A stretch of DNA of 64,000 bases from Gemmataceae bacterium (GTDB taxonomy: Bacteria; Planctomycetota; Planctomycetia; Gemmatales; Gemmataceae). The stretch is from NCBI GenBank assembly GCA_009691845.1, contig SIAJ01000001.1:62001-126000 (forward strand), in the 5' to 3' direction. Positions 1-64,000 of the stretch are shown here, piece by piece. The position numbers and the translations under genes are program-made. The notes beneath the pieces were generated by a model. The model worked only from the letters and a program-made list of their open reading frames with translations. It did no database searches and was not told the DNA's origin. Position 1 is the stretch's first letter; each line of letters opens with the position of its first letter.

Positions 1-353
1 AACCGGCAGAATTGGTCGTTCGCGGACAGATTCTCTATCGTGGCGGACCGGTTTCCGGCGGGATGATCGTCTTCTCACCCAACGTGGAACGCGGCTCGAA
101 CGGCTCGCTGGCCTTGGCCACACTACAAGCGGATGGTTCGTTCACTCTCGCGGGTGAAGATGGCAAGCCGATTCAACCAGGCTGGTATCGAATCGCCGTC
201 GCCCCAAAGGCCGGGACCGTCGAACCGCCCACAGCCGAGCGACCTTATCCCGGGTTGCCCGCGAAGTACCGCAACCCGTCCAAGTCGGGCCTCGAGCGGG
301 AAGTGAAAGCGGGCACGGAGAACATTGTCTGCTTTGATCTCGATGATGGCTGA
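1..353 (+). CDS. Carboxypeptidase-regulatory-like secreted protein, 5' end cut by window edge
   Basis: The reading frame is open to the left edge, so the true start and any signal peptide lie outside the window. The visible 115 or so residues read as a small beta-sandwich of the transthyretin/carboxypeptidase-regulatory type: VRGQILYRGGPVSGGMIVFS opens the domain, a GSFTLAG strand follows, and PGWYRIAV sits where such domains have their last core strands. These proteins are abundant, usually secreted or lipid-anchored, in planctomycetes; function is unknown. The next gene follows after a palindromic repeat, so the two are probably not one operon. Confidence 0.6.
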   Translation, partial: PAELVVRGQILYRGGPVSGGMIVFSPNVERGSNGSLALATLQADGSFTLAGEDGKPIQPGWYRIAVAPKAGTVEPPTAERPYPGLPAKYRNPSKSGLEREVKAGTENIVCFDLDDG

Positions 354-412
354 GGCGTTCCCGACAGCTTGCCCGTATCCCAACTCTCTTACTTAGCTGT
401 TGAACCGCAGGC

Positions 413-447
413 ATAGTAGTCGGCACACGGAGTGTACGGACTACTAT
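413..447. repeat. Type A palindromic repeat
   Basis: Imperfect palindrome with arms ATAGTAGTCGGCACAC and GTGTACGGACTACTAT. It is the same family as copies near 17.2, 21.1, 25.6 and 50.0 kb. It lies in the gap between the first gene and the dehydrogenase. Confidence 0.85.
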
Positions 448-514
448 GAGGTACTTCTCAGCAACTTGCAGGGAAGTTCACAGGTAAGAATCGATCAGGT
501 AAGGGGGAACAATC

Positions 515-1327
515 ATGCAACTCGCGGGCAAGCGTGTCTTGATCACCGGGGCCGGGCACGGTCTGGGGCGGGCAATTGCACTCGAGTTCGCCCGTGTCGG
601 CTCGGCAGTGATTGTTACCGATCGTGAACTCCCCCGCGTAGAATCAGTCGTGGCCGAGATTTTCGGGATGGGATTTCACGCATCCGGTTACGCCTTCGAT
701 GTCACGCAAGCCGAACAAATCATTGCCGTCCGCGAACAACTCCACCGCGACCATGGCCCCATCGATGTGCTCGTGAACAATGCCGGGACCGTGTTTGGCG
801 GCGAGTTCGGGAGCATTCCGCTCGATCGTCATCTCGCCACAATCGCGATCAATCTCTCGGGGCTCATCGCAGTGACCCATGCATTTTTGCCCGACTTGAT
901 CGCGCGGCCCGAATCTCGGCTGGTGAACATTGCCAGTGCCGCGGCCGTGCTGGCGTTGCCGTTGGCCTCGACTTACGCAGCCAGCAAGTGGGGCGTGTTG
1001 GGCTTCTCGGAATCTTTGCGGGAAGAACTGCGACAACATGGGCAGCGACACCTTCGTGTCTCGACAATCTGCCCGAGTTACATTTCAACCGGGCTGTTTG
1101 AAGGGGTTAAGCCTGCTCGCCTGACGTCGCTTTTGACTCCCGAATATGTCGCGAAGGCAGTTTGCCGGGCGGCCGAACGAGGGAGCGAATTTGTCATGCT
1201 GCCGCGATCGGCCCGGCTCCTTTACTCGGTGGCGAGCCTGATGCCGCGATCGCTTTGCTCGTTTATCTGCAGGCGACTGGGCGTGACGACTTCGATGACG
1301 CAATGGCGTGGGCGAGCAGGGCGGTAG
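515..1327 (+). CDS. Short-chain dehydrogenase/reductase (SDR)
   Basis: A 270-residue classical SDR, an NAD(P)-dependent oxidoreductase of unknown substrate. It has the dinucleotide motif TGAGHGLG (residues 11-18), the NNAG motif (88-91), a catalytic Ser near 141 and the YxxxK pair Tyr154/Lys158. The ATG is preceded by AAGGGGGAAC at good spacing, fixing the start. The C-terminal part after about residue 195 is hydrophobic and may touch the membrane. It is expressed alone: palindromic repeats lie on both sides and the next gene is convergent rpoC. The SDR assignment is secure; the substrate cannot be read from sequence. Confidence 0.92.
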   Translation: MQLAGKRVLITGAGHGLGRAIALEFARVGSAVIVTDRELPRVESVVAEIFGMGFHASGYAFDVTQAEQIIAVREQLHRDHGPIDVLVNNAGTVFGGEFGSIPLDRHLATIAINLSGLIAVTHAFLPDLIARPESRLVNIASAAAVLALPLASTYAASKWGVLGFSESLREELRQHGQRHLRVSTICPSYISTGLFEGVKPARLTSLLTPEYVAKAVCRAAERGSEFVMLPRSARLLYSVASLMPRSLCSFICRRLGVTTSMTQWRGRAGR

Positions 1328-1383
1328 CCGCCAAAGGATGCCCCGCGTCGTGATGTCAGAATTGCATCAATCAAAAATTTTTG

Positions 1384-1464
1384 CGGTAGGCCTCCAGGCC
1401 TGCCGAAAGAGCAGCGACAAATGTTACGAAATTCATCAGGACAGGCCTGGAGGCCTATCCCACA
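1384..1464. repeat. Type B palindromic repeat, inverted pair
   Basis: Two inverted copies, GTAGGCCTCCAGGCCTG and CAGGCCTGGAGGCCTAT, each itself nearly palindromic, separated by about 40 bases. Related elements occur between rplJ and rplL and before dnaX. It sits between the convergent SDR gene and rpoC. Confidence 0.85.
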
Positions 1465-1518
1465 TAGATTCCTGTACAACCTCGGAGCGAAATGCGACAA
1501 TGAGCTACCGAGTTTTTT

Positions 1519-1537
1519 CACGACGCTCCGCGTCGTG
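1519..1537. repeat. Short perfect hairpin
   Basis: CACGACGC/GCGTCGTG palindrome next to a T6 run. Read on the minus strand the run precedes as A after the stem, so it does not look like a terminator for rpoC; on the plus strand the T run precedes the stem. Function unknown. Confidence 0.6.
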
Positions 1538-1554
1538 CCACTTTGAAAACGAAC

Positions 1555-1582
1555 GAGGCCGACCGTTTGCACGGTCGGCCTC
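1555..1582 (-). terminator. Intrinsic terminator after rpoC
   Basis: Perfect 11-bp stem, GAGGCCGACCG with CGGTCGGCCTC, 6-base loop. On the minus strand it is followed by the T-rich GTTCGTTTTC and lies 27 bases after the rpoC stop codon. It closes the tRNA-tuf-rpl-rpoBC transcription block. Confidence 0.85.
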
Positions 1583-1608
1583 GCCTGCATTTCATTCTGA
1601 ACGCTGAA

Positions 1609-4600
1609 TCAAGCCGGCGTCGCGGTCAGCACTTCCGAAGCGGCACTGTCCGACATCTCCTCCCCTTCCGGGGCATTGATGCGAACTTCCGAATTCAGGT
1701 GAATGTTGAAGCCCGTGCCTGCTGGGACCAAGTGACCGAGGATCACGTTCTCCTTCAAGCCCACGAGGTAGTCCGCCTTGCCAGCCAGGGCGGCTTCCGT
1801 CAGAACCTTCGTCGTTTCCTGGAACGATGCGGCACTGATGAAGCTTTCCGACTGCACGGCTGCCTTGGTGATGCCGAGCAATACCACTTCGCTGGTCGCC
1901 GGTGTCGGCGATTCCCAGGTCGGTTTCTTACCGCCATCGACCTCGATGCGGGTACACTCGTCGTCGTAGGCCTCACGGCTGACGATCTTGCCGACCTCGA
2001 ACGACGATTCTCCCTTGCCCTTGATCCGCACACACTCGTTCATGAGGCGATCGTTCACGGCCATGAACACGAATTTGTCCATCACAGAGCCCGGCAACAA
2101 ATTCGTGTCGCCCATCTCGTTGATCTTCACCTTGCGGAGCATCTGCGAGACAGTGATCTCGATGTGCTTATCGTCGATGTCCACGCGCTGGCTGCGATAG
2201 ACCGACTGGACTTCACGCACGAGATACTCTTGCAGAGCCTCAGTACCGATGATTCGAAGAATATCGTGCGGCACCAGCGGTCCCTGGACGAGCGCTTCGC
2301 CTTCTTTGACGTAGTCTCCAGTGGACACGCGAAGCTGCTTGCCGTGCGGAACCTGGTGTTCTTTCTCTTCGCCGATCGCCCGGCCCTTCTCGTCTTCCGG
2401 CTGAACCCAAATGATGCGCTTGCCACGCTTCTTATCGCCAAGTCTGACCTTGCCGGCGATCTCGGCCATGACGGCCGGGTCACGCGGACGACGTGCCTCG
2501 AAGATTTCCGTCACCCGAGGCAATCCACCGACGATGTCTTGGTTTCCGCTCGCTTCCTTTGGCGTCTTGGCCAGAATGTGCCCCGCACTCACGGTTTCGC
2601 CGTTCTTCACTTCCAGATAAGCCCGTTCCGGAATGAAGTAGGCCTTGAGAATGTTGCCACGACCGTCCTCGATCACGATGGTTGGGTGAAGGTCCCCCTT
2701 GTGCTCCATGATGATGAAACGATCGGTGCCGCTCGAGTCCTTCTCTTTGCGGAAGGTTTCGTTCTCCTTGAGGTCCTCGAAGCGAACCTTGCCACCTACC
2801 TCCGCGATGATGGGCGTCATGTGCGGATCCCACTGGCAGAACCGTTCGCCTGGCTTGATCTCCTGTCCTTCCTTCACCAGCAACTCAGCGCCGTTCGGGA
2901 TCGAGTAACGCTCGACCGGGGGCGTATTCTTGTCCTTGTCCTTGTAGATGAGAATTTCGCCGGTGCGCGTGAGGGCCAAGGTTCGCCGGGTGATGTGCCC
3001 CGCGGCATCCTTCACTTCGTGGACGATCGGCGTGACGCGCTCAAAAGACACGATGCCGCCTTTACGGGTCTTGCGATCGCTTTCAGCCGAGGTGTTCTTG
3101 GCGATACCACCAATGTGGAACGTACGCATCGTGAGCTGCGTGCCCGGCTCGCCAATCGACTGAGCGGCGATGATGCCGACGGCCATTCCGTCTTCGACGA
3201 GAGCACCTGTGGCCAAGTCCATGCCGTAACAGCATCGACAAACGCCCAGCGGTGCCTGGCAGGTCATCGGACTGCGAACGCTGATCTTGTCGAGCCCCTT
3301 CGTTTCGAGGTTCTTGGCGATAGCCGGCGTGATCATCTCGTTTTCGGTGACGATTGGTTCGCCCGTGAGCGGGTCGCGAATCTCGTTCCGGCTAACACGG
3401 CCACGAATACCCTCGGTCAGGGTGCGATCGACCTCGTCGCCCTTGTACATGACTCCCTTCGTAATGCCTTGCGTTGTCCCGCAATCGTACATCGTGATGA
3501 CGACGTTCTGCGCGACGTCCGCGAGCTTACGAGTTAGGTAGCCCGAGTCGGCGGTCTTGAGTGCCGTATCGGCCAGACCCTTACGGGCACCGTGCGTACT
3601 GGAGAAATACTCGAGCACCGTCAGGCCTTCACGGAAGTTCGACTTGATCGGCGTTTCGATAATTTCGCCCGATGGCTTGGCCATCAAGCCGCGGAGGCCG
3701 GCAAGCTGGCGAATTTGCTCGACACCACCTCGGGCACCCGAGTTGGCCATCAAGAAAATCGGGTTCATGTACGGAACTTCCTTGCCCGTCGTCTGGTCCT
3801 TGCGGCGATCGTTCTTGAGGGCTTCCATGAGGGTACTCGTGATCTTCTCACGGGCATCGCCCCACTGTTCGAGCACCTTGTTGTAACGTTCTTGCTCGGT
3901 GATGAAGCCACGCTCGAACTGCTTGCGCAGCTTGTCGACTTCCTTGTCCTTGTCCCTCAGAATCGCTTCTTTATTGGCCGGCGTGCGCAGATCGCTGGCG
4001 GCGAACGACAGGCCGCTCTTGGTGGACTCGCGGAAGCCGGTCTCTTTCATTCGGTCCAGAAGCGTGATCGTCTCCTTGCGGCCCAAGACCTGGTAGCAGT
4101 CGGCGATGATGCGCGACAGGTGCTTGCTCGAAAGGGACAGGTCGTAATACGCCATCTTCGGGTGCAAGATGTCGTTGAAGACCAATCGCCCCACGGTCGT
4201 GGAGACCAGCCCGTTCGCCTTGCGTGGAAGTTCCTCGACCACGTAGCCCTTCTCGGTGCGGATTTCCGTGATGAACTTCTTGTCGATCGGCAATCGGACG
4301 CGAACCTTGGCATGCACGCCCAGGCGATTTTGTTGGTACGCGTTGAACATTTCCTGTGGGCTATGGAAGATCATGCCGTCACCGGCCTCGATTTTCTCGC
4401 CCTCCTCGCCGCGAGCAGCGGTGAGGTAATAGCAACCCATCACGATGTCTTGGGATGGCGTGATAATCGGATTGCCATTCGCGGGACTGAAAATGTTGTT
4501 GGTGGACATCATCAAGACGTGGGCCTCCACTTGCGCCTCGATCGAAAGGGGCAAATGCACCGCCATCTGGTCGCCGTCGAAGTCCGCGTTGAAGCCCTTG

Positions 4601-6015
4601 CAGACCAACGGGTGGATGCGGATCGCGTTTCCTTCAATCAGCACGGGCTCGAAGGCCTGGATGCCCATGCGGTGCAACGTGGGCGCACGATTCAAGAGGA
4701 CCGGGTGCGATCTGGTCACTTCCTCAAGGATGTCCCAAACGTGGTCGTCCTTACGCTCGAGCATCTTCTTGGCCGACTTAATCGTATCCGCGAGGCCCAG
4801 TTCCTTGAGCCGGCGAATGATGAACGGCTGGAAGAGTTCGAGCGCGATCTTCTTGGGCAGGCCGCACTGATGCAGCTTGAGTTCCGGACCGACGACGATG
4901 ACCGAGCGCGCGGAATAGTCCACGCGTTTGCCGAGCAGGTTCTCGCGGAAGCGACCCTGCTTGCCCTTGATCATGTCCGTGAGCGACTTGAGGGGCCGGT
5001 TCGACGAACCAAGCACCGGCCGTTTGCAACGGTTGTTATCGAAGAGCGCATCGACCGACTGCTGCAACATGCGCTTCTCGTTGCGGATGATCACTTCCGG
5101 CGCATTGAGATCGACGAGCTTCTTCAGTCGATTGTTGCGATTGATAATGCGGCGATACAAGTCATTCAAATCGCTGGTCGCGAAGTTGCCGCTATCGAGC
5201 AATACGAGCGGGCGCAAATCTGGCGGGATGACCGGAATGCATTCGAGCACCATCCACTCGCACTTGTTCGGGGAGTCACGCAGGCTCTCGATGATCTTGA
5301 GCCGCTTGACGAAATCGCGCTGCTTCTGCTTGGACGACTTGTCCTTCTTGTTTTCCTTGTCGAGCAGATCGCGAAGGCGAGTCGATTCATCGACGAGATT
5401 CAGTTTCTCCAGAAGCTTCTTGATGGCCTCGGCCCCCATGTCCGCCTCGAAGGCGTCGTGCCCGTAGGTCTCGACGGCCAGGCGATACTGGTCTTCCGTC
5501 AGCAATTCGCGTTCTTTGAGGTTCGTTTGTCCGGGATCAACGACCACATAATCCTGGAAGTAGATGATCTTCTCGAGACTGCTCGTCTTCATGTCCAGCA
5601 GCGTGCCCAGGCGGCTCGGCATGGCCTTGAAGAACCAGATATGCACGACCGGAGCGGCAAGCTCGATGTGCCCCATGCGCTTGCGGCGAACGCGCGAGTG
5701 CGTGACCTTCACGCCGCAACGGTCGCAAATCATGCCCTTGTACTTCATGCCGCGATATTTGCCGCAGGTACACTCCCAGTCCTTTTCCGGGCCGAAGATC
5801 TTCTCGCAGAACAGGCCGTCCTTTTCCGGACGATAGGTTCGATAGTTGATCGTTTCCGGCTTCTTCACTTCGCCGAAGGACCACGAACGGATATCGTGCG
5901 GGCTGGCCAGCGAGATACGGACCGCTCCGTAATCGTTGATGCGGTCGTAGCTCGTGGATTCGCCGGCCCCAGCGGGAGGCGGAACCACAGGCGGATTGGC
6001 GGTAGCAGTGCTCAT
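1609..6015 (-). CDS. rpoC: DNA-directed RNA polymerase subunit beta'
   Basis: Catalytic large subunit of RNA polymerase, 1468 residues. The N-terminal zinc site ([20 protein letters not shown], about residues 80-100) and the invariant NADFDGDQM triad that holds the active-site magnesium are both intact, and the trigger-loop/bridge-helix region ([14 protein letters not shown], later [13 protein letters not shown]) is recognisable. I chose the ATG at 6015 (MSTATANPP) because GGGGG lies 9-13 bases upstream; an in-frame start at 6042 would add 9 residues and lies in repeat sequence. It is the last gene of the block, separated from rpoB by a low-complexity inverted repeat and closed by the terminator at 1555-1582. 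Confidence 0.99.
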
Positions 6016-6035
6016 ATGAAATACCCCCAGTTCAG

Positions 6036-6137
6036 AGGTCAAAGATCAGAGGACAGAAAACAGATAACAGAGGACAAATGACAGAGGACAAATGACAGCG
6101 GGCTTCTGTCCTCTCTCCTCTGGTTTCTGTCCTCTTC
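6036..6137. repeat. Type D low-complexity inverted repeat between rpoB and rpoC
   Basis: The gap is built from variants of the word CAGAGGACA: CAGAGGACAAATGA occurs twice in tandem. The other arm (TTCTGTCCTCT, TTTCTGTCCTCTT) is the reverse complement, so the RNA could fold into a long imperfect hairpin. Similar word-built inverted repeats lie before rplJ (11478-11546) and between tuf and tRNA-Trp (15119-15237). Confidence 0.75.
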
Positions 6138-9100
6138 TCAGAGGACTCTCTTCTTTTCCATCTGCATGTTCAGACCCAGGCCGCGAATTTCGTGCGTTAA
6201 CACGTCGAAGCTGGCGGGCGTGCCGGCTTCCAGCGTGTTCTCGCCTTTCACCATCGATTCGTAAATCTTGGTGCGGCCTTCCACGTCGTCCGACTTCACG
6301 GTCAACAATTCCTGCAAGATGTAGGCGGCACCGTACGCTTCCAGTGCCCACACTTCCATCTCACCAAAGCGCTGGCCGCCGAAGCGGGCCTTGCCACCGA
6401 GCGGCTGCTGCGTGATGAGCGAGTACGGCCCCGTAGCTCGGGCATGCACCTTGTCGTCGACCAAGTGATGCAGCTTGAGCATGTAGATGTAGCCGACGGT
6501 CACTTCCTGATCGAATCGTTCGCCCGTGCGGCCGTCGTACAGCACGCTCTTGCCCGACTCGTTGTAACCGGCCTCCTTGAGGGCCTCCCGAATTTCTTCC
6601 TCGGTCGCCCCGTCGAAGACCGGCGTGATGGCCTTGAAGCCAAGCTTGGCGGCCGCGTACCCCAAGTGAGTTTCCAAAATCTGACCGACGTTCATACGGC
6701 TCGGCACGCCCAGCGGATTCAAAAGAATGTCGACCGGCGTCCCGTCCGCAAGGTGCGGCATGTCCTCCTCGGGAAGAACCTTCGAGATAACGCCCTTGTT
6801 ACCGTGACGTCCGGCCATCTTGTCGCCGACGGAGATAACACGCTTGGTGGCCACGTAAACCTTGACCATCTGCTGCACACCGCTCGGCAGTTCATCGCCC
6901 CGATTCAACGAGTTCATGCGCCGTTCGCGTTCCTCGACAAGAAGCTGGATGCGGTCGTTGTACTTCTTCCACAATTCTCGCGACTTCTTCTCCTTTTCCG
7001 GCGAACGAATGTCGAGGTTTTCCAGCTTGAACGCGGCCGCCTGCGTGGCCACCGCAATGTCCTTGTCGTCGCCGAGTTGCTTGCCCGTGGCCGGATCTTT
7101 CAGGTCCTTCTCCTTGCGATCGAGCGCGTGAGCCAGGTCCTTGATGAATCCCTTGAACTGGTCGGCAATCAGCTTGCCGTACTTCGCTTCGATCTGATCG
7201 CGCTGCTTATCGAGGTTCTTGCGTTCGTCCTCGGTCATGGAGGTTTTGCGACTGAACCGTTGCGTGTCGATGACGACGCCTTCCACACCCGACGGCACTT
7301 CGAGCGAATCGTTCTTCACGTCTTCACCCGATCGTCCGAAGATCGCGTGCAGCAGCTTTTCTTCCGGAGTCAGTTCGCTGCGGCTCTTGGGCGAAACCTT
7401 GCCGACGAGCGTATCGCCTGGCTTGACGAACGTACCGATCTGCACCACGCCATGCTCGTCCAAGTTCCCGAGGGCCTTGGGCGAAACATTCGGAATATCG
7501 CGGGTAAACTCTTCCTTGCCGAGCTTGGTCTCGCGGATTTCGATGTCGAATTCCTCGATGTGAATCGATGTATAAGTGTCGTGCTTCACCAGTCGCTCGC
7601 TGATGATAATGGCGTCCTCGAAGTTGTAACCCTCCCAGGACATGAACGCGACCAGCACATTGCGGCCGAGCGCCATCTCGCCTTTATGCGTTGCCGCCCC
7701 ATCCGCGATGATCTGGTTCGTCTTCACCTTTTCGCCCAGCTTCACGATCGGCTTCTGGTTCTGACAGGTGCGCTCGTTCAAGCCCACGAACTTGCGGAAG
7801 ACGTATTCATCCTCATCGATCTTCACTCGAGCGGCATCGACATAGGTCACGATGCCCGCTTTCTTGGCACGGACGACCATGCCGGAGTGCTTGGCGACTT
7901 CGATTTCGATTCCGGTGGCCACCAATGCAGGTTCGGTCACGAGCAACGGCACCGCTTGCCGTTGCATGTTCGAACCCATCAGTGCCCGGTTCGCGTCGTC
8001 GTGCTCCAGGAACGGGATGAGCCCCGCGGAGACACCGACCATCTGCTTGGGAGAAACGTCCACGAACTCGACCTTGGCGGCGTCGAGTTGCTTCAGGTCG
8101 CCACCATAGCGGCCGTTGACTCGTTCTTCCGAAATCTTCTCGTTCTCGGTTGGCGTGTCGGCCGGGACGATGTTGAGTTGGGCCTCTTCATCGGCTCGCA
8201 ACCAGACGACCTCGTCCGTGATTTTCTTGTTCTTCACCTTGCGGTACGGTGTGATCAGGAAGCCGTACTCGTCGATTTGGCTATAGATCGAGAGGCTCGA
8301 AATCAGGCCGATGTTCGTTCCTTCGGGGGTCTCGATTGGGCAAATACGCCCGTAGTGCGAGATATGCACGTCGCGCACTTCGAAGCCGGCACGCTTGCGA
8401 TTCAAGCCGCCTGGCCCGAGGGCGGACAGTCGACGCTCGTGTGTGAGCTGTGACAACGGGTTGGTCTGATCGACGACCTGCGACAACTCACTGCGGCCGA
8501 AGAAGTACTCGATCGCGGCGGACACGCTCTTCGGATTGATGAGCGAGCGGGGCGACATTTCTTCTTCCGCGCGGGAGGCCATGCGCTCCTGCACGGTTCG
8601 CCGGAGCTTCAGGAAGCCCTTGCGCATTTCGTCGGCGGCCAACTCGTCGATCGTTCGCAAGCGGCGATTGCCCAGGTGATCGATGTCGTCGATGGCGTAA
8701 CGAGCATCGTCCTCTTTCGACTTGTTGGGCTCGCGCAACTTGAGCAGGTACTTGATCGCGTTGACAAAGTCCACGGCCCGGAGGGTCATTTCCGTTTCCG
8801 GAACGTTCTGGTCGAATTTTCGGTTCACGCGGAAGCGACCAACCCGACCCAGGCGATAGCGGTTCGGATCGAGGAATTTTTCCTTGAACAACTCCCGAGC
8901 CTTCTCCAGTTGCGGCGGGTTACCCGGACGCAGTTTCTGGTAGATCTTCAACAACGCGGCCTCGTGGGACTGCGTGCCGTCGTCCTTGATGGACTCGAGG
9001 ATGATTGGATCGCGTTGCGGGGCCAGTGCCGAAACTTCCTTCAAGCTCGACGTGACGATTCGATCCATGGCCTCTTTGGTAAATGGCTGGCCGGCATCCA

Positions 9101-9893
9101 CGTACACTTCACCCGAAACCGGATCGATCACATCGTCGTCTGCCACCATCGGGGGAATCTCTTTTTCAGGGTCCCCGACTATGCGTGCCCGTGCTTCCGG
9201 AGTCTTCAACTTGACGATTTCCGGCTGGTGGAACTGCCGAATGAGCGATGCGCTGGAGGAATACTCCGGGTCCATCGCCCGCAGCAGCGTCATCGAGGAG
9301 AACTTGCCGGACTGATCGATGCGGACCGCGAAGTTGCCCTTCTTGGTGACGTTAATCTCGATCCAGCTTCCGCGCTCCGGGATGATGCGGCACGAATGCA
9401 GCTTCAGGTCGCCATCGATTTCCTGAACGAAGTCCACGCCGGGTGAGCGGTGGAGCTGCGAGACAACCACACGCTCCGCACCATTGATAATGAACTCGCC
9501 GCCACCAATCATGATGGGCATATCGCCCAGATATACTTCTTCTTCGACGGCACTGCCGTCAGCCTTGCGAAGGCGCAGCCAAACTTTGAACGGCCGACCA
9601 TAAGTCAGACGCAGTTGCCGGCACTCATCGGGTTCGTATCGAGGCTTGCCGAGTTCGTACTTCACGTACTCGACCGAGATCTTCTTGTCGTAGCTCTCGA
9701 TCGGGAAGATTTCCTGGAGGACCCCTTCGAGCCCGGTGGGCGTGCGCTTATTAGGCGGCACATCCAGCTGCAAGAAGCGGGTGTAGGAGTTAAGCTGCAC
9801 TTCCGTGAGAGGCGGAACCTCGACGGCATCGAGGTCACGCCCGAAGTTTCGGACATTGGTCGGTAATATGGTGCGCTGAGCTGGGATGGCCAT
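6138..9893 (-). CDS. rpoB: DNA-directed RNA polymerase subunit beta
   Basis: Second catalytic subunit of RNA polymerase, 1251 residues, slightly shorter than the E. coli protein (1342). It carries the rifampicin-region segment ([20 protein letters not shown]), the [22 protein letters not shown] block, and the C-terminal [20 protein letters not shown] segment that contacts beta'. The ATG at 9893 has GGGGAG 10-15 bases upstream, the same arrangement as rpoC. It is preceded by a 450-base leader without a gene after rplL and followed by a repeat-filled gap before rpoC. Everything expected of an essential, functional subunit is present. Confidence 0.99.
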
Positions 9894-10345
9894 ATGCAGA
9901 TACTCCCCGAGGGGTTATAACGCGACGAACAAGCCCACGTGCGGTTAGTGGACCTTGCTTCGGAGCTGCGATTCGGTTATGAGAGCAGGTAGATACGTCC
10001 GTCCGCCAGTAAATTAAACAGAGCGGCACTGCTCGCGTTGGGGTCGTCCCATTGCGGGGGCACGTTGCAGAATCTTGGAGAGAGAAACGAACGAAGGGGC
10101 TGCGATCGATAAGTACGCATTGTCACCACAGCGGCAATGGTTGCAATCGCCCCTCGATTCCAAAACCGAGGGAACCTCAGTCAATCGCCACAGTCAGACC
10201 CTGCCAGAAGCACGGTCATTGCTGAAAACGGCGATTGTGAGGGTTGCGTAAATGTTATCGTACCGGGGCGAATCGACGAAGTCGATACCCCGGGACCATT
10301 TTTTCCAATTTGGCATCCGATTCGCCGGATGCGGCCCGAAAGTCC
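9894..10345 (-). promoter_or_regulatory. rplL-rpoB intergenic leader with two hairpins
   Basis: A 452-base gene-free stretch. Read on the minus strand, 13 bases after the rplL stop there is a 7-bp hairpin (10313-10332, GCATCCG/CGGATGC). A longer two-part hairpin follows at 10263-10293 (CCGGGG with CCCCGG enclosing TCGAC/GTCGA). Neither is followed by a T run on the minus strand. By analogy with E. coli, where an attenuator and an RNase III site separate rplL from rpoB, these are candidates for adjusting the ribosomal protein to polymerase ratio; that role is inference. No ORF or tRNA was seen. Confidence 0.45.
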
Positions 10346-10750
10346 CTACTTGATGGTCGCCTTGGCACCAGCGTCTTCGAGAGACTTCTTGATCTTCTCG
10401 GCCGCTGGCCTCTCCACGGCTTCCTTGACTGCCTTCGGGGCACCTTCCACGAAAGCCTTGGCTTCGGCCAAACCGAGGCCGGCGATTTCGCGGACGACCT
10501 TGATGATGCCGATCTTCTTGGCGGCATCGAAGCCCGCTTCGAGGATGACGGAGAATTCCGTCTGAGCGGCAACCGGTTCGGCTGCTGCAGCCGGAGCCGC
10601 GCCACCACCGCCACCACCGCCTCCAGCGGCTGGCTCAATCTTGTATTCTGACTTGAGATAGTCCTTGAGCGCGACGGCTTGGATGATCGTCAATTTCGCG
10701 ATTTTGTCCCCGAGATCTTTGATCTCCGGAGCAACAGCAGTATCAGCCAT
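10346..10750 (-). CDS. rplL: 50S ribosomal protein L7/L12
   Basis: Stalk protein that recruits translation GTPases, 134 residues. The N-terminal dimerisation helices (residues about 1-40) lead to an Ala/Gly hinge with a run of nine glycines, then the conserved C-terminal domain with [20 protein letters not shown] and [17 protein letters not shown] chose the ATG at 10750 (MADTAVAPE) because AAGGATTGAGG lies just upstream; an in-frame start further up would add 32 residues encoded by a type B repeat. It follows rplJ, with which it forms the L10(L12)n stalk. Confidence 0.98.
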
Positions 10751-10816
10751 GGTAAAAACCTCAATCCTTATGGAGACATGCCGCTGAAGCGGGCGGCAAA
10801 GCGTAATAGCTTCGGG

Positions 10817-10873
10817 AGTAGGACAGGCCCCCCAGGCCTGTCTCACTTAGGACAGGCCTGGAGGCCTATCCCA
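10817..10873. repeat. Type B palindromic repeat between rplJ and rplL
   Basis: Two tandem near-palindromic units (GGACAGGCCC..AGGCCTGTC and GGACAGGCCTGGAGGCCTAT). Same family as 1384-1464 and 47107-47162. It fills almost all the space between rplJ and rplL. Confidence 0.85.
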
Positions 10874-10881
10874 CTTTTAGT

Positions 10882-11472
10882 TCAGGCAGCCGGAGCCGCC
10901 ACCGGCTCTTCTTTTGTCTCCGCAATCGTTGCGGCGACCGGCTCTTCTTTTCTTGCCGCGATCGTGGCAATCTGACCGGCGACCTCGGATGCTGGTCCCG
11001 TGAGGGCACCCGCAATGCTCGACGCTGGGCCGAGGATCATGGCGATAATATCGCCAATCGCCTCAAGCCGAGTCGGCATGGCCATTGCCGCAGCCAGGGT
11101 CACGGTTTGCCCATCTGCGACGGCCAGCTTGACCTTGAGCTTGTCCTTGGCCTTGGGATCCTTCTTCTCGATCTCCTTGATCAGGCCGTCCACGGCCTTG
11201 GACAGATCCTTGATCGAATCGCCGCCCCAGGCGATTAGCGTTGTGCCGGACCAGATCTTGTCCGACAGCTTCACTCCCTGCGCATCGAACACACGCTTGA
11301 CGAGCGAATTCTTGACCATCTGAACCTTAACCTTCTTTTCCCGCAGTTTCTTGCGGAAATTGAAGTCCATGGTCGAGTCTACTTTGTCCGGCGTGATCAA
11401 CACCAGATCGCGCACCCCGGAGAACGACTTCTCCAGAGCGGCGAGTTCCATGCTTTTGACGAGCTTGCTCAT
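10882..11472 (-). CDS. rplJ: 50S ribosomal protein L10
   Basis: Stalk base protein, 196 residues, anchoring L7/L12 to 23S rRNA. The N-terminal rRNA-binding globular domain is recognisable (KSMELAALEKSFSGVRDLVL, KVQMVKNSLVKRVF). The C-terminal helix that binds L12 dimers is followed by an Ala/Glu/Pro-rich tail containing a repeated KEEPVAA motif that is longer than usual. Start ATG at 11472; its likely ribosome binding site (GAGAAG) is at the border of the upstream word-built repeat, so that repeat may supply the translation signal. Confidence 0.97.
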   Translation of the reverse strand: MSKLVKSMELAALEKSFSGVRDLVLITPDKVDSTMDFNFRKKLREKKVKVQMVKNSLVKRVFDAQGVKLSDKIWSGTTLIAWGGDSIKDLSKAVDGLIKEIEKKDPKAKDKLKVKLAVADGQTVTLAAAMAMPTRLEAIGDIIAMILGPASSIAGALTGPASEVAGQIATIAARKEEPVAATIAETKEEPVAAPAA

Positions 11473-11477
11473 CTTCT

Positions 11478-11546
11478 CAGTCCCCAGTCCAGAGTCCGGA
11501 GTCCTCAGTCAACCCGATGGGGATGAGGACGGCAGACAAAGGACAA
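11478..11546. repeat. Type D low-complexity repeat between rplA and rplJ
   Basis: Composed of variants of CAGTCC/GGAGTCCTCAGT followed by GGATGAGGACGGCAGACAAAGGACAA. Same word-built style as 6036-6137 and 15119-15237. It occupies the whole gap between the rplA stop and the rplJ start. Confidence 0.65.
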
Positions 11547-11547
11547 C

Positions 11548-12396
11548 TTAGACGGTCACGCGAATTCCAGGCGACATCGTGGCCGAGACAAAAATCGACT
11601 CGATATAGTTGCCGCGTACTCCAACCGGCTTGGAGTTTCGGACCTGCTCGACAAACACCGAAATATTCTCAACCAGCTTCTCTTCATCGAAACTCAACTT
11701 GCCGACACCGGCGTGAACACAACCGCCGGCATCCGCACGATACTCGACCTTGCCAGCTTTGAATTCCTTGATCACGGCTGCAATGTCGCCATTCGCGGCG
11801 ATGACCGTGCCAGCCTTCGGAGTCGGCATCAGGCCGCGTGGCCCGAGCACCTTACCGAGTCGCGATACCTGGCCCATCATGCCCTGGGCGGCGAGAGCCA
11901 CATCGAAATCGAGCCAGTTTTCGCCCTGAATCTTTTGGATCAAATCGGTTCCGCCCGCGAACTCCGCGCCGGCCGCCTTGGCCTTGGCCACGTCGTCGCC
12001 CTGGCAGAACACGACAATCCGAACCGCTTTGCCAAGTCCGTGCGGAAGTGGAACCGAGCCGCGAACGGCTTGGTCGGCCTGCTTGGTATCCACGCCCAGC
12101 TTCATGTGGATTTCGACGGTCTCGTCGAACTTGGCACGCTTCATCAACTTCAGAGTCGCGAGCGCCTTCTTGATCGGGACGGTGCCTTCTTTGGAGAGCC
12201 GCTGCTGCTGATTCTTCAACTGGTTGCGGAGCTTTTTGCCGCGACGAGGAGGAACGCCGGCCTTCTTCTTTTTCTTTTGCAACGACGACTGGCCACCAGT
12301 GCTGGTTGCTGCAGGCGCAGCTGAAGCCTCGGCTGTTGCTGCGGGAGGTGCCGATGCGGTCTCTTCGGCCGCCGGTGCGGCTGGTTCAGTAGCCAT
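11548..12396 (-). CDS. rplA: 50S ribosomal protein L1 with N-terminal extension
   Basis: L1 protein of the ribosomal exit-site stalk, 282 residues against the usual 229-235. The extra part is N-terminal: about 40 residues of Ala/Pro/Glu/Thr, then a very basic stretch (KKKKKAGVPPRRGKK, about residues 41-55). The canonical L1 core begins around KKALATLKLMKRAKFDETV and contains the GLMPTPKAGTV motif; it ends VSATMSPGIRVTV. Start ATG at 12396 preceded by AAGGAAG. The cotranscribed L11 upstream is the usual partner. The extension looks unstructured and could bind RNA; that is inference. Confidence 0.97.
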   Translation of the reverse strand: MATEPAAPAAEETASAPPAATAEASAAPAATSTGGQSSLQKKKKKAGVPPRRGKKLRNQLKNQQQRLSKEGTVPIKKALATLKLMKRAKFDETVEIHMKLGVDTKQADQAVRGSVPLPHGLGKAVRIVVFCQGDDVAKAKAAGAEFAGGTDLIQKIQGENWLDFDVALAAQGMMGQVSRLGKVLGPRGLMPTPKAGTVIAANGDIAAVIKEFKAGKVEYRADAGGCVHAGVGKLSFDEEKLVENISVFVEQVRNSKPVGVRGNYIESIFVSATMSPGIRVTV

Positions 12397-12454
12397 TATC
12401 TTCCTTTCGGCCGGGGTCTGCGGGCGGTTAGCCCTCCCCCGTGGCCAGGTGATC

Positions 12455-12919
12455 TTATCCTTCGACCGTTAGCCCCATGCTACGGGCGGTACCTTCGATG
12501 ATTCGGGCCGCGTGGTCCGCGTCCCGTGCACCGAGGTCGTTCTTCTTCTTCTCGGCAATCTCGCGGACCTGCTTCTTGGTGACTTTGAAGCCCTTGTACT
12601 TACCGGACTTCTTTGCAAGTTCTTCGGCAGGGATCTGCTTGCCGCCCTGCTTCTTTTCGATCGGGATGCCGGCTGCCTGCTTGAGGAGCACGGCCGCAGG
12701 CGGGGACTTGATGATGAACTCGAACGAACGGTCCGAATACACCGTGATGACCACCGGGGTCATCATTCCCTTCAGTTGCGCCGTCTTCTCGTTGAACTGC
12801 TTCACGAACATGCCGATATTCACGCCGTGGGCACCTAATGCGGGCCCAACTGGAGGCGCGGGAGTGGCTTGTCCGCCCGGACATTGCAGTTTAACGAAGG
12901 CAGTGACTTGCTTGGCCAT
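12455..12919 (-). CDS. rplK: 50S ribosomal protein L11
   Basis: L11 of the GTPase-associated centre, 154 residues (usual about 141). The N-terminal domain motif [19 protein letters not shown] (residues 17-35) and the rRNA-binding C-terminal domain ([22 protein letters not shown], then [11 protein letters not shown]) are intact; the small excess is in the linker around [17 protein letters not shown]. Start ATG at 12919. It lies between nusG and rplA as in most bacteria. Confidence 0.97.
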
Positions 12920-13031
12920 AGACGAAATAACCTATAAATAGCGGACTCAGCCGGCTAGGCGAGAACGCACAAATAGTTGAAGATTACCGAAGTCCCATCA
13001 GAACCGGAGGCCAAATGGGACCGACTGGGAA

Positions 13032-13748
13032 CTAAACCCGATCAACCTGCCAATAATCCAGGTCGACTTCGACCGGCCGACCCCAGATGGCTAACACCAC
13101 CTTCACCTTCGGCGATTGGCTATCGCGGTCGGCGATTTCCTTGACCGGCCCTTCCATGGTCGCGAACATGCCCTCGCGGACCTTGACCGTATCGCCCGTG
13201 TCGTAATCGAGCTTGATGCGGCCCTTGCCCGTGACTTCTTCCGTTCCCTTCTTCGCCGTCTTGCCGTCCTCGCCGAGTTCTTCCTGATCGGACAGCATTC
13301 GTTGAACTTCGCGGTCGCTCATCGGTTGCGGCAGCTTGGTCAAACTGCCGCCCACGAAATCGCCAACGCCTGAAGTTTCCCGGAACAGGTAGAGCACATG
13401 CTCGTTGAACTCGACTTCGCAGAACAAATAGCCTGGGAACTTCTTGACCTTCTTGATCCGCCGCTTGCCATCGCGGACCTCGGTCACCTTTTCGACCGGC
13501 ACGACGATGCGGCCGACGTACGGCTCCAGGTTTTCGAGCTTCACCCGTCGCTCGAGGGCGCCGCGAATCGAATCTTCGCGTCCGCTTTGGACCTTGACGA
13601 CGTACCACTTCTTCTGGCTTTGAGGCTCGGCAGCGGCCGCTTCCAGCAAAGCAGCTTCCGGTGGTTCGGCAACAGCCGTGGCCGCCTCGGTCTGAGGGGC
13701 TTCGGGTTCTTCTACGGTTGTCGATGCTTCGTTCACTTCGTCGTCCAT
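13032..13748 (-). CDS. nusG: Transcription termination/antitermination protein NusG
   Basis: Elongation factor that bridges RNA polymerase to Rho or the ribosome, 238 residues. The first 45 or so residues are an acidic Glu/Ala-rich extension absent from E. coli NusG. The NGN domain follows (KKWYVVKVQSGREDSIRGAL, FPGYLFCEVE, about residues 46-160), then a charged linker and the KOW domain (GDTVKVREGMFATMEGPVKE). Start ATG at 13748. The stop is 28 bases from the start of secE in the upstream direction, consistent with a secE-nusG pair. Confidence 0.97.
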   Translation of the reverse strand: MDDEVNEASTTVEEPEAPQTEAATAVAEPPEAALLEAAAAEPQSQKKWYVVKVQSGREDSIRGALERRVKLENLEPYVGRIVVPVEKVTEVRDGKRRIKKVKKFPGYLFCEVEFNEHVLYLFRETSGVGDFVGGSLTKLPQPMSDREVQRMLSDQEELGEDGKTAKKGTEEVTGKGRIKLDYDTGDTVKVREGMFATMEGPVKEIADRDSQSPKVKVVLAIWGRPVEVDLDYWQVDRV

Positions 13749-13775
13749 TTCAACTGCCCCACACGGGCCTGGGGG

Positions 13776-14915
13776 TTACCACTCGGTGACAGGCTTGGAA
13801 TCTTCCTTCGGCGGGAGCTCGCTTTGGGTCGGCAGAATCATCACCCATTCCTGGCTCAGGAACCAACTCCAAAACATATCGACCACAAACAGGAATAATG
13901 TCAGCAACACCAGGGAAACCAGAACAACAATCGTATCCCGATACAGTGCTTTCCGGGACGACCAGGATACCTTGTTGATCTCGGCTTCCGTGGCAATGAG
14001 AAAGTCCGCGAAGGTCGGGTAGTTTACAACTCGCCAGGCGAGCCAGCCCGACAATCCGAACAGAATCATTGGGATTGTGAATTTCAAATCGGGCAGCAGG
14101 GTGAATCCGCCCTCGACTCGCGGACGTCCGCGGTTTTCAATCTGGATTTTCTCTTTGTCTACAGCTGTGATGTCTTTGCTCGGAATCGCCAGTGGCTCCA
14201 GTGTCGCGCCGAAGATCACCCAGTCGCCTCGGCGATCCGATTGTTCCGTGCTGGACAAATCACCTCGCTCCGAAGTCGCCACGCGTACGTCCGCATTCTG
14301 TGGGAGATAGTTGTGCTGGAACAAAGTCCAGATGCCGGTGATCGCAATACCGAGGAAGCCCACGATTGTGAGCCGACGAACGAGAAGGCCCTGGGTTCGC
14401 TTGTGAGTATGGGTGTCGAACCACCCAGCTTGGTCCAAAGCCAGCGACCACCTTGTGAATCGCCCGGTTCGAAACATCTGCACGATCAGGAACAGGATCA
14501 CCATGTGGAACAGCATGGCCACGATGCTACCGAAGTTGAGCCCGACCTTACCCACGTGATCCGAAATGTGAAAAAGGGCGTCGGCCGAAAAAATACTGAC
14601 GAATCCCACGCTCATCATCAGGAAAATTCCGCCGCGAATTCCAGTCGCCTTTCGCCCGGTTCCCAGCCGCGACCCGGCATAGAGAAGCGCGCCGGCCGCC
14701 GTCAGTTGCAATCCGGCTTGCACGCCGAACAGAACGATTTGATCCTTGATGTCCATCGAACTGGCCGCGAGTTGCCAAAGCCACGGCACGCCACGCAGAA
14801 CGAGGGAAACAAAGACGATCACCAACAACGCACCGATCAGGCTGACGCCGAGCAGGCCCATGCCATCGGAGGCGTTCTTTGATCGGGGGTTTGAATTCTC
14901 TGCAGCAACGGCCAT
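13776..14915 (-). CDS. secE: Preprotein translocase subunit SecE, greatly enlarged
   Basis: SecE of the SecYEG channel, 379 residues, against about 60-130 in most bacteria. The canonical SecE part is C-terminal: the amphipathic helix (FLIATEAEINKVSWSSRKAL) and the final membrane helix (TIVVLVSLVLLTLFLFVVDM). The preceding 290 residues contain about five more hydrophobic segments (residues about 20-40, 60-80, 95-115, 130-150, 185-205) and a soluble stretch before another segment near 275. ATG at 14915 (MAVAAENS) chosen for the AGGA signal upstream. Position beside nusG supports identity; the role of the N-terminal membrane module is unknown. Confidence 0.93.
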   Translation of the reverse strand: MAVAAENSNPRSKNASDGMGLLGVSLIGALLVIVFVSLVLRGVPWLWQLAASSMDIKDQIVLFGVQAGLQLTAAGALLYAGSRLGTGRKATGIRGGIFLMMSVGFVSIFSADALFHISDHVGKVGLNFGSIVAMLFHMVILFLIVQMFRTGRFTRWSLALDQAGWFDTHTHKRTQGLLVRRLTIVGFLGIAITGIWTLFQHNYLPQNADVRVATSERGDLSSTEQSDRRGDWVIFGATLEPLAIPSKDITAVDKEKIQIENRGRPRVEGGFTLLPDLKFTIPMILFGLSGWLAWRVVNYPTFADFLIATEAEINKVSWSSRKALYRDTIVVLVSLVLLTLFLFVVDMFWSWFLSQEWVMILPTQSELPPKEDSKPVTEW

Positions 14916-15042
14916 GAGGCTATCCTGTTCACCCGGTAAGAGCCCGGGCATCTTGCCGGGCCATTATCAAAACGACCGCCCGCCTCGATGAGCGAGGCGG
15001 GCGCTAACAATCCGGTCCACGAATTCTTCACATCTAATGTAG

Positions 15043-15115
15043 CAGGGGCGGAGTGAATCGAACACTCAACCGCTCGTTTTGGAGACGAGTGCTCTGCCAA
15101 TTGAGCTACGCCCCT
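15043..15115 (-). tRNA. trnW: tRNA-Trp (CCA)
   Basis: 73-base cloverleaf on the minus strand. The acceptor stem AGGGGCG/CGCCCCT is perfect with discriminator G; the anticodon loop CTCCAAA lies in a CTCGT/ACGAG stem and the T-arm has GTTCGATTC. No CCA is encoded. It lies between tuf and secE, as in many bacteria. Confidence 0.97.
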
Positions 15116-15118
15116 GTA

Positions 15119-15237
15119 ATCAGGAGCCAGAAATCAGGGGCCAGGAGACAGTATTCACGAACAATGGACGCCGTCGTTGCGGAACATCGCTCGCGGTAGT
15201 TACTGTTTCCGGACTCCTGTTTCCTGTCCCCTCGCGA
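15119..15237. repeat. Type D inverted repeat between tuf and tRNA-Trp
   Basis: One arm reads CAGGAGCCAGAAATCAGGGG, GCCAGGAGACAGTA. The other reads TACTGTTTCCGGACTCCTG, TTTCCTGTCCCC, an imperfect reverse complement. It may form a long hairpin in the RNA between tuf and the tRNA. Confidence 0.7.
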
Positions 15238-15239
15238 AC

Positions 15240-16475
15240 TCATACCAGAATCTTGGTCACAACGCCCGAGCCCACGGTTCGGCCACCTTCGCGGATGGCG
15301 AAGCGAAGTCCTTCGTCCATGGCAACCGGCATTTCCGGAAGCAACTCGACCGTCACATCCAGGTTATCACCCGGCATGGCCATTTCAGCGGCATTTCCGT
15401 CCGAAGAACGGAGTTCGATGATACCGCCGGTCACGTCCGTTGTGCGGAAGTAAAACTGAGGTTTGTACTTCGCGAAGAACGGGGTCTTGCGGCCACCTTC
15501 CTCGCCGGTCAGCACATAGATGTTTGCCTTGAACCGCGTGTGTGGGGTAATGCTGCCCGGCTTGGCAAGCACCTGGCCACGCTCGATGCCTTCACGCTCG
15601 ATACCTCGGAGCAAGCAACCGACGTTGTCGCCGGCCTCGGCCGTTTCGCAGGTCTTTTGGAACTGCTCGATGCCCGTGATGACCGTCTTGGTGTTGTCCT
15701 TCTTCAGGCCGATGATTTCGACATCGTCGCCAACCTTGGCTCGACCGCGCTCGACGCGGCCCGTGGCAACCGTACCACGGCCCTTGATCGAGAACACGTC
15801 TTCGATGCTCATGAGGAACGGCTTGTCGGCTTCACGTTGCGGCACTGGGAAGTAGGTATCCAGCGCTTCCATGAGCTGATCGATTGACTTGCAGCCAGGA
15901 TTGTTGTCGTCGGTGCCGCTGCAATCGATGGTGGCTTTCGCCTGCCCGCGAATGATCGGGATCTCATCGCCCGGGTAGTCGTACTTCTTGAGCAGATCGC
16001 GGAGTTCGTACTCCACCAGATCGAGCAGTTCCGGATCGTCGACGGTATCGACCTTATTCATGAAAACGATGATTCTTGGCACGCCGACCTGGCGAGCGAG
16101 GAGCAAGTGCTCCTTGGTTTGCGGCATTGGGCCGTCGTTGGCGGCTACGGTCAGAATGGCCCCGTCCATCTGGGCGGCACCGGTGATCATGTTCTTGATG
16201 TAATCGGCGTGGCCCGGACAATCGATGTGGGCATAGTGACGGTTCGGCGTTTCGTACTCGACGTGCGAAACGGCAATGGTCACGGTCTTGTTCGCATCGC
16301 GGACGATACCGCCCTTGGCGATTTCCGCGTAGGTTTTTACTTTTTCCCCGCTCTTGTACTTGTAGGCCTGACGCATCAAGATTGCCGCCGTCAGGCTGGT
16401 TTTGCCGTGATCGATATGGCCGATAGTGCCGACGTTCACGTGCGGTTTTTTACGCTCAAATACTGCCTTCGCCAT
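15240..16475 (-). CDS. tuf: Elongation factor Tu
   Basis: GTPase delivering aminoacyl-tRNA, 411 residues, slightly long for the family. The P-loop (GHIDHGKTS, residues 18-26), switch [10 protein letters not shown] and NKVD are intact; domains 2 and 3 follow ([41 protein letters not shown]). A small cysteine-containing insertion ([19 protein letters not shown]) lies just after the G domain SAK-equivalent, where other EF-Tu proteins have a short loop. The ATG at 16475 has GGGGAG four bases upstream. It is flanked by tRNA genes on both sides. Confidence 0.98.
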
Positions 16476-16576
16476 TGTGCTCCCCAGTAAGTCGGATGGT
16501 GAGATAAATCGGTTTGAGCGCCGGCCTTCCCGGGCTCCGACCGTAGCGGGAACATGTTTGTCCTATCGATCCCGAA

Positions 16577-16648
16577 AGCTGCTGATGGGGGTTGAACCCA
16601 TGACCTCTTCATTACCAATGAAGTGCTCTACCACTGAGCTACAGCAGC
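16577..16648 (-). tRNA. trnT: tRNA-Thr (GGU)
   Basis: 72-base cloverleaf, minus strand. Acceptor GCTGCTG/CAGCAGC, anticodon loop TTGGTAA (GGT) in a CTTCA/TGAAG stem, T-arm ATGGGTTCAACCCCCAT. Lies just upstream of tuf on the same strand. Confidence 0.97.
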
Positions 16649-16665
16649 AACACCGAAATTATGGA

Positions 16666-16725
16666 CGATGAACGATGAGTGATGAATCAAGACCTGGTTT
16701 CCGATTCATCACTCATCATTCATCG
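16666..16725. repeat. Word-built inverted repeat between two tRNAs
   Basis: Arms CGATGAACGATGAGTGATGA and TCATCACTCATCATTCATCG, near-perfect over about 22 bases around a 14-base loop. It occupies the gap between tRNA-Gly and tRNA-Thr(GGU) and could act as a processing hairpin or be an inserted repeat. Confidence 0.75.
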
Positions 16726-16736
16726 TTTTCTTCCGA

Positions 16737-16808
16737 AGCGGGCGATGGGATTCGAACCCACGACATCCTGCTTGGAAGGCAGGAACTCTACCGCTGAGTT
16801 ACACCCGC
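16737..16808 (-). tRNA. trnG: tRNA-Gly (UCC)
   Basis: 72-base cloverleaf, minus strand. Acceptor GCGGGTG/CGCCCGC with one G-U pair, anticodon loop CTTCCAA (TCC) in a CCTGC/GCAGG stem, T-arm GTGGGTTCGAATCCCAT. Confidence 0.97.
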
Positions 16809-16817
16809 GTCTTGAAC

Positions 16818-16841
16818 GCCCACGGATGGCCATCCGTGGGC
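16818..16841. repeat. Perfect 24-base palindrome between tRNA-Gly and tRNA-Tyr
   Basis: Two abutting complementary arms, GCCCACGGATGG and CCATCCGTGGGC. It forms a hairpin or cruciform exactly in the tRNA spacer. Confidence 0.85.
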
Positions 16842-16850
16842 GTGCCTCAG

Positions 16851-16934
16851 TGGGCGGAGAGGGATTTGAACCCCCGAACTCACGAGGAGGCCAGATTTAC
16901 AGTCTGGTGCAATAGACCACTCTGCCATCCGCCC
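16851..16934 (-). tRNA. trnY: tRNA-Tyr (GUA)
   Basis: 84-base class II tRNA with a long variable arm, minus strand. Acceptor GGGCGGA/TCCGCCC, anticodon loop CTGTAAA (GTA) in a CCAGA/TCTGG stem, discriminator A. The long variable arm is normal for bacterial tRNA-Tyr. Confidence 0.97.
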
Positions 16935-16964
16935 GATCGACTTGCGGCCGACCCGCAACCCCGA

Positions 16965-17036
16965 AGCTACCGGTGGGATTCGAACCCACGACCTGCGGTT
17001 TACAAAACCGCTGCACTACCCCTGTGCTACAGTAGC
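16965..17036 (-). tRNA. trnT: tRNA-Thr (UGU)
   Basis: 72-base cloverleaf, minus strand. Acceptor GCTACTG/CGGTAGC with one G-U pair, anticodon loop TTTGTAA (TGT) in a GCGGT/ACCGC stem. First tRNA of the cluster, matching thrU in the E. coli thrU-tyrU-glyT-thrT-tufB order. Confidence 0.97.
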
Positions 17037-17055
17037 GAACCTCCGGGAACCCATA

Positions 17056-17084
17056 ACCATAGCTAGTCCCGCATTTGCCGACAA
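17056..17084 (-). promoter_or_regulatory. Candidate sigma-70 promoter of the tRNA-tuf block
   Basis: On the minus strand TTGTCG (-35) and TATGGT (-10) are separated by exactly 17 bases. The predicted start is roughly 10-15 bases before the 5' end of tRNA-Thr(UGU). Pattern match only; position makes it plausible. Confidence 0.5.
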
Positions 17085-17197
17085 GCCGGGCCCGCATTCA
17101 CTCGATAATTTTACAGGGGAATGCCGGTTGGGAAAAGAGAGGGGACCAGTCGAATTCAGGTTCGGATCGCTCATCGCTAACGTACCAGCGACTCCTC

Positions 17198-17227
17198 GTA
17201 GTCGGCACACTCCGTGTGCGGACGACT
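17198..17227. repeat. Type A palindromic repeat
   Basis: GTAGTCGGCACACTCCGTGTG followed by CGGACGACTC, a near copy of the type A unit. It lies just downstream of the 17246-17713 gene. Confidence 0.8.
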
Positions 17228-17245
17228 CAGGGGAACGGAAAGATC

Positions 17246-17713
17246 CTAACGATGTGGGACCAGCGAGCCCAGTTGCTCCGGAACACCTGGTGCGCTCCAT
17301 TCATATGCCCATGGCAATGGACGGATCGGTCCCTCGTGGCCAGGCGAACGTGGCGGCAGTGTCAGTTCGTAACCGGTCGCTGACTTGGTCAACATGAGTA
17401 GATAGGGGCCAGGGCCTGAAAAAGGCGAGGATTGCCCGAAAATTCGTGCCTCGGGAAGATTCGAAATCCGAATCGTCCCCGCGAGTGGCTCGCCATTTGG
17501 CCGGAGGTCTTGTTCGATTTCCACTTCACGGACAGGTAGTCCCGTTGACGCATCAACCTTCACTTTCGCAAGCACGAAATGCGTTGAAGCCATGGCTTGT
17601 GAACGCGAAAGCATCACCGGATTCGTCTTGGTCGTCGCCAAATAGCCAAGCCAACCGAGCCAGCCGAATAACAATAGGGCGGCCACGATGAACCGAATGC
17701 GCGTTGTCTTCAT
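17246..17713 (-). CDS. Membrane-anchored hypothetical protein
   Basis: 155 residues, not recognised. One N-terminal membrane segment (residues about 8-27, IVAALLLFGWLGWLGYLA) preceded by basic residues suggests an inner-membrane anchor with the rest outside the cytoplasm. The soluble part has no motif I know. The start overlaps the stop of the upstream Minf_1886-like gene by four bases (ATGA), so the two are probably translationally coupled. Confidence 0.75.
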   Translation of the reverse strand: MKTTRIRFIVAALLLFGWLGWLGYLATTKTNPVMLSRSQAMASTHFVLAKVKVDASTGLPVREVEIEQDLRPNGEPLAGTIRISNLPEARIFGQSSPFSGPGPYLLMLTKSATGYELTLPPRSPGHEGPIRPLPWAYEWSAPGVPEQLGSLVPHR

Positions 17714-18135
17714 CGCCCACCTCGACGTGTCCGAAGTGCCTCGCCATCGAGCGAGATCGAGAAGCCATCCACGAGTGCATGATCCAACTCGAAGAGGTCC
17801 TGAAAGTCGGAGCGGTGATCCATTTCCGTTTTGCTCAGCAGATTGGCTTCGATCAGGTTGAACACGACTTCACCGACGTCGTCCGTTTTTCGCAGGCCCC
17901 ATTGCTGGAACACCGTGCGAGCAAGGAAGCCAAACTCATCCCGAGCCAAACTCACAACGCCCTTGAGAATTTCGGACCCCGAGACGTGATGATCCGCGCC
18001 CGGCTCCTCGCCTGCTACGGGCGCTCGGCCATGCAGACGCTGGGTATGGCTGAGAGCTTCGAACATGAATTCGTAGGCCTCGTAGGCATAACGCCCATCT
18101 CGGCGAACGATCTCGGCGATCTCGGGGTGTCTCAT
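17710..18135 (-). CDS. Minf_1886 family protein
   Basis: 141 residues. The opening (HPEIAEIVRRDGRYAYEAYEF), the HVSGSEILKGVVSLARDEFG middle and TVFQQWGLRKTDDVGEVVFN are characteristic of the Minf_1886 family, a small conserved family of unknown function common in planctomycetes and relatives. I placed the start at 18135 (MRHPEIAEI); upstream in-frame codons fall in a repeat. It forms a tight pair with the membrane protein that follows and lies downstream of the RicT-like gene on the same strand. Confidence 0.85.
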   Translation of the reverse strand: MRHPEIAEIVRRDGRYAYEAYEFMFEALSHTQRLHGRAPVAGEEPGADHHVSGSEILKGVVSLARDEFGFLARTVFQQWGLRKTDDVGEVVFNLIEANLLSKTEMDHRSDFQDLFELDHALVDGFSISLDGEALRTRRGGR

Positions 18136-18162
18136 AGAGAAGTCACGAGTCCTCAGTCCGTT

Positions 18163-18191
18163 GTCCTCCGTCATTACAGTCGACGGAGGAC
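18163..18191. repeat. Perfect 10-bp hairpin between ricT-like gene and Minf_1886 gene
   Basis: GTCCTCCGTC and GACGGAGGAC around a 9-base loop, preceded by GAGTCCTCAGTCCG. Wording resembles the type D repeats. It begins two bases after the upstream gene's stop and could act as a weak terminator. Confidence 0.6.
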
Positions 18192-18192
18192 A

Positions 18193-19020
18193 TCAAAGTT
18201 TGGTAAGAATCTCCGCCACGGCTACCGGCAATCTTCTACCATCTTCAAATTCCACGAGCACGCGTCGCGCCAGGATTTCCTGGGCCAACACCCGGCCTTG
18301 TCCCTTGGCCGTCAAGATACGCGTGCCAACAGTCGGAAGCTCTTTTAGAAACTCGTCGTACACATCTTGCTCGAAGCGAAGGCAACACTTCAAGCGGCCA
18401 CAGCGGCCGGAAATTTTCGTCGGGTCGAGAGTCGATTTTTGAATCTTCGCCATCCGCATCGAGACCGGGGGCATCACGGTCATGTGGGTATTGCAGCACA
18501 CGGGCTTGCCGCAATCGCCGTAGTCGGCAAGCAGTTTTGCTTCGTCGCGAACACCGATTTGCCGCAGTTCGATACGGGCCTGGAACTCGCGGGCCATGGC
18601 GCGCACCAGTTCGCGGAAGTCCACGCGCTTCTCGGAGAGAAAGTAGAACACGATGCGTTCGCCGCCGAAGATCGGCTCCATGTCGACGAGTTGCATGGCC
18701 AGGTGATGCTCGGCCACCAGCCGGCCTGCGGTTTCGAATTGCACCTTGGAGTCGGCGCGGATTTTTTCTTCGCGTTGATGATCCTCGGCCGACATCGAGC
18801 GCACGATCTCGCCCTTGGTTGGCTCCGGCAAATAGGCAACCGCCTGCTCCGTCGCGACACACAGAACGTCACCCAGTTCAAGGCCACGCTCCGTTCGGAT
18901 CACAACCCGGGAGCCGCGCGAATAGGCCGCTTCATTCTCGGCGGCAAACTCGCCGAGCATGCGCATCGTCCCGTGTCTGACGATGTAGGTGTTCGCAATC
19001 TGAGCGATGGCGACCGTCAT
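18193..19020 (-). CDS. ricT: PSP1-domain protein, RicT-like
   Basis: 275 residues with the PSP1 C-terminal domain typical of RicT (YaaT), which in Bacillus works with RicA/RicF and Fe-S clusters in RNA processing. Seen: the RGLELGDVLC segment (residues about 45-55), the VDFRELVRAMAREFQARIEL block, and the cysteine set GDCGKPVCC then GRCGRLKCCL (about residues 165-210) that RicT uses for cluster binding. Start ATG at 19020 with GGAG upstream; a longer in-frame start would add 48 unlike residues. A second, diverged PSP1 protein lies at 33796-34428. Confidence 0.88.
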   Translation of the reverse strand: MTVAIAQIANTYIVRHGTMRMLGEFAAENEAAYSRGSRVVIRTERGLELGDVLCVATEQAVAYLPEPTKGEIVRSMSAEDHQREEKIRADSKVQFETAGRLVAEHHLAMQLVDMEPIFGGERIVFYFLSEKRVDFRELVRAMAREFQARIELRQIGVRDEAKLLADYGDCGKPVCCNTHMTVMPPVSMRMAKIQKSTLDPTKISGRCGRLKCCLRFEQDVYDEFLKELPTVGTRILTAKGQGRVLAQEILARRVLVEFEDGRRLPVAVAEILTKL

Positions 19021-19184
19021 GGCACTCCGAGTGAAGGAACTCCCAGCGATTGTAAGGTTTCGCCCGGAACACGCAAGCAGGTGCGGACTCGCCAGGCCAT
19101 TTTCGTCTTCGTGTCCCGCTGGACCGAAGCGAACATGGCGATTATCATCATCACCACGATCCACCTCCTAAGTTCGGAGATTTC

Positions 19185-19565
19185 ATGCGCGTCCGTTACG
19201 TTCCGCTACTCGCCCTGTTCGCCCTGACTGGCTGCTCGAAGATTCACCAGCAGTTTTCATTCTCGATCGAGCCAGGCGATTCGTACACCTTGAGTGTGAC
19301 CGCTCCGCTCAGCGAGCAAAAGCTGAAGGTGAACATGACCTCCGATCAACCGGTGAGTATTTATGTCATCTTGGAAAAAAACTTCCCCACTGTAAAAGAC
19401 GGCTTCGATCCCGAAACGCTGAAGGAAGGAGTGCTGGGCAAGGAGAAAGGCAAGAATAGTGCCGACCTGAGCGTGATCGTGCCCGCCAAGCAAAAATACG
19501 TCGTGTTCGTTATGAATGGCGCCAAGAAGAAGGCGAGTGGTTCCGTGAAGCTGGACAGTCAATGA
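19185..19565 (+). CDS. Small lipoprotein of unknown function
   Basis: 126 residues with a signal peptide ending in the lipobox LTGC (Cys17), so predicted lipid-modified. The mature part alternates beta-strand-like stretches and short charged loops; no family recognised. A 164-base divergent gap separates it from the ricT-like gene; rpsP follows about 100 bases downstream. Confidence 0.8.
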   Translation: MRVRYVPLLALFALTGCSKIHQQFSFSIEPGDSYTLSVTAPLSEQKLKVNMTSDQPVSIYVILEKNFPTVKDGFDPETLKEGVLGKEKGKNSADLSVIVPAKQKYVVFVMNGAKKKASGSVKLDSQ

Positions 19566-19668
19566 GGAAGGACTAATCAGATAAACGAGAATCCCCTTGG
19601 CGACACGCGTTTGCCTTCTATCCTAAATGTTTGCGACTCTTAACCGATCTTCTGGTGGGGATACGACC

Positions 19669-19965
19669 GTGGCGGTTCGCATTCGAATGAAGCCGATGGG
19701 CCGGAAACACCGCGCCTACTATCGCATCGTGGCAATCGACGGCCGACAGCCGAATGATGGCCGCGTAATCGAGGAACTCGGCACGTACGATCCGCAAGTC
19801 GCGGACAACGATAAGAACGTCACGCTTTTGCCTGAGCGCGTGAAGTACTGGCAAAGCGTTGGAGCGAAATCGTCCCACAAAGTGACGGTTCTCCTGAACA
19901 AGTTCCTGGCCAAATTCGAGGCCTTGGCTGCCGCGAAGGCCGCCGATGCCGCGAACAAGGCCTGA
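19669..19965 (+). CDS. rpsP: 30S ribosomal protein S16
   Basis: 98 residues. The family signature VAVRIRMKPMGRKHRAYYRI and LGTYDP are clear; the C-terminus carries an Ala/Lys tail. I chose the GTG at 19669, which is preceded by GGTGGGG, rather than an upstream ATG that adds 14 unlike residues. First gene of the rpsP-trmD-rplS group. Confidence 0.97.
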   Translation: MAVRIRMKPMGRKHRAYYRIVAIDGRQPNDGRVIEELGTYDPQVADNDKNVTLLPERVKYWQSVGAKSSHKVTVLLNKFLAKFEALAAAKAADAANKA

Positions 19966-19985
19966 TACGAGCCGGGGAACAGGCG

Positions 19986-20669
19986 ATGCGCTTTGACGTG
20001 CTGACCCTCTTCCCCGATTTGTTTTCGGGATACCTGTCGCAGAGCATACTCAAGCTGGCCATTCAACGCGAACTGATTCAGATCCATCTCTGGAACATCC
20101 GCGATTGGGCGACCAGCAAACATAAAAGCGTGGACGATCGGCCTTTTGGCGGCGGACCAGGCATGGTGATGATGCCCGGCCCAATTGTCGATTGTGTCGA
20201 GGCAGTCCAAAAGGAAAAAGAGCCGGGCGAGTTGATCCTGCTCACCCCGGCCGGCGAACGGTTGACGCAGCGAGTAGTCGAGGATTTGGCGACCAAACCA
20301 AGGTTGCTCTTGTTGTGTGGCCGATATGAGGGCTTCGACGAGCGAATTCGCTTGGAATTGAAGCCACGCGAGATTTCGGCGGGCGACTTCGTGTGCAACG
20401 GCGGTGAAGTCCCCGCGATGCTGGTGATCGACACGGTACTGAGGTTGATCCCAGGCGTGCTGGGCGATGAACAATCCGCCGCAGACGAGTCCCACAGTGA
20501 AGATGGCCGGCTGGAGTATCCGCAGTACACCCGGCCCCGAGAATTCCGGGGCATGACAGTTCCCGAGGTTCTGCTGAGTGGCGACCACGGGGCGATTGCC
20601 AAATGGCGAAGAGAACAGTCCGAGTGGCGCAGCCGCGAGCAAACCCAAAACATCGAACCTGAAGAATAG
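19986..20669 (+). CDS. trmD: tRNA (guanine-N1)-methyltransferase
   Basis: 227 residues. Makes m1G37 next to the anticodon, protecting the reading frame. The trefoil-knot SPOUT fold motifs are present: RPFGGGPGMVMM (about residues 50-61), LLLCGRYEGFDERI (about 105-118) and ISAGDFVCNGGE. Follows rpsP directly; rimM, usually between them, is missing here. The rplS start is three bases after its stop. Confidence 0.97.
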   Translation: MRFDVLTLFPDLFSGYLSQSILKLAIQRELIQIHLWNIRDWATSKHKSVDDRPFGGGPGMVMMPGPIVDCVEAVQKEKEPGELILLTPAGERLTQRVVEDLATKPRLLLLCGRYEGFDERIRLELKPREISAGDFVCNGGEVPAMLVIDTVLRLIPGVLGDEQSAADESHSEDGRLEYPQYTRPREFRGMTVPEVLLSGDHGAIAKWRREQSEWRSREQTQNIEPEE

Positions 20670-20671
20670 CC

Positions 20672-21130
20672 ATGAAAAACCGACTGATTGCACTCATCGA
20701 AGCCCAGCAGACTGCCAAGGTCGCCGCGCTGAACAAGAATCAAAGCGAACTCATCAAGCAGCCGAGCGAACGGGCCATCCCGCCGTTTCAGGTTGGCGAC
20801 ACGATTGACGTTCACTTCTGGATCGAACTCGGCGAGAAGGGTCGCACCCAGGTGTTCAACGGCACGGTGATCGCCATCAAAGGCGAGAAGCCGGACGAAT
20901 TCATCACGGTTCGCCGCATCGTGCAGGGCGAAGGCGTCGAGCGTATTTTCCCGTTGCTCTCGCCTCGCGTTGCCAAGATCGAGGTGAAGAAGACCGGCAG
21001 CGTGCGACGGGCGAAACTGTACTACCTCCGCGATCGCGTGGGCAAGGCGACCCGCATCAAGGAACGCAAGAAGGGTACAGCCACGACCCCGAAGAAGGTC
21101 CACAAGAAGGTCAAGCCTGTCGCGAAGTAG
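20672..21130 (+). CDS. rplS: 50S ribosomal protein L19
   Basis: 152 residues, with the conserved GDTIDVHFWI, FNGTVIAIKGEK, TVRRIVQGEGVERIFPL and RAKLYYLRDRVGKA blocks. The C-terminus is extended by a Lys-rich tail (about 25 residues). Third gene of the rpsP-trmD-rplS operon; a large palindromic repeat lies 11 bases after the stop and may end transcription. Confidence 0.97.
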   Translation: MKNRLIALIEAQQTAKVAALNKNQSELIKQPSERAIPPFQVGDTIDVHFWIELGEKGRTQVFNGTVIAIKGEKPDEFITVRRIVQGEGVERIFPLLSPRVAKIEVKKTGSVRRAKLYYLRDRVGKATRIKERKKGTATTPKKVHKKVKPVAK

Positions 21131-21140
21131 TTTGCAATGG

Positions 21141-21196
21141 AGTAGGCATACTTCGTGTGCCGTGGCAATGCCCGGCACACGGAGTGTGCCTACTAC
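21141..21196. repeat. Type A inverted pair after rplS
   Basis: Arms AGTAGGCATACTTCGTGTG and CACACGGAGTGTGCCTACT face each other around about 17 bases, giving a long hairpin. No clear T run follows, but its place after rplS suggests a role in transcript ending or 3' end protection. Confidence 0.85.
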
Positions 21197-21265
21197 AATA
21201 ATACATGCGACTTTCAGACAGCGGTGGGTCGCGGCCCACCGCTGGTTGTTTTTGCGGAGGCAAGC

Positions 21266-21682
21266 ATGCTTCCCAGCGGATTCGCGAAAATCCCGATTTG
21301 GCGACGCTGGTTCGGCAGACGATCCGAACGAGCCGGTGCCAAATATCTGCGCAAGCAAGGCTACCGAATCCTCGGCAAGAACGTCGAAGATCGCCTGGGC
21401 GAAATCGACCTGTTGGCCCTGGATGGCGAAACGATTGTCGTCGTCGAGGTCCGTTCAAGTGAAAGTCGGACGTTCGACGAACTGGCCGCGACCGTGAATC
21501 ACGAGAAGCAAAAACGGCTGACAAACGCCTTGCTCCGGTTCGTGCAGCGAAGAAAACTCTGGAACGTCGGTGTGCGGTTTGACATCCTCGCCCTACGCTG
21601 GCCGCCCACTGCCCGTGTACCCGAAGTGCGACATTACCGTCATGCTTTTCAAATGATGGGGAAGTATCAGTTTCATTCGTGA
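21266..21682 (+). CDS. yraN: YraN/UPF0102 family protein (putative endonuclease-like fold)
   Basis: 138 residues. Typical UPF0102 pattern: RAGAKYLRKQGYRILGKN, then LGEIDLLALDGETIVVVEVR containing the acidic E-x(n)-D-x(n)-ExK-like residues of a PD-(D/E)xK fold, and a final basic block with RFDILAL. The start at 21266 has GCGGAGG upstream. The position between rplS and tyrS fits the translation-linked neighbourhood; molecular function is not established. Confidence 0.9.
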   Translation: MLPSGFAKIPIWRRWFGRRSERAGAKYLRKQGYRILGKNVEDRLGEIDLLALDGETIVVVEVRSSESRTFDELAATVNHEKQKRLTNALLRFVQRRKLWNVGVRFDILALRWPPTARVPEVRHYRHAFQMMGKYQFHS

Positions 21683-21688
21683 CATGGT

Positions 21689-21724
21689 GTAGGGTGGGTT
21701 TCGTAAAGCCTCTACCCACCCTAC
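21689..21724. repeat. Palindromic repeat yraN-tyrS
   Basis: Arms GTAGGGTGGGT and ACCCACCCTAC, 11-bp perfect, around TTCGTAAAGCCTCT. It starts six bases after the yraN stop. Confidence 0.8.
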
Positions 21725-21746
21725 AAAACACTCGAGCCTGGCCCTC

Positions 21747-22973
21747 ATGCCTTTCGTCGAAGACCAACTCACGCTTCTCGCCCGCGGCCTCGATCAAATC
21801 GAGCCGACGGATGGCTTGCGCAAGAAGCTCGAAGCCAGCGCGAAGACCGGCAAGCCGTTGCGAGTGAAGTACGGCATCGATCCGACCGGCATCGACGTAC
21901 ATCTAGGCCACACGGTTCCACTCAGGAAACTTCGGCAATTCCAGGAACTCGGCCACCAAGCGGTTTTGATCATAGGCAACTACACGGCACTCGTGGGCGA
22001 TCCGAGCGGCCGGGATGAGACACGAGCCCGGCTCACACAGGAGCAAGTCGAGAAGAATGCTCAGGACTACCTGAAGCAGATCAGCAAGATCCTCGACATG
22101 TCGAAGACGGAAGTCCGGCCCAACGGCGATTGGTTCGGCAAATTCACATTCCTGGATGTGCTGAGCCTGACCAGCAAGATCACCGTGCAACGGATACTGG
22201 AACGCGACGATTTCTCGAAGCGATTCCACAGCCGGCCCGAATCGATCCCGATCTACTTGCACGAATGCCTGTATCCGCTGATGCAAGGGCACGACAGCGT
22301 CGAGATTCACGCCGACATCGAACTCGGCGGCAGCGAGCAACTGTTCAACCTGATGATGGGTCGAAGACTGCAAGATGCGGCCGGTCAGGAACCGCAAGTT
22401 TGCGTGACGCTGCCGATCCTTCGCGGTCTCGACGGCGTGCGGCGAATGGGCAAAAGCCTGGGCAATTACGTCGGCGTCGGCGAATCGGCCGACCAGCAGT
22501 TCGGCAAAACGCTGAGCATTCCGGACGACCTGATGAAGGAGTGGTTCCTGCTGCTCACCGATCGGTCCGTGAGCGAAATCGAGACGCTCGTCGATTCGGC
22601 CAAAACGCACCCGATGATCGCGAAGAAGACGCTGGCCCGCGATATCGTGGCGTTTTACTACGGTGCCGATACTGCAACCGCAGCCCAGGCGAACTTCGAG
22701 AAGCAGTTCGGCGACAAGAAGGACCCGGACACTATCCCGGAAGTCTCGATTCCCGCCGCCGAAGCAACGCAGCCAATTGGCCTACTCGCCCTTCTCGTGA
22801 AGGTCGGTTTCTGCAAGAGTAATAGCGAGGCACGCAACAAGGTAACGGAAGGTGCCGTGAGCATCGGCCCCGAGCGGACGAAGATCACGGACTGGAAGGC
22901 GACCGTGACACTTGCGGATGGGTTGGTGGTGCGACTGGGCAGCAAGAAAATTGTGCGTGTGCGCGTCGTGTAA
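21747..22973 (+). CDS. tyrS: Tyrosyl-tRNA synthetase
   Basis: Class I synthetase charging tRNA-Tyr, 408 residues. The HIGH-type motif is HLGH (residues 52-55) after YGIDPTGIDV; the KMSKS-type loop appears as RRMGKSLGN (about 230-238). A C-terminal S4 RNA-binding domain covers about residues 340-408 (KSNSEARNKVTEGAVSI). This is the shorter TyrZ-like type. A repeat lies in front and obgE follows. Confidence 0.97.
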   Translation: MPFVEDQLTLLARGLDQIEPTDGLRKKLEASAKTGKPLRVKYGIDPTGIDVHLGHTVPLRKLRQFQELGHQAVLIIGNYTALVGDPSGRDETRARLTQEQVEKNAQDYLKQISKILDMSKTEVRPNGDWFGKFTFLDVLSLTSKITVQRILERDDFSKRFHSRPESIPIYLHECLYPLMQGHDSVEIHADIELGGSEQLFNLMMGRRLQDAAGQEPQVCVTLPILRGLDGVRRMGKSLGNYVGVGESADQQFGKTLSIPDDLMKEWFLLLTDRSVSEIETLVDSAKTHPMIAKKTLARDIVAFYYGADTATAAQANFEKQFGDKKDPDTIPEVSIPAAEATQPIGLLALLVKVGFCKSNSEARNKVTEGAVSIGPERTKITDWKATVTLADGLVVRLGSKKIVRVRVV

Positions 22974-23022
22974 TTCTGTTGTGTGAGTTCGGTTCTTTCT
23001 AGATCGATTGTTGAGGTATTTC

Positions 23023-24080
<1,058 letters not shown>

Positions 24081-24081
<1 letters not shown>

Positions 24082-24884
24082 TGGTCGACGCCGTTGTCGA
24101 TATCGGCAACAGCCGCATCAAATTCTGCCGATGCTATGCACGCGGACTCGTGTTGCCCGTTCGCGGCTTGTCGACGAATGATCCTACCGCGTGGGACAAA
24201 CTTGTTGCAGAGTGGGACTTGCTCCCCCTCCCCGAAACGGAGAGGGGGGAGAAATCCTCCCGTAGTCGCATTTGGGCTGTGGCCTCGACTCATCCACCGC
24301 GAAGAACCGAATTCATCTCCTGGGCAGAAGCGCGTGGCGATCACGTTCGGGTCCTCGATTCCACGGCCAAGGTGCCGATCGGGGCGAGTGTCGATGAGCC
24401 AGGCCGTGTGGGCATCGACCGCCTACTGAACGCCCTGGCCGCCAAGTCGCATCTCAAACAGGGTCAGCCCGCGATCCTGGTCGATGCGGGGTCGGCCGTC
24501 ACCGTCGACCTGCTCGATGAACACGGCAATTTCGCGGGTGGCACGATCTTCCCCGGTTTGCGATTGATGGCGTTGGCACTTCGTGAACACACGGCCCAGT
24601 TGCCGTTGGTCGATCTGAGCGCCGAACTCCCTTCTGGCCCGCCGGGCAAGAACACCGTGGCCGCGATGCACCTCGGTATTCTTCATGCCGTGGCCGGCGG
24701 CATCGACGCAATCATTCGCGAACTCGCCAGTCGCTGCACGATCGCCCCGACGCTATTCCTCACCGGAGGGGACATGTCGCCAAAACTTGCAGGGTTGATG
24801 CAATCCCGCTATCAGTTTGCCACGGAAGTGCGAAGTACATTGACGCTCGAAGGAATCTTCCTGGCTGCGAGTCGAGTGCCATGA
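24081..24884 (+). CDS. coaX: Type III pantothenate kinase, interrupted by an in-frame palindrome
   Basis: 267 residues; first step of CoA synthesis, phosphorylating pantothenate. Family motifs are visible: DIGNSRIKF at the N-terminus (ATP phosphate-binding Asp), GIDRLLNALA (the GxDR motif, about 111-120) and DAGSAVTVDLL (about 135-145). Residues about 48-57 (LPLPETERGE) are encoded by a palindromic repeat and do not look like the family. The start overlaps obgE, and the next gene begins four bases before this stop, so obgE-coaX-mnmE-like are probably coupled. Confidence 0.9.
24222..24251. repeat. Palindrome inside coaX
   Basis: CTCCCCCTCCCC and GAGAGGGGGGAG around GAAACG form a hairpin within the coding sequence, in frame. 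It lies in a surface-loop region between the N-terminal motif and the GxDR motif. Confidence 0.75.
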
Positions 24885-25939
24885 ATCGGCTAGCCGTCCT
24901 CACTCCGCCCGGCAACTCGGCCATTGCCGTGATCGCACTGAGCGGCCCGGATTGCTGGCCCGTCGTTTCCAGCCTGTTCCGGACCAGTGCTGGTAAAACT
25001 CTTCCCGACAACGCGTCGCATTCTGCCTTCTGGTTTGGAAAATTCGGCGATCCTGTCGCCGACGAAGTGATTCTCGTTCGCAAGTCGGCCGATCGTTGCG
25101 AGATTCACTGTCACGGCGGCAGACACGTCATCGCCTGGATTCGCCAGCAACTCAAAACGCACGGCTTTCAGGAAACGACCTGGCAAGAGTGGCCGAATTT
25201 ATTCGCCGATCCGACCGCGGCTGCGTTGCTTCCGTTCGCCCGCACGGTTCGCACGGTTTCGATCCTGCTCGATCAGGCGCATGGTGCATACGCCGCTGCC
25301 GTCGAGAAGGACACGGATCGCGAAACGTTGGTCCGAAACGCCCGGGTCGGCCGGCACCTGGTGGACCCCTGGAAACTTGTGATCGCGGGTGCCCCGAATG
25401 CCGGCAAAAGTACGCTGTTGAACGCACTGGCCGGCTTTACTCGCAGCGTCGTGTCGCCGATTCCGGGAACGACTCGGGATGCGGTCTCCGTCTCCCTGGC
25501 TTTCGATGGCTGGCCGGTCGATGTCGTGGACACCGCCGGGATTCGCGAGTCGCCGGATGAACTGGAGGAGGAAGGCATTCGCCGGGCTCACTCTGCGATT
25601 GAGGAAAGCGATTTGTGTTTGTGGGTGGTTGATGCCGCGGCACCGAGTAGTCGGCACACTCCGTGTGCGGAGGTCGGCACACGGAGTGTGCCGACTCCTA
25701 TGGAGAAAGTGCTCGTCGTTCTGAACAAGTGCGATCTGATCGAATTGCCCGGCGAAGAGTTTTCTGGAGCCGCCCGCATCTCGGCGTCAACAGGTCAAGG
25801 CATTCCGGAACTCATCGAACGCATCTCGAAACGGCTGGTTCCGCATCCACCCGCACCGGGAGAGCCAGTGCCGTTCATGCCAAAAAGTAACCCTCTCGCT
25901 CCGCGAGAGGGTTGCGTATTCGTCCGATCGACGAGTTAA
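24881..25939 (+). CDS. mnmE: MnmE-like GTPase, shortened and repeat-invaded
   Basis: 352 residues against about 450 in MnmE, which with MnmG modifies wobble uridines. The N-terminal tetrahydrofolate-type domain (AVLTPPGNSAIAVIALSGPD, HCHGGRHVI) is present but the central helical domain is much reduced. The G domain has GAPNAGKST, PGTTRD, DTAG and NKCD. Two deviations: 18 residues between DTAG and NKCD are encoded by a type A repeat, and the last 15 or so are encoded by a type C repeat. The C-terminal CxGK motif needed by true MnmE is absent, so modification activity is doubtful; GTPase function may remain. Confidence 0.8.
   Translation: MNRLAVLTPPGNSAIAVIALSGPDCWPVVSSLFRTSAGKTLPDNASHSAFWFGKFGDPVADEVILVRKSADRCEIHCHGGRHVIAWIRQQLKTHGFQETTWQEWPNLFADPTAAALLPFARTVRTVSILLDQAHGAYAAAVEKDTDRETLVRNARVGRHLVDPWKLVIAGAPNAGKSTLLNALAGFTRSVVSPIPGTTRDAVSVSLAFDGWPVDVVDTAGIRESPDELEEEGIRRAHSAIEESDLCLWVVDAAAPSSRHTPCAEVGTRSVPTPMEKVLVVLNKCDLIELPGEEFSGAARISASTGQGIPELIERISKRLVPHPPAPGEPVPFMPKSNPLAPREGCVFVRSTS
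25645..25698. repeat. Type A double palindrome inside mnmE-like gene
   Basis: Two tandem units, AGTCGGCACACTCCGTGTG and GTCGGCACACGGAGTGTG, 54 bases in total (18 codons), in frame between the G3 and G4 motifs. It keeps the reading frame open. Confidence 0.9.
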
Positions 25940-25986
25940 GCGTTGTGGGAATTGCTTGCCTCCCTCTCTCGGAGCGAGAGGGCTAC
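25888..25986. repeat. Type C inverted pair at the mnmE-like gene end
   Basis: CCCTCTCGCTCCGCGAGAGGG and, about 55 bases on, CCCTCTCTCGGAGCGAGAGGG. The mnmE-like stop codon (25937-25939) lies between the two units, so the repeat sets the protein's end. Related pairs: 34492-34595 and 46164-46284. Confidence 0.85.
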
Positions 25987-26005
25987 TTTGGTCGAAACTT
26001 TATGT

Positions 26006-27850
26006 CTATCCTCCACAACCCGTTGTCGGTTCGACCGCCTCTGCCATCACGTTCAACTGAATCAAGCTCCGTTCCTGTTCCTTCTCCAAATACGCCCGGC
26101 CCTTCTTCACGTTCACGTGATCCCACGGCAGCAGTTCCGTGATTGGCCGTTGGCGATGTACATAGAATGGCAGATCGACGCCGGTGTCGGCGACCGCTTT
26201 CCACCAGATGTCCGGCTTGAAGCACTCTTTCCAGGCGTCGAGCCGGGCACCCTTTCGCCAGGCTTCGTACAGCACCGGGGCGACTCGGCGATCTCCGCGT
26301 GTGAGTAGGCCCTCCAGCAAGCTCGTTTCGATATCGTGCTGCTTCACGGACACGGACTTGATGCGGCACTTGCTGCGGAGATGCTGTCCGGCCCAGCGGA
26401 AGTACTCGCGGGTTTGCATGCCGTTCCACTGGTACGGCGTGTGTGGCTTGGGTACGAAGTTCGAAACCGACGCCGTGACTTCCGTCGCCTTGCCGCGAAC
26501 ATCGCGGCCGATCTTCGCGATGATCTCGGACATTTCGATGATGCCATCCAGGTCCGTGACCCGTTCGCCCGGCAGGCCGCACAGAAAGTACAGCTTCACG
26601 CGCTGCCAGCCGTTCTTGAACGCTTCCTTGCAGCCTTCGTACAGGTCGTCGTTCTTGATCTTCTTGCGAATCTGCTCGCGCATGTCATCGCGGGCCACTT
26701 CCGGCGCCAGCGTCAGGCCGGCCTTGCGAGCGCCGGCCATGAGTTGAGGCAAGGATCGCAGTTGATGATTAATGCGCAAACTCGGCAGCGAAACGTCCAC
26801 GCCCAGCGGGCGAAACACCTCGTGCATCCGCTTGACCAGTTCCTCGAAGTGTGGGTAGTCGCTTGTTGAAAGGCTCAGGAGCGAAATCTCGTTGGTGCCC
26901 GTATTGCGATAGCTTTCGAGTGCGGCTTGCACGATCGTCTCGACACTGCGCAATCGCAGCGGACGCTTGATCACCGTCGACTGGCAGAATCGGCACTGAT
27001 GCGGGCAGCCACGCATGATCTCGATGGCAATGCGATCGTGCGGCGTTTGCACGAACGGTACGACGGGCCGGGTCGGCAACGGAATCGCGTCGAAATCCTG
27101 TGTGATCGTGCAGGCCATCACTTCTTTCGGCACGTCGGCCCGCGTGCGATGCACGGCCGCGAGCGTGCCATCAGCGTGGTATTCCGGCTCGTAGAACATC
27201 GGGGCATAAGCCCAGGTCGATGAGCCGACGAGTTCGGCCAGCATGTCCTGCCTTCGACGGAACGACAAATCGCCTTCACGCAGGGCCCGTTCCTTGAGCG
27301 AAACCCACTTCTCCATCACCCATGGCAACGATTCTTCACCATCTCCGATCACGAAGAGATCGACGAAGGGGGCCAGCAGTTCCGGGTTCTGTGCACCAGG
27401 ACCACCCGCGATGACGAGGGGGTCGTTGACGCGGCGTTCCGTGGAAAACAGAGGAATCCCACCCAGGTCGAGCATGGTCAGCACGTTCGTGTAGCTGACC
27501 TCGTACTGCAAGCTGAAGCCGACCAGATCGAACTCGCGGAGCGGCGTGAAGGTTTCCAGCGAATAGAGCGGCAGCCGATGGCCACGCAGTTCGCCTTCCC
27601 AATCGATCCACGGCGTGAAGGCCCGTTCGCACGACCACTGCGGGTCGGCATTCAGCAAACTGTAGAGAACCTGCAGGCCGTGATGGCTCATGCCAAGCTG
27701 ATAAGTGTCCGGGAAAGCCAGACACAACTTGCCGCGCACCTGCGAATGATCCTTGACGATGCTATTGAGTTCCCCGCCGATATATTGGGCCGGCGTCGCT
27801 ACCCGGGTCACAATCCGGGTGACTGCATCTTTGAGCACGGTGTTAATCAT
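26006..27850 (-). CDS. TIGR03960-type B12-binding-like radical SAM protein
   Basis: 614 residues. An N-terminal B12-binding-like domain (residues about 40-190) precedes a radical SAM domain with the 4Fe-4S motif CPHQCRFC (about 285-292). FVPKPHTPYQWNGMQ and WDHVNVKKGRAYLEKE near the C-terminus match the TIGR03960 family, often fused or adjacent to a TIGR03936 domain that is not seen here. I took the ATG at 27850 (MINTVLKDA), which has GGAG upstream. Its reaction is not known. It is convergent with the mnmE-like gene, with a type C repeat between. Confidence 0.88.
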   Translation of the reverse strand: MINTVLKDAVTRIVTRVATPAQYIGGELNSIVKDHSQVRGKLCLAFPDTYQLGMSHHGLQVLYSLLNADPQWSCERAFTPWIDWEGELRGHRLPLYSLETFTPLREFDLVGFSLQYEVSYTNVLTMLDLGGIPLFSTERRVNDPLVIAGGPGAQNPELLAPFVDLFVIGDGEESLPWVMEKWVSLKERALREGDLSFRRRQDMLAELVGSSTWAYAPMFYEPEYHADGTLAAVHRTRADVPKEVMACTITQDFDAIPLPTRPVVPFVQTPHDRIAIEIMRGCPHQCRFCQSTVIKRPLRLRSVETIVQAALESYRNTGTNEISLLSLSTSDYPHFEELVKRMHEVFRPLGVDVSLPSLRINHQLRSLPQLMAGARKAGLTLAPEVARDDMREQIRKKIKNDDLYEGCKEAFKNGWQRVKLYFLCGLPGERVTDLDGIIEMSEIIAKIGRDVRGKATEVTASVSNFVPKPHTPYQWNGMQTREYFRWAGQHLRSKCRIKSVSVKQHDIETSLLEGLLTRGDRRVAPVLYEAWRKGARLDAWKECFKPDIWWKAVADTGVDLPFYVHRQRPITELLPWDHVNVKKGRAYLEKEQERSLIQLNVMAEAVEPTTGCGG

Positions 27851-28039
27851 CAAGCGTTCTCCATCCAACAGTGGTCATGTATCACCATACGGCGGGTGCG
27901 TAGCAATCAGTAGGGCAATGAAGTGATTGCAGGTACATACGCGGCCGCGAGTGCGAGGCACATGCGGATTATCGAGGAAGCCCAAAGCGGCTGACCTGAC
28001 CGAGGTGAGACGACCAGCAGAACCCAGTGGTGCCGTGGT

Positions 28040-28966
28040 TCACAAGCCAGGGACGATGAATGTCCTTATTTTTCGCAGAGGATTCTGCCCTTCCAAAAGA
28101 CTCCTGGCCGATTGCCGGTCCCTGATCAACTCCGTTATTGTACCTGCAAAAGCCACCTCTGCAGGTATCGGATGGCCGTGAAATAGGGTGGGCGATGCGG
28201 TGAGCCCATAAGCGCCGGCATTGGGGAAGGCCAAAACGTCGCCTGGGGAAAGCGGCGGCAGCAGGCTGGATTCTGCCAGCACGTCGGACGGCAGGCTGAG
28301 GCACCCCAACACGTCTGTCAGGGTAAATGTGTCGGAAGTCGTGAGGCTTCTGCCACTGAGCACGACGGGCGGGAAGCCCTTGCGGCGCAGGCCGAGTCCG
28401 CACATGTCGCCACGCTGGTGGGTGCCCACATCGACCACGACTGCTGGCCGGCCCTGATGGGTCTGCTGGGCAATGACTGTCGTCAAATACCAGCCGGCTT
28501 GGGCCACCAAATATCGGCCGAGTTCGAGCATAAGTTTGGAAGGTGCGGCCTGCTCAACGAGAGATCGGAGTTCTCCGGCAACTGCCACCAGATCCATTTC
28601 CGCATCGTCGGGGCCGTAGGGAATGCCGAAGCCTCCTCCCAGGTTGATGATTTCAGGCGTGAAGCCTAATACCTTCGCGGCACGGGCGGACTGATCCAGG
28701 GCGCCACGTATTTGTTGAAGAATACCCTCGGCATCCAGTACCTGAGAGCCGGAAAAAATGTGAAAGCCGACGACCTGGATTCTACGTGAAGAAAGGTACG
28801 GGCGGCAGGCGGGGAGGTCTTCACTAACCAGGCCGAAGCGCGAGTCCGGCCCCGCGGAACAGGCGGCAAGCGAGCAAAAGTCGGGACGCAGACGAAGCAG
28901 TGCCCGGTGCGGTCGGTCCAAGCTGGCCAGTGTCCGCAACTCGCTAAGGGAGTCCACCGAAATGTA
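28040..28966 (-). pseudogene. PLP-dependent (fold type III) decarboxylase, 5' part lost at IS3 insertion
   Basis: About 309 residues of a diaminopimelate/ornithine-type decarboxylase. Visible: SVDSLSELR, VGFHIFSGSQ, INLGGGFGIPYG, ELGRYLVAQAGWYLTTV and a C-terminal GDVLAFPNAGAYG that resembles the substrate-site Cys/Tyr region. The N-terminal segment carrying the PLP lysine is absent: homology starts right at the left end of the IS3 element. The frame would continue through the insertion into the fragment at 30345-30437 if the IS and one copy of GTA were removed. Probably inactive. Confidence 0.85.
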
Positions 28967-30344
28967 CGGTGGACCCCAAAAACTGGACCAGGAAATAAGG
29001 TAGTTTTCCTGAGTTCTATTTTGGGAGGATCGAGATGGCTGGCAAGCGTAAGTCACACAGTGTGAGTTTCAAGGCGAAGGTTGCGATCGCGGCGTTGCGA
29101 GAGCAGGAGACGGTGTCTCAGTTGTCGAGCCGTTATGCTGTTCATTCGTCTCAGATCCATCAGTGGAAGCGGCTGGTGCTGGACGGAGCCGAGGGGTTGT
29201 TCGGCGCGGTGGGTCGCCCGAAGAAGGGGGAGTCGGACGAGGTATCGGTGGCCGAGTTGTACGAGCAGATCGGTCGGTTGAAGATGGAACTGGAGCGGCT
29301 CAAAAAAAAGTGGGAGCGTCTGAATGAGTGCGGTGAGTCGTTGGACGTGCTGCGTCAGTTGATCGACGAGGACTCGCCGGACTTGAGCGTCTGTCGTCAG
29401 TGCGAGCTGTTGGGGCTGAGTCGATCGACGTGGTACTACGAGGCGGCGGCGGAAACGGAGGCGAACCTGTGTTTGATGCGATTGATCGACGAGCAGTATC
29501 TGGAGACCCCGTTCTACGGCAGCCGTCGGATGACGGTGTGGCTGCTTCACGAAGGTCACGCGGCGAATCGGAAGCGGGTCCAACGGTTGATGCAGTTGAT
29601 GGACCTGGAGGCGATCTACCCGAAGCCGCGTTTGTCTCTGGCCAACCAGGAACACCGCAAATTCCCGTACTTATTGCGCGGATCGTCGGTGAATCGCGTG
29701 AACCAGGTGTGGGCGACGGACATCACCTACGTGCCGATGCCTCGGGGCTTCATGTACCTGGTGGCGGTGATCGACTGGCACAGCCGCTACGTGTTGTCGT
29801 GGCGGTTGTCGAACAGCCTGGAGGGGAGTTTTTGTGTGGACGCGTTGGAGGCGGCATTGGAACTGGGCCGACCGGAGATCTTCAACACGGACCAGGGCGT
29901 GCAGTTCACGAGCCGGGCGTTCACGGAGCGTCTGGAGCGTTCGGGTGTGAGGATCAGCATGGATGGCCGTGGCCGCGCGTTGGACAACGTGTTCGTGGAA
30001 CGGTTGTGGTGGAGCGTGAAGCACGAACACGTTTACCGTCACGATCACCGGACGGTGGCGTCACTGCATCAGGGATTGGATTCGTACCTGGCGTTCTTCA
30101 ATCGCCGCCGCCGACATCAAAGTCTGGAGTACGAGACGCCGTGCGACGTGTATCGGGGCAAGGTCCGGGTGGCGGGGCCGCTGCCAGTGCGGATGAACGG
30201 GGTGGAAAAGTTTTCGCCGCGGGTGGGGGCAGCGGCTCCGCTCCGGTTCGCTGCGCCGCTGCCCCCACCCGCGAGAGCCAGAGCCTGGCTGCCGCCAGTC
30301 TCTGTAATAAAAGTCGTTCTCTGGTCTAGACAACGGGGTCCACC
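28967..30344 (+). mobile_element. IS3-family insertion sequence
   Basis: About 1378 bases. The ends are inverted repeats (GGTGGACCCC....TGGACCAG at left, GGTGGACCCC....TAGACCAG reading in from the right), both flanked by GTA, a plausible 3-bp target duplication. Inside is one transposase ORF. The left flank also holds GTCCACCG facing the element end, making an 8-bp hairpin with CGGTGGAC. The element interrupts the decarboxylase/secreted-ORF region. Confidence 0.88.
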
Positions 30345-30348
30345 GTAG
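29035..30348 (+). CDS. IS3-family transposase, OrfA and OrfB in one frame
   Basis: 437 residues. The OrfA part (residues 1-105) has a helix-turn-helix (SQLSSRYAVHSSQIHQWKRL) and a leucine-rich coiled coil. The OrfB part has the DDE residues in WATDITYVPM, NTDQGVQFTS and DNVFVERLWW. At 29302-29310 there is A8G, the kind of slippery site IS3 elements use to join OrfA and OrfB by -1 frameshift, but here the fusion is in the zero frame and a -1 shift leads to a stop six codons later. The last 60 residues read through a hairpin and the right IS end and look non-functional. Start ATG has GGGAGG upstream. Confidence 0.93.
   Translation: MAGKRKSHSVSFKAKVAIAALREQETVSQLSSRYAVHSSQIHQWKRLVLDGAEGLFGAVGRPKKGESDEVSVAELYEQIGRLKMELERLKKKWERLNECGESLDVLRQLIDEDSPDLSVCRQCELLGLSRSTWYYEAAAETEANLCLMRLIDEQYLETPFYGSRRMTVWLLHEGHAANRKRVQRLMQLMDLEAIYPKPRLSLANQEHRKFPYLLRGSSVNRVNQVWATDITYVPMPRGFMYLVAVIDWHSRYVLSWRLSNSLEGSFCVDALEAALELGRPEIFNTDQGVQFTSRAFTERLERSGVRISMDGRGRALDNVFVERLWWSVKHEHVYRHDHRTVASLHQGLDSYLAFFNRRRRHQSLEYETPCDVYRGKVRVAGPLPVRMNGVEKFSPRVGAAAPLRFAAPLPPPARARAWLPPVSVIKVVLWSRQRGPP
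30218..30273. repeat. Strong hairpin in the transposase 3' end
   Basis: 19-bp near-perfect stem, CGCGGGTGGGGGCAGCGGC with GCCGCTGCCCCCACCCGCG, loop about 18 bases, inside the transposase frame. It would block outside transcription or end the IS transcript; no T run follows. Confidence 0.75.
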
Positions 30349-30410
30349 CCGCCCTTGCCGGGTGCACAAACAAGAATCACTCGGTTTTTGTCCACGTCAT
30401 ACTCACGTGA

Positions 30411-30429
30411 GATGGCGTCTGCCGCCATC
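30411..30429 (-). promoter_or_regulatory. SECIS-like hairpin just after tandem UGA codons
   Basis: On the minus strand GATGGCG, loop GCAGA, CGCCATC: a perfect 7-bp stem beginning five bases after the second in-frame UGA, with a G first in the apical loop. Bacterial SECIS elements are hairpins of this kind immediately 3' of the UGA, though loop identity varies. Candidate only; a chance hairpin in a decaying region is the alternative. Confidence 0.3.
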
Positions 30430-30437
30430 CCCCCTCA

Positions 30438-30551
30438 TCAGGACATTTCTGCGCCTTTGATGAGCATGACTCCCTTGATGATCTCGGCTTGCGCCGGCAG
30501 GACTGCCAGAAGCAACAACCCAAATCCAAGAGCGATTTTCGTGGGATGCAT
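30438..30551 (-). CDS. Short secreted ORF ending in tandem in-frame UGA; possible selenoprotein start
   Basis: A very good ribosome binding site (AAGGAGGAA) precedes ATG at 30551. The first 22 residues form a signal peptide (FGLLLLAVLPAQA, cleavage before EIIKG). After GAEMS come two UGA codons, then the frame stays open for 31 codons (GGMAADAISREYDVDKNRVI, later CAPGKGGY) until the IS3 element. Read as stop, this is a 37-residue peptide. Read as Sec-Sec or as lost Cys-Cys, it is the start of a longer exported protein cut by the IS. The family is not recognised; conventional gene decay is equally possible. Confidence 0.4.
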   Translation of the reverse strand: MHPTKIALGFGLLLLAVLPAQAEIIKGVMLIKGAEMS

Positions 30552-30638
30552 CGGTCTATTCCTCCTTCGTGATTGTTGTGGCCAGTGGTTCGTGAATGCT
30601 GCGAGTATTCTACTCGAAGACGAGCCGGGTGGTACTTT

Positions 30639-30803
30639 TCAAAATTTGCTCTGTTCCGGGCTCACGGGCACGGTCGGTTGCAGGCGGCTCTCGACCTTCC
30701 ACGAACCATCCGCCTCCTGGGTCTCGAGCAAGTATGGCAGCCCCCGTTCGCGGTCGCAACTCCTGCGGCTTGATGCCAAGGCGTACAAGACCTGGCCGCT
30801 CGA
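30639..30803 (-). pseudogene. Fragment of a prenyltransferase/squalene-cyclase-repeat protein
   Basis: The minus-strand frame reads SGQVLYALASS, then RGLPYLLETQEADGSWKVES. In planctomycete prenyltransferase-repeat proteins this is a C-terminal alpha/alpha repeat (QALYALA, GxxYLLxTQxxDGSW). Only about 50 residues remain, and the sequence after SRLQP no longer fits. Neither start nor domain is complete. Confidence 0.65.
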
Positions 30804-30858
30804 CGTTCTAGATTGGCGTGATCGAGTACTCTCTCTCAGCAAGAGTGGCTGCCTGGAC

Positions 30859-32076
30859 TCACTTCTTCGCGGCAATGCAAAAGATGCCGGTGGCAGTCTG
30901 GATGTAGAGTGCTCCGTTTGCGATGGCCGGCGTGCCGAGGATTTCCGCCTTCAGATCGTTGACCGATGCGATCACGCCTTCGGGCTTGCCCGTCTCGATG
31001 ACCGTGCAAATTCCGGCATCGTCGAAGGTGTAAACAAAGCCGTCATTCGCGATTGGCGAGGCCCAGAATTGGCCTTTGCCCTTGCCGACCCGGGCCGCTT
31101 CGCCCCAGGCCTCCTTGCCGGTTTTCAGGTTCACGCAAGTGACCGTGCCGGCTCGGCTGATGCCATAAACATGATCCTTGTAAGCAACCGGGGACGTGTA
31201 GCCGCTGGCCAACTTCGGGGCTTTCCAAACTTCCTTCATTTCGTTGCCTTCTGGTTTCAGGCATACGACCCCGCCGCCGAAGGGGAGGATGACCTGGTCG
31301 CCAACCACCGAGGCCGTTGGAGTGCCCGAACCCATGTTCGCCATCGTCCAGGCTTTCTTGCCATCGAGTGCGTTATAAGCGAGCGCATCTTTGGTCGAGG
31401 AGAACACGACTTCCGCCTTGTCGCCCGTCGTTCTCAGCGTTGGCGTGACCCAGTTAATGCTCTTCGGCCGATCGACCTTCCAAATGTTCTGCCCGTACTT
31501 GGTGTCGATCGCGGCGAGGAATGAATCGCCGATCGTGTCCATCGGAACAATCAACGAATCCTTCCACAGGATCGGCGACGACGCCATGCCGACCTGGTTC
31601 GAGATGGCCGGGTAATCGCCTGCAAGCGAGCGATACCACTTCAAGTTGCCATCGAGGTCGTAGGCCACCAGGTCCGCAGTGGCGAAGAGACAGTACACGC
31701 CATCCGCATTCACGCATGGTGTCGGGGCGGCCATGCTGGACTTGGGATGACAGCCGGTGTTGCCCGTGGCCGTCAGTTGCCGCTGCCAGAGAATCTTGCC
31801 CGTGTCCGCATCAAGACACAGCACATGCAAGCGGTCCAGTTTCGCACCGGTTGCCGACGTGACGAACACCTTCTTGCCGAACACGACCGGCGAAGCGGCA
31901 CTTCGTCCCGGAAGGTCGGTTTTCCATTTGACGTTCTCGGTCGCACCCCAGGACTTGGGCAGCCCCTTTTCTTCGCCGATACCGGAAGCGCCGGGGCCGC
32001 GAAACTGCGGCCAATCGCCTGCTGTAACGAAGGACCCAAGCACGAGAAGCGAACTGAGGGAAAGTAAGAGCTTCAT
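30859..32076 (-). CDS. Secreted PQQ-repeat beta-propeller protein
   Basis: 405 residues. A signal peptide (MKLLLSLSSLLVLGSFVTAG) leads into DWPQFRGPGASGI, the opening of a large planctomycete family of BamB-like propellers. Repeats with the A-x-D-x-x-TG-x-x-xW pattern are visible (CLDADTGKILWQ, AYDLDGNLKWY, CVNLKTGKEAWG). The role is probably binding or scaffolding outside the cytoplasm rather than a PQQ enzyme, since no dehydrogenase residues were seen. Start ATG at 32076 has AGGATATC upstream. Next to a second secreted protein on the same strand. Confidence 0.88.
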   Translation of the reverse strand: MKLLLSLSSLLVLGSFVTAGDWPQFRGPGASGIGEEKGLPKSWGATENVKWKTDLPGRSAASPVVFGKKVFVTSATGAKLDRLHVLCLDADTGKILWQRQLTATGNTGCHPKSSMAAPTPCVNADGVYCLFATADLVAYDLDGNLKWYRSLAGDYPAISNQVGMASSPILWKDSLIVPMDTIGDSFLAAIDTKYGQNIWKVDRPKSINWVTPTLRTTGDKAEVVFSSTKDALAYNALDGKKAWTMANMGSGTPTASVVGDQVILPFGGGVVCLKPEGNEMKEVWKAPKLASGYTSPVAYKDHVYGISRAGTVTCVNLKTGKEAWGEAARVGKGKGQFWASPIANDGFVYTFDDAGICTVIETGKPEGVIASVNDLKAEILGTPAIANGALYIQTATGIFCIAAKK

Positions 32077-32197
32077 GGATGATATCCTGGGTATGTTCGA
32101 CGAAAGACGGGATTCCCGCCGTGTATCACATGATTCCGATCTGGTGAACCTGTCACGACAAGATCGGAATCTCGTCGCCACGTCCGGAACACATCGA

Positions 32198-33325
32198 TCA
32201 CTTGGCGGGCAATACAGACTTCACCGGCAAAGCCCCGCCGGTCGCGTCGCACAGACGCAGTTGAAACTGCCAGTTCTGGGCCCACTGTTCAGTCTGGTTA
32301 TTTTGGCAGACCTTCACGAGCAGTTCGTTCTTGCCGGCCTTCAGCGTTCCCACGGCGAGATACTGATCGAAGCGTTCGCCATGGTGATACTCTTCGTTCT
32401 GGAACAGCTCTTTGCCGTTCAAGAACACCTTGACAGCGCTGATACAGCCGAAGCGAATTTCGACTGCCATGTCTTTCGGCGAGTCGACAAGCGTGAATGC
32501 GTAGGCCACCGAATCCTTGTGTTTCTCAATCGCTTTGTTCAGGTTGACCAAGCCGTTTGGGTCGGTTGATGTGTGGGGAATCCACTTGAGTTCGGCATTG
32601 GCTTTGCCGACGTACTTCGCGGCCAGATCGACCTTTTTTTCCGGCTCGTATGCCTTGTTGTACCCTGTGCCCATCGTGCTATCGAACGGTCCGACTAGCA
32701 TCCAGTTCGTCAGCACGCCAAAGTGCGATGTCAGACTGGGACTCTCGCCTGCTTTCTTGAGGAGTTCTGCAAGGGCGTCGGCCTGACCCTTATCGCGGAC
32801 CGCGTCAAACAAACGCGTGTATTCCTTCTTGGCTTCCGCACCTTCGAGTTTCTCGGCCTTTTTCAGGGCTGCGGCAACTGCATCGCGGCGATTCTCGAAA
32901 CTGGCGTCATTCAGCATTCCGGGCAGCAATCGGTCCGGCGTTTTGGGATCGAGTTCGACCAGGAATTCGTAGGCAATTCGCCTACCACCGGGCGCATGCT
33001 TCGTGTCTTTGAGGAAAGCTTCGAGCTTGTCGGCTGGCAATTTGCGGCCCGCCGCTTTCTCCTTTTCGCCGATCGCATTGATGGCCGATCGCAGCCAGTT
33101 GGCGGCGAGGGGCGTTGCATCATCGAAGGCCTTCAGAGTTGGAAACAGCACGTCGCCGCCAAGCGAGACGAGTTCCTTCCACGCCGCACCGGCTTCCTGG
33201 TTTCCGGTTCCTTCTTTCGAAACGGCCCTGATCGAAGCCAATAGCTTGTCCGCGTTCGCCAGGTCAGCGGCATTGGCGGAGGAGAGAAAGAGGAGCAGTG
33301 ATAGTCCGAGAGCTAGCCAACGCAT
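32198..33325 (-). CDS. Secreted protein, helical repeat plus beta-sandwich, unknown function
   Basis: 375 residues with a signal peptide (LALGLSLLLFLSSANA). Residues about 25-185 are helical with HEAT-like spacing (DVLFPTLKAFDDATPLAANW). The C-terminal half contains LTNWMLVGPFD, then AYAFTLVDSPKDMAVEIRFGCIS and VKVFLNGKELFQN, which look like a jelly-roll with a sugar- or ligand-binding character seen in other planctomycete exported proteins. The following PQQ-propeller gene starts about 120 bases downstream on the same strand, so they may be cotranscribed. Confidence 0.8.
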   Translation of the reverse strand: MRWLALGLSLLLFLSSANAADLANADKLLASIRAVSKEGTGNQEAGAAWKELVSLGGDVLFPTLKAFDDATPLAANWLRSAINAIGEKEKAAGRKLPADKLEAFLKDTKHAPGGRRIAYEFLVELDPKTPDRLLPGMLNDASFENRRDAVAAALKKAEKLEGAEAKKEYTRLFDAVRDKGQADALAELLKKAGESPSLTSHFGVLTNWMLVGPFDSTMGTGYNKAYEPEKKVDLAAKYVGKANAELKWIPHTSTDPNGLVNLNKAIEKHKDSVAYAFTLVDSPKDMAVEIRFGCISAVKVFLNGKELFQNEEYHHGERFDQYLAVGTLKAGKNELLVKVCQNNQTEQWAQNWQFQLRLCDATGGALPVKSVLPAK

Positions 33326-33344
33326 TCGAGCCTCCCAAGTTCGT

Positions 33345-33647
33345 TCAATGAGGAAAACCCTTGTCGAATGAAATCACTTCACAGCGAAGTCGCCGAGCGA
33401 TGGCGGCTATGATACAGTCACCGCGTTGCCGAGGCTTCCCGTCTTTTGGAATCCGTTCGGCGAATCGCTTCGCCTGTTCCCAGTCCTCGGCGGGGATTGC
33501 TCCACGCTCCAGTATTTCGAATGGCGACAGAAAGGCCCGATAGAGGAGTAAATCGTCGGAGGAGTGCGAGCCGGCCAAGAATTCAATCGCTACCGGAGTA
33601 AGCAAGAAGGCAGGTTCCAGGATCTCGCTCACGCACATCACATCCAC
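33345..33647 (-). pseudogene. PIN-domain (VapC-type) remnant
   Basis: 100 residues. The C-terminal two thirds match VapC toxins: TPVAIEFLAGS, EDWEQAKRFAERI and the metal-binding GDCIIAAIARRLRCEVISFDKGF. The N-terminus is too short: the usual DTSVW acidic motif is missing, replaced by a join to another small gene (33638-33784) in a different frame. No antitoxin gene is adjacent, so this looks like a broken toxin, although a shortened functional form cannot be ruled out. Confidence 0.6.
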
Positions 33648-33784
33648 GAACCATTCCAGGCTTGCGTCTTCTGCGCCTCCCCGCCTGGAACAAAGGACTG
33701 AAACGCCCGTTCATCATCAATGTCAAGCCCCGTCCGAATGCCACCGTCGTATCTTGCGTTCTTGTAATACGCGATCGTTGACAT
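33638..33784 (-). pseudogene. Small hypothetical protein start, truncated and shifted into the PIN remnant
   Basis: 48 residues, MSTIAYYKNARYDGGIRTGL then DIDDERAFQSFVPGGE. The following residues fit the same protein only if the frame is changed: the overlapping frame reads SLEWFVDVMC, a plausible continuation. The gene appears to have been broken near 33660 and joined to the VapC-like fragment. Function unknown. Confidence 0.45.
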
Positions 33785-33795
33785 CTCGTTTCTGC

Positions 33796-34428
33796 TCACC
33801 CAATTGGGATGCGGACATTGGAAGCTTCCATCTGCTTCCTTAACCCAGCGAAATACGACGTGAGTTCTTCGGGGGACTTCACCGATCCCTTGGAGCACGA
33901 ACCCGTCGAACAGCCGCCGCCGGTGCCGCACGAATCGCAACCGGACTTTTCCGATCCGCAAGTGGAGCAGCCCGACTCTTTTTTTGGTGTCGTCGTCAGA
34001 TCGGCAAGTTGAACGTGCAAGCCGTGCTGGACGGAGAGCGTCTCAAACAGGCTCGTGGCATCGCAATCGTCCCAGTGGACAGCCTGAAGAACGGCCGTCT
34101 GGCGATCGAAGAGGATTTCGCCATCCAGGAACATCAGCGGCAAGTTCAGCGCTTCAGCAAGTTGCTGAGCGGACATCACGAGCGTCGATGATTCGTTGCG
34201 AAGAGTGCGTTCGGTTGCGTCGTCCGCGCAGGTTGCGGCTCGGAGAATCTCGCCTTCCATGGGTGGCCCGGCGGACGAAGCCGAGCCAGTGCCGAGGATG
34301 CTGCTGATCTCCAGGCCGCGTGTGGTCCGCACAACCACGCGCTCGCCTCGTTCGTGAGAAGCCGAAGAACGAAAGCGGCCGAGAAAACCCCCCTGGCCGT
34401 AATTCACGAGATAGATCTGTTCGGACAT
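33796..34428 (-). CDS. PSP1-domain protein with Cys-rich tail
   Basis: 210 residues. The first 150 match the PSP1/RicT fold (YLVNYGQGGFLGRFRS, ERVVVRTTRGLEISSILG), but the RicT cysteine set is absent. Instead residues about 160-190 form a Gly/Ser/Cys-rich segment with CSTCGSEKSGCDSCG and CSTGSCS, eight cysteines that could bind metal or a cluster. Start ATG at 34428; the in-frame upstream stretch is encoded by a type C repeat. It follows the TPR-YggX gene on the same strand after about 200 bases. A paralogue or relative of the protein at 18193-19020. Confidence 0.78.
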   Translation of the reverse strand: MSEQIYLVNYGQGGFLGRFRSSASHERGERVVVRTTRGLEISSILGTGSASSAGPPMEGEILRAATCADDATERTLRNESSTLVMSAQQLAEALNLPLMFLDGEILFDRQTAVLQAVHWDDCDATSLFETLSVQHGLHVQLADLTTTPKKESGCSTCGSEKSGCDSCGTGGGCSTGSCSKGSVKSPEELTSYFAGLRKQMEASNVRIPIG

Positions 34429-34491
34429 TTCGGCTCCGGGCCACTTTGGGAACTGCTGCTTTGGCAACCTTGTGTTGCTGGGTACTCTCAA

Positions 34492-34595
34492 GTAGCCCTC
34501 TCGCTCTGCGAGAGGAAGCGGAGCCAAACAATCGGTGCGACGATTACACGTTCAGGAGTGCCTCTGCCTCCCTCTCGCAGAGCGAGAGGGCTACA
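34492..34595. repeat. Type C inverted pair
   Basis: GTAGCCCTCTCGCTCTGCGAG and CTCGCAGAGCGAGAGGGCTAC about 60 bases apart, perfect inverted copies. It lies between the TPR-YggX gene and the PSP1 gene. Confidence 0.88.
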
Positions 34596-34631
34596 TGTGT
34601 GTGCATCCACCAAGCCAGGTTGGACCAAGCA

Positions 34632-35255
34632 CTACGCTTTCGCAGGCACTTCGAAGCCGAGGAATTCGAACATATACTTGTCGTATTCTTCCTGCCCGAA
34701 ATCCGAACTCAGGTCGAGCCGCAGTTCGTTGATAACCTTCACGCTTTGATTTTTGAACCAGTCGTTCCAGCAATCGGCACAAATCTCGCGGCAAATCCGC
34801 TGGTGTACCTCGTCCTGGATCGGCGGGGCGGCCAGTTGCTTGGCTCGCTTGCCGGCCAGGCAACCTGGGCGAGTACAACGAAAGCCGGTCTCTGGGCCAT
34901 CTTCAACCTGAGCCTTCGCCGGCTCGGGCGGCGTTGCTCCGTTCTCGCGCATCAGCTTGGCCATCTCGTCGCGTGGCATCTTGTCGCCACGCTCGTCGGC
35001 GACTTTCCAACCCTTGAGCCAGGTGGCGACCGCCTCGTCCTTGCGGCCGAGTTTTAGCTGCGATACGCCCAGAAGCTGAAACACCTTGGAGAACCCGGGG
35101 CTGATTTCCAGCGTTCGTTCGAACGAAGTGACGGCCGCGGCATGATCGCCGGCCTCGGTCAGCAGTTGGCCGAGCCGGAAGTGACCCAACTCATTGTCGG
35201 CGTCGTCCGAGGCCATCTTGCGAAATTGTACGATACGGTCTTGAAGCGAACTCAT
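34632..35255 (-). CDS. TPR domain fused to YggX/Fe(2+)-trafficking-like domain
   Basis: 207 residues. Residues about 10-95 form two or three TPR units (GHFRLGQLLTEAGDHAAAVT, FQLLGVSQLKLGRKDEAVAT). From about 125 the protein resembles YggX: RCTRPGCLAGKRAKQLAAPP, then EICADCWNDWFKNQ and VINELRLDLSSDFGQEEYDK, matching YggX ISKEAWAEWQKQQTMLINE. YggX is a small iron-trafficking or oxidative-stress protein; here it has extra cysteines (CTRPGC and CADC) and the TPR fusion. The next gene on the strand is a Cys-rich PSP1 protein, hinting at a shared Fe-S theme; that link is inference. Confidence 0.85.
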   Translation of the reverse strand: MSSLQDRIVQFRKMASDDADNELGHFRLGQLLTEAGDHAAAVTSFERTLEISPGFSKVFQLLGVSQLKLGRKDEAVATWLKGWKVADERGDKMPRDEMAKLMRENGATPPEPAKAQVEDGPETGFRCTRPGCLAGKRAKQLAAPPIQDEVHQRICREICADCWNDWFKNQSVKVINELRLDLSSDFGQEEYDKYMFEFLGFEVPAKA

Positions 35256-35352
35256 CGGTGCGGGGTCCCTGTAGCGGGTTCCTGGGTGACTACGTTACTT
35301 CTATCTTACGCGAGAAATGCATTCTGAACGATCTCGTGCCGTCCAAACGAAC

Positions 35353-35390
35353 AAGAGCCAGCAACCGAAAACGTTCGGCTGCTGGCTCTT
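35353..35390. terminator. Bidirectional-type terminator hairpin
   Basis: 11-bp perfect stem AAGAGCCAGCA/TGCTGGCTCTT with an inner CCGAA/TTCGG stem. On the plus strand it is followed by GCAATTTTTC; on the minus strand by TGTTCGTTTGG. It lies 44 bases after the stop of the gene at 35434-36255 (minus strand), which it probably ends. Confidence 0.75.
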
Positions 35391-35433
35391 GCAATTTTTC
35401 ACTTCCGACTTTTGACTTCGAACTTTGCCGAAC

Positions 35434-36255
35434 TCAGCTTCCCGCAGGGAATACGCGCAACGGTAGATAAACCTTGGAAGTCTTCTTCGAGACGTTGTCC
35501 GTCGCCTTGAGTTCGATCAAGAAGCCCCCTTCGCGGTTCAAGGGCACCAAGAAGCGCATCGGGACGCCGACCGCCTTCTCATCGACCTTGCCATCCGCTT
35601 CGTCCGGGATGCTCTTGAGCGTCGGTTTGAGCAAAGTGGGCTTGCTGTCCTTGTCGTACACGACCATCTCGATGGTGATGTTCGGCTGCTTGGCGGCATC
35701 GCGCTGGAAGTCGATCACGGCGAAATGAACGAACATCGCCTGCCCGGCCACGCCGACCAACGGTGCGGGAATCTTGCCTTCCAGATCCGAAGCGGTGTAA
35801 ACCTGGACGACGCCGAAGCCACGGGGCAACACGTCGAATTTTTGCTCCAAGGTCTTCGTGACGATGGCTTCCTTCACCGACATATCCGTGACCGTCACCT
35901 TGCAGATGTAAGTTCCGGGTGGCTGATCCACGCCGACGCTCACAAAGGCGCGGGCCGGAAGTCGCGTCCCACCAAGCGGCAAAAAGTCATCTCGATCCAC
36001 GGGCATTTGCTTGAAGATCGACTTGCCGGTCGCGTCGGCTACTTCCATGGCCATGCCGTACTTCACGCGGCCCGACTCGCTCACCTTGATGCCGTCGATG
36101 TCGAACGACAGGAAGAAGATATCGCCAGGGAGCAACTTCGTGTCGGGACGCGGAGAGCCGAGTTCGCCGTAGGTGATCCGAGGATTGGTGAGAGAAAGCC
36201 CTGTCGCCTGACCGGGAACGCTCATCGCGGCGATTAAAGTCAACGTGGTCAGCAT
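35434..36255 (-). CDS. Secreted protein of unknown function
   Basis: 273 residues with a short signal peptide (TLTLIAAMSVPGQA). The mature part is beta-rich: TKLLPGDIFFLSFDIDGIKV, GTYICKVTVTD and MFVHFAVIDFQRD suggest two immunoglobulin-like sandwiches. No cysteine or catalytic pattern found. A terminator follows; a 240-base divergent gap separates it from the DUF1549/DUF1553 gene, and I see nothing coding in that gap. Confidence 0.8.
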   Translation of the reverse strand: MLTTLTLIAAMSVPGQATGLSLTNPRITYGELGSPRPDTKLLPGDIFFLSFDIDGIKVSESGRVKYGMAMEVADATGKSIFKQMPVDRDDFLPLGGTRLPARAFVSVGVDQPPGTYICKVTVTDMSVKEAIVTKTLEQKFDVLPRGFGVVQVYTASDLEGKIPAPLVGVAGQAMFVHFAVIDFQRDAAKQPNITIEMVVYDKDSKPTLLKPTLKSIPDEADGKVDEKAVGVPMRFLVPLNREGGFLIELKATDNVSKKTSKVYLPLRVFPAGS

Positions 36256-36495
36256 GAGAAGATCCTTTCAAATAGTTCGATCCATCGAAGTTGGAGATAT
36301 TTTGCGCAGAATCGTCCTTAAACGCCATACCAGTTACCGGTTCCTGACGCCGCCGACCGAAGTCGGATTCAAGGAAGCACTTAAATCCCGCTTGCTCAGG
36401 TTCGCGGATGATACTAAACTTCACTGAGTTGATCCCCACCCGGCGATTTTTCCGGCTGCCCGCTTGACCTCCAGCATCTGCCCCGCGAGGCTTTC

Positions 36496-38958
36496 ATGGT
36501 TCGGCACGTATTGATCGCATGGGCGATGACAATTTCGGTCTGCGCAGCGGAGAGGCCCCGCCTGGTCGTACAACCCTCCAGCCTCGAACTTGTTGGCGTG
36601 GATCACCCGCATCGGCTCATTGTCACCTCAATCGACGAATCTGGAAAAGTGATCGATGTCTCGGGAGAGGCGACCTTCCGTTCGACGAACCCAAAGATCG
36701 CGGCTGTCTCATCCCAAACTGTTATTGCCCGAGGTGACGGCGAAACCGTGGTTACAGTTGCCCACAAGGGACTCGCCACATCGGTGACGGTAACGGTTCG
36801 CTATGCCAGCAACAAACAGGCCCCCTCTTACCTCAACGACGTGACGCCGATCTTCACCCGGCAGGGCTGTAATCAGGGTGCGTGTCACGGCAAAGGTGCC
36901 GGGCAAAATGGATTTCGCTTGTCTCTGCGCGGCTACGATCCGCTCAGCGATCATCGCTGGATCACGCGTGAGTTCAACGGCCGACGCATCGAAGGGGCAA
37001 GCCCCGAAATGAGTTTGTTGCTTCGCAAACCCCTCGGCCATGCACCGCACGAAGGCGGCCGGGTGTTCCGAACGGATAGCCGGGAGTATCGCGTCCTGCT
37101 CGACTGGCTGAAAACGGGTTCACCTGGCCCCAATCAGGACGACGCAAAACTGGTCAAGCTCGAAGTATTGCCCGGAACGCGGGTGATGAAGAAGGGCGAT
37201 CCCCAGCAACTGCTTGCCATCGGCGAATTCAACGATGGCACTCGACGCGATGTCACCTGGCTGACCAAGTTTGACTCGAACGATGCTGGGGTTGTCCACG
37301 TTTCGCAGGAGGGACTTGTAACCGCCAAGCGAGCAGGCGAGACGGCAATTCGGGCTTCGTTTCAGACGGAAGTGGCCGTCTCCATCTTCACGGTGCCGTT
37401 CGATGCGAAGATCGATGCCGGGAAGTTCGCGAAGAACAACTTCATCGACGAACACGTGAACGCCAAGCTGGCCGCTTTGAACATCGAGCCTTCGGAGCTC
37501 GCGTCGGACGAGGAGTTCATTCGACGTGCATTCTTGGATGCGGCCGGCACCTTGCCCAGTGCGGACGAAGTACGAACGTTTCTGGCCGACAAATCAGCCG
37601 ACCGACGAGCGAAACTGATCGACACGATTCTGGCACGCTCCGAGTTCGTCGATTACTGGACGTTGATTCTTGGCGACCTCTTGCAGAATCGCAAAGAGCG
37701 CGATCACGACGTGCGCGGCACCAAGGGTGTGCGTGATTTTCACATCTGGCTCCGCAAGCAGGTTGCCGCGAATCGGCATTGGGACGAACTGGCCCGCGAC
37801 GTGTTGACCGCCACGGGTTCCTCGAGTGATTCACCTGCGATCGGTTACTACATCGTCACCGTCGGCGAACAACGCGAGGCCGAGAAATCCGAAGTCACGG
37901 CCTCGGTCGCCCAGGCTTTTCTCGGCACCCGCATCGGCTGTGCCCAGTGCCACAATCATCCGCTGGAAAAATACACGCAAGACGATTACTACCACTTCGC
38001 AGGTTTCTTCTCACGCGTGCGGCTGGAACGCAAGGAAGCCAAGACCGGGCCGACGGTGCTGAAAGTATCGCACCCGGACCCGAACCAGAACAAGACGCCG
38101 ATTGGCGTGCGTCAGCCGCGAACGAACGAGTTCTTGAAAGCCCAACCGCTCGATCGCTCGCCGATGGACCTGAAGCCGGGCGACGACCCACGCCAAAAAC
38201 TCGCCGCCTGGATGACCGATCCCAAGAACGAGTACTTCGCCGGGGCTATGGCCAATCGAATCTGGAAGCATTACCTTGGCACCGGCCTCGTCGAACCGGT
38301 TGATGACCTACGGCTCACCAATCCGCCGACGAACCCGGCACTTTGGAAAGCGCTGGTCGTCGAGTTCGTTTCACACAAGTTCGACCTGAAGCATCTGATG
38401 CGGTCGATCCTGAACAGTCGCACGTATCAACTGGCCAGCACAACCAAGGCCGGCAACGAGACCGACGTGCGCTTCTACTCGCACTATTACGCCCGTCGAT
38501 TGCCGGCCGAGGTCATGCTCGACGCCATCAGTCAGGCGACCGGCGTGCCCGATCGCTTCGCAGGGTATCCACTCGGTTTGCGGGCGATCCAGCTACCCGA
38601 TCCTGGGATGAACTCTTACTTCCTGTCGCTCTTCGGCCGCTCGGAACGCGTGACAGCCTGCGCCTGCGAACGCAATGGCGAGGTGACAATGCCGCAATTG
38701 CTGCACCTTCAAAACGGCGACTCCGTGGTCCAAAAGATCCGTTCCGGCGAAGGCCGCCTCGCGAAGTGGGTGAAGGACATTCCGGATTCGGACAAGTTGA
38801 TGGACGAGGTGTTTCTAAACACCGTGAGCCGCCTGCCATCCGGGGAGGAAAGAAAGACGGTTCAGCAATTGCTGACGGAAGGCGATCCAAAAGAAGAAGT
38901 GTTCCGCGACCTGTTTTGGGCTCTCTTGAACTCGAAGAACTTTGCGTTCAACCATTGA
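36496..38958 (+). CDS. DUF1549/DUF1553 protein with Big2 domain (planctomycete cytochrome-like)
   Basis: 820 residues, signal peptide then a Big2 bacterial immunoglobulin-like domain (about 25-105). A heme-type site follows, CNQGACHG (a planctomycete variant of CxxCH), then a second Big2-like stretch, the DUF1549 domain (about 310-530, with a true CxxCH site, GCAQCHNHP) and DUF1553 (about 560-800, PEVMLDAISQATGVPDRFAG-like block RRLPAEVMLDAISQATGVP). Such proteins occur in many copies in planctomycetes, usually paired with DUF1501; none is adjacent here. Predicted to be an exported heme protein; partner and substrate unknown. Confidence 0.92.
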   Translation: MVRHVLIAWAMTISVCAAERPRLVVQPSSLELVGVDHPHRLIVTSIDESGKVIDVSGEATFRSTNPKIAAVSSQTVIARGDGETVVTVAHKGLATSVTVTVRYASNKQAPSYLNDVTPIFTRQGCNQGACHGKGAGQNGFRLSLRGYDPLSDHRWITREFNGRRIEGASPEMSLLLRKPLGHAPHEGGRVFRTDSREYRVLLDWLKTGSPGPNQDDAKLVKLEVLPGTRVMKKGDPQQLLAIGEFNDGTRRDVTWLTKFDSNDAGVVHVSQEGLVTAKRAGETAIRASFQTEVAVSIFTVPFDAKIDAGKFAKNNFIDEHVNAKLAALNIEPSELASDEEFIRRAFLDAAGTLPSADEVRTFLADKSADRRAKLIDTILARSEFVDYWTLILGDLLQNRKERDHDVRGTKGVRDFHIWLRKQVAANRHWDELARDVLTATGSSSDSPAIGYYIVTVGEQREAEKSEVTASVAQAFLGTRIGCAQCHNHPLEKYTQDDYYHFAGFFSRVRLERKEAKTGPTVLKVSHPDPNQNKTPIGVRQPRTNEFLKAQPLDRSPMDLKPGDDPRQKLAAWMTDPKNEYFAGAMANRIWKHYLGTGLVEPVDDLRLTNPPTNPALWKALVVEFVSHKFDLKHLMRSILNSRTYQLASTTKAGNETDVRFYSHYYARRLPAEVMLDAISQATGVPDRFAGYPLGLRAIQLPDPGMNSYFLSLFGRSERVTACACERNGEVTMPQLLHLQNGDSVVQKIRSGEGRLAKWVKDIPDSDKLMDEVFLNTVSRLPSGEERKTVQQLLTEGDPKEEVFRDLFWALLNSKNFAFNH

Positions 38959-39064
38959 GACTCCACGACCGAAAACTCTTGAAATCGATTCCTACGCCAA
39001 ATAGCAGCCGAATACGAATCTTCGCTGATCTGCACGGAAGATTCGTGTGAGTGTGTCCTGGAAA

Positions 39065-39670
39065 TCACCTCTCCACCCGCAGAACCTCGTTCCAGTCCGA
39101 TATTTGAACATGGATATCCCCCATCTTGCAGGGATCGTCCGTCAGCAAGGCCATTCCGAGCAGGATTGGCCGTCCGCCTGCTTTCGCGGGGCCGGCGACC
39201 TTGATCCAGCGCGAGGATTTCTTGCCGGCATCTGGCGACACAACCAGCCGATGGAACGTCGGTGCAAAGCCGGCCACGCTTAGCTGCGTCGGCCAGATTT
39301 TTACGCGTGGTTTGTCGGTCTTGATGAAAATCCCCAGATTGCGGAGTACCTCGTCGAGAAGTTCCGGCACCTCGTCCATCGAGATTGGATCCTGGGCCTT
39401 ACCCGTTGGACAAATAACGATCAACCGCACACGAACGGGTTCGCCCTTGGCCGTTAATCGCTTCGAGCCTGGAGGCGGGGGAGGCGGATATTCCGCGAGG
39501 TCTTCGCGTTGCCCGCGCTCGAGATCAGGGTGCTTCTTCTTGCGGCCCGTGGCAATCTTGAATAGCACGAACAGAGCGACCAGCACGCCGACGCCGGCAG
39601 CCACGTAAATCCAGAGATTGGGGTCGCCCTTGGCTTTTTCGAGTTGCTCGTTCACTTGTGCGAAGAACAT
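39065..39670 (-). CDS. Single-pass membrane protein, unknown function
   Basis: 201 residues. A short N-terminus precedes one membrane helix (WIYVAAGVGVLVALFVLFKI, residues about 19-38), then a basic patch (GRKKKH), a proline run and a soluble domain of about 130 residues (VRVRLIVICPTGKAQ, LSVAGFAPTFHRLVVSPD). Topology suggests a cytoplasmic or periplasmic domain tethered to the membrane. I took the ATG at 39670, with GGGTGAG upstream; a GTG three codons earlier is possible. No family recognised. Confidence 0.75.
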   Translation of the reverse strand: MFFAQVNEQLEKAKGDPNLWIYVAAGVGVLVALFVLFKIATGRKKKHPDLERGQREDLAEYPPPPPPGSKRLTAKGEPVRVRLIVICPTGKAQDPISMDEVPELLDEVLRNLGIFIKTDKPRVKIWPTQLSVAGFAPTFHRLVVSPDAGKKSSRWIKVAGPAKAGGRPILLGMALLTDDPCKMGDIHVQISDWNEVLRVER

Positions 39671-39835
39671 GTTGCTCACCCGCTTATGATGAGAGGGATG
39701 AGATTCTCACGCTGGCCGAGGCCAAAGCGCGAGCGAGGCGTCAATCGTGCTCCTCGCTTGTGCTTCGGTCTTGCTCGGACGAGATCGTGTTGGGTGAGTT
39801 TCCCGGATCGACACCTGCGTTTCAAGAGGCTGTTC

Positions 39836-40864
39836 ATGATTTCGCTACTTCTTTTGTCGCTGTCGCCCATGGCCGAACCTGCCCCCTGGGAGAAGGACGA
39901 GACTGCCTATCTCTCGAACATCAAGCAGTTGACGAGCGATTTCGTCCGGGCCGGCGAGGGTTACTTCTCGCCCGATGGCACCAAGATCATCTACCAGGCC
40001 GAGGAATCAGCCACCGGAAATCCGTTCTACCAGATCTTTCTCCAGGACTTGAAGACTGGCAAATACCATCGCGTGAGCCCGGGTGCCGGACGAACGACCT
40101 GCTCCTATTTCCGGCCGGATGGCAAGCGTGTGATTTACGCGAGCAGCCACGAAGACCCGGATGCCAAGAAGCATCAGGAAGCCGAGTACAAGCAGCGTGA
40201 AGAGGATCGCAAGAAAGGAATTCGTCGCCGCTATACGTGGGACTTCGATCCGCACGTCAAGATTTACGAAGCGGACCTCGATGGCGGAAATCGCAAGTGC
40301 CTGACGCCCAATGCAAAAGTCTACACGGCCGAGGGAAGCTACTCCGCTGATGGCAAGCAGATCGTTTACAGTGCCGGCAATGCAGGCAACGTGCAGCTTT
40401 ACATCATGAATGCCGACGGGAGTGGTTCACGACCAATCACGAAAGCACTGAACTGTTACAACGGCGGCCCATTCTTTTCGCCGGATGGAAAGCGTGTGAT
40501 CTTTCGCAGCGACCGCAAGGAAAAGGATCGCCTGCAACTCTACGTCGTCAACGTGGACGGTACGGGCGAAAAAGCCCTGACCGATAACGACAAGTGGGTC
40601 TATTGGGCTCCGTACTGGCACAAGGACGGCAAGCACATCATCTACACGGCCGCCGATCACACCGACGAAAAGGCCCGCCCGAATTACGACCTGTACTGGA
40701 TGAACATCGATACGGGCAAGACGACCCGCATCACGCATGCCCCTGGTGCGGATGTGTTGCCAGTGTTTAGTCCGGACTACACCAAAGTGATGTGGACCAC
40801 CAGCCGCGATGGCCGCTCGCCGACGCAGTTGTACATCGCGAATTTTGCAGCACCCAAGGATTGA
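39836..40864 (+). CDS. TolB-like WD40/PD40 beta-propeller protein
   Basis: 342 residues. A short hydrophobic N-terminus (ISLLLLSLSPMAEPAP) suggests export. PD40 repeats are clear: GEGYFSPDGTKIIYQ, GSYSADGKQIVYS, GPFFSPDGKRVIFRSDR and VFSPDYTKVMWTTSRDG, about five blades. It is similar to the TolB propeller, but no TolB N-terminal domain or Tol/Pal neighbours are present; it is probably a binding or hydrolase-associated propeller. Start ATG at 39836 with AGAGG upstream. Confidence 0.86.
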   Translation: MISLLLLSLSPMAEPAPWEKDETAYLSNIKQLTSDFVRAGEGYFSPDGTKIIYQAEESATGNPFYQIFLQDLKTGKYHRVSPGAGRTTCSYFRPDGKRVIYASSHEDPDAKKHQEAEYKQREEDRKKGIRRRYTWDFDPHVKIYEADLDGGNRKCLTPNAKVYTAEGSYSADGKQIVYSAGNAGNVQLYIMNADGSGSRPITKALNCYNGGPFFSPDGKRVIFRSDRKEKDRLQLYVVNVDGTGEKALTDNDKWVYWAPYWHKDGKHIIYTAADHTDEKARPNYDLYWMNIDTGKTTRITHAPGADVLPVFSPDYTKVMWTTSRDGRSPTQLYIANFAAPKD

Positions 40865-40885
40865 ACAATGCGATTCAAAGATTGA

Positions 40886-40960
40886 GGCGAGCCGAGCGGC
40901 GTAAGCCGCCGGGTGATGTTGCCGGCCCTTCACCCGGCGGCTTACGCCGCTCGGCTCGCC
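40886..40960. repeat. Long inverted repeat after the TolB-like gene
   Basis: Arms of about 33 bases: GGCGAGCCGAGCGGCGTAAG continuing to CCGCCGGGTGA, and TCACCCGGCGGCTTACGCC continuing to GCTCGGCTCGCC, around TGTTGCCGGCCC. It lies 22 bases after the stop. Related in style to 54711-54788. Confidence 0.9.
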
Positions 40961-41076
40961 ACAGTCTGTCGCAAACTCGTCTTCGCGAATCCCACGATTT
41001 CGAACTAATTACTTGCACATTCACCTGAGCCTGGCCACAATATTCTCCTCCCCGCTCCATTTTTCAGGAGTCTCTC

Positions 41077-42648
41077 ATGAGTCACACGCGTCGCGACTTT
41101 TTGGCCGACGTTGGCAAGGGCATGTTGGCTGCCGGGCTTGGCACCGGCTTGGCCACGGAACTCGGTCTCTGCCCAGCCCTGGCCGGAGAGGTCGCAAAGG
41201 ATCTCACGTTCGGCGAACTCGAACCACTCGTTGCCCTTCTTCAAGAAACGCCCAAGACGAAGCTCATGCCGATTCTGGTCGAGAAGCTGAATGCGGGATT
41301 GGAACTCAAACGACTCACAGCCGCAGCCGCGTTGTCGAACGCTCGTACTTTCGGCGGTGAAAACTATTTTGGTTTCCACACGTTCATGGCCCTCGTGCCT
41401 TCCTACCAGATGGCGAGCGAACTGCCGAAGGAGAAGGCCGCGCTGCCCTTGCTGAAGGTGCTGTATCGCAATGCCCATTACGCTCAGGAAGTCGGCGGGC
41501 ACAAGAACGAAGTGCTGAAGCCGATGACGCCTGCCGGATCGGGAACTCCGGAAGACCTTCGCAAGGCCATCCATTCCGGTGACCGGGCCAGGGCCGAACA
41601 ACTTCTTGCCGCGGTGGCGAAAACCCCGGAAGACGCGCTCAATGCCGCACTTCTCGGCGTGGAAGATACGCACGACGTCCACACGGCCGTCATGCCGTGG
41701 CGAGCCTACGCGATGCTCGACATCGTTGGCAAGGAACATGCGGTGACGCTCCTTCGGCAGTCGGTTCGCCAATGTGCCAAGCAATGTGAGTCGCAGAAGG
41801 GTCGAATCGCCGAGATGGAAGCGTTCCGAAAGATTCTGCCGAGCCTGCTTGAGAAGCACAAGCTGCCAAAGGCGGCGGCCGGCACACGCAAGGCCGACGA
41901 CGCCTGGATGGAGCAGATGTGCGGGACGATCCTCACCTCCACGCAATCGCAGGCTGGCGAAGCAGTCGCCATGGCCTTGGCTGAGGGCTTTGATCCGGAG
42001 CATGTTGGCGAAGCAATCTCGATGGCCGCGAATCAGTTGTTACTGCGACAGGTCCCGGATCGAGAAGGCAAGAAAGTGATCAGCTTCCGCACCCATGGCG
42101 ATGCAGCGGGCGTACACGCATCGGATGCGACGAATGCTTGGCGAAACATGGCCCGCGTGAGCAACCCGCGCAATCGGGCCGCTGGCCTGATCCTGGCCGC
42201 GATGGACTCTGCACGCAGCGCCGGGTTCAAGGCGGGTGGAGCAACCAACTACATGAAGGAGCCACTTCCTCACGTTGCCGACTTGGAGAAAGTGATTGCG
42301 AAGGACGCGGCCACGTTGCTGAAGGAACTCGATGGCGCGATCCGCGAGAACGACCAGATGCGAGCGGCCGCCGTTGCCCAGGCGTACGGCCTGCAGAAGC
42401 ACGCGGCTCGGCCGATGTTCGACCTGCTACTCCAATTCGCAATCAGCGAGGATGGCCGGTTGCACTCGGAGAAGTACTATCGCACCGTGAGCGAAGAATA
42501 CGCCACGACCCGCGACGCGTTCAAATGGCGCCAAGTCGTCGCCTTGGCCCGTTCGACGGCGAGCATGTACGGCTATTCCCAGTTTGATAAGAGGGAAGGC
42601 CGAGCACCTGGGTATGAGGAAGCTTGTAAGTTGCTGAAAGTTACTTGA
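41077..42648 (+). CDS. Tat-exported protein of unknown function
   Basis: 523 residues. A twin-arginine signal (TRRDFL, residues 4-9, followed by a hydrophobic stretch to ALAGE) predicts folded export through Tat. The mature protein is helical throughout with Ala/Leu-rich repeats and several histidines (YFGFHTFMAL, EVGGHKNE, VEDTHDVHTAVMPWRAY) that could form a metal site. Seen only as a conserved planctomycete-type hypothetical; no catalytic motif assigned. A repeat lies on each side. Confidence 0.85.
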   Translation: MSHTRRDFLADVGKGMLAAGLGTGLATELGLCPALAGEVAKDLTFGELEPLVALLQETPKTKLMPILVEKLNAGLELKRLTAAAALSNARTFGGENYFGFHTFMALVPSYQMASELPKEKAALPLLKVLYRNAHYAQEVGGHKNEVLKPMTPAGSGTPEDLRKAIHSGDRARAEQLLAAVAKTPEDALNAALLGVEDTHDVHTAVMPWRAYAMLDIVGKEHAVTLLRQSVRQCAKQCESQKGRIAEMEAFRKILPSLLEKHKLPKAAAGTRKADDAWMEQMCGTILTSTQSQAGEAVAMALAEGFDPEHVGEAISMAANQLLLRQVPDREGKKVISFRTHGDAAGVHASDATNAWRNMARVSNPRNRAAGLILAAMDSARSAGFKAGGATNYMKEPLPHVADLEKVIAKDAATLLKELDGAIRENDQMRAAAVAQAYGLQKHAARPMFDLLLQFAISEDGRLHSEKYYRTVSEEYATTRDAFKWRQVVALARSTASMYGYSQFDKREGRAPGYEEACKLLKVT

Positions 42649-42716
42649 GCCCGAAGATTCTCCCTCGCTAACGCTTCGGGCTCCACCGATAGGGCCCGAA
42701 GTGCAGCGAGGGAGAG
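42647..42716. repeat. Palindromic repeat between the Tat gene and the dehydrogenase
   Basis: GAGCCCGAAG and CTTCGGGCTC arms and, inward and outward, CTCCCTCGCT with GCGAGGGAG, giving interleaved stems. The plus-strand gene's stop codon (42646-42648) overlaps the first base pairs. It separates two convergent genes. Confidence 0.75.
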
Positions 42717-42725
42717 TCGCTTTTC

Positions 42726-43724
42726 TCACGCCGCCAGGTTCGCAATCAACTCGCGCGTTATCGTCTCCGTGTTCCCATCGCCACCCAAGTCGCGCGTGAG
42801 TCCCTTCTTTCCTACAAGTGTTCGGCGAACGGACTGCTCGATGCGCTCAGCGGCATCGCGATAACCGACGTGATTGAGCATCATCGCCGCCGAACGAAGA
42901 CAGGCGATCGGGTTCGCCAATCCCTTGCCGGCAATGTCCGGGGCGCTGCCGTGGACGGCTTCGAACACGGCACATCGGCTGCCAAAGTTCGCGCCGGGGA
43001 CAACTCCCAGGCCGCCAACCAGGCCCGCACAGAGATCGCTGATTACGTCGCCAAACAGATTCTCCATGACGAGCACATCGAACTTGGTCGGATCGAGCAC
43101 GAGTTCGAGACATAGGTTGTCGATCAGTTTTTCATCGAAAGTAATGAACGGATAATCGTCGGCCACTTCGCGGGCACACTTCAGAAACAGGCCGTCGCTC
43201 AAACGCATCACGTCGGCCTTGTGGCAGAACGTGACCTTGCGTCGTCCCTGATTCTTGGCCAGTTCAAATGCGTAGCGAACAATGCGCTCGGCCGCAGAGC
43301 GAGTGATGACGCGCAGACTTTCGATCACGCCTGGGACAACCACGTGCTCCAGGCCTGCATACAGGCCCTCCGTGTTTTCACGCACGACCACGAGGTCGAC
43401 ATTTTCAAAGGGAGTCGTCACTCCCGGCAGCGAGCAAACGGGGCGAATGCTCGCGAACAGATCGAGCCCTTGCCGCAATTTCACGTTGATGGAACGAAAG
43501 CCTTTTCCGATGGGAGTCGTGCAAGGGCCCTTGAGGGCCACACGATGCTTGCGGATAAGATCGAGCGTCGATTCGGGCAACGGATCGCCGTGTGTCTTGG
43601 CCGCGTCGAGTCCGGCCGCGGCAACGATCCAATCGATTTTCGCACCGGCCGCGGCCACGATTAATTTGGTCGCGTCGGTTACTTCTGGGCCAATGCCGTC
43701 GCCGGGAATCAGAACGAGTTGCAC
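42726..43724 (-). CDS. NAD-type isocitrate/isopropylmalate dehydrogenase family
   Basis: 332 residues. Beta-decarboxylating dehydrogenase: LIPGDGIGPEV opens the fold, VVRENTEGLYAGLEH carries the substrate residue pattern of isocitrate dehydrogenase, and FEAVHGSAPDIAGKGLANP binds NAD. The NTEGLYAG stretch points to isocitrate rather than isopropylmalate, giving 2-oxoglutarate, though homoisocitrate cannot be excluded. I chose GTG at 43724 (VQLVLIPGD) because GGAAGG precedes it by seven bases; upstream in-frame starts add unlike residues. Confidence 0.9.
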   Translation of the reverse strand: MQLVLIPGDGIGPEVTDATKLIVAAAGAKIDWIVAAAGLDAAKTHGDPLPESTLDLIRKHRVALKGPCTTPIGKGFRSINVKLRQGLDLFASIRPVCSLPGVTTPFENVDLVVVRENTEGLYAGLEHVVVPGVIESLRVITRSAAERIVRYAFELAKNQGRRKVTFCHKADVMRLSDGLFLKCAREVADDYPFITFDEKLIDNLCLELVLDPTKFDVLVMENLFGDVISDLCAGLVGGLGVVPGANFGSRCAVFEAVHGSAPDIAGKGLANPIACLRSAAMMLNHVGYRDAAERIEQSVRRTLVGKKGLTRDLGGDGNTETITRELIANLAA

Positions 43725-43913
43725 GGTAAAGCCTTCCGGAAAAATGCAACAGGAGAGGTTTTCCACGGAACCTTTTCCTGTCGCCAAGCGTCTATGTTAA
43801 TGGATGAAGCAGCGGCTGAGGCGTGCCAGGCTTTGGCCTGCACAACTTCCGTTGCGGTCATTGAAGGGAGAGATTCATTCGGATTCTACAAGTCGAAGCT
43901 CACTTCCCCTAGT

Positions 43914-43924
43914 CCCCCCCCCCC
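43914..43924. repeat. C11 homopolymer tract
   Basis: Eleven consecutive C residues in the 282-base divergent gap between the isocitrate dehydrogenase gene and the protease fusion. The rest of the gap shows no gene. Such tracts are prone to slippage and sequencing error. Confidence 0.8.
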
Positions 43925-44006
43925 ACGAAACGTGGACCAAGAACAAGTCAGGGTTGCGGAAGGAGTCCAACTCTCGCACAATAACTCCTCTCACCCGGAG
44001 CGAAGC

Positions 44007-46160
44007 ATGTCCCGCCTTGCCATCACTTTTCTGATCGTCAGCTTCCTACCCTTTTCCTCGGCCGAAGAGCCCAAGGCGAAGACCGTCGAGGAACTCGCCG
44101 AACAGGTGAAGCCTTCCCTCTGCGTTGTGACGACCAAGGGGCGCGAAGCCAATCGCGAAGGCCTTGGCACCGGGTTCGTCATCTCGGCCGATGGGCTCAT
44201 TGCCACAAATGCCCACGTCATTGGCGAGGGCCGACCGATTGCCGTTGAGTTTGCAGATGGCAGGAAGTTCGATGTGGTTTCCGTTCATGCCCACGACCAG
44301 AAGCGCGATCTCGCCATCATCAAGATCGACGCCAAGGGGTTAAAGCCGCTCGTACTGGGCGATTCGGAAAAGTTGAAAGATGGCCAGGCCATTGTTGTGT
44401 TCGGCAATCCGAAGGGGCTGAAGTACAGCGTGGTGAGTGGCGTCGTCTCCGCGACGCGGGAAGTGGAGGGCCGCAAGATGATCCAGCTCGCCATTGCGGT
44501 GGAACCGGGCAATAGTGGCGGCCCGCTCGTGGACATGCAGGGCCGCGTGCAGGGCGTCATCACGCTGAAATCGCTGGTGACGGAGAACCTCGCTTTTGCG
44601 GGCACGGTGAACGATTTGAAGCCGTTGCTTGCGAAGCCAACTCCGGTGCCGATGGATGCCTGGGTCACGATTGGTGCGATTGATCCCGACGAGTGGAAGT
44701 CCGAGATGGGCGCTCGCTGGACGCAACGGGCCGGCCGCGTTCGTGTCGAGAGTGCGGGCACGGGCTTCGGTGGTCGTAGTATTTGCATCAACCAGCGTAA
44801 GCCGCCTGCCGTACCGTATGAAGTGACCGTGGCCGTGAAACTCAACGACGAAGCAGGAGCGGCCGGCCTGATCTTCCGACATGCCGAGGGCAAGCATTAC
44901 GGCTTCTATCCCACGGGTGGCAAGCTTCGTCTCACCCGTTTCGATGGGGCAGACGTCTATTCGTGGAAGATCCTGCACGATGCCGCCACGCCGTTTTACA
45001 AGCAAGGAGACTGGAACACCTTGCGTGTTCGAGTCGAAAAAACCGGAAACAAGTGTTACTTGAACGACCAGCTTGTGATCGAGTCCGATGATGTGGGATG
45101 GGTGGATGGCCAGGTCGGCCTGGCGAAGTTTCGGGACACGAAGGCGGAGTTCAAGAATTTTCGCGTTGGCGTCAACCTTGCTGCGACGCCCGGAGATGCG
45201 AAAGCCGTCCTGAAGTTACTGGAAGGATCGTCTCCGGACCTGAGTAAACTCGCGAAAGAAACAAACAGCACCGACGTGATCCGTTCGCGTGCCGCCGAAC
45301 TCGAAAAACAGGTCGCGAAGCTCAAGGAACTGGCGTCGAGGGTGCATCAGCAACGAGTGTTCGACGAGTTGATCAAGACGCTGGCCGGTGCGGAAGAGAA
45401 GATCGATCTCATTCATGCCGCCCTGCTCCTGGCCAAGCTCGATAACGAAGAACTTGACGTCCAGGCCTACCGCGATGATGTCGAACGGATGGCCAAGAAA
45501 GCGGCAGCCGATCTTCCCAAGGATGCGAAAGACGAGGCCAAGCTGAAGGCGCTCAACGCGTTCTTCTTCGAAAAACGCGGCTATCATGGTAGCCGAGGCG
45601 ACTACTACAACCGCTCGAACAGCTACCTCAATGAAGTGATCGACGATCGCGAAGGGCTGCCGATTACCTTGTGCGTTCTTTACATGGACCTGGCAAGGCG
45701 TATGGGCGTGAGCGTCGTCGGCATCGGTTTGCCGGGGCACTTTGTCTCCCGGCACATGCCCAAGGAGGGCGAGGGAAAATTCATTGACGTGTACGACCGT
45801 GGCGAGCAATTGACGGCCGAGCAGGCGAAGAAGAAGGCGAGCGAGTATGCGGGCCGAGCGATTGGCGACGAGTTTCTCAAGCCCGTTGTGAAGCGAGCGA
45901 TCATTACGCGGATGCTGCACAACTTGCTGCGTGTCGCCCAGGGTGAAAAGGACGTGGATGCCGGGCTTCGCTATTTGAATGCCCTGTTGACGCTCCAGCC
46001 CGATGATGCCGAGAACCGCGTGATGCGAGCGGGTATTTATCTTTCCAAGGGCATGAAAGCGGATGCGCTCAAGGATGTCGATTTTTTGATCGAGCATCCG
46101 ACCGATTCCGTGGACATCCGCGAGCTGAGGCGGCTGAAGAAGCAACTGGAAGATCAGTAA
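44007..46160 (+). CDS. Trypsin-like protease / lamin-G-like / SirB1-transglutaminase fusion
   Basis: 717 residues with a signal peptide. The HtrA-like serine protease domain covers about 30-215 with His70 (TNAHVI), Asp101 (RDLAIIK) and Ser170 (GNSGGP). A beta-sandwich of the DUF1080/laminin-G kind spans about 225-385 (AGLIFRHAEGKHYGFYPTGG, VGLAKFRDTKAEFKNFRVG). After a coiled linker, a SirB1/transglutaminase-like domain follows (about 510-640: SYLNEVIDDREGLPITLCVL, IGLPGHFVSRHMP), then a TPR-like end. The combination of protease and transglutaminase-like domain is unusual. Start ATG at 44007 has GGAG upstream; an in-frame ORF extends upstream but is not like the protein. Confidence 0.87.
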   Translation: MSRLAITFLIVSFLPFSSAEEPKAKTVEELAEQVKPSLCVVTTKGREANREGLGTGFVISADGLIATNAHVIGEGRPIAVEFADGRKFDVVSVHAHDQKRDLAIIKIDAKGLKPLVLGDSEKLKDGQAIVVFGNPKGLKYSVVSGVVSATREVEGRKMIQLAIAVEPGNSGGPLVDMQGRVQGVITLKSLVTENLAFAGTVNDLKPLLAKPTPVPMDAWVTIGAIDPDEWKSEMGARWTQRAGRVRVESAGTGFGGRSICINQRKPPAVPYEVTVAVKLNDEAGAAGLIFRHAEGKHYGFYPTGGKLRLTRFDGADVYSWKILHDAATPFYKQGDWNTLRVRVEKTGNKCYLNDQLVIESDDVGWVDGQVGLAKFRDTKAEFKNFRVGVNLAATPGDAKAVLKLLEGSSPDLSKLAKETNSTDVIRSRAAELEKQVAKLKELASRVHQQRVFDELIKTLAGAEEKIDLIHAALLLAKLDNEELDVQAYRDDVERMAKKAAADLPKDAKDEAKLKALNAFFFEKRGYHGSRGDYYNRSNSYLNEVIDDREGLPITLCVLYMDLARRMGVSVVGIGLPGHFVSRHMPKEGEGKFIDVYDRGEQLTAEQAKKKASEYAGRAIGDEFLKPVVKRAIITRMLHNLLRVAQGEKDVDAGLRYLNALLTLQPDDAENRVMRAGIYLSKGMKADALKDVDFLIEHPTDSVDIRELRRLKKQLEDQ

Positions 46161-46163
46161 AAA

Positions 46164-46284
46164 TGTAGCCCTTGATGGGAGTATCAGAACTGCGACCGTA
46201 AGGGAGCGGTCAACGATCGCTCCCTTACGGTCGCGGCTCTGAAAAGCTGCTCTCGCCTCCCTCTCGCGGAGCGAGAGGGCTACA
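46164..46284. repeat. Type C repeat with nested palindrome
   Basis: GTAGCCC at the left pairs with GGGCTAC at the right; the inner 46192-46234 palindrome has arms GCGACCGTAAGGGAGCG and CGCTCCCTTACGGTCGC, perfect over 17 bases. The right part contains CCCTCTCGCGGAGCGAGAGGG, the type C unit. Confidence 0.88.
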
Positions 46285-46299
46285 GTTCTGGAGACTCAT

Positions 46300-47109
46300 A
46301 TGAATCGTCGGCTCGTCACCATTGCGATTCTCCTGCTTTCATTGAGCTGTAAACGTCGCGAGGCTGAGATTGCAGTCGGGCCGATTGGCGCAGAGTTGGC
46401 TCCCACTCCTGCCGACAAGTTCAAGCAGTCCTTTGCACTCGCCGTGACAGACGAAGTTGGCCCGGATCAGCGGCCGCCGGTCGATCGCACCATCGCGGGT
46501 AAATCGACGGCAGCACTCCGGGAGGAAGTTGAGCGATTGTGGCCAACGATTCAGCTGGTCGACGAGGGGGTAAAACCGTTGCCCTGGGTGGTCACTCTCG
46601 AAACCGATACCGGGGTGATTGAAATCGCGTTGCGACCGGAACTGGCTCCCAATCATGTGCGTAACCTGATCGCACTCGTGCGGGCCGGCTACTTCGAGGG
46701 CATGCGTTTCGATCGCCTGGTCCACCAACAAGCGGAATCGAAGGATGGCCAGAAATCCGAGGTTCGTCTGGTACGATTCGGTTGCCCGGCCGGCACGGGC
46801 GATCCAGGCGTCGGGCACATTGGCTATCGATTGCGCTCGGAGTTTTCCGACGAAAAGCACGTTGCCGGCACGGTAGGCTTCACACGCGATTCCGACCAGA
46901 GTTCAGCAGGCGTGCGGCTTTACATCGGCCTTGGGCCGGCCGCCGTTCTCGATGGCAGTTACACGATTGTCGGCAAGGTCTCGAAAGGACTCGATACCGT
47001 GGAGAAAATCGCGACCGGGAAATTGCTGCCGCTGGAAGCGGACCCGACACGGGAACTGCCGGAACGACCGGCGGTCATTCATAAGGCTAAAGCGAGCCTC
47101 GTACCGTAG
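46300..47109 (+). CDS. Cyclophilin-type peptidyl-prolyl isomerase, lipoprotein
   Basis: 269 residues. A lipobox (LSLSC, Cys17) predicts membrane attachment. After an unfolded N-terminus the cyclophilin fold begins near residue 100 (TLETDTGVIEIALRPELAPN, then VRNLIALVRAGYFEGMRFDR) and continues with VAGTVGFTRDS and LDGSYTIVGKVSKGLDTVEK. It probably helps fold secreted proteins. Several catalytic-loop residues of eukaryotic cyclophilins are not conserved. The stop codon (TAG, 47107-47109) is the first three bases of a type B repeat. Confidence 0.88.
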   Translation: MNRRLVTIAILLLSLSCKRREAEIAVGPIGAELAPTPADKFKQSFALAVTDEVGPDQRPPVDRTIAGKSTAALREEVERLWPTIQLVDEGVKPLPWVVTLETDTGVIEIALRPELAPNHVRNLIALVRAGYFEGMRFDRLVHQQAESKDGQKSEVRLVRFGCPAGTGDPGVGHIGYRLRSEFSDEKHVAGTVGFTRDSDQSSAGVRLYIGLGPAAVLDGSYTIVGKVSKGLDTVEKIATGKLLPLEADPTRELPERPAVIHKAKASLVP

Positions 47110-47162
47110 GACAGGGCTCCCGGCCTGACTCTTCTAGGACAGGCCGGGAGGCCTGTCCTACA
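47107..47162. repeat. Type B inverted pair between cyclophilin gene and dnaX
   Basis: AGGACAGGGCTCCCGGCCTG and TAGGACAGGCCGGGAGGCCTGTCCTA. The second unit is a perfect palindrome. It occupies nearly the whole gap before dnaX. Confidence 0.88.
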
Positions 47163-47174
47163 ATTGCCCTCCTC

Positions 47175-48950
47175 ATGGCCAAGAAGACGAAAGCACCGGC
47201 AGCCGAGACGCCTCCCGAGGTCGGGGGCGAGTACACCGTCGTTGCGAGGCGATACCGCCCGCAGCAGTTCGCCGAACTCATCGGTCAAGAGTCGGTCGCT
47301 CAGGCGCTCAGGAACGCCATTCAGACCAACCGGGTCGCCCATGCTTATCTGTTCACGGGCGTGCGTGGGGTGGGAAAGACGTCCGTCGCACGAATTTTCG
47401 CGAAGGCCCTTAACTGCGTGAAGGGCCCGTCGCCGACGCCGTGCGATCAATGCGACATCTGCAAGGCCATCGCCGAAGGGCAGGATGTGGATGTTCAGGA
47501 GATCGACGGTGCCAGCAACAACGGTGTCGAGAACGTGCGGATGCTACGCAATAATGTTGCGACGCTTCCGCAGCGTGCGAAGTACAAGATCTACATCATC
47601 GACGAAGTTCACATGCTCTCGGCTGGTGCGTTCAATGCCTTGCTAAAAACGCTCGAAGAGCCGCCCAAGCACGTCAAATTCTTCTTCGCCACGACGAATG
47701 TGGAGAAGATCCCTCTGACGATCCTGTCCCGCTGTCAACGATTCGACTTCGGCGGGATCAACACGGGCCGAATCGTCGAGCATTTGAAGACGATCGTCAA
47801 GACCGAGGGAATGCAGGCGGACGAGGAAGCACTCCGAATCGTGGCCAGGCGGGCGGGCGGTTCGATGCGTGACGCCCAGTCGCTGTTGGAACAACTGCTC
47901 TCCTTCGGCAGCGTGAAACTGACGGCCGATGCCGTGCATCAGATTCTGGGCACGGCGGCCGACGAGCGGGTCGTCGAGATCGCGGCCGCGGTACTGGCCA
48001 AGGACGCCACCAAGGCCCTGGGTCTGGTCGCGAAGTGTGCCGACGAAGGCTTGCAGATCGGCGAGCTGCTCGATCAACTTGTCGACTACTGGCGTGGCCT
48101 GATGTTGCTGAACTGCTCGGGGGGCGAGGTCGGCGAATTGAACGTGGCCGACCACCATCGCGAGACCGTGAAGGAACAGGCCCGAGCACTGACGCTCGAC
48201 ACGATCCTGGCCGGGATCGACATTTTGACTTCGACCAAGAACCGACTCCGGAATACCAGCCACGGACAAGTGTTGCTCGAGATGGCCGTCGTCCGTTTGA
48301 GCCGGCTGGATGATCTCGTGCCGATTTCGCAGCTAAGCCAGTGGCTCAGCCAGCCCGGTTCGGCCCCGGCTCAATCCCCCCGACCCGGGGTGACGAGTTC
48401 AGTCGTTTCCCTTGCCGACCAATCAAAAAAAAACGGCTTAGCGACGCCCAGTGAGGGCTTCCGGCCTGGGGTGAATGGCTCAAATTCTGGTCCGGAAACG
48501 CGATCAATCATCCTCGATCTGTCGGACGCAAATCTCTACGAGGTATGGAATAAAGTCAAATCATCTGCCGGTATAATGTTGTCTGGACAGGTCAGTCGTG
48601 CATCCGTCCCTGCAATTATTGGGCCAAAAACTCTGGTTCTAAGGTTTCCAGCAGAGTACAATCACGCTTTCGAGTACTGCAAGGATCCGAAGCAGAGCGT
48701 GATTCTTGAGCGTTCCTTGCGGGAGATCACGGGGCAGGAATGGTCGGTCCGCTTCGAAAAGGCGGAACTATCGGTTGCCGTGGCGACAGTAGCCCCGCCG
48801 AAAAGTGGACGCGATCGGCAACAGCAGGCACTCTCGACACCCTTGCTCGCTCGCATTGTGAGTCATCTGGAAGGCCGGTTGCTGAAACTCGACGAGGGTT
48901 TTGGCGAGGACTCGCCGGACGACGAGCCAGAGGTCGAGCCTGAAGCGTAA
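47175..48950 (+). CDS. dnaX: DNA polymerase III subunit gamma/tau
   Basis: Clamp-loader ATPase, 591 residues. Walker A GVRGVGKTS (62-70), the four-Cys zinc module within CPTPCDQCDIC (about 88-98), Walker B IIDEVHML and sensor SRC (TILSRCQRFDF) are present, with domain III to about residue 360. The tail after about 420 is the tau-specific part. Position 48425-48433 is nine A residues in frame (codons TCA AAA AAA AAC), an ideal slippage site that can yield a short gamma (see findings). The last codons and the stop lie in a repeat. Followed by ybaB and recR, the classic dnaX-ybaB-recR set. Confidence 0.97.
   Translation: MAKKTKAPAAETPPEVGGEYTVVARRYRPQQFAELIGQESVAQALRNAIQTNRVAHAYLFTGVRGVGKTSVARIFAKALNCVKGPSPTPCDQCDICKAIAEGQDVDVQEIDGASNNGVENVRMLRNNVATLPQRAKYKIYIIDEVHMLSAGAFNALLKTLEEPPKHVKFFFATTNVEKIPLTILSRCQRFDFGGINTGRIVEHLKTIVKTEGMQADEEALRIVARRAGGSMRDAQSLLEQLLSFGSVKLTADAVHQILGTAADERVVEIAAAVLAKDATKALGLVAKCADEGLQIGELLDQLVDYWRGLMLLNCSGGEVGELNVADHHRETVKEQARALTLDTILAGIDILTSTKNRLRNTSHGQVLLEMAVVRLSRLDDLVPISQLSQWLSQPGSAPAQSPRPGVTSSVVSLADQSKKNGLATPSEGFRPGVNGSNSGPETRSIILDLSDANLYEVWNKVKSSAGIMLSGQVSRASVPAIIGPKTLVLRFPAEYNHAFEYCKDPKQSVILERSLREITGQEWSVRFEKAELSVAVATVAPPKSGRDRQQQALSTPLLARIVSHLEGRLLKLDEGFGEDSPDDEPEVEPEA
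48425..48433 (+). promoter_or_regulatory. A9 slippage site in dnaX
   Basis: Nine consecutive A residues at codons 417-420 of dnaX, at the junction of the ATPase core and the tau tail. One extra A gives RLSDAQ then a stop (TGA); one fewer A gives a TAG stop within a few codons. Thermus thermophilus dnaX uses transcriptional slippage on a run of A in the same way to make gamma. Confidence 0.7.
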
Positions 48951-49041
48951 GCGAAGGCGGCGATAAACTGTCCCAGTTTTTTCCGCGATTGAAGTGTGAT
49001 TGTTTGTCAAAGAGAATCGCCTTCGCTTACGCTTCAGGCTC
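48936..49041. repeat. Inverted repeat covering the dnaX stop and the ybaB leader
   Basis: GAGCCTGAAGCGTAAGCGAA and TTCGCTTACGCTTCAGGCTC, about 25 bases in each arm, 50 or so bases apart. The dnaX stop codon TAA lies inside the first arm. A single related arm follows the rpoN stop at 51637. Confidence 0.9.
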
Positions 49042-49074
49042 CACGGCATCTGGCGAGCGGACATAAGGAAGACC

Positions 49075-49419
49075 ATGTTCAAAGAACTCAGCCAGGTCAT
49101 GGGGCTCATGAAAAACCTGCCCAAGCTCCAGGCAGCCATGGCAGAGATGCAGCAGAAACTCGGCCAGATGTCCGTGGATGGGAATGCCGGCGCGGGCATG
49201 GTGATCGTCTCCGTCAACGGTCGTATGGAAATGACGAAATGTCTGATCTCCGATGAGGCGATGAAACTCGGGGATCGCGAACTGCTGTCGGACCTCGTGA
49301 TTGCTGCAACCAACATGGCACTGGGCAAAGCCCGCGTGGAAGTCGCCAGCGCGAGCCAGTCGATGGCTCAGGAAATGGGAGTGCCCATGCCCCCTGGCGG
49401 AATGTTGCCCGGAATGTAG
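49075..49419 (+). CDS. ybaB: YbaB/EbfC nucleoid-associated protein
   Basis: 114 residues. Small DNA-binding protein of the YbaB family: helix MFKELSQVMGLMKNLPKLQA, then a sheet (GAGMVIVSVNGRMEMTKCLI) and a C-terminal helix. The Met/Pro/Gly-rich tail MPPGGMLPGM is family-typical. Start ATG at 49075 with AAGGAAG upstream. It sits between dnaX and recR, the classic arrangement. Confidence 0.95.
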   Translation: MFKELSQVMGLMKNLPKLQAAMAEMQQKLGQMSVDGNAGAGMVIVSVNGRMEMTKCLISDEAMKLGDRELLSDLVIAATNMALGKARVEVASASQSMAQEMGVPMPPGGMLPGM

Positions 49420-49437
49420 TCCGCAAGAGACAATCGC

Positions 49438-50037
49438 GTGAATGAGGATAAGGGGGCAATCGGTCGGCTCATTGAGGAGTTCACGAAACTCCCCGGGATT
49501 GGGCCGAAGTCGGCGGAGCGAATCGCTCACTTTCTACTGGCCGGCGATCGACGCAACTCATTGCTCCTGGCCGACGCCTTGCGGGCCGTCGCGGAGCAGG
49601 TTCGACCATGTCGCATTTGCTTTAACTTGACGGATCTGGATCTTTGCGATGTCTGCAGTAATCCACGACGGGATTCGGCAACGATTTGCGTGGTGGAATC
49701 ATCCCGCGATCTGAGCATCTTCGAACGAGCGGGGAATTTTCGCGGGCGCTACCATGTCCTCGGGGGTCGGCTGGCACCCCTCGACAACATGGGACCCGAT
49801 CAACTCAAGTTTCATGCGCTGCTGAAACGCGTGCAGGCGGGTGGGGTAAAGGAAGTCATCCTGGCAACCAGCCCGACGATGGAAGGGGACGGGACCGCGC
49901 TGTTTGCATCGACCATGTTGACCGGAACGAACGTGCTCGTCACGCGGCTGGCACGAGGCTTGCCCTCCGGTTCGTCCCTCGAAATCGCGAATTCGCAAAT
50001 GTTGGCAGACGCACTGGATGGGCGGCAAGCGTTTTGA
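49438..50037 (+). CDS. recR: Recombination protein RecR
   Basis: 199 residues. Recombinational repair clamp working with RecF/RecO. Helix-hairpin-helix near the start (KLPGIGPKSAERIAHFLLA), the C4 zinc finger CRIC..CDVC (about 58-73), then the Toprim domain (VVESSRDLSIFERAGNFRGR, YHVLGGRLAPLDNMGPDQL) and the C-terminal Walker B-like part. Start GTG at 49438; spacing to ybaB is short (18 bases). Confidence 0.97.
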   Translation: MNEDKGAIGRLIEEFTKLPGIGPKSAERIAHFLLAGDRRNSLLLADALRAVAEQVRPCRICFNLTDLDLCDVCSNPRRDSATICVVESSRDLSIFERAGNFRGRYHVLGGRLAPLDNMGPDQLKFHALLKRVQAGGVKEVILATSPTMEGDGTALFASTMLTGTNVLVTRLARGLPSGSSLEIANSQMLADALDGRQAF

Positions 50038-50044
50038 AGGCATC

Positions 50045-50072
50045 GTAGTCGGCACACATCGTGTGCCGACCT
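50045..50072. repeat. Type A palindromic repeat before rpoN
   Basis: GTAGTCGGCACAC and GTGTGCCGACCT around ATC. It lies between recR and rpoN. An in-frame extension of rpoN through its right flank is therefore not believed. Confidence 0.88.
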
Positions 50073-50111
50073 CTTTGTGCCAAGTGTGCAGGCAACGGTA
50101 GGGACGGCAGA

Positions 50112-51638
50112 ATGGGCATGGGCATGGATCTATCGATGCGGCAGACGCTGGGGCTCAAGCAGCTCCTGGCACCGCGCATGATCCAGTCGATGGAGATTCT
50201 CCAGCTCCCCATCGCCGCGTTGCAAGAACGTATCGAGAAGGAATTACAAGAGAACCCCGTTCTCGAATTGAGCGATTCGGCCCCGCTGGAGCCGGAAACT
50301 GCGGAAGTCGTCGAGGGGCCGGCGCAAGAGGAGTTTGATGCGGACGCACCGCTCAAGCACGACGCAGCCGATCCGGGCGCGGAGTTGGAATTCAAACGAC
50401 TCGAGGAGCTGGATCGCGATTGGGAAGGGGCCTTCAATCAGGAAGAGCATCGTCCGAGCCGAGCGGCCACGGACGAGTTGGGCGATAAGAAACTCGACGC
50501 GATGCAGAACATCCTCGATCGACCCCAGTCGTTGCAGGATTTCTTGGCCGAGCAGTTAGTCGAGCTTGAGCTTTCGCCGGATGACAAACTGCTGGCGATG
50601 CACATCATCTCGTTCATCGATCGGACCGGCTACGTCGGCCGTCGTAACGAGAAAGATCAGTTCCTGCCCGTTTCGTTGCTCGAAATCGCGAGCACTTTTG
50701 AGCCGCCCACGACTCTGCAACGTGTCGAGCAAGTATTGCATACAGTCCAGCATCTCGATCCGCCGGGCGTTGCCGCCCGCGATCTGCGTGAATGCTTGCT
50801 CTTGCAAGTTAACGATGAAACCGAGCACCGCGCTTTAACTCGGAAGATTATCCTCGATCATTTGGAAGACATTCAGCACAACCGACTCCCGAATATTCAG
50901 AAGCAGACGGGTGCCAGCCTGGAGGACATCCACGAAGCGATCGTGGTAATCAAGCACCTCAATCCGAAGCCGGGTAATCAGTTCTCATCCGAGAGAACCC
51001 GTTACGTCACGCCGGATGTGATCATCGAGAAAAACGACGCAGGCGAGTACGATATTCGCCTGACGGACGATTGGGCTCCGCGACTGAACATCTCCAAGAA
51101 GTGGTATCAGATGTACAAGGATCGTGGCGAGGACCCGAAGACACGCGAGTATCTCAAGAAGCGATTGCAGTCGGCGGAATGGCTAAAAGATGCGATTGAA
51201 CAGCGGCGAAACACGCTCGAACGAGTGACTCGGGCCATCGTGGGGCGTCAGAAGGCTTTCCTCGATTTCGGGCCCGATCACATTGAGCCGTTGAAGATGC
51301 AGCAGATTGCCGACCAGGTGAAAGTTCACGTGACGACCGTGAGCCGGGCCGTGGACGACAAGTGGATCATGACTCCGCGAGGCGTGTTTCCGCTGAAGCG
51401 ATTCTTTGTGGGGGCCGCGACGAACAAGGAGACCGGGGAACAAATCCCCTGGGAGAAGGTCAAGAAGGCGTTGTTGGACATGGTCTCCGAGGAAGACAAA
51501 AATAAGCCGCTCTCGGACGAGGAACTCGAATCGCGCATGCAGCAGGCCGGCTTTCCGGTCAAACGGCGGACGGTGACGAAGTATCGGAAGCTGTTGAACA
51601 TTCCTTCGAGCCGAGAACGCAAGGACTGGGGAACGTGA
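50112..51638 (+). CDS. rpoN: RNA polymerase sigma-54 factor
   Basis: 508 residues. The N-terminal activator-interacting region I (LSMRQTLGLKQLLAPRMIQS, then SMEILQLPIAALQERIEKEL) is followed by the acidic region II, the core-binding domain (LDPPGVAARDLRECLLLQ, GLEDI-type repeats) and the DNA-binding domain with the helix-turn-helix (VKVHVTTVSRAVDDKWIMTP). The RpoN box appears as RRTVTKYRKLLNIP near the C-terminus. Promoters read by this factor need an enhancer-binding ATPase. Start ATG at 50112 with AGGGACGG upstream. Confidence 0.97.
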   Translation: MGMGMDLSMRQTLGLKQLLAPRMIQSMEILQLPIAALQERIEKELQENPVLELSDSAPLEPETAEVVEGPAQEEFDADAPLKHDAADPGAELEFKRLEELDRDWEGAFNQEEHRPSRAATDELGDKKLDAMQNILDRPQSLQDFLAEQLVELELSPDDKLLAMHIISFIDRTGYVGRRNEKDQFLPVSLLEIASTFEPPTTLQRVEQVLHTVQHLDPPGVAARDLRECLLLQVNDETEHRALTRKIILDHLEDIQHNRLPNIQKQTGASLEDIHEAIVVIKHLNPKPGNQFSSERTRYVTPDVIIEKNDAGEYDIRLTDDWAPRLNISKKWYQMYKDRGEDPKTREYLKKRLQSAEWLKDAIEQRRNTLERVTRAIVGRQKAFLDFGPDHIEPLKMQQIADQVKVHVTTVSRAVDDKWIMTPRGVFPLKRFFVGAATNKETGEQIPWEKVKKALLDMVSEEDKNKPLSDEELESRMQQAGFPVKRRTVTKYRKLLNIPSSRERKDWGT

Positions 51639-51662
51639 GGCGAGCCTGAAGCGCCAAGCGAA
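51637..51662. repeat. Half repeat after rpoN
   Basis: GCGAGCCTGAAGCGCCAAGC with GAAGGTGG, a single arm of the dnaX/ybaB repeat family (48936-49041), starting at the rpoN stop codon. The partner arm is missing. Confidence 0.65.
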
Positions 51663-51688
51663 GGTGGCTATTGCCTTGGCTCTCCTTA

Positions 51689-51713
51689 GCTAGAAGGTGG
51701 AATTGGCAGACAG
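51689..51713 (+). other. tRNA-Leu D-arm-like fragment
   Basis: AAGGTGGAATTGGCAGACAG matches the 5' D-arm of bacterial tRNA-Leu (GGTGGAATTGGTAGACAC). What follows does not form an anticodon or T-arm, so this is a fragment, possibly an old integration remnant. Confidence 0.4.
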
Positions 51714-51724
51714 AACTCTCCGGA

Positions 51725-53424
51725 TCATTCCCGTTCCTTCAAGACGAACGGATCAACCCAGATGGCCCGAGCACGACCATAATTCCCTGGGATATTCACG
51801 CGCAATTCCAGCACTTCCACTCCACCGACATCGAGGTCGCACGCGTCGGTTACCTGGGGTTGCTTGATGGGCTTGGACTTCCACAGGGATTTGCCATCGC
51901 CTAAAACCTCGAAAGTGCAAGGCGAGAACGATTCTTCCAAAGAGTCAAAGAGGCCTACTCCGGACCGAAAACTGAAAGCGTTCTTATCCAGCCGGTACTT
52001 TACGGTCGAGTAACTACTGTCAACTGGGGCCATGCTGAGGCCCTTCGTCGCTTTGACACCTTTCACGATGCTCTCTCTGTCCTCGTAGCCAAGCGACCCG
52101 TGCTTGCCGAACTTGCCAAAGCCAACTCGGACTTCAAATTCGGTTAAATCGCACAGATATGCTTTTTGCACGAGGTCCTCGTTGAGCAGGAGTCCCTGTA
52201 GGCGACCAACTTCTTTTCCATCCCTGGTCGCGACCATTGCGTAGGGAACGGCCAAGATTCGCGATGGCGATTTCACGAGAACCCTGGTCGCCGCCATCAG
52301 ATCGAACGTGTAGGCCTTGCCTCCCACGTTAATCGGCACTTGATCGAGACCGGTCACTTTTCCCGCGATCACCTTGCCGCTTACAAGCTTCACGCTCTGG
52401 TCCTTGGCAGTGACAATCGAGCCGACTTCACTCAGCCATAGTTCCTGATCTCCAACCCGGAATGCCCGGTCGTCTGCGGAGCCGGCGACCGAATCGTTGC
52501 CATACGAAACTGAGAGCCTTAATGCAGTCGGGCCATCGATGACCGGAAACGCCCGTACCGATGTTTGATGCGCTCCAGCTTTTTGCACCAGGTTGTGACG
52601 ACGCTGCTTCTCGTCCGCGCTGCCCAGCACCAGTTCGACGTTGAGGGACTTCTCTGACTCAAGGATCGACATGGCCTGCACTTCAAAGTCGCTTGGCTGG
52701 CGAACGTTTTTTGCATTGATGGTTGGCGGAATGAATCGCATGTCGACGCGGTCCATGAACCGCGAGACATGGCTGACAGGAATGGCAAAATTCACGCCAG
52801 AGCCTTTCACTCCCGACACTACCACCCCAACCACCTTGCCGGTCCGGTCAAGAACTGGGCCGCCAGAGTTACCGGGATTGAGAGCAACATCCAGTTGAAT
52901 CCGGTGAAGCTGGCCGTCCTTTTTTCGCAGAGCTGTCACGCTGCCGGGATTGATGCTGATCGCGGGATAGTTCGCCTTCCCTATCGCCAAGGCTTCGCCG
53001 AAAGGAAACCCGCATGCAATTACCTCGCTCAACTCACCGAGGGTATCATCTGCTCCGAGTCGAAGGACTGGCAGTTCCTTGGCATCCTTAACTCGAAGCA
53101 GGACCAGGTCGGCCTCGCGATCGGCGTAACGGATTTCGGCTGCAAGTACCTTTTCGTCCTTTGTTCCCGAGTTCAAGACCAAAATAATTTCTCTTGCCCC
53201 GTCGATGACATGGTGGTTGGTTACAATAGTCCCGAATTGTGGACGCAGAAGGCCAAGCCAGAGCCTGTCCCAGTTGTAATTCGCGTATGCACGAAGTCAG
53301 TAGCTGCCTTGCCGAGCTTCGCGATTTCTTGCCGCGACAATCCCTCCTCAGCCGATGCAGTCGAGCCCCAAAGTGCCGGGAAAATCGCTAGAGTGTATGC
53401 CAAGTGCGGAAGGCGTCGAATCAT
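51725..53424 (-). pseudogene. Trypsin-like protease with NPCBM domain, one-base frameshift
   Basis: A signal peptide (AYTLAIFPALWGSTASA) and the start of a trypsin-like domain (TGSGLAFCVHNSGLL) are in one frame at 53424-53221. The rest of the protease (TNHHVIDGAREIILVLN, Asp in ADLVLLRVK, Ser in GNSGGPV) and a C-terminal NPCBM carbohydrate-binding-like domain (SYSTVKYRLDKNAFSFRSGV, VEVLELRVNIPGNYGRARAI) are in a shifted frame from about 53215. The total, 1700 bases, is one short of a whole number of codons, so a single missing base near 53213 would restore 566 residues. Likely a decayed gene, or a sequencing error. Confidence 0.8.
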
Positions 53425-53540
53425 GAGAGCCTCGGTATACTTTGCAATTCAGCGGTCGCTAGCAGTCTACACACGTCTATGGGAGCATGACAATTTTCCT
53501 TATGCGTCTGCTCTAATAAGGGTATTGACTGCAAAGAATT

Positions 53541-53660
53541 CTACGTCTGAAGTGCGTCCCGCGAGGCGACGTACCGCGCCAACAGTTCGGAGTCCGAAGC
53601 GTCGTCCGCACCGGAACCGACCAGTCGGCGAATGGCATCGATCACGGGCGGGTTGTTCAT
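53541..53660 (-). pseudogene. N-terminal stub of an ECF-type sigma factor
   Basis: 39 residues: IDAIRRLVGSGADDASDSEL, then LLARYVASRDALQT and a stop. The DSELLARYVASRD stretch matches the start of planctomycete ECF sigma factors (typically DxELLxRFxxxRDExAF). GGAGAGATGA precedes the ATG, so it may still be translated. Everything after the first helix is missing. The flanking gaps (53425-53540, 53661-53827) show no other gene. Confidence 0.55.
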
Positions 53661-53827
53661 TCATCTCTCCGACGCTCATCGACCGCCAACACCTCAATCG
53701 AGGAGCCGAGCCGGGAAGCTCTCCCGGAATTTTTGGCGAAGGGCAAGAATATTGACTTGTTCAGCCGACTCGCCGCTGAACCTTCGGGCGATTATGATAA
53801 AGTGTTCGTTCCCTCCTGGATTGCGAA

Positions 53828-54436
53828 ATGACCGAAACTCGTTCGACGTCGGATCGGCGGCCGCTGGCCATTGGCATCGCCTTGGCTACCGCGTTGTATG
53901 CGGTTGTCTATCGCTTTGTTCCATACGAAGCACAGGCGTACTTGCTGTGGCCCTTCGGTGCGCTCGCACTCTACTCAGGAGCGCGGCTTCGCCTGTGGCA
54001 GGCCGTATTGCTCATATTTTTGGTGCAGGCCGGGACCGACCTGGCGTTCTACGCCATGAATTCCTGGAAAATTCCGATAGCCACATACATGTGTTTCGGT
54101 CTGTTCGTGCTGTTGGGGGTTTGCGTTCGTCCACTGTTACGCATACATTGGCTGGCCGCTTCTCTCGGCCTTTTTGCGACTTCAATCGTGGGTTACGCGA
54201 TCTTCTTCTTCATTACGAATACGGCCGCGTGGATCGAGAATTCTCGACAATACTACCAGCCGCACACATTCGAGACTCTGATGCAAGCCTATGGAGAAGG
54301 GCTGGAGTTCTTGCGTGCCCGGCCTTGGCAGTTCTTCAGCAATCCGATTTGCGTTGGGCTCGTCTTCGGGGCTCATGTTCTCTTTGCGAGGACCTTTTTC
54401 ACCTCGGAACAATTCGGCCTGGAGCAATCGCGATGA
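53828..54436 (+). CDS. Multi-pass membrane protein, DUF6580-like
   Basis: 202 residues with about five hydrophobic segments (LAIGIALATALYAVVYRF, YLLWPFGALALYSGA, WQAVLLIFLVQAGTD, YMCFGLFVLLGVC, WLAASLGLFATSIVGYAIFF). The order and the LWPFGALALYSGARL motif match DUF6580, a small membrane family in planctomycetes and relatives that resembles transporter S components; function is unknown. The YciI gene overlaps its stop by four bases (ATGA). Confidence 0.8.
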   Translation: MTETRSTSDRRPLAIGIALATALYAVVYRFVPYEAQAYLLWPFGALALYSGARLRLWQAVLLIFLVQAGTDLAFYAMNSWKIPIATYMCFGLFVLLGVCVRPLLRIHWLAASLGLFATSIVGYAIFFFITNTAAWIENSRQYYQPHTFETLMQAYGEGLEFLRARPWQFFSNPICVGLVFGAHVLFARTFFTSEQFGLEQSR

Positions 54437-54705
54437 AATACGCCACCAGCATCCAGTATCTGCAAGACAAGACGATCGTCGAAGCAACTCGACCCGCTCA
54501 CCGGGCGTACCTGACGAGCCTGCTTGAGAAGGAGCAGCTTTTCGCCTCCGGCCCATATGCCGACGGCAGCGGTGCCCTCATCGTCTACGAAGCGGATTCT
54601 CCGGATGCCGCCGAGGCCTTGCTGAAAGCGGACCCATTCCATGCGGCCGGAGTCTTCTTGAACTGGACCATGCGGCCGTGGAATGTGGTTTTTCAGGTAA
54701 AGTAG
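54433..54705 (+). CDS. YciI family protein
   Basis: 90 residues, a small YciI/YCII domain protein. The fold marks are HRAYLTSLLEKEQLFASGPY and the acidic loop ADSPDAAEALLKADPF, ending NWTMRPWNVV. Some family members are dehalogenase-like or hydrolase-like, most are uncharacterised. Its start overlaps the upstream gene's stop, so the two are coupled. Confidence 0.87.
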   Translation: MKYATSIQYLQDKTIVEATRPAHRAYLTSLLEKEQLFASGPYADGSGALIVYEADSPDAAEALLKADPFHAAGVFLNWTMRPWNVVFQVK

Positions 54706-54710
54706 TCTTT

Positions 54711-54788
54711 GGCGAGCCGGAAGCGTCAGCGACCGGAGTGGATTGCATTCTTCGTTTTCTCTCCGGTCGCTGACGCTCCCGGCTCGCC
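54711..54788. repeat. Long inverted repeat between convergent genes
   Basis: GGCGAGCCGGAAGCGTCAGC..CCGGAG and CTCCGGTCGC..TGACGCTCCCGGCTCGCC, near-perfect over about 27 bases around a 24-base loop. It lies six bases after the YciI stop and touches the last base of the symporter stop. It probably terminates both transcripts. Confidence 0.9.
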
Positions 54789-56527
54789 TAACGTTGCGGA
54801 TTCCTCTTCGTCAGCAACGACACAACAACAAGCACAGCGAAGCTCAACGGAATCGTTACCAGTCCAGGCTGGCTGAACGGTACTGGTGACCGATCGGCTG
54901 AAATGCCGTAAACGTCCTTGAAGGTATCTCCACTCAAGAGAATCCAGCCGAGCGATGTCATCATGCCCGCGAATACCGAGACGATGATGCCCTCCTTGGT
55001 TGTTCGTTTCCAGAAGAGCAGCATGACGAGGGCGGGTAGATTCGCCGAGGCCGCCACGCTAAACGCCCAGCCGACCAGATAGTTCACGTTCATACGCTCG
55101 AAGACGATCCCCAGGCATACCGCGACCAGTCCCACGCACACAGCGGCCAGTTTGCCGACGCGTACTTTCGCGGAGTCACTCATTTCCAGCTTCAGGAAGC
55201 CGGTCATCACATCGTGAACGACGGCACCGCTGGCCGCGACAATCAAACCGCTCACGGTGCCCAACACCGTTGTAAACGCAACCGCGGAGATCAGCGCAAA
55301 GGGGAGTTCGCCAAAACTCTTCGCCAGAAGCGGGGCAGTCATGTTGGAATTGGAAACGTCGATTGTGCCGCCGGTCATCGCTCCGAGACCCATGAAGAGC
55401 GTGAGCACGTAAAAGCAACCGATGGCCGCGATACCCACGACCGTGCTCTTGCGAGCGGCAGCGGCATCCTTCACCGTGTAATAACGAATCAGGATGTGTG
55501 GCAACGACGCTGTGCCGCAGAACAGGGCCAGCATCAGCGACAGAAAATTCAGCTTCGCAGTCAGGTCCGCGCTTTTCAGACCGGCGAACGTCGGGCTGTT
55601 ACCGGGACGCAGCACATCGGCCCCGGAGGTCGGCTTCGGTGAATAGGTCGTCGTCTTGTTTCCCTCGGCATCCGTCGCGGTTTTGGACGACCAGAGCACA
55701 ATCTCGCTCTCGCGGACGGTGTTCAGGAACTCGACTGGCCCGACCGGACCAGTCTCCGTTACTCCACCAGGCAACTGACGCACGTGCCCGACCTGTCTCA
55801 AATCGCCCTGGCCTTCGCCGTGACCTTGCGGCTTACCGTTGACCAGTTTTTTCCCGTCGGCTGTTACCGTGATCGTCTGCGGCGCACTCGCTTCCGGGCT
55901 TGGGTCCGCCTTCAGGCCTCGATTCAAAATCATCACGGTGAGGCCGGCACTGAAGATCAACAACAGTGACCCTTTGAAGAACTGCACATAAGTCGTGGAG
56001 GCCATGCCGGCCGTGGCCACGATCAGGATCACGACCGCACCAACCATGAGCACGCCGGCCCAGTGTGGAAAACCGAGCAACGGCTTGATGAGCACGCCGG
56101 CCCCGACCATCTGCGGGATGAGATAAAAGACGCTGACCACAAGCGTGCTGATCGCGGCCATCAGCTTGATGCCGCGCGATTGAAACTTGTTGTCGAGCGC
56201 ATCCGCGAAGGTGTATTTGCCGAGTCGCTTGAGAGGTTCCGCGATTACGAACAGTGCGACTACCCAGCCGGCAAGGTAGCCGATCGAGTACAGAAAGCCG
56301 TCGTAGCCGTAGAAGGCAATCATGCCGCAGATGCCGAGAAACGATGCGGCCGAAAGATAATCTCCGGCAAAGGCGACGCCATTCACGAACCAGGGCACAT
56401 GCCCACCGGCAGCGAAGTAGCCAGAGGCCGTGCGTGTTCGCCGACCGAGGTAGAAGCTGATGCCAAGAGTGAAGAGCACGAAGAGAGCAAAGACGACGAC
56501 GGCGATACGAGAGGGATCATGAATCAC
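54788..56527 (-). CDS. actP: Cation/acetate symporter ActP-like (SSS family)
   Basis: 579 residues, a sodium:solute symporter. About 13 membrane segments; AGDYLSAASFLGICGMIAFY and the GTASLPHILIRYYTVKD block are typical of ActP/acetate permeases. A soluble loop of about 90 residues (Pro/Ser/Gly-rich, about 210-315) is longer than in E. coli. Start ATG at 56527; the upstream DUF485 gene overlaps by four bases, as in yjcH-actP. Acetate or another short-chain acid is the likely substrate, with sodium or protons coupled. Confidence 0.9.
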   Translation of the reverse strand: MIHDPSRIAVVVFALFVLFTLGISFYLGRRTRTASGYFAAGGHVPWFVNGVAFAGDYLSAASFLGICGMIAFYGYDGFLYSIGYLAGWVVALFVIAEPLKRLGKYTFADALDNKFQSRGIKLMAAISTLVVSVFYLIPQMVGAGVLIKPLLGFPHWAGVLMVGAVVILIVATAGMASTTYVQFFKGSLLLIFSAGLTVMILNRGLKADPSPEASAPQTITVTADGKKLVNGKPQGHGEGQGDLRQVGHVRQLPGGVTETGPVGPVEFLNTVRESEIVLWSSKTATDAEGNKTTTYSPKPTSGADVLRPGNSPTFAGLKSADLTAKLNFLSLMLALFCGTASLPHILIRYYTVKDAAAARKSTVVGIAAIGCFYVLTLFMGLGAMTGGTIDVSNSNMTAPLLAKSFGELPFALISAVAFTTVLGTVSGLIVAASGAVVHDVMTGFLKLEMSDSAKVRVGKLAAVCVGLVAVCLGIVFERMNVNYLVGWAFSVAASANLPALVMLLFWKRTTKEGIIVSVFAGMMTSLGWILLSGDTFKDVYGISADRSPVPFSQPGLVTIPLSFAVLVVVSLLTKRNPQR

Positions 56528-56805
56528 GCCCGGTTCCCTCCGGGCTTGCGACAGAGCCAGGCGTACAGGAGGGCCAAAACCAGGGCTCCAACGATGAGTA
56601 CGAACCCGGACGAGACCGCCAGGTTGATGCCCAAGAAAGGCACTTCATCCATGAGTGCCGGCCGAAAGGCGTTGATAAAGACATACGCTCCGTAGCCCGC
56701 GAGATAGACGGCAAAGAGAATGAGCCCAAGCCGAGCGTTGTACTGCTCAACCGGCAGATCGCGGACTTCGTCTGGCGGAGGTGGAGAGTTCGTAAAGCCG
56801 GCCAC
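56524..56805 (-). CDS. yjcH: DUF485 membrane protein (YjcH-like)
   Basis: 93 residues with two membrane helices (LGLILFAVYLAGYGAYVF and SGFVLIVGALVLALLYAWL) separated by a short loop. DUF485 proteins precede actP in many bacteria and are thought to support the symporter. The stop overlaps actP by four bases. The 250 bases upstream (56806-57055) show no gene. Confidence 0.88.
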   Translation of the reverse strand: MAGFTNSPPPPDEVRDLPVEQYNARLGLILFAVYLAGYGAYVFINAFRPALMDEVPFLGINLAVSSGFVLIVGALVLALLYAWLCRKPGGNRA

Positions 56806-57055
56806 TAGTCAATCTCCGTCGAGGAGGGGAGAAGTAACCGTACCATTCGCAGCGAGGGATGACAACGGTTAGACCCTTCGCAGCCAAGGATCCGCATGGA
56901 CGCCAGTAATCAGAGAACGCTCTTGTCTTCAGTCCGTTGGGCTGAAGGCAACAAGCAAAAGCAAACAACCCCAGTGGAAGTGGGGACACATGGCATTGCG
57001 GATTGCGATTCGAATGCCCCGATAGGGGACTCGGGGAATTATTTTCACCGAAATA

Positions 57056-57712
57056 CTAACCGGGTACGGTCCAGGTCCAGTGCCGGTCCGTCGTTTGTCG
57101 CACTCCGAGCGGATCAAAGCCGACGCCGGCGACCAAATCCTTCACTTCATCCACGGTGAGCGCCGCATGAAGCGATTCGGCGAACATCTTCTTCTGGTGA
57201 TCGTTCGCTCCCGCTGCGTAGGTTTCGACCAGGTGCCGCAGGGTCGCCTCGTCGTTCGGTCGCAGCAGATCGCGGACGAGCACTGTCCCACCTGGCTCAA
57301 CGATGCGGGCGATCTCCGTGAAGACCGAGCGTGGTTCCGGAATGTGATGCACGATGCTATTCGACATGACGGCTGGAAACGTGCCATCGGTGAAACCCAT
57401 CCGCTTGGCATCAGCGAGCCGGCAACTGATCCGAGACTTGAACCCGGCCCGTAGTACATTCGCTTCCGCGAGTTTCAGCATGTGGGCCGCGGCATCCACG
57501 GCCACGATGACCCCCTTCGAGGATTGCCGGCAAAACTCAATCGGGATGAGGGCCGTGCCTGTTCCCAAATCGAGGATCGGAGACTGCCTGTTCCAGATGG
57601 CCAGGAAGTCCGCGATGAAAACTCGATTGACCTGCGAATGGTCCATCGAGTCGTAATCGCGGGCCTCCTCGGGCGTGTCCATCACTTCGGGTTCGAGGAT
57701 GCGAGAGAGCAT
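57056..57712 (-). CDS. Class I SAM-dependent methyltransferase
   Basis: 218 residues. The nucleotide-binding motif I is LDLGTGTALI (about residues 45-54), motif II region VAVDAAAHMLKLAEANVL, and post-motif SNSIVHHIPEPRSVF matches the ubiquinone/menaquinone-type methyltransferases. The substrate is unknown. It is the third gene of an operon after a hydrolase and a GH3 protein, nine bases from GH3; a small-molecule substrate of that operon is likely. Confidence 0.9.
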   Translation of the reverse strand: MLSRILEPEVMDTPEEARDYDSMDHSQVNRVFIADFLAIWNRQSPILDLGTGTALIPIEFCRQSSKGVIVAVDAAAHMLKLAEANVLRAGFKSRISCRLADAKRMGFTDGTFPAVMSNSIVHHIPEPRSVFTEIARIVEPGGTVLVRDLLRPNDEATLRHLVETYAAGANDHQKKMFAESLHAALTVDEVKDLVAGVGFDPLGVRQTTDRHWTWTVPG

Positions 57713-57721
57713 GATGCGATC

Positions 57722-59410
57722 CTACGCCGCCGCTTTGCTAGGCAGGAGTACCGACTGGGCAAACGCCACGTCGCCGATCAGGCAGGGGTGTTTGTACTGC
57801 TCCGGAGAACCGCCCGTCTTGGCCACTCGTTCGCGGTCCCAGTTGGCCCAGAAGCCGCTTGGCAGCACGTGAGCCCGAACCGGTCCCAGTCGACTACTTG
57901 AACGCTTGGCTTCGTATTCAATGTTGTTGTCGCCAAGAGCGAGATCGAGGGCGGTCAGGAAGCGGCGAAGTAACGCGGGCTCCTTGGCGTCCTGGCTTTC
58001 CAGGAACAGGCCGTAGTAAGGCTGCGTTTCGTCCCAACAAGGTGCGAGAGCGTAGGCCGTCAGCGGCTGTGGGATGGTTTGCACCAGACGATCGACAGAC
58101 TGCGTTACGTGGTACTCGGAAAGCTTTTCACCGGTCAGATTGGCGAAGCGGCTTCCCTTGCCGAGGAACTCGATCGTCGGGGTGTTGTGGAAGAATCCTG
58201 TCACGCGAACGAGGTCCGAGATGTGGTAGCGGTACAGCCCGGCCTTGGTGGTCATCACGATGTAGTAATGCTTGCCAACTTCTATTTCGTGGGCACCAAG
58301 GGCCGTCGGACTCGGACGATCAATCTCACCTTCCGGAATGAAATCGAAGAAGTGAGTGGTGACATCGAGCACGCCCGAGGGCGTGCCATCCTCGACCGGA
58401 ATGCTCATGCGGCCTTCGCTTGCCAGGAGGCCAAGGTCGCGGATCGGAGCGTCGCCGTAGAAGCTGGAAAGCTGACGCAAATAGGGCCGCACGCTGCCGC
58501 CGGTCCAGCAGCCGATCAGCAATTTGTCGGCCGGCCAGGCATCTTTCGGATACAGATTGCCCGATTCATTTGCGAACGCTTCCAACGCCTTCGCACGTGC
58601 TTGTTTCGGCTTCAGCTTCCTGGAGAGGATGGCACGGATTTCAGCCGGCATGTCCAACTTCGGATTGAGCGTACCATCGTGAATATCGCGGATCAGCGAC
58701 TCCTTTTCACGATCCATGAATCGAGCCAGGTTCACCAGCGTGCTCGGGTTCGCGGACATCAACATGCCGAGTGGTTTACGCAAGCCCATGCGAAGGGCGA
58801 CATACGTTCGCGTCTGGGAATCCTTGAGCTTGCCGCTTGCGGGGGGCACGACGTACATCCAGCGCATGATCCGCTTTTGTACCTGAGCGGTGAAGCCAGA
58901 TAGATTGCCGCATGGAATCCCGGCCTCGGTGCGGTATTCGTCCGCGTCGCCGGCGAGTTGCATGATCGGCTTCAAGAACACGTGCTTGTGCTGCTTGAGG
59001 GCTTTCAGACCCCACAGATTCCAGCTTCGGCGATAATCGTCGACGTACTGCTGGGTGATGGGAATATGCTTGCGGGCGGCCGTTGTGCCGCTGGTGAGTG
59101 CGAACATCAAGACTTGTGGATCGGCCAGCAACGCCTTCGTGTCGCCGGCCATCACGCGGCGAATGTAAGGATCAAGGCGTTCGTATGGAGCAACTGGAAC
59201 CTGTCGGCGATAATCGGCCACGGTCTGGATGTGCGAAAAGCCATGATCGTTACCGAAACCCGTGTCGGCATGATAAGCCAGGATCCCCCGTAGAAGTGAC
59301 TCCTGTGTGGCCTGCGGCGTCATGCAGGCCGCTTCGAATCGTGCGAATTTCTTGTACAGAGGCCGGGCCAGGGCCTTGCGTGCCATCTTGCGTAGGAATC
59401 CACCGATCAT
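57722..59410 (-). CDS. GH3 family protein (acyl-acid-amido synthetase-like)
   Basis: 562 residues. GH3 enzymes of plants adenylate jasmonate, auxin or other acids and join them to amino acids. Visible blocks: LMFALTSGTTAARKHIPIT (the nucleotide-binding SGTT region), SSFYGDAPIRDLGLLASEGR, HYYIVMTTKAGLYRYHISDL with the YRYxxxD motif, and a C-terminal domain with TGEKLSEYHV. Thirteen bases separate it from the hydrolase in front and nine from the methyltransferase behind. In bacteria the substrate is not known. Confidence 0.92.
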   Translation of the reverse strand: MIGGFLRKMARKALARPLYKKFARFEAACMTPQATQESLLRGILAYHADTGFGNDHGFSHIQTVADYRRQVPVAPYERLDPYIRRVMAGDTKALLADPQVLMFALTSGTTAARKHIPITQQYVDDYRRSWNLWGLKALKQHKHVFLKPIMQLAGDADEYRTEAGIPCGNLSGFTAQVQKRIMRWMYVVPPASGKLKDSQTRTYVALRMGLRKPLGMLMSANPSTLVNLARFMDREKESLIRDIHDGTLNPKLDMPAEIRAILSRKLKPKQARAKALEAFANESGNLYPKDAWPADKLLIGCWTGGSVRPYLRQLSSFYGDAPIRDLGLLASEGRMSIPVEDGTPSGVLDVTTHFFDFIPEGEIDRPSPTALGAHEIEVGKHYYIVMTTKAGLYRYHISDLVRVTGFFHNTPTIEFLGKGSRFANLTGEKLSEYHVTQSVDRLVQTIPQPLTAYALAPCWDETQPYYGLFLESQDAKEPALLRRFLTALDLALGDNNIEYEAKRSSSRLGPVRAHVLPSGFWANWDRERVAKTGGSPEQYKHPCLIGDVAFAQSVLLPSKAAA

Positions 59411-59423
59411 GAGATTTCCTGGT

Positions 59424-60383
59424 TTACGTCAAGTTCGCATCGAAGAAAGCAACGACGCGTGGCCCGTACTCCGCTCCGGCCAGGACAATCGATTGATTGT
59501 GTCGCGCACCGCGGACGGCCCAGAATTCTTTCGGCCCGCGAGCCCGACGGAATAAAGACCGAGCCATCTCCATTTTGATGTAACTGTCCAGTTCGCCGTG
59601 GATCATTAGTAACGGTTGTCGCAACCGGCCCATGCGCGGGTCCAGATGGAAGAACTGGACTTTTCGGCTCAATTCGACCCTTCGGACTCCAACCATGGCC
59701 ATGTGTGCATAAAACCAGGCCGGAAATAGTCCGTGGACCATGAAGTCCGGGTTATACACGCTAATCCACTTGCGCATGTAGGGCAACATGACCGAGGAGA
59801 GCCCAAACGCCCCGTCGGTGGCGACGCAGCGGATGGTCGGATCCTTCGTCGCCACGGCCAAGCCCGCGTTGGCCCCTTTGCTGACACCGAACCAGCCGAT
59901 CTTGCAGTCGCCGAGGTCGGGCCGACTTTTCATATAAGCGAGGGCTGCTCGGGCGTCGGCGACCTCGTAGCGCGTGATCCATTGCAAAGGCTCGTAGCCG
60001 GGAATCGAATCGCTAGCCCCCTGGCTCCTCGGCTCGTAGGTGAAAATATCGTATCCGGCCTGAAGGAGTGACGCGCAGTAGGACCGGCACGACCAGCGAT
60101 CGGAGCCGTACTCAATGCCAAAGATGATCACGCCTTTGCGAGCCGCAGCCGGAGTGCGAAAATAGGCCCCCTGGATGTGCATCCCATCGGCAGTCGGAAT
60201 TCGCAGATCCTCGGCGGCCGGGTCGCTCTCGCCACGCGGAATCACGAACAGGGGTTTCTCGGGGAAGATCCGTTCCACTTGCTCGAGCAAATACTGTCGC
60301 CCGTACCAATAGACGCAGGTTAATAGTCCAGCAATGAGCAAGAGCGGAAGCCAAAGCAATACAATTCCGAGTGCGGTCCACAT
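59424..60383 (-). CDS. Alpha/beta hydrolase, membrane-anchored
   Basis: 319 residues. An N-terminal membrane helix (ALGIVLLWLPLLLIAGLLTC) precedes an alpha/beta-hydrolase domain with the oxyanion region FGIEYGSDRW and nucleophile elbow GVSKGAN (Ser about 182). Candidate acid and base are Asp and His near the end (IHGELDSYIK, GARHNQSI). It is first in the hydrolase-GH3-methyltransferase operon; an 80-base divergent gap separates it from the SUMF1 gene. Confidence 0.88.
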   Translation of the reverse strand: MWTALGIVLLWLPLLLIAGLLTCVYWYGRQYLLEQVERIFPEKPLFVIPRGESDPAAEDLRIPTADGMHIQGAYFRTPAAARKGVIIFGIEYGSDRWSCRSYCASLLQAGYDIFTYEPRSQGASDSIPGYEPLQWITRYEVADARAALAYMKSRPDLGDCKIGWFGVSKGANAGLAVATKDPTIRCVATDGAFGLSSVMLPYMRKWISVYNPDFMVHGLFPAWFYAHMAMVGVRRVELSRKVQFFHLDPRMGRLRQPLLMIHGELDSYIKMEMARSLFRRARGPKEFWAVRGARHNQSIVLAGAEYGPRVVAFFDANLT

Positions 60384-60462
60384 AGTCTGTCAGTGTAGGA
60401 AGAACTTGGGTGATTTCGGTACGGGTCGTTTACCAAAGTCACACCCATCCGGAGAGTACACA

Positions 60463-61587
60463 ATGTTTTCGCTCCGCTCATCCGCTGTGCTGTTACTCCT
60501 GTTCTTCGTGACCCTCTTATCTGGAATTTTGCACGGAGAAACTGGCAAGGATCGGGAACGCGAGCGCATCGACGACTTGGTTCGGCAACTGGCGCACGAC
60601 AAATACGCCAAGCGGGAAGCCGCCCGCAAGCAACTAGAAGTTCTCGGCGAGAAGGCCTTGCCCGCCATTCGCGAAGCCCAGGTCAAACGAGATCTAGACT
60701 TCGAGACGCTCGCCAAGCAAGTGACCCGCTCGATCATGATTCGATCGAGCAAGAGCAAATCGATCGGATTGGAATTATCCGTAGTCGACGAGGGAAAATT
60801 CGAGATGGGCTCTCCCCGGGGCGAGAGGAATCGGCACCCGGACGAGACGCCTCATCTGGTACGAATCACGAAGCCCTTCCTCATGGGGAAGTACGAAGTC
60901 TCTCAGGAAGAATACACGCAGGTAATGAAACACAATCCGAGCTGGACATCCAGCGCGGGTGATGGAAAGAGCAAGGTGCAAGGCGTCAACACCAGTCAGT
61001 TCCCGGTCGAGAATGTCACCTGGTACGATGCGATCGAGTTCTGCAATCGCCTGAGCAAGCTAGACGGATACGACCCCTACTATCTGGTCGCGGAAGCCAA
61101 GATCGAAAAGGACTCGATCAAGAGTGCAACGGTATCGGCCATGGGTGGAAACGGGTATCGCCTGCCGACGGAGGCCGAGTGGGAATTCTGTTGTCGGGCG
61201 TGGACGGCAATGCCTTTTCACTTCGGTTCCGAAAATACTGGAGCTGATGCGAACACCCGGCCCGGACCGGCCTACGGCTACGGCGGCGGGCCGAACTGGA
61301 CTGCCCTCGGACGCACCGCCAAGATTGGCAGCTACAAGCCAAGCCATCTCGGGTTGTTCGACATGCACGGCAACGTCGCGGAGTGGTGTTGGGATTACTT
61401 CGACAAGGATTATTATTCGACTGGCCCAGAGGTCGATCCACCCGGTCCAGAGAAGGGGTATCTGCGTCTTCTTCGGGGCGGGTCGTGGATGGTGTCGGAG
61501 GGAAGTTGCCGATCCGCCACGCGGTTTCACATGGCTCCGGAAGCAAGCAAAGAGTACATTGGCTTCCGAGTTGCGAGAACTCCGTGA
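60463..61587 (+). CDS. SUMF1/FGE-like domain protein, one catalytic Cys lost
   Basis: 374 residues with a signal peptide. A helical segment (about 30-100) precedes the SUMF1 fold: GKFEMGSPRGERNRHPDETP (about 115-135), YEVSQEEYTQVM, RLPTEAEWEFCCRAW, GLFDMHGNVAEWCWD and LLRGGSWMVSEGSCRSATRF. Formylglycine-generating enzymes use two cysteines within that last block; here only the second (SCRSA) is present, so sulfatase activation is unlikely. The stop overlaps the next gene's start by one base (TGATG). Start ATG at 60463 has GGAGAG upstream. Confidence 0.9.
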   Translation: MFSLRSSAVLLLLFFVTLLSGILHGETGKDRERERIDDLVRQLAHDKYAKREAARKQLEVLGEKALPAIREAQVKRDLDFETLAKQVTRSIMIRSSKSKSIGLELSVVDEGKFEMGSPRGERNRHPDETPHLVRITKPFLMGKYEVSQEEYTQVMKHNPSWTSSAGDGKSKVQGVNTSQFPVENVTWYDAIEFCNRLSKLDGYDPYYLVAEAKIEKDSIKSATVSAMGGNGYRLPTEAEWEFCCRAWTAMPFHFGSENTGADANTRPGPAYGYGGGPNWTALGRTAKIGSYKPSHLGLFDMHGNVAEWCWDYFDKDYYSTGPEVDPPGPEKGYLRLLRGGSWMVSEGSCRSATRFHMAPEASKEYIGFRVARTP

Positions 61588-63041
61588 TGCCGGGATTCCA
61601 TATGGGTTATGCGAAACTCGCTTCGGTCGCTAGCCCGCTCCTCCTCGTAGCTCTTCTGCTGAGTGGTTGCCAATGCAATCGGTCCAAACCCATTGCGAAT
61701 GACGTAATCATCGAAAAAACCAGTCCGAACCTTGTCTTCGTAAGCTTCGACGCCTTGCAAGCTTCACACGTAAGTTGCCTTGGCTATCCGCGAAACACGA
61801 CGCCGACCATCGATGCCATGGCGAACTCGGGTTTCAAGTTCACGAACGCCATTTCGGTTGCATCCTGGACCGTTCCTGCTTCGATGACCTGGTTCACAGG
61901 CGTGTATCCATCCGAGCACCGGATGACGAACAAGTTCTCCGTTTACAACGAGAAGGTTCAGAAACTCGCCAACCTGAAGGAACTCGCGCCGGACATTGTC
62001 ACCTTGGCGGACATCTTGAGAGAGAACGGTTACGCCACCGGAGGCTTCACCGGCAACGCCGGCGTCAGTGCCGGGTTCGGCTACGAACAAGGCTTCGATG
62101 TCTACTTTCACGAAAAGGGAAAGTTCGGCAGCATGGATCGCAGCATTCCGGAAGCCCTTAAATGGGTGAAGCAAAACCGGGATAAGAAGTTCTTCCTCTT
62201 TCTGCACGGCTACGACATCCACGGCCAAAACACGCCCGACGGCGGCTACGATTATCGTTTCGTGGACAAGGACTACGACGGAAAATTCATCGGCTCGACA
62301 TTGGAGCAAGAGTCCCTGCGGGAGGAGGGCCTGGAGCGGGGCCAGCTAACGCTTCGCGAAGCGGACGTACGCTTTTGGCGGGCGGTTTACGACGAAAAGA
62401 TTCAACGCACCGACGCGAAGTTCAAGCATTTCCTGGAAGAGTTCACAAAGCTCGGGCTTGCGGAGAACACTGTGTTCGTCCTGACATCCGACCACGGCAC
62501 GGAGTTGTACGAACACCGCCGCTTCGATCACGGCTACTCGCTATTTCAGGAGCAGATTCATGTGCCCTTGATCGTTAAGCTCCCCGGGCAGACCGAGGGG
62601 AAAACAATCGCCGACCGAGTCGGCAGTATCGACTTGATGCCCACGATCCTCAATCTCCTCGATGTTCAAGTGCCGGAAACGGCTCGGCTCCAGCAACGCG
62701 GCACAAGCCTCGTGCCCGCAATGCACGGAGATCGTGTTCGACGCGACGTGTTCTCGGAAACCGATTACCGCGAATACACCTTCAAGCGATCCATCATCAC
62801 CCCGGATGGTTGGAAGTTCATTTACACCCTCGAAACCAAGGGCCGCGAACTCTTCGATTTGAATGTCGATCCCGGGGAGACGAGAAACCTGGCCACAATT
62901 GAACCAAAACGGGCGGCAGAATTGGAAGCCAAGCTGTTTGCTCACTTCAAATCCATTGGGCACGATCTAACGGCCCGCCGATGGGGTGTTGGCATGAATC
63001 CCGTTTACAATTCGCAGGGGAAGGGTCTGCTCAAGAAATGA
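61587..63041 (+). CDS. Sulfatase-like lipoprotein of the alkaline phosphatase superfamily, no formylglycine motif
   Basis: 484 residues. A hydrophobic leader ends in the lipobox LSGC (Cys28). The AlkP-superfamily sulfatase fold follows: VFVSFDALQASHVSCLGYPR with the metal Asp55, then SWTVPASMTWFTGVYPSE, where sulfatases have the C-x-P-x-R nucleophile motif; here it is T-V-P-A-S with Thr95 in the nucleophile position. SDHGTELYEH holds the second metal site, and HVPLIVKLPG continues the fold. The lack of Cys/Ser and Arg suggests phosphoesterase or transferase activity rather than sulfatase. Start at 61587; 61602 is an alternative. Confidence 0.88.
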   Translation: MPGFHMGYAKLASVASPLLLVALLLSGCQCNRSKPIANDVIIEKTSPNLVFVSFDALQASHVSCLGYPRNTTPTIDAMANSGFKFTNAISVASWTVPASMTWFTGVYPSEHRMTNKFSVYNEKVQKLANLKELAPDIVTLADILRENGYATGGFTGNAGVSAGFGYEQGFDVYFHEKGKFGSMDRSIPEALKWVKQNRDKKFFLFLHGYDIHGQNTPDGGYDYRFVDKDYDGKFIGSTLEQESLREEGLERGQLTLREADVRFWRAVYDEKIQRTDAKFKHFLEEFTKLGLAENTVFVLTSDHGTELYEHRRFDHGYSLFQEQIHVPLIVKLPGQTEGKTIADRVGSIDLMPTILNLLDVQVPETARLQQRGTSLVPAMHGDRVRRDVFSETDYREYTFKRSIITPDGWKFIYTLETKGRELFDLNVDPGETRNLATIEPKRAAELEAKLFAHFKSIGHDLTARRWGVGMNPVYNSQGKGLLKK

Positions 63042-63078
63042 AGAATGCTGCCCAGCTACGTCTCAGTGAGGAATTCCC

Positions 63079-63768
63079 TCAGGCAATCGACAAGTCGTCG
63101 CACGCTTGTTCGTAACTCACCTCGAGATCGAGCAGAATGGCGAGATCGGGCCCCAACCAGATTGGCAACGCGGGCAGCGGCTGGCCGAGCGCCAATCGAT
63201 GCGACCAGCATTCCAGCAATAGGCGTTTCTTGCGCGGCCCCCAACGGCACGACGATGCGTAAATCGATGGCGGGTCGTCGCACAGCCTCGGATCTTTTTG
63301 ACCCAGGAACGCCATCAGTTCGCAATAGAGGTTGGGTTGCCGCACCGTCACGAGATCCACAATGCTGACGGCAACGCCCTTCTGCAACATGGCCGCACAT
63401 TTTCCGATAAAGGCGTTCCGGCTTTCCGGTCGATCCTTGTTTGCGGGACTGACAATTTCGATTGCTGCCACCAGTTGGCGGCCACGTTTGGCGTCGTAGA
63501 TTCGCACTTCATATTCGTCGTAATCCGGAAGCAATATCTCCAGGGCAACTGATGGCTCGCCGGCCGAAAGGTAGAGCGGCACGTCGCTCTCGTAGCTTTC
63601 AAAATCGACTTCGCATTGTGTTCCGCGATGAACGCCGGGCGCGGCAACGAAGCCATCGGGAAGCTGTTTCTTGAGTTGTTGGACGATTACTGCGGGCCAA
63701 CCAGCGTGAAGTGCTTCCCACGAGGACTTAAGGTCCACCGGCGGACGAAAATGATCGCGTAGAGGCAT
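63079..63768 (-). CDS. DUF4058 family protein
   Basis: 229 residues. DUF4058 is a planctomycete/cyanobacterial family resembling restriction-endonuclease-like folds; the block AIEIVSPANKDRPESR with its acidic/Lys pattern fits such a core (E-x-x-S, N-K). WEALHAGWPAVIVQQLKKQL at the start and GQPLPALPIWLGPDLAILLD near the end are family-typical. Start ATG at 63768 has GGGAG upstream; an in-frame start 18 codons earlier is possible. Activity unproven. Confidence 0.82.
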   Translation of the reverse strand: MPLRDHFRPPVDLKSSWEALHAGWPAVIVQQLKKQLPDGFVAAPGVHRGTQCEVDFESYESDVPLYLSAGEPSVALEILLPDYDEYEVRIYDAKRGRQLVAAIEIVSPANKDRPESRNAFIGKCAAMLQKGVAVSIVDLVTVRQPNLYCELMAFLGQKDPRLCDDPPSIYASSCRWGPRKKRLLLECWSHRLALGQPLPALPIWLGPDLAILLDLEVSYEQACDDLSIA

Positions 63769-63830
63769 GGCCGATTCTCCCACCGATGATTCTATCTGAT
63801 GGGTGCGGCCATCCCGAGTCAAGAAATGAA

Positions 63831-63869
63831 GAACGCCGCGTGATCGAGGTGCTCGATAACGCGGCGTTC
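63831..63869 (-). terminator. Terminator of the sigma-70 gene
   Basis: 10-bp perfect stem GAACGCCGCG/CGCGGCGTTC enclosing TGATCGAGGTGCTCGATAA, which itself pairs (ATCGAG/CTCGAT). On the minus strand it is followed by TTCATTTCTTG. It lies 18 bases after the sigma factor stop codon. Confidence 0.75.
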
Positions 63870-63886
63870 ATGTTCAAGGGCCGAAA

Positions 63887-64000
63887 TTACAACTCAATTC
63901 GATTCACCGAAACTCGATCGCGAAGTTGCTTCATGCCGCGGACATTGATCTGTCGCACGCGCTCCTTCGTGATGCCGAAGTGCTGGCCGATCTGCTCGAG
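63887..64000 (-). CDS. Sigma-70 family RNA polymerase sigma factor, C-terminal end
   Basis: Last 37 residues of a sigma factor; the rest lies beyond the window. LEQIGQHFGITKERVRQINV is the region 4.2 helix-turn-helix that binds the -35 element. The C-terminus (RGMKQLRDRVSVNRIEL) fits the RpoD/RpoH-type group rather than ECF. Stop TAA at 63887-63889. Confidence 0.85.
   Translation of the reverse strand, partial: LEQIGQHFGITKERVRQINVRGMKQLRDRVSVNRIEL

What the first reader, a model, noticed from the sequence alone, without database searches (positions are those of the whole stretch)
413..54788. Several families of mobile-looking palindromic repeats
At least four sequence families (A: GTAGTCGGCACAC arms; B: GGACAGGCCTGGAGGCCTA; C: CCCTCTCGCTCCGCGAGAGGG; D: CAGAGGACA words) plus several single inverted repeats occupy many intergenic gaps, mostly as facing pairs, in both housekeeping and accessory regions. 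They are short, symmetric, share near-identical units kilobases apart, and occur inside two coding sequences. This resembles REP/RAYT-type or other non-autonomous elements, but no RAYT-type transposase is visible here. Copies differ enough to suggest repeated spreading.
Basis: partly seen in the sequence, partly recalled or inferred. Interest (0 to 1): 0.7.

Follow-up and report, generated by a model that had tools for sequence, protein, structure and literature searches.

The report
REP repeats with their transposases found
The short mirror-image repeats scattered through this planctomycete genome are real, are mostly mobile "REP"-type elements of two unrelated designs, and for several of them the single-strand DNA transposase that probably copies them was found in the same genome or in relatives.

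Summary
The repeats are real and far above chance. Families A, B and C are GTAG-tagged REP/REPIN elements (GTAG + 8-9 bp stem + TCC-type loop + stem). In this Gemmataceae genome A has 117 exact cores (reversed control 0) and C has 69; B has 14 copies in an 870-kb sample.

The missing transposases were found. B-type REPs flank a RAYT in this genome (contig C58), C flanks a RAYT in genome G021, and A flanks RAYTs in G085 and G029. RAYT phylogeny tracks REP stem and loop. No A- or C-type RAYT is in this assembly; both RAYTs present lie at contig ends, so loss or an assembly gap both fit.

Such hairpins surround class-3 HUH/Y1 genes in relatives (76 near, 2 far) and no RAYTs. One such gene here is flanked by the 54.7-kb type.

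Orthologous gaps show insertion: none of 28 relatives has a repeat between rplJ and rplL, and an A pair sits in frame inside mnmE.

"Family D" is different: local heptamer arrays. Overall: new members of known kinds.

The parts
416..444 (.). family A unit, GTAG/CTAC at both ends
17198..17226 (+). family A unit, single, beside a tRNA cluster
21139..21196 (.). family A facing pair (REPIN), downstream of the rplS (L19) gene
25647..25698 (.). family A facing pair inside mnmE, in frame, in the GTPase domain
50045..50073 (+). family A unit between recR and rpoN (sigma-54)
1386..1463 (.). family B facing pair between an SDR gene and rpoC
10818..10874 (.). family B facing pair (REPIN) between rplJ and rplL; absent from 28 relatives
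47106..47161 (.). family B facing pair upstream of dnaX
25887..25986 (.). family C facing pair; left unit encodes the C-terminus of mnmE
34492..34594 (.). family C facing pair (REPIN)
46259..46283 (-). family C unit, single, 24 bp from the K pair
40886..40960 (.). class-3-type repeat L, facing pair (GCGAGCC foot, GTAA loop)
46184..46242 (.). class-3-type repeat K, facing pair (CAGAGC/CAGAAC foot, GTAA loop)
48935..49044 (.). class-3-type repeat J, facing pair in the dnaX-ybaB joint; its GTAA loop supplies the dnaX stop codon
54711..54788 (.). class-3-type repeat E, facing pair; same unit flanks the class-3 Y1 gene on contig C161
42662..42690 (-). class-3-type repeat J, single unit
24222..24251 (.). 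palindrome of family I (CCCCTCTCCGAAACGGAGAGGGG), no GTAG tag, inside the pantothenate kinase gene

Best explanation
Families A, B and C are GTAG-tagged REP elements, often arranged as REPINs (two facing REPs). They are non-autonomous and are probably copied as single-stranded DNA hairpins by RAYT (TnpA-REP) HUH/Y1 transposases acting in trans; each family fits a different RAYT. The facing repeats at 40.9, 46.2, 48.9 and 54.7 kb are a second, independent set with the same life style but a different tag (foot GAGCC/GCGAGC, hairpin with a GTNA loop), tied to class-3 Y1 transposases. Shown here: tag, hairpin, copy number, facing pairs, physical linkage of each tag type to its own transposase class, RAYT and REP changing together along the tree, and lineage-specific presence at orthologous sites. 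Inferred: that the linked transposase moves the dispersed copies, the single-strand mechanism, that J, K and L belong with E, and whether any family still moves.
For: Copy number and controls. Head and loop specificity: GTAG 26 units against 0-1 for permuted heads, TCC 26 against at most 5 for other loops. Paired changes in the A stem. Constant C pair spacing of 71-75 bp. B-type REPs on both sides of an apparently intact RAYT in this genome. C on both sides of a RAYT in G021. A on both sides of RAYTs in G085 and G029. Tree: all RAYTs with 8-9 bp/TCC REPs form one clade, 100/99. Class-3 hairpins 76 near and 2 far around 30 class-3 genes, 0 near 30 RAYTs; GT(A/G)G hairpins 101 near RAYTs, 1 near class-3 genes. 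Empty orthologous sites in rplJ-rplL, dnaX-ybaB and mnmE.
Against: No RAYT with A or C flanks is in this assembly. G091 has 39 C cores and no RAYT match either. J, K and L were assigned to class 3 by foot and loop only; no class-3 gene flanked by them was seen in this genome. Movement was not observed, and the nearest relatives are other genera, so presence or absence is old. More than half of A units are single, not pairs.
Confidence: 0.85

Rival explanations
1. A and C are fossils: once spread by RAYTs that this lineage has since lost, and now decaying in place.
For: No A- or C-type RAYT in a 93.9% complete assembly. Many A units are single and mutated. One of the two own RAYTs has a broken HUH motif (SHFQ).
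Against: Both RAYTs that are present lie within 400 bp of contig ends, so RAYT loci may be missing from the assembly. Ten A units with a perfect stem in 830 kb and near-identical C units suggest fairly recent copying.
Confidence: 0.35
2. The palindromes are conserved transcription terminators or RNA-processing hairpins kept in place by host selection and not mobile.
For: They favour gaps downstream of genes and avoid divergent gaps. Stable hairpins may be used secondarily by the host.
Against: Orthologous gaps lack them. Two lie inside or at the end of mnmE. Identical units kilobases apart with a one-sided GTAG tag, tied to RAYT genes. Families expand in single lineages.
Confidence: 0.04
3. 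The repeats are MITEs of DDE transposons, with terminal inverted repeats.
For: Short, inverted, dispersed, non-coding.
Against: Units of 25-29 nt with a one-sided tag occur singly, and they flank HUH/Y1 genes. Target-site duplications were not tested systematically.
Confidence: 0.03

Closest known systems
GTAG-tagged REP families (Di Nocera et al. 2013, PMC3733652)
   Same: GTAG at one end, short stem, 2-4 nt loop, dimers with GTAG outside, several families per genome, position between co-directional or convergent genes, some copies inside genes, the tag supplying stop codons. Planctomycetes (R. baltica) are already listed.
   Different: Stem sequences and the TCC loop of A and C; I could not compare with the consensus figure of that paper, which is not held as text.
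REPINs (Bertels and Rainey 2011, PMC3116915)
   Same: Two facing REPs with a spacer of set length as the presumed mobile unit (71 bp there for group GI; 71-75 bp here between C cores).
   Different: A and B pairs have much shorter spacers (2-10 nt for most A pairs), and many units are single.
RAYT / TnpA-REP (class 2 TnpA-Y1; PMC6006769, PMC8266576)
   Same: HUH, WQ and YIxxNP motifs; gene flanked on both sides by GT(A/G)G hairpins; REP and RAYT change together.
   Different: Score near the Pfam Y1_Tnp cut-off or below it; one own copy has lost the second His. Subclass was not assigned.
Class-3 TnpA-Y1 proteins and their hairpins (PMC6006769)
   Same: NHxH, WW(T/S) and Y...Q motifs, hairpins with foot CnGA on both sides of the gene, high copy number, Planctomycetes.
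   Different: Foot here is (C/G)NGA(G/A)C with a GTNA loop; found in 62 of 95 Gemmataceae genomes, where the paper had 24 proteins in all.
Rickettsia palindromic elements inside protein genes (from memory, not looked up)
   Same: A palindrome inserted in frame in a housekeeping protein.
   Different: Different sequence, tag and host; one clear case here (mnmE).

Membership tests
GTAG REP (A, B, C) | GTAG (or GTGG) tag at one end of a short hairpin | tested here: met
   Head and loop controls; alignments.
GTAG REP (A, B, C) | High copy number, mostly outside genes | tested here: met
GTAG REP (A, B, C) | Cognate RAYT gene flanked by the same REP | tested here: met
   B in this genome; A and C in relatives only. 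For A and C in this genome: not found.
REPIN | Facing pairs with a conserved spacer length, more common than chance | tested here: met
   C pairs 71-75 bp, A pairs mostly 2-10 nt spacer, GTAG outside in 8 of 11. B pairs in the window.
REPIN | Excision or insertion seen in a population | not testable with these tools
   No reads and no strain of the same species are held.
RAYT (own C58 gene) | HUH, WQ and catalytic Tyr motifs | tested here: met
   MPSHIH, FWQDESFDH, YVELNP. The own C160 gene has SHFQ: HUH not met.
RAYT | Cuts its own REP as single strand | not testable with these tools
   Needs biochemistry.
TnpA-Y1 class 3 (own C161 gene) | NHxH, W(T/A), Y....Q motifs | tested here: met
   FNHLHM, WWTT, YVLFKQ. 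The class HMM itself was not available.
Class-3 repeats (E, J, K, L) | Hairpin with CnGA-like foot flanking a class-3 gene | tested here: inconclusive
   Met for E and for the general pattern in relatives. J, K and L share foot and loop, but no class-3 gene flanked by exactly these was seen in this genome.
MITE of a DDE element | Terminal inverted repeats with target-site duplication | not tested
   No systematic search for duplications was made.

The most novel reading that the evidence does not exclude
Class-3 Y1 transposases are a second, independent lineage that lives the REP life style with its own tag ((C/G)NGA(G/A)C), its own hairpin code (GTNA loop, in E and K with facing GA steps in the stem) and no exchange with GTAG REPs. 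Both systems coexist in one genome with at least nine repeat families and insert independently at the same operon joint (dnaX-ybaB: family J here, a K-type pair in G013).
Probability: 0.5. Interest if true: 0.6.

Novelty: new member of a known kind. Interest (0 to 1): 0.5.

Why it matters
It turns a puzzling set of palindromes in a poorly studied phylum into specific repeat-transposase pairs that can be tested: A, B and C with RAYTs, E with a class-3 enzyme. The Gemmataceae supply a series of related RAYTs whose repeats keep the loop and change the stem, useful for working out how these enzymes read their hairpins. It also widens class 3, known from 24 proteins in the 2018 survey, to most genomes of this family and sharpens its repeat consensus. 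In-frame insertion in mnmE and insertion into the rplJ-rplL operon show that such elements enter core genes.

Tried and rejected
Pfam Y1_Tnp alone found three Y1 genes in this genome, none flanked by A, B or C; it missed both RAYTs, which a RAYT alignment then found. The two IS200-like genes (C98, C6) are flanked by other palindromes and were set aside. A scan of named genomes for the exact A unit found it in MAGs labelled Planctomycetota, Gemmataceae, Fimbriiglobus, Planctomyces and Singulisphaera and in one labelled Kuenenia, and gave no closer relative. Overrepresented 12-mers gave mainly family A; stem-loop clustering was better. Family D was considered as a REP and rejected. Rfam has no match to the repeats beyond chance. 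A literature search for Gemmata together with repetitive extragenic palindromes found nothing.

Full report
Setting. The window is G000:C2:62001-126000 of a Gemmataceae metagenome-assembled genome (5.71 Mb, 169 contigs, 93.9% complete). I used exact pattern counts over the whole genome, an 870-kb sample of it for tolerant searches, and up to 95 genomes of the same family.

Observation. A, B and C are far above chance in the window. Genome-wide, the A core GTAGTCGGCACAC occurs 117 times against 0 for the reversed word and 0-14 times in each of 94 relatives. The C core GTAGCCCTCTCGC occurs 69 times here, 211 in G021, 39 in G091 and 0-3 elsewhere. Each family is therefore a lineage-specific expansion.

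Anatomy of A, B and C. The unit is GTAG + TCGGCACAC + TCC + GTGTGCCGA (A), GT(A/G)G + GACAGGCC + TCCC/TCCA + GGCCTGTC (B) and GTAG + CCCTCTCGC + TCC + GCGAGAGGG (C). With the loop fixed as TCC, the head GTAG gives 26 units while permuted heads give 0-1; with the head fixed, TCC gives 26 and no other triplet more than 5. In 68 A units the outer three stem positions vary with partner changes; the Watson-Crick fraction is 0.874 against at most 0.856 in 1000 column shuffles, a modest but consistent excess. Facing pairs put GTAG outside. C pairs keep 71-75 bp between core starts. Two further GTAG families in the genome, with stems CTGAATTC and CCGCGTTC, were seen.

Location. 45 of 48 A hits in the sample lie between genes although only 15% of bases do, and GTAG families avoid divergent gaps (13 of 97 against a 34% share of intergenic bases). 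Genes were called with a simple codon-usage caller written for this purpose, so single placements can be wrong, and paired units are not independent, so the probabilities are indicative.

Transposases. Pfam Y1_Tnp finds three genes in this genome, none beside A, B or C. In G021 a RAYT at C191 is flanked on both sides by family C repeats. A model from it and a RAYT of G066 finds two RAYTs in this genome that Pfam missed: C58:49645-50247, flanked on both sides by B-type repeats and with intact HUH and Tyr motifs; and C160:26231-26617, whose HUH reads SHFQ and whose neighbouring repeat is rare. The B-type repeats beside the C58 RAYT differ from the window copies at several positions (GTGGGGCAGGCCTCCCGGCCTGCC against GTGGGATAGGCCTCCAGGCCTGTCC), so they are the same family but not the same subtype. 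RAYTs of G085:C21 and G029:C185 are flanked by GTAGTAGGCACACTCCGTGTGCCGT, a form of A that also occurs in this genome. On a tree all 13 RAYTs with 8-9 bp/TCC REPs, including the A and C partners, form one clade (100/99), and REPs with similar stems belong to neighbouring RAYTs; the own B RAYT groups with two RAYTs whose REPs also begin GGCAGG. Both own RAYTs lie within 400 bp of a contig end, by chance about 4% each, a hint that repeats break the assembly there. The absence of A and C RAYTs is therefore weak evidence of loss.

Second system. The facing repeats at 40.9 kb (L), 46.2 kb (K), 48.9 kb (J) and 54.7 kb (E) share a GAGCC-like foot and a GTAA or GTCA loop; E and K have facing GA steps in the stem (the structure is my reading). 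E flanks a Y1 gene on C161 on both sides. Its relatives occur in 62 of 95 genomes of the family; the 30 examined carry, with few exceptions, the motifs NHxH, WW(T/S) and YV...Q, as described for class 3 in PMC6006769. Around these 30 genes, hairpins of the form (C/G)NGA(G/A)C-stem-GTNA-stem number 76 within 400 bp and 2 farther away (18 of 30 loci have at least one; bulged forms such as E are not caught by this strict pattern). Around 30 RAYTs there are none. GT(A/G)G hairpins show the reverse: 101 near RAYTs, 1 near class-3 genes. The two tags belong to two transposase classes.

Empty sites. rplJ-rplL: this genome has a B REPIN in a 131-nt gap; the gap in 28 relatives holds no such repeat. 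dnaX-ybaB: this genome has a J pair whose GTAA loop supplies the dnaX stop codon; most relatives have a gap of 31 nt or less, and G013 carries a K-type pair there, an independent insertion of another family. mnmE: the A REPIN encodes about PSSRHTPCAEVGTRSVPTP inside the G domain, where 23 relatives have shorter loops, and a C unit encodes the C-terminus in a region that varies among relatives.

Mechanism. Established for E. coli and other TnpA-REP enzymes: the HUH/Y1 enzyme processes its cognate REP as single-stranded DNA and needs the hairpin and the preceding conserved motif (PMC8266576, abstract). The anatomy here fits that. Spread of dispersed copies in trans is inferred from linkage and from the matching of RAYT and REP along the tree; it was not observed.

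Novelty. GTAG REPs were already reported in Planctomycetes (PMC3733652) and class 3 with its hairpins in PMC6006769. What is added is the family-level pairing, the shared TCC loop of one RAYT clade, a sharper class-3 repeat consensus and the insertion cases. I rate this as new members of known kinds.

Noticed in passing
window 10751-10814 (minus strand), upstream of rplL: A conserved stretch GCTATTACGC followed by a hairpin with a GCTTCA loop precedes rplL in this genome and 17 relatives (CTATTACG and GCTTC invariant; one stem pair changed on both sides in 5 sequences). Rfam has no credible match. Possibly an rplL leader RNA.
   Followed up: partly
window 6047-6135, 16665-16726, 11476-11510; also C98:3124, C98:67076, C12:81188: Arrays of variable heptamers (ACAGANN, GATGANN, AGTCNNN and others), often facing an inverted array. 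Period 7 gives 13 arrays in 870 kb against 0 shuffled; periods 8, 10 and 11 give none. They resemble cyanobacterial STRR heptamers (from memory).
   Followed up: partly
window 24881-25939: The MnmE-like GTPase is short and lacks the usual C-terminal part in this genome and in its relatives; its tail varies freely.
   Followed up: partly
G000:C160:26231-26617 (L226): A RAYT with HUH changed to SHFQ, next to a rare GTGG repeat (CTCAAGAT stem): perhaps an inactive or repurposed copy.
   Followed up: partly
G000:C98:27732-28067 (L031) and G000:C6:577-915 (L032): Two IS200-like Y1 genes, one with an internal TGA, surrounded by palindromes CAGCCCAACGGGCTG / CCCAGGGCAACGCCCTGGG and GACCCCGAAGGGGTC of their own.
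   Followed up: no
L316 (G013, dnaX-ybaB gap): A K-type pair in the same operon joint that carries a J pair in this genome.
   Followed up: partly
G021:C148:27-273 and G021:C110:6279-6526: Family C cores in head-to-tail arrays at 78-nt spacing, seen only in the pattern positions.
   Followed up: no

Follow-up and report, generated by a model that had tools for sequence, protein, structure and literature searches.

In most dnaX genes sampled from the class Planctomycetia, the segment linking the clamp-loader core to the tau tail contains a run of nine or more A residues with stop codons close behind it in the shifted frames, and comparison of these genes indicates that slippage very probably allows these bacteria to make two clamp-loader subunits, one short and one long, from a single gene. 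The starting point was a 64,000-nucleotide stretch of DNA from a member of the Gemmataceae (referred to as the window), the dnaX gene of which contains a run of nine As (A9). We are highly confident, on the strength of the comparison, that this run is a functional frame-transition site. It is also likely, at a lower level of confidence, that the frame transition is mainly transcriptional and of the Thermus type. The run, where it lies, its conservation in the class at the level of nucleotides and the stops that guard both shifted frames are direct observations, from which we infer that slippage takes place in vivo, that it is transcriptional in nature, and what gamma:tau ratio results.

The dnaX gene of the window and its A9 run

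The positions of the dnaX gene and its features are listed in Table 1. The gene matches the profile TIGR02397 with 451 bits (E 2.7e-135 in a profile search with a cut-off of 250), and in its product Pfam identifies the domains DNA_pol3_delta2, DNAX_ATPase_lid and DNA_pol3_gamma3. It is followed by ORFs that are ybaB-, recR- and rpoN-like, as named from their translations alone. An AlphaFold model of the protein, built with 19 sequences and having a mean pLDDT of 81.6, is confident for the core up to residue 392 and folded again over residues 454-529, where the tail resembles PF20964 (DnaX_C; E=9e-4) with a score of 19.6 bits that is under the family cut-off of 26.2.

Table 1. Features of dnaX in the window, with positions counted from the first nucleotide of the 64,000.
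Feature	Position	Strand	Basis and remarks
dnaX, zero frame; tau-like DnaX, 591 aa	47175..48950	+	ORF; TIGR02397 match; Pfam domains
Clamp-loader core (AAA+ ATPase, lid, domain III), aa 1-392	47175..48350	+	Pfam and AlphaFold; common to both predicted products
Disordered linker, aa 396-443, containing the A9	48360..48503	+	AlphaFold pLDDT < 50
A9 slippery run, TCA AAA AAA AAC = S417 K418 K419 N420	48425..48433	+	Sequence
TAG, closing the frame read with 8 As or +2 nt	48439..48441	+	Sequence; predicted gamma of 421 aa, ending SKKTA
TGA, closing the frame read with 10 As or after a -1 ribosomal shift	48452..48454	+	Sequence; predicted gamma of 426 aa, ending SKKKRLSDAQ
Tau C-terminal domain, aa 454-529, absent from the predicted short product	48534..48761	+	PF20964 similarity; AlphaFold fold

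A preliminary description of this DNA had reported the A9 in dnaX, and the sequence confirms it at 48425-48433, where it is the sole A9 or T9 of the window. The run is part of the open tau frame and lies past the core and ahead of the tail, but it is not located exactly where the ATPase core ends: domain III extends to residue 386 (Pfam) and the last core helix covers residues 384-392 (AlphaFold), whereas the run occupies codons 417-420 of 591, in the middle of the linker and about 31 residues past domain III. The zero frame is open through tau, so that core and tail are read in one frame. Near stops are present in both shifted frames, and the earlier statement that a slip in either direction would lead within a few codons to a stop, and to a product of about 420 residues, agrees with the predicted lengths of 421 aa (TAG) and 426 aa (TGA).

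Taken by itself, the A9 carries little weight: when the 64-kb window was shuffled 100 times with dinucleotides preserved, 29 of the shuffles also contained one (mean 0.44). A pattern search of the whole genome returned 15 A/T runs of at least nine nucleotides in 5.71 Mb, and for a gene that encodes this protein with the codon usage of dnaX itself, the probability of containing an A9 at any position is about 0.015. The decisive test of the A9 is its conservation, and it is the comparison with other dnaX genes that makes the evidence for it strong.

Conservation of the run across the Planctomycetia

The dnaX genes compared came from 90 Gemmataceae genomes (89 of which reach the junction between core and tail), from seven members of f2, which is the only other family sampled within the order of the Gemmataceae, and from 60 members of other families of the class; a further sample comprised 40 genes from other classes of the phylum and 80 named loci. 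At least nine As were present at the dnaX junction in 77 of the 89 Gemmataceae and in 52 of the 60 members of other families, and in none of the seven f2 genes. The junction run is thus found in 129 of 156 dnaX genes of the class and in 17 of the 18 families sampled, and the conservation in close relatives that had been set beforehand as a check on the run is borne out both within the family and beyond it. Within these genes, 128 runs of at least nine As are located in 28.0 kb of junction sequence versus 2 in the remaining 246.6 kb of coding sequence; these two, although outside the scored junction, are linker runs too.

The conserved runs consist of 9 or 10 As, with one A11 in the class set, and all three codon phases (0, 1 and 2) are used. 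They encode 22 different peptides, always with two or three lysines, and the positions that flank them are only 27-58% conserved. AAA makes up only 41% of the lysine codons elsewhere in the run-bearing genes. Under synonymous resampling 10.8 runs would be expected, and 129 were observed. Since the encoded peptides, the phase and the flanks all vary while the runs are so far in excess of this expectation, the constraint is one that acts on the As as nucleotides and not on the amino acids.

Stop codons in the shifted frames

The distance from the run to the next stop was determined in the 127 genes that have tau in the zero frame, and compared with the distances obtained when the downstream codons were shuffled 400 times. 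In the frame that is entered with 8 As, a stop followed after a mean of 6.5 codons as compared to 25.2 in the shuffled sequences (lowest shuffle 19.4), and in the frame entered with 10 As after a mean of 4.3 codons as compared to 21.2 (lowest shuffle 17.6). Both frames were closed within 12 codons in 84% of the genes versus 15% upon shuffling. When redundancy was reduced by keeping 70 genes from clusters below 75% core identity, the means were 7.6 (8 As) and 3.9 codons (10 As), against 24.2 and 21.3 for the shuffles. Individually, the 10-A frame has a stop within 12 codons in 125 of 128 genes and the 8-A frame in 111 of 128; in 11 of the 127 genes, over 20 codons pass in the 8-A frame before a stop is reached.

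Insertions made during transcription of bacterial A/T runs are mostly of one nucleotide (+1), and they increase with the length of the run (PMC5574713). The tighter guarding of the 10-A frame matches transcriptional slippage dominated by +1 events, although ribosomes shifting by -1 would enter this frame too; the guarding of the second (8-A) frame, however, is left unexplained by a mechanism that is purely ribosomal and -1. The close stops in both frames, in combination with the counts of 77 out of 89 and 52 out of 60, lend support to the preliminary proposal that a gamma-like product is formed by slippage as in Thermus.

Genes with the reversed layout

In eight dnaX genes from other classes of the phylum it is gamma that is encoded in the zero frame, with A10 in L281 and L283-L286 and A7 in L282, L290 and L291. 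Gamma terminates in these genes no more than 10 codons after the run begins, and one extra base opens a further 167-224 codons that match tau tails with E-values from 1e-11 to 7e-3, the match being weak in some. The same reversed layout was observed within the Gemmataceae for L079 (A8) and L081 (A10), with tau-tail matches of E=6e-39 and 6e-26, respectively, and these two are probably mirror-image genes within the family. L079 differs by one A from its neighbours, and an assembly (homopolymer) error is possible there. Mirror-image genes need a frame transition to make tau at all, and they are the best available indirect sign that the site is used. A mirror-image dnaX gene may be mis-annotated as frameshifted, and dnaX genes of this phylum that look frameshifted may be intact.

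Mechanism of the frame transition

We propose that the A9 is a programmed frame-transition site through which two clamp-loader subunits would be obtained from one dnaX gene. RNA polymerase would slip on the run and thereby produce mRNAs with 9 (or 9+3n) As next to mRNAs with other numbers of As. The former would be read through to the 591-aa tau, and the latter would direct the ribosome to the TAG or TGA within 2 to 6 codons, resulting in a gamma of 421-426 aa that is predicted to keep domains I-III and to be devoid of the tail domain. Slippage at the level of transcription is favoured because both shifted frames are guarded, the run of 9-11 As can be in any phase, no hairpin is found, both tRNA-Lys species are present and AAC follows most of the runs.

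An alternative that we regard as unlikely is programmed -1 ribosomal frameshifting, in which the mRNA would be uniform and a slip on A_AAA_AAA or A_AAA_AAC would lead to the TGA and hence to the 426-aa gamma only. The required heptamers do exist, as the window run includes an in-frame A_AAA_AAC and every run of at least nine As also contains an in-frame A_AAA_AAA that -1 shifting could use, and the frame that matches is the one guarded more tightly. SD-like motifs are mildly enriched upstream of the runs across the set (12% versus 3% background), and AAG follows the run in 34 of 129 genes. Moreover, an A7 with a GC-rich stem and a stop in the -1 frame, as found in the g26/g35 genes considered below, suggests that cassettes of this kind do arise in the family. 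However, we detected no stem-loop downstream of the window run (z +0.29 over 100 nt and +1.2 over 55 nt) and on average no hairpin signal across the genes with nine or more As (mean z -0.2), the mean z for the 45 nt downstream of the run in 129 genes being -0.36 as compared to -1.7 for the E. coli control. An SD-like motif about 10 nt upstream of the window run is lacking in TTCCCTTGCCGACCAATC. The genome also encodes tRNA-Lys with both anticodons, TTT and CTT, so that the CUU species is present besides UUU, whereas E. coli, with its efficient A_AAA_AAG slip site, has a single tRNA-Lys anticodon (PMC5009743). Lastly, under -1 frameshifting there would be no need for guarding the other frame.

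The guarding of both frames would be accommodated by ribosomes that slide on poly(A), slipping out of frame either way on successive AAA codons of a homogeneous mRNA. This is nevertheless very improbable, since a minimum of 11 As was required for sliding in a cell-free system from E. coli (PMC4363877), and the conserved length is only 9-10 As with a single A11. We attach equally little credence to the view that a lysine-rich linker is kept for the sake of the protein, with the A-run and the stops as by-products and tau as the only product. Two or three lysines are indeed always encoded and some relatives live without the run, but the As remain constant while peptides and phase vary, resampling does not approach the observed number of runs, and neither the enrichment of stops in both frames nor the mirror-image genes would be expected.

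Exceptions and history of the run

The run is absent in about 13% of the class members and in all seven f2 genes, and the slippage route to gamma therefore seems to be dispensable. In the seven genes of f2, a sister family of the Gemmataceae (L172-L178), the junction contains no stretch of even five As, and their linker has few lysines, which points to a clade-wide loss inside a class that otherwise keeps the run. The dnaX genes of the Gemmataceae genera g26 and g35 (L082-L086 and L088) have only A7, followed by G, and a near stop in the -1 frame only. A GC-rich stem located a few bases downstream of the A7 is kept in all six of these genes (z -0.9 to -3.2), and among 13 pairs of this stem examined for covariation none had changed on both sides. 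It looks as if slippage has been replaced in g26/g35 by a ribosomal frameshift cassette composed of the A7 and the stem. The window is without a cassette of this type.

On a tree of dnaX cores with 226 tips, none of them a Thermus sequence, the state of the run changes 22 times versus at least 53 times with shuffled labels; the Gemmata sequence L092 is placed within the Gemmataceae on this tree. The run occurs throughout the class and has been lost sporadically. Outside the phylum, runs of A9-A10 were observed at the single loci L103 (Verrucomicrobia) and L133 (Ignavibacteria), and most of the other phyla sampled lack the run. Outside the class, L105, L120 and L154 (Phycisphaerae/Phycisphaerales) have A9-A10 at the same dnaX junction. 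The preliminary description had considered a mechanism either shared or convergent with that of Thermus. Because of the absence from most phyla sampled and the roughly 22 state changes, on a tree without a Thermus sequence, recurrent origin fits better and appears likelier than common descent with Thermus, which fits less well. We tentatively suggest that the gamma/tau system of the Planctomycetota may be an old, maintained slippage switch that was turned over several times, with gamma made by slippage, tau made by slippage, an A7-plus-stem frameshift cassette in one Gemmataceae subclade, and outright loss as its outcomes. If true, the phylum would offer a natural series for the swapping of recoding mechanisms while two clamp-loader forms stay.

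An A10 was also encountered in the same genome as the window, in the linker between the 3-keto-disaccharide hydrolase and ThuA domains of a fusion gene (L265:556-2271, minus strand; G000:C102), in which both shifted frames stop within 10 codons; this may be incidental. It was considered as a second slippage case and dropped, the only other fusion, L353, being without a run.

It has long been debated whether bacteria need gamma as a subunit of its own. That a class of bacteria keeps a mutation-prone A9-A10, and stops that guard it, in a gene essential for replication is strong evidence from evolution for the value of a short DnaX, and the repeated losses of the run represent natural controls. 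The slippage mechanism as such is known. In the open-licence literature we found no earlier report of dnaX slippage or transcriptional slippage in Planctomycetes or Gemmata, and within that literature the class-wide planctomycete trait appears unreported. Transcriptional slippage in dnaX, so far described for Thermus and some scattered lineages, would thereby be extended to a large clade with cultured members, such as Gemmata.

Comparison with known systems

In Escherichia coli, dnaX is subject to -1 ribosomal frameshifting on A_AAA_AAG with an upstream SD sequence and a stem-loop, and in Caulobacter a short form of DnaX arises by proteolysis. The window gene resembles E. coli dnaX in that one gene would specify two products and in that an A-rich slip site lies in the linker past domain III. 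It is unlike E. coli dnaX in being without a hairpin or an upstream SD-like motif, in having AAC after the run and a longer homopolymer, in the guarding of both shifted frames, and in the presence of tRNA-Lys CUU in the genome.

For dnaX of Thermus thermophilus, transcriptional slippage on an A9 was described by Larsen et al. 2000 (as cited in PMC1088944, PMC4320859 and PMC5009743), the stops for gamma being 2 and 16 codons downstream of the slippery run (PMC4320859). As far as these citing accounts describe the system, it differs from the present one in that the window belongs to an unrelated phylum, in that the run floats between 9 and 11 As with a varying phase and is conserved class-wide, and in that slippage is here deduced by comparison alone. 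Common to both, on the same accounts, are the late position of an A9 that is read in the zero frame of tau, nearby stops in the other two frames, and a short product of gamma size.

Two-ORF dnaX genes with poly-A, in which tau is made by a frame transition, were reported by Antonov et al. 2013 (PMC3711429) and include those of Chlorobi. Unlike these, the window gene has tau in the zero frame, and slippage would make the short product. The poly-A at the gamma/tau junction is nevertheless shared with them, and their arrangement, with the tau tail in another frame than the core, recurs in L281-L286, L290, L291, L079 and L081, of which L281 and L283-L286 share the layout with an A10.
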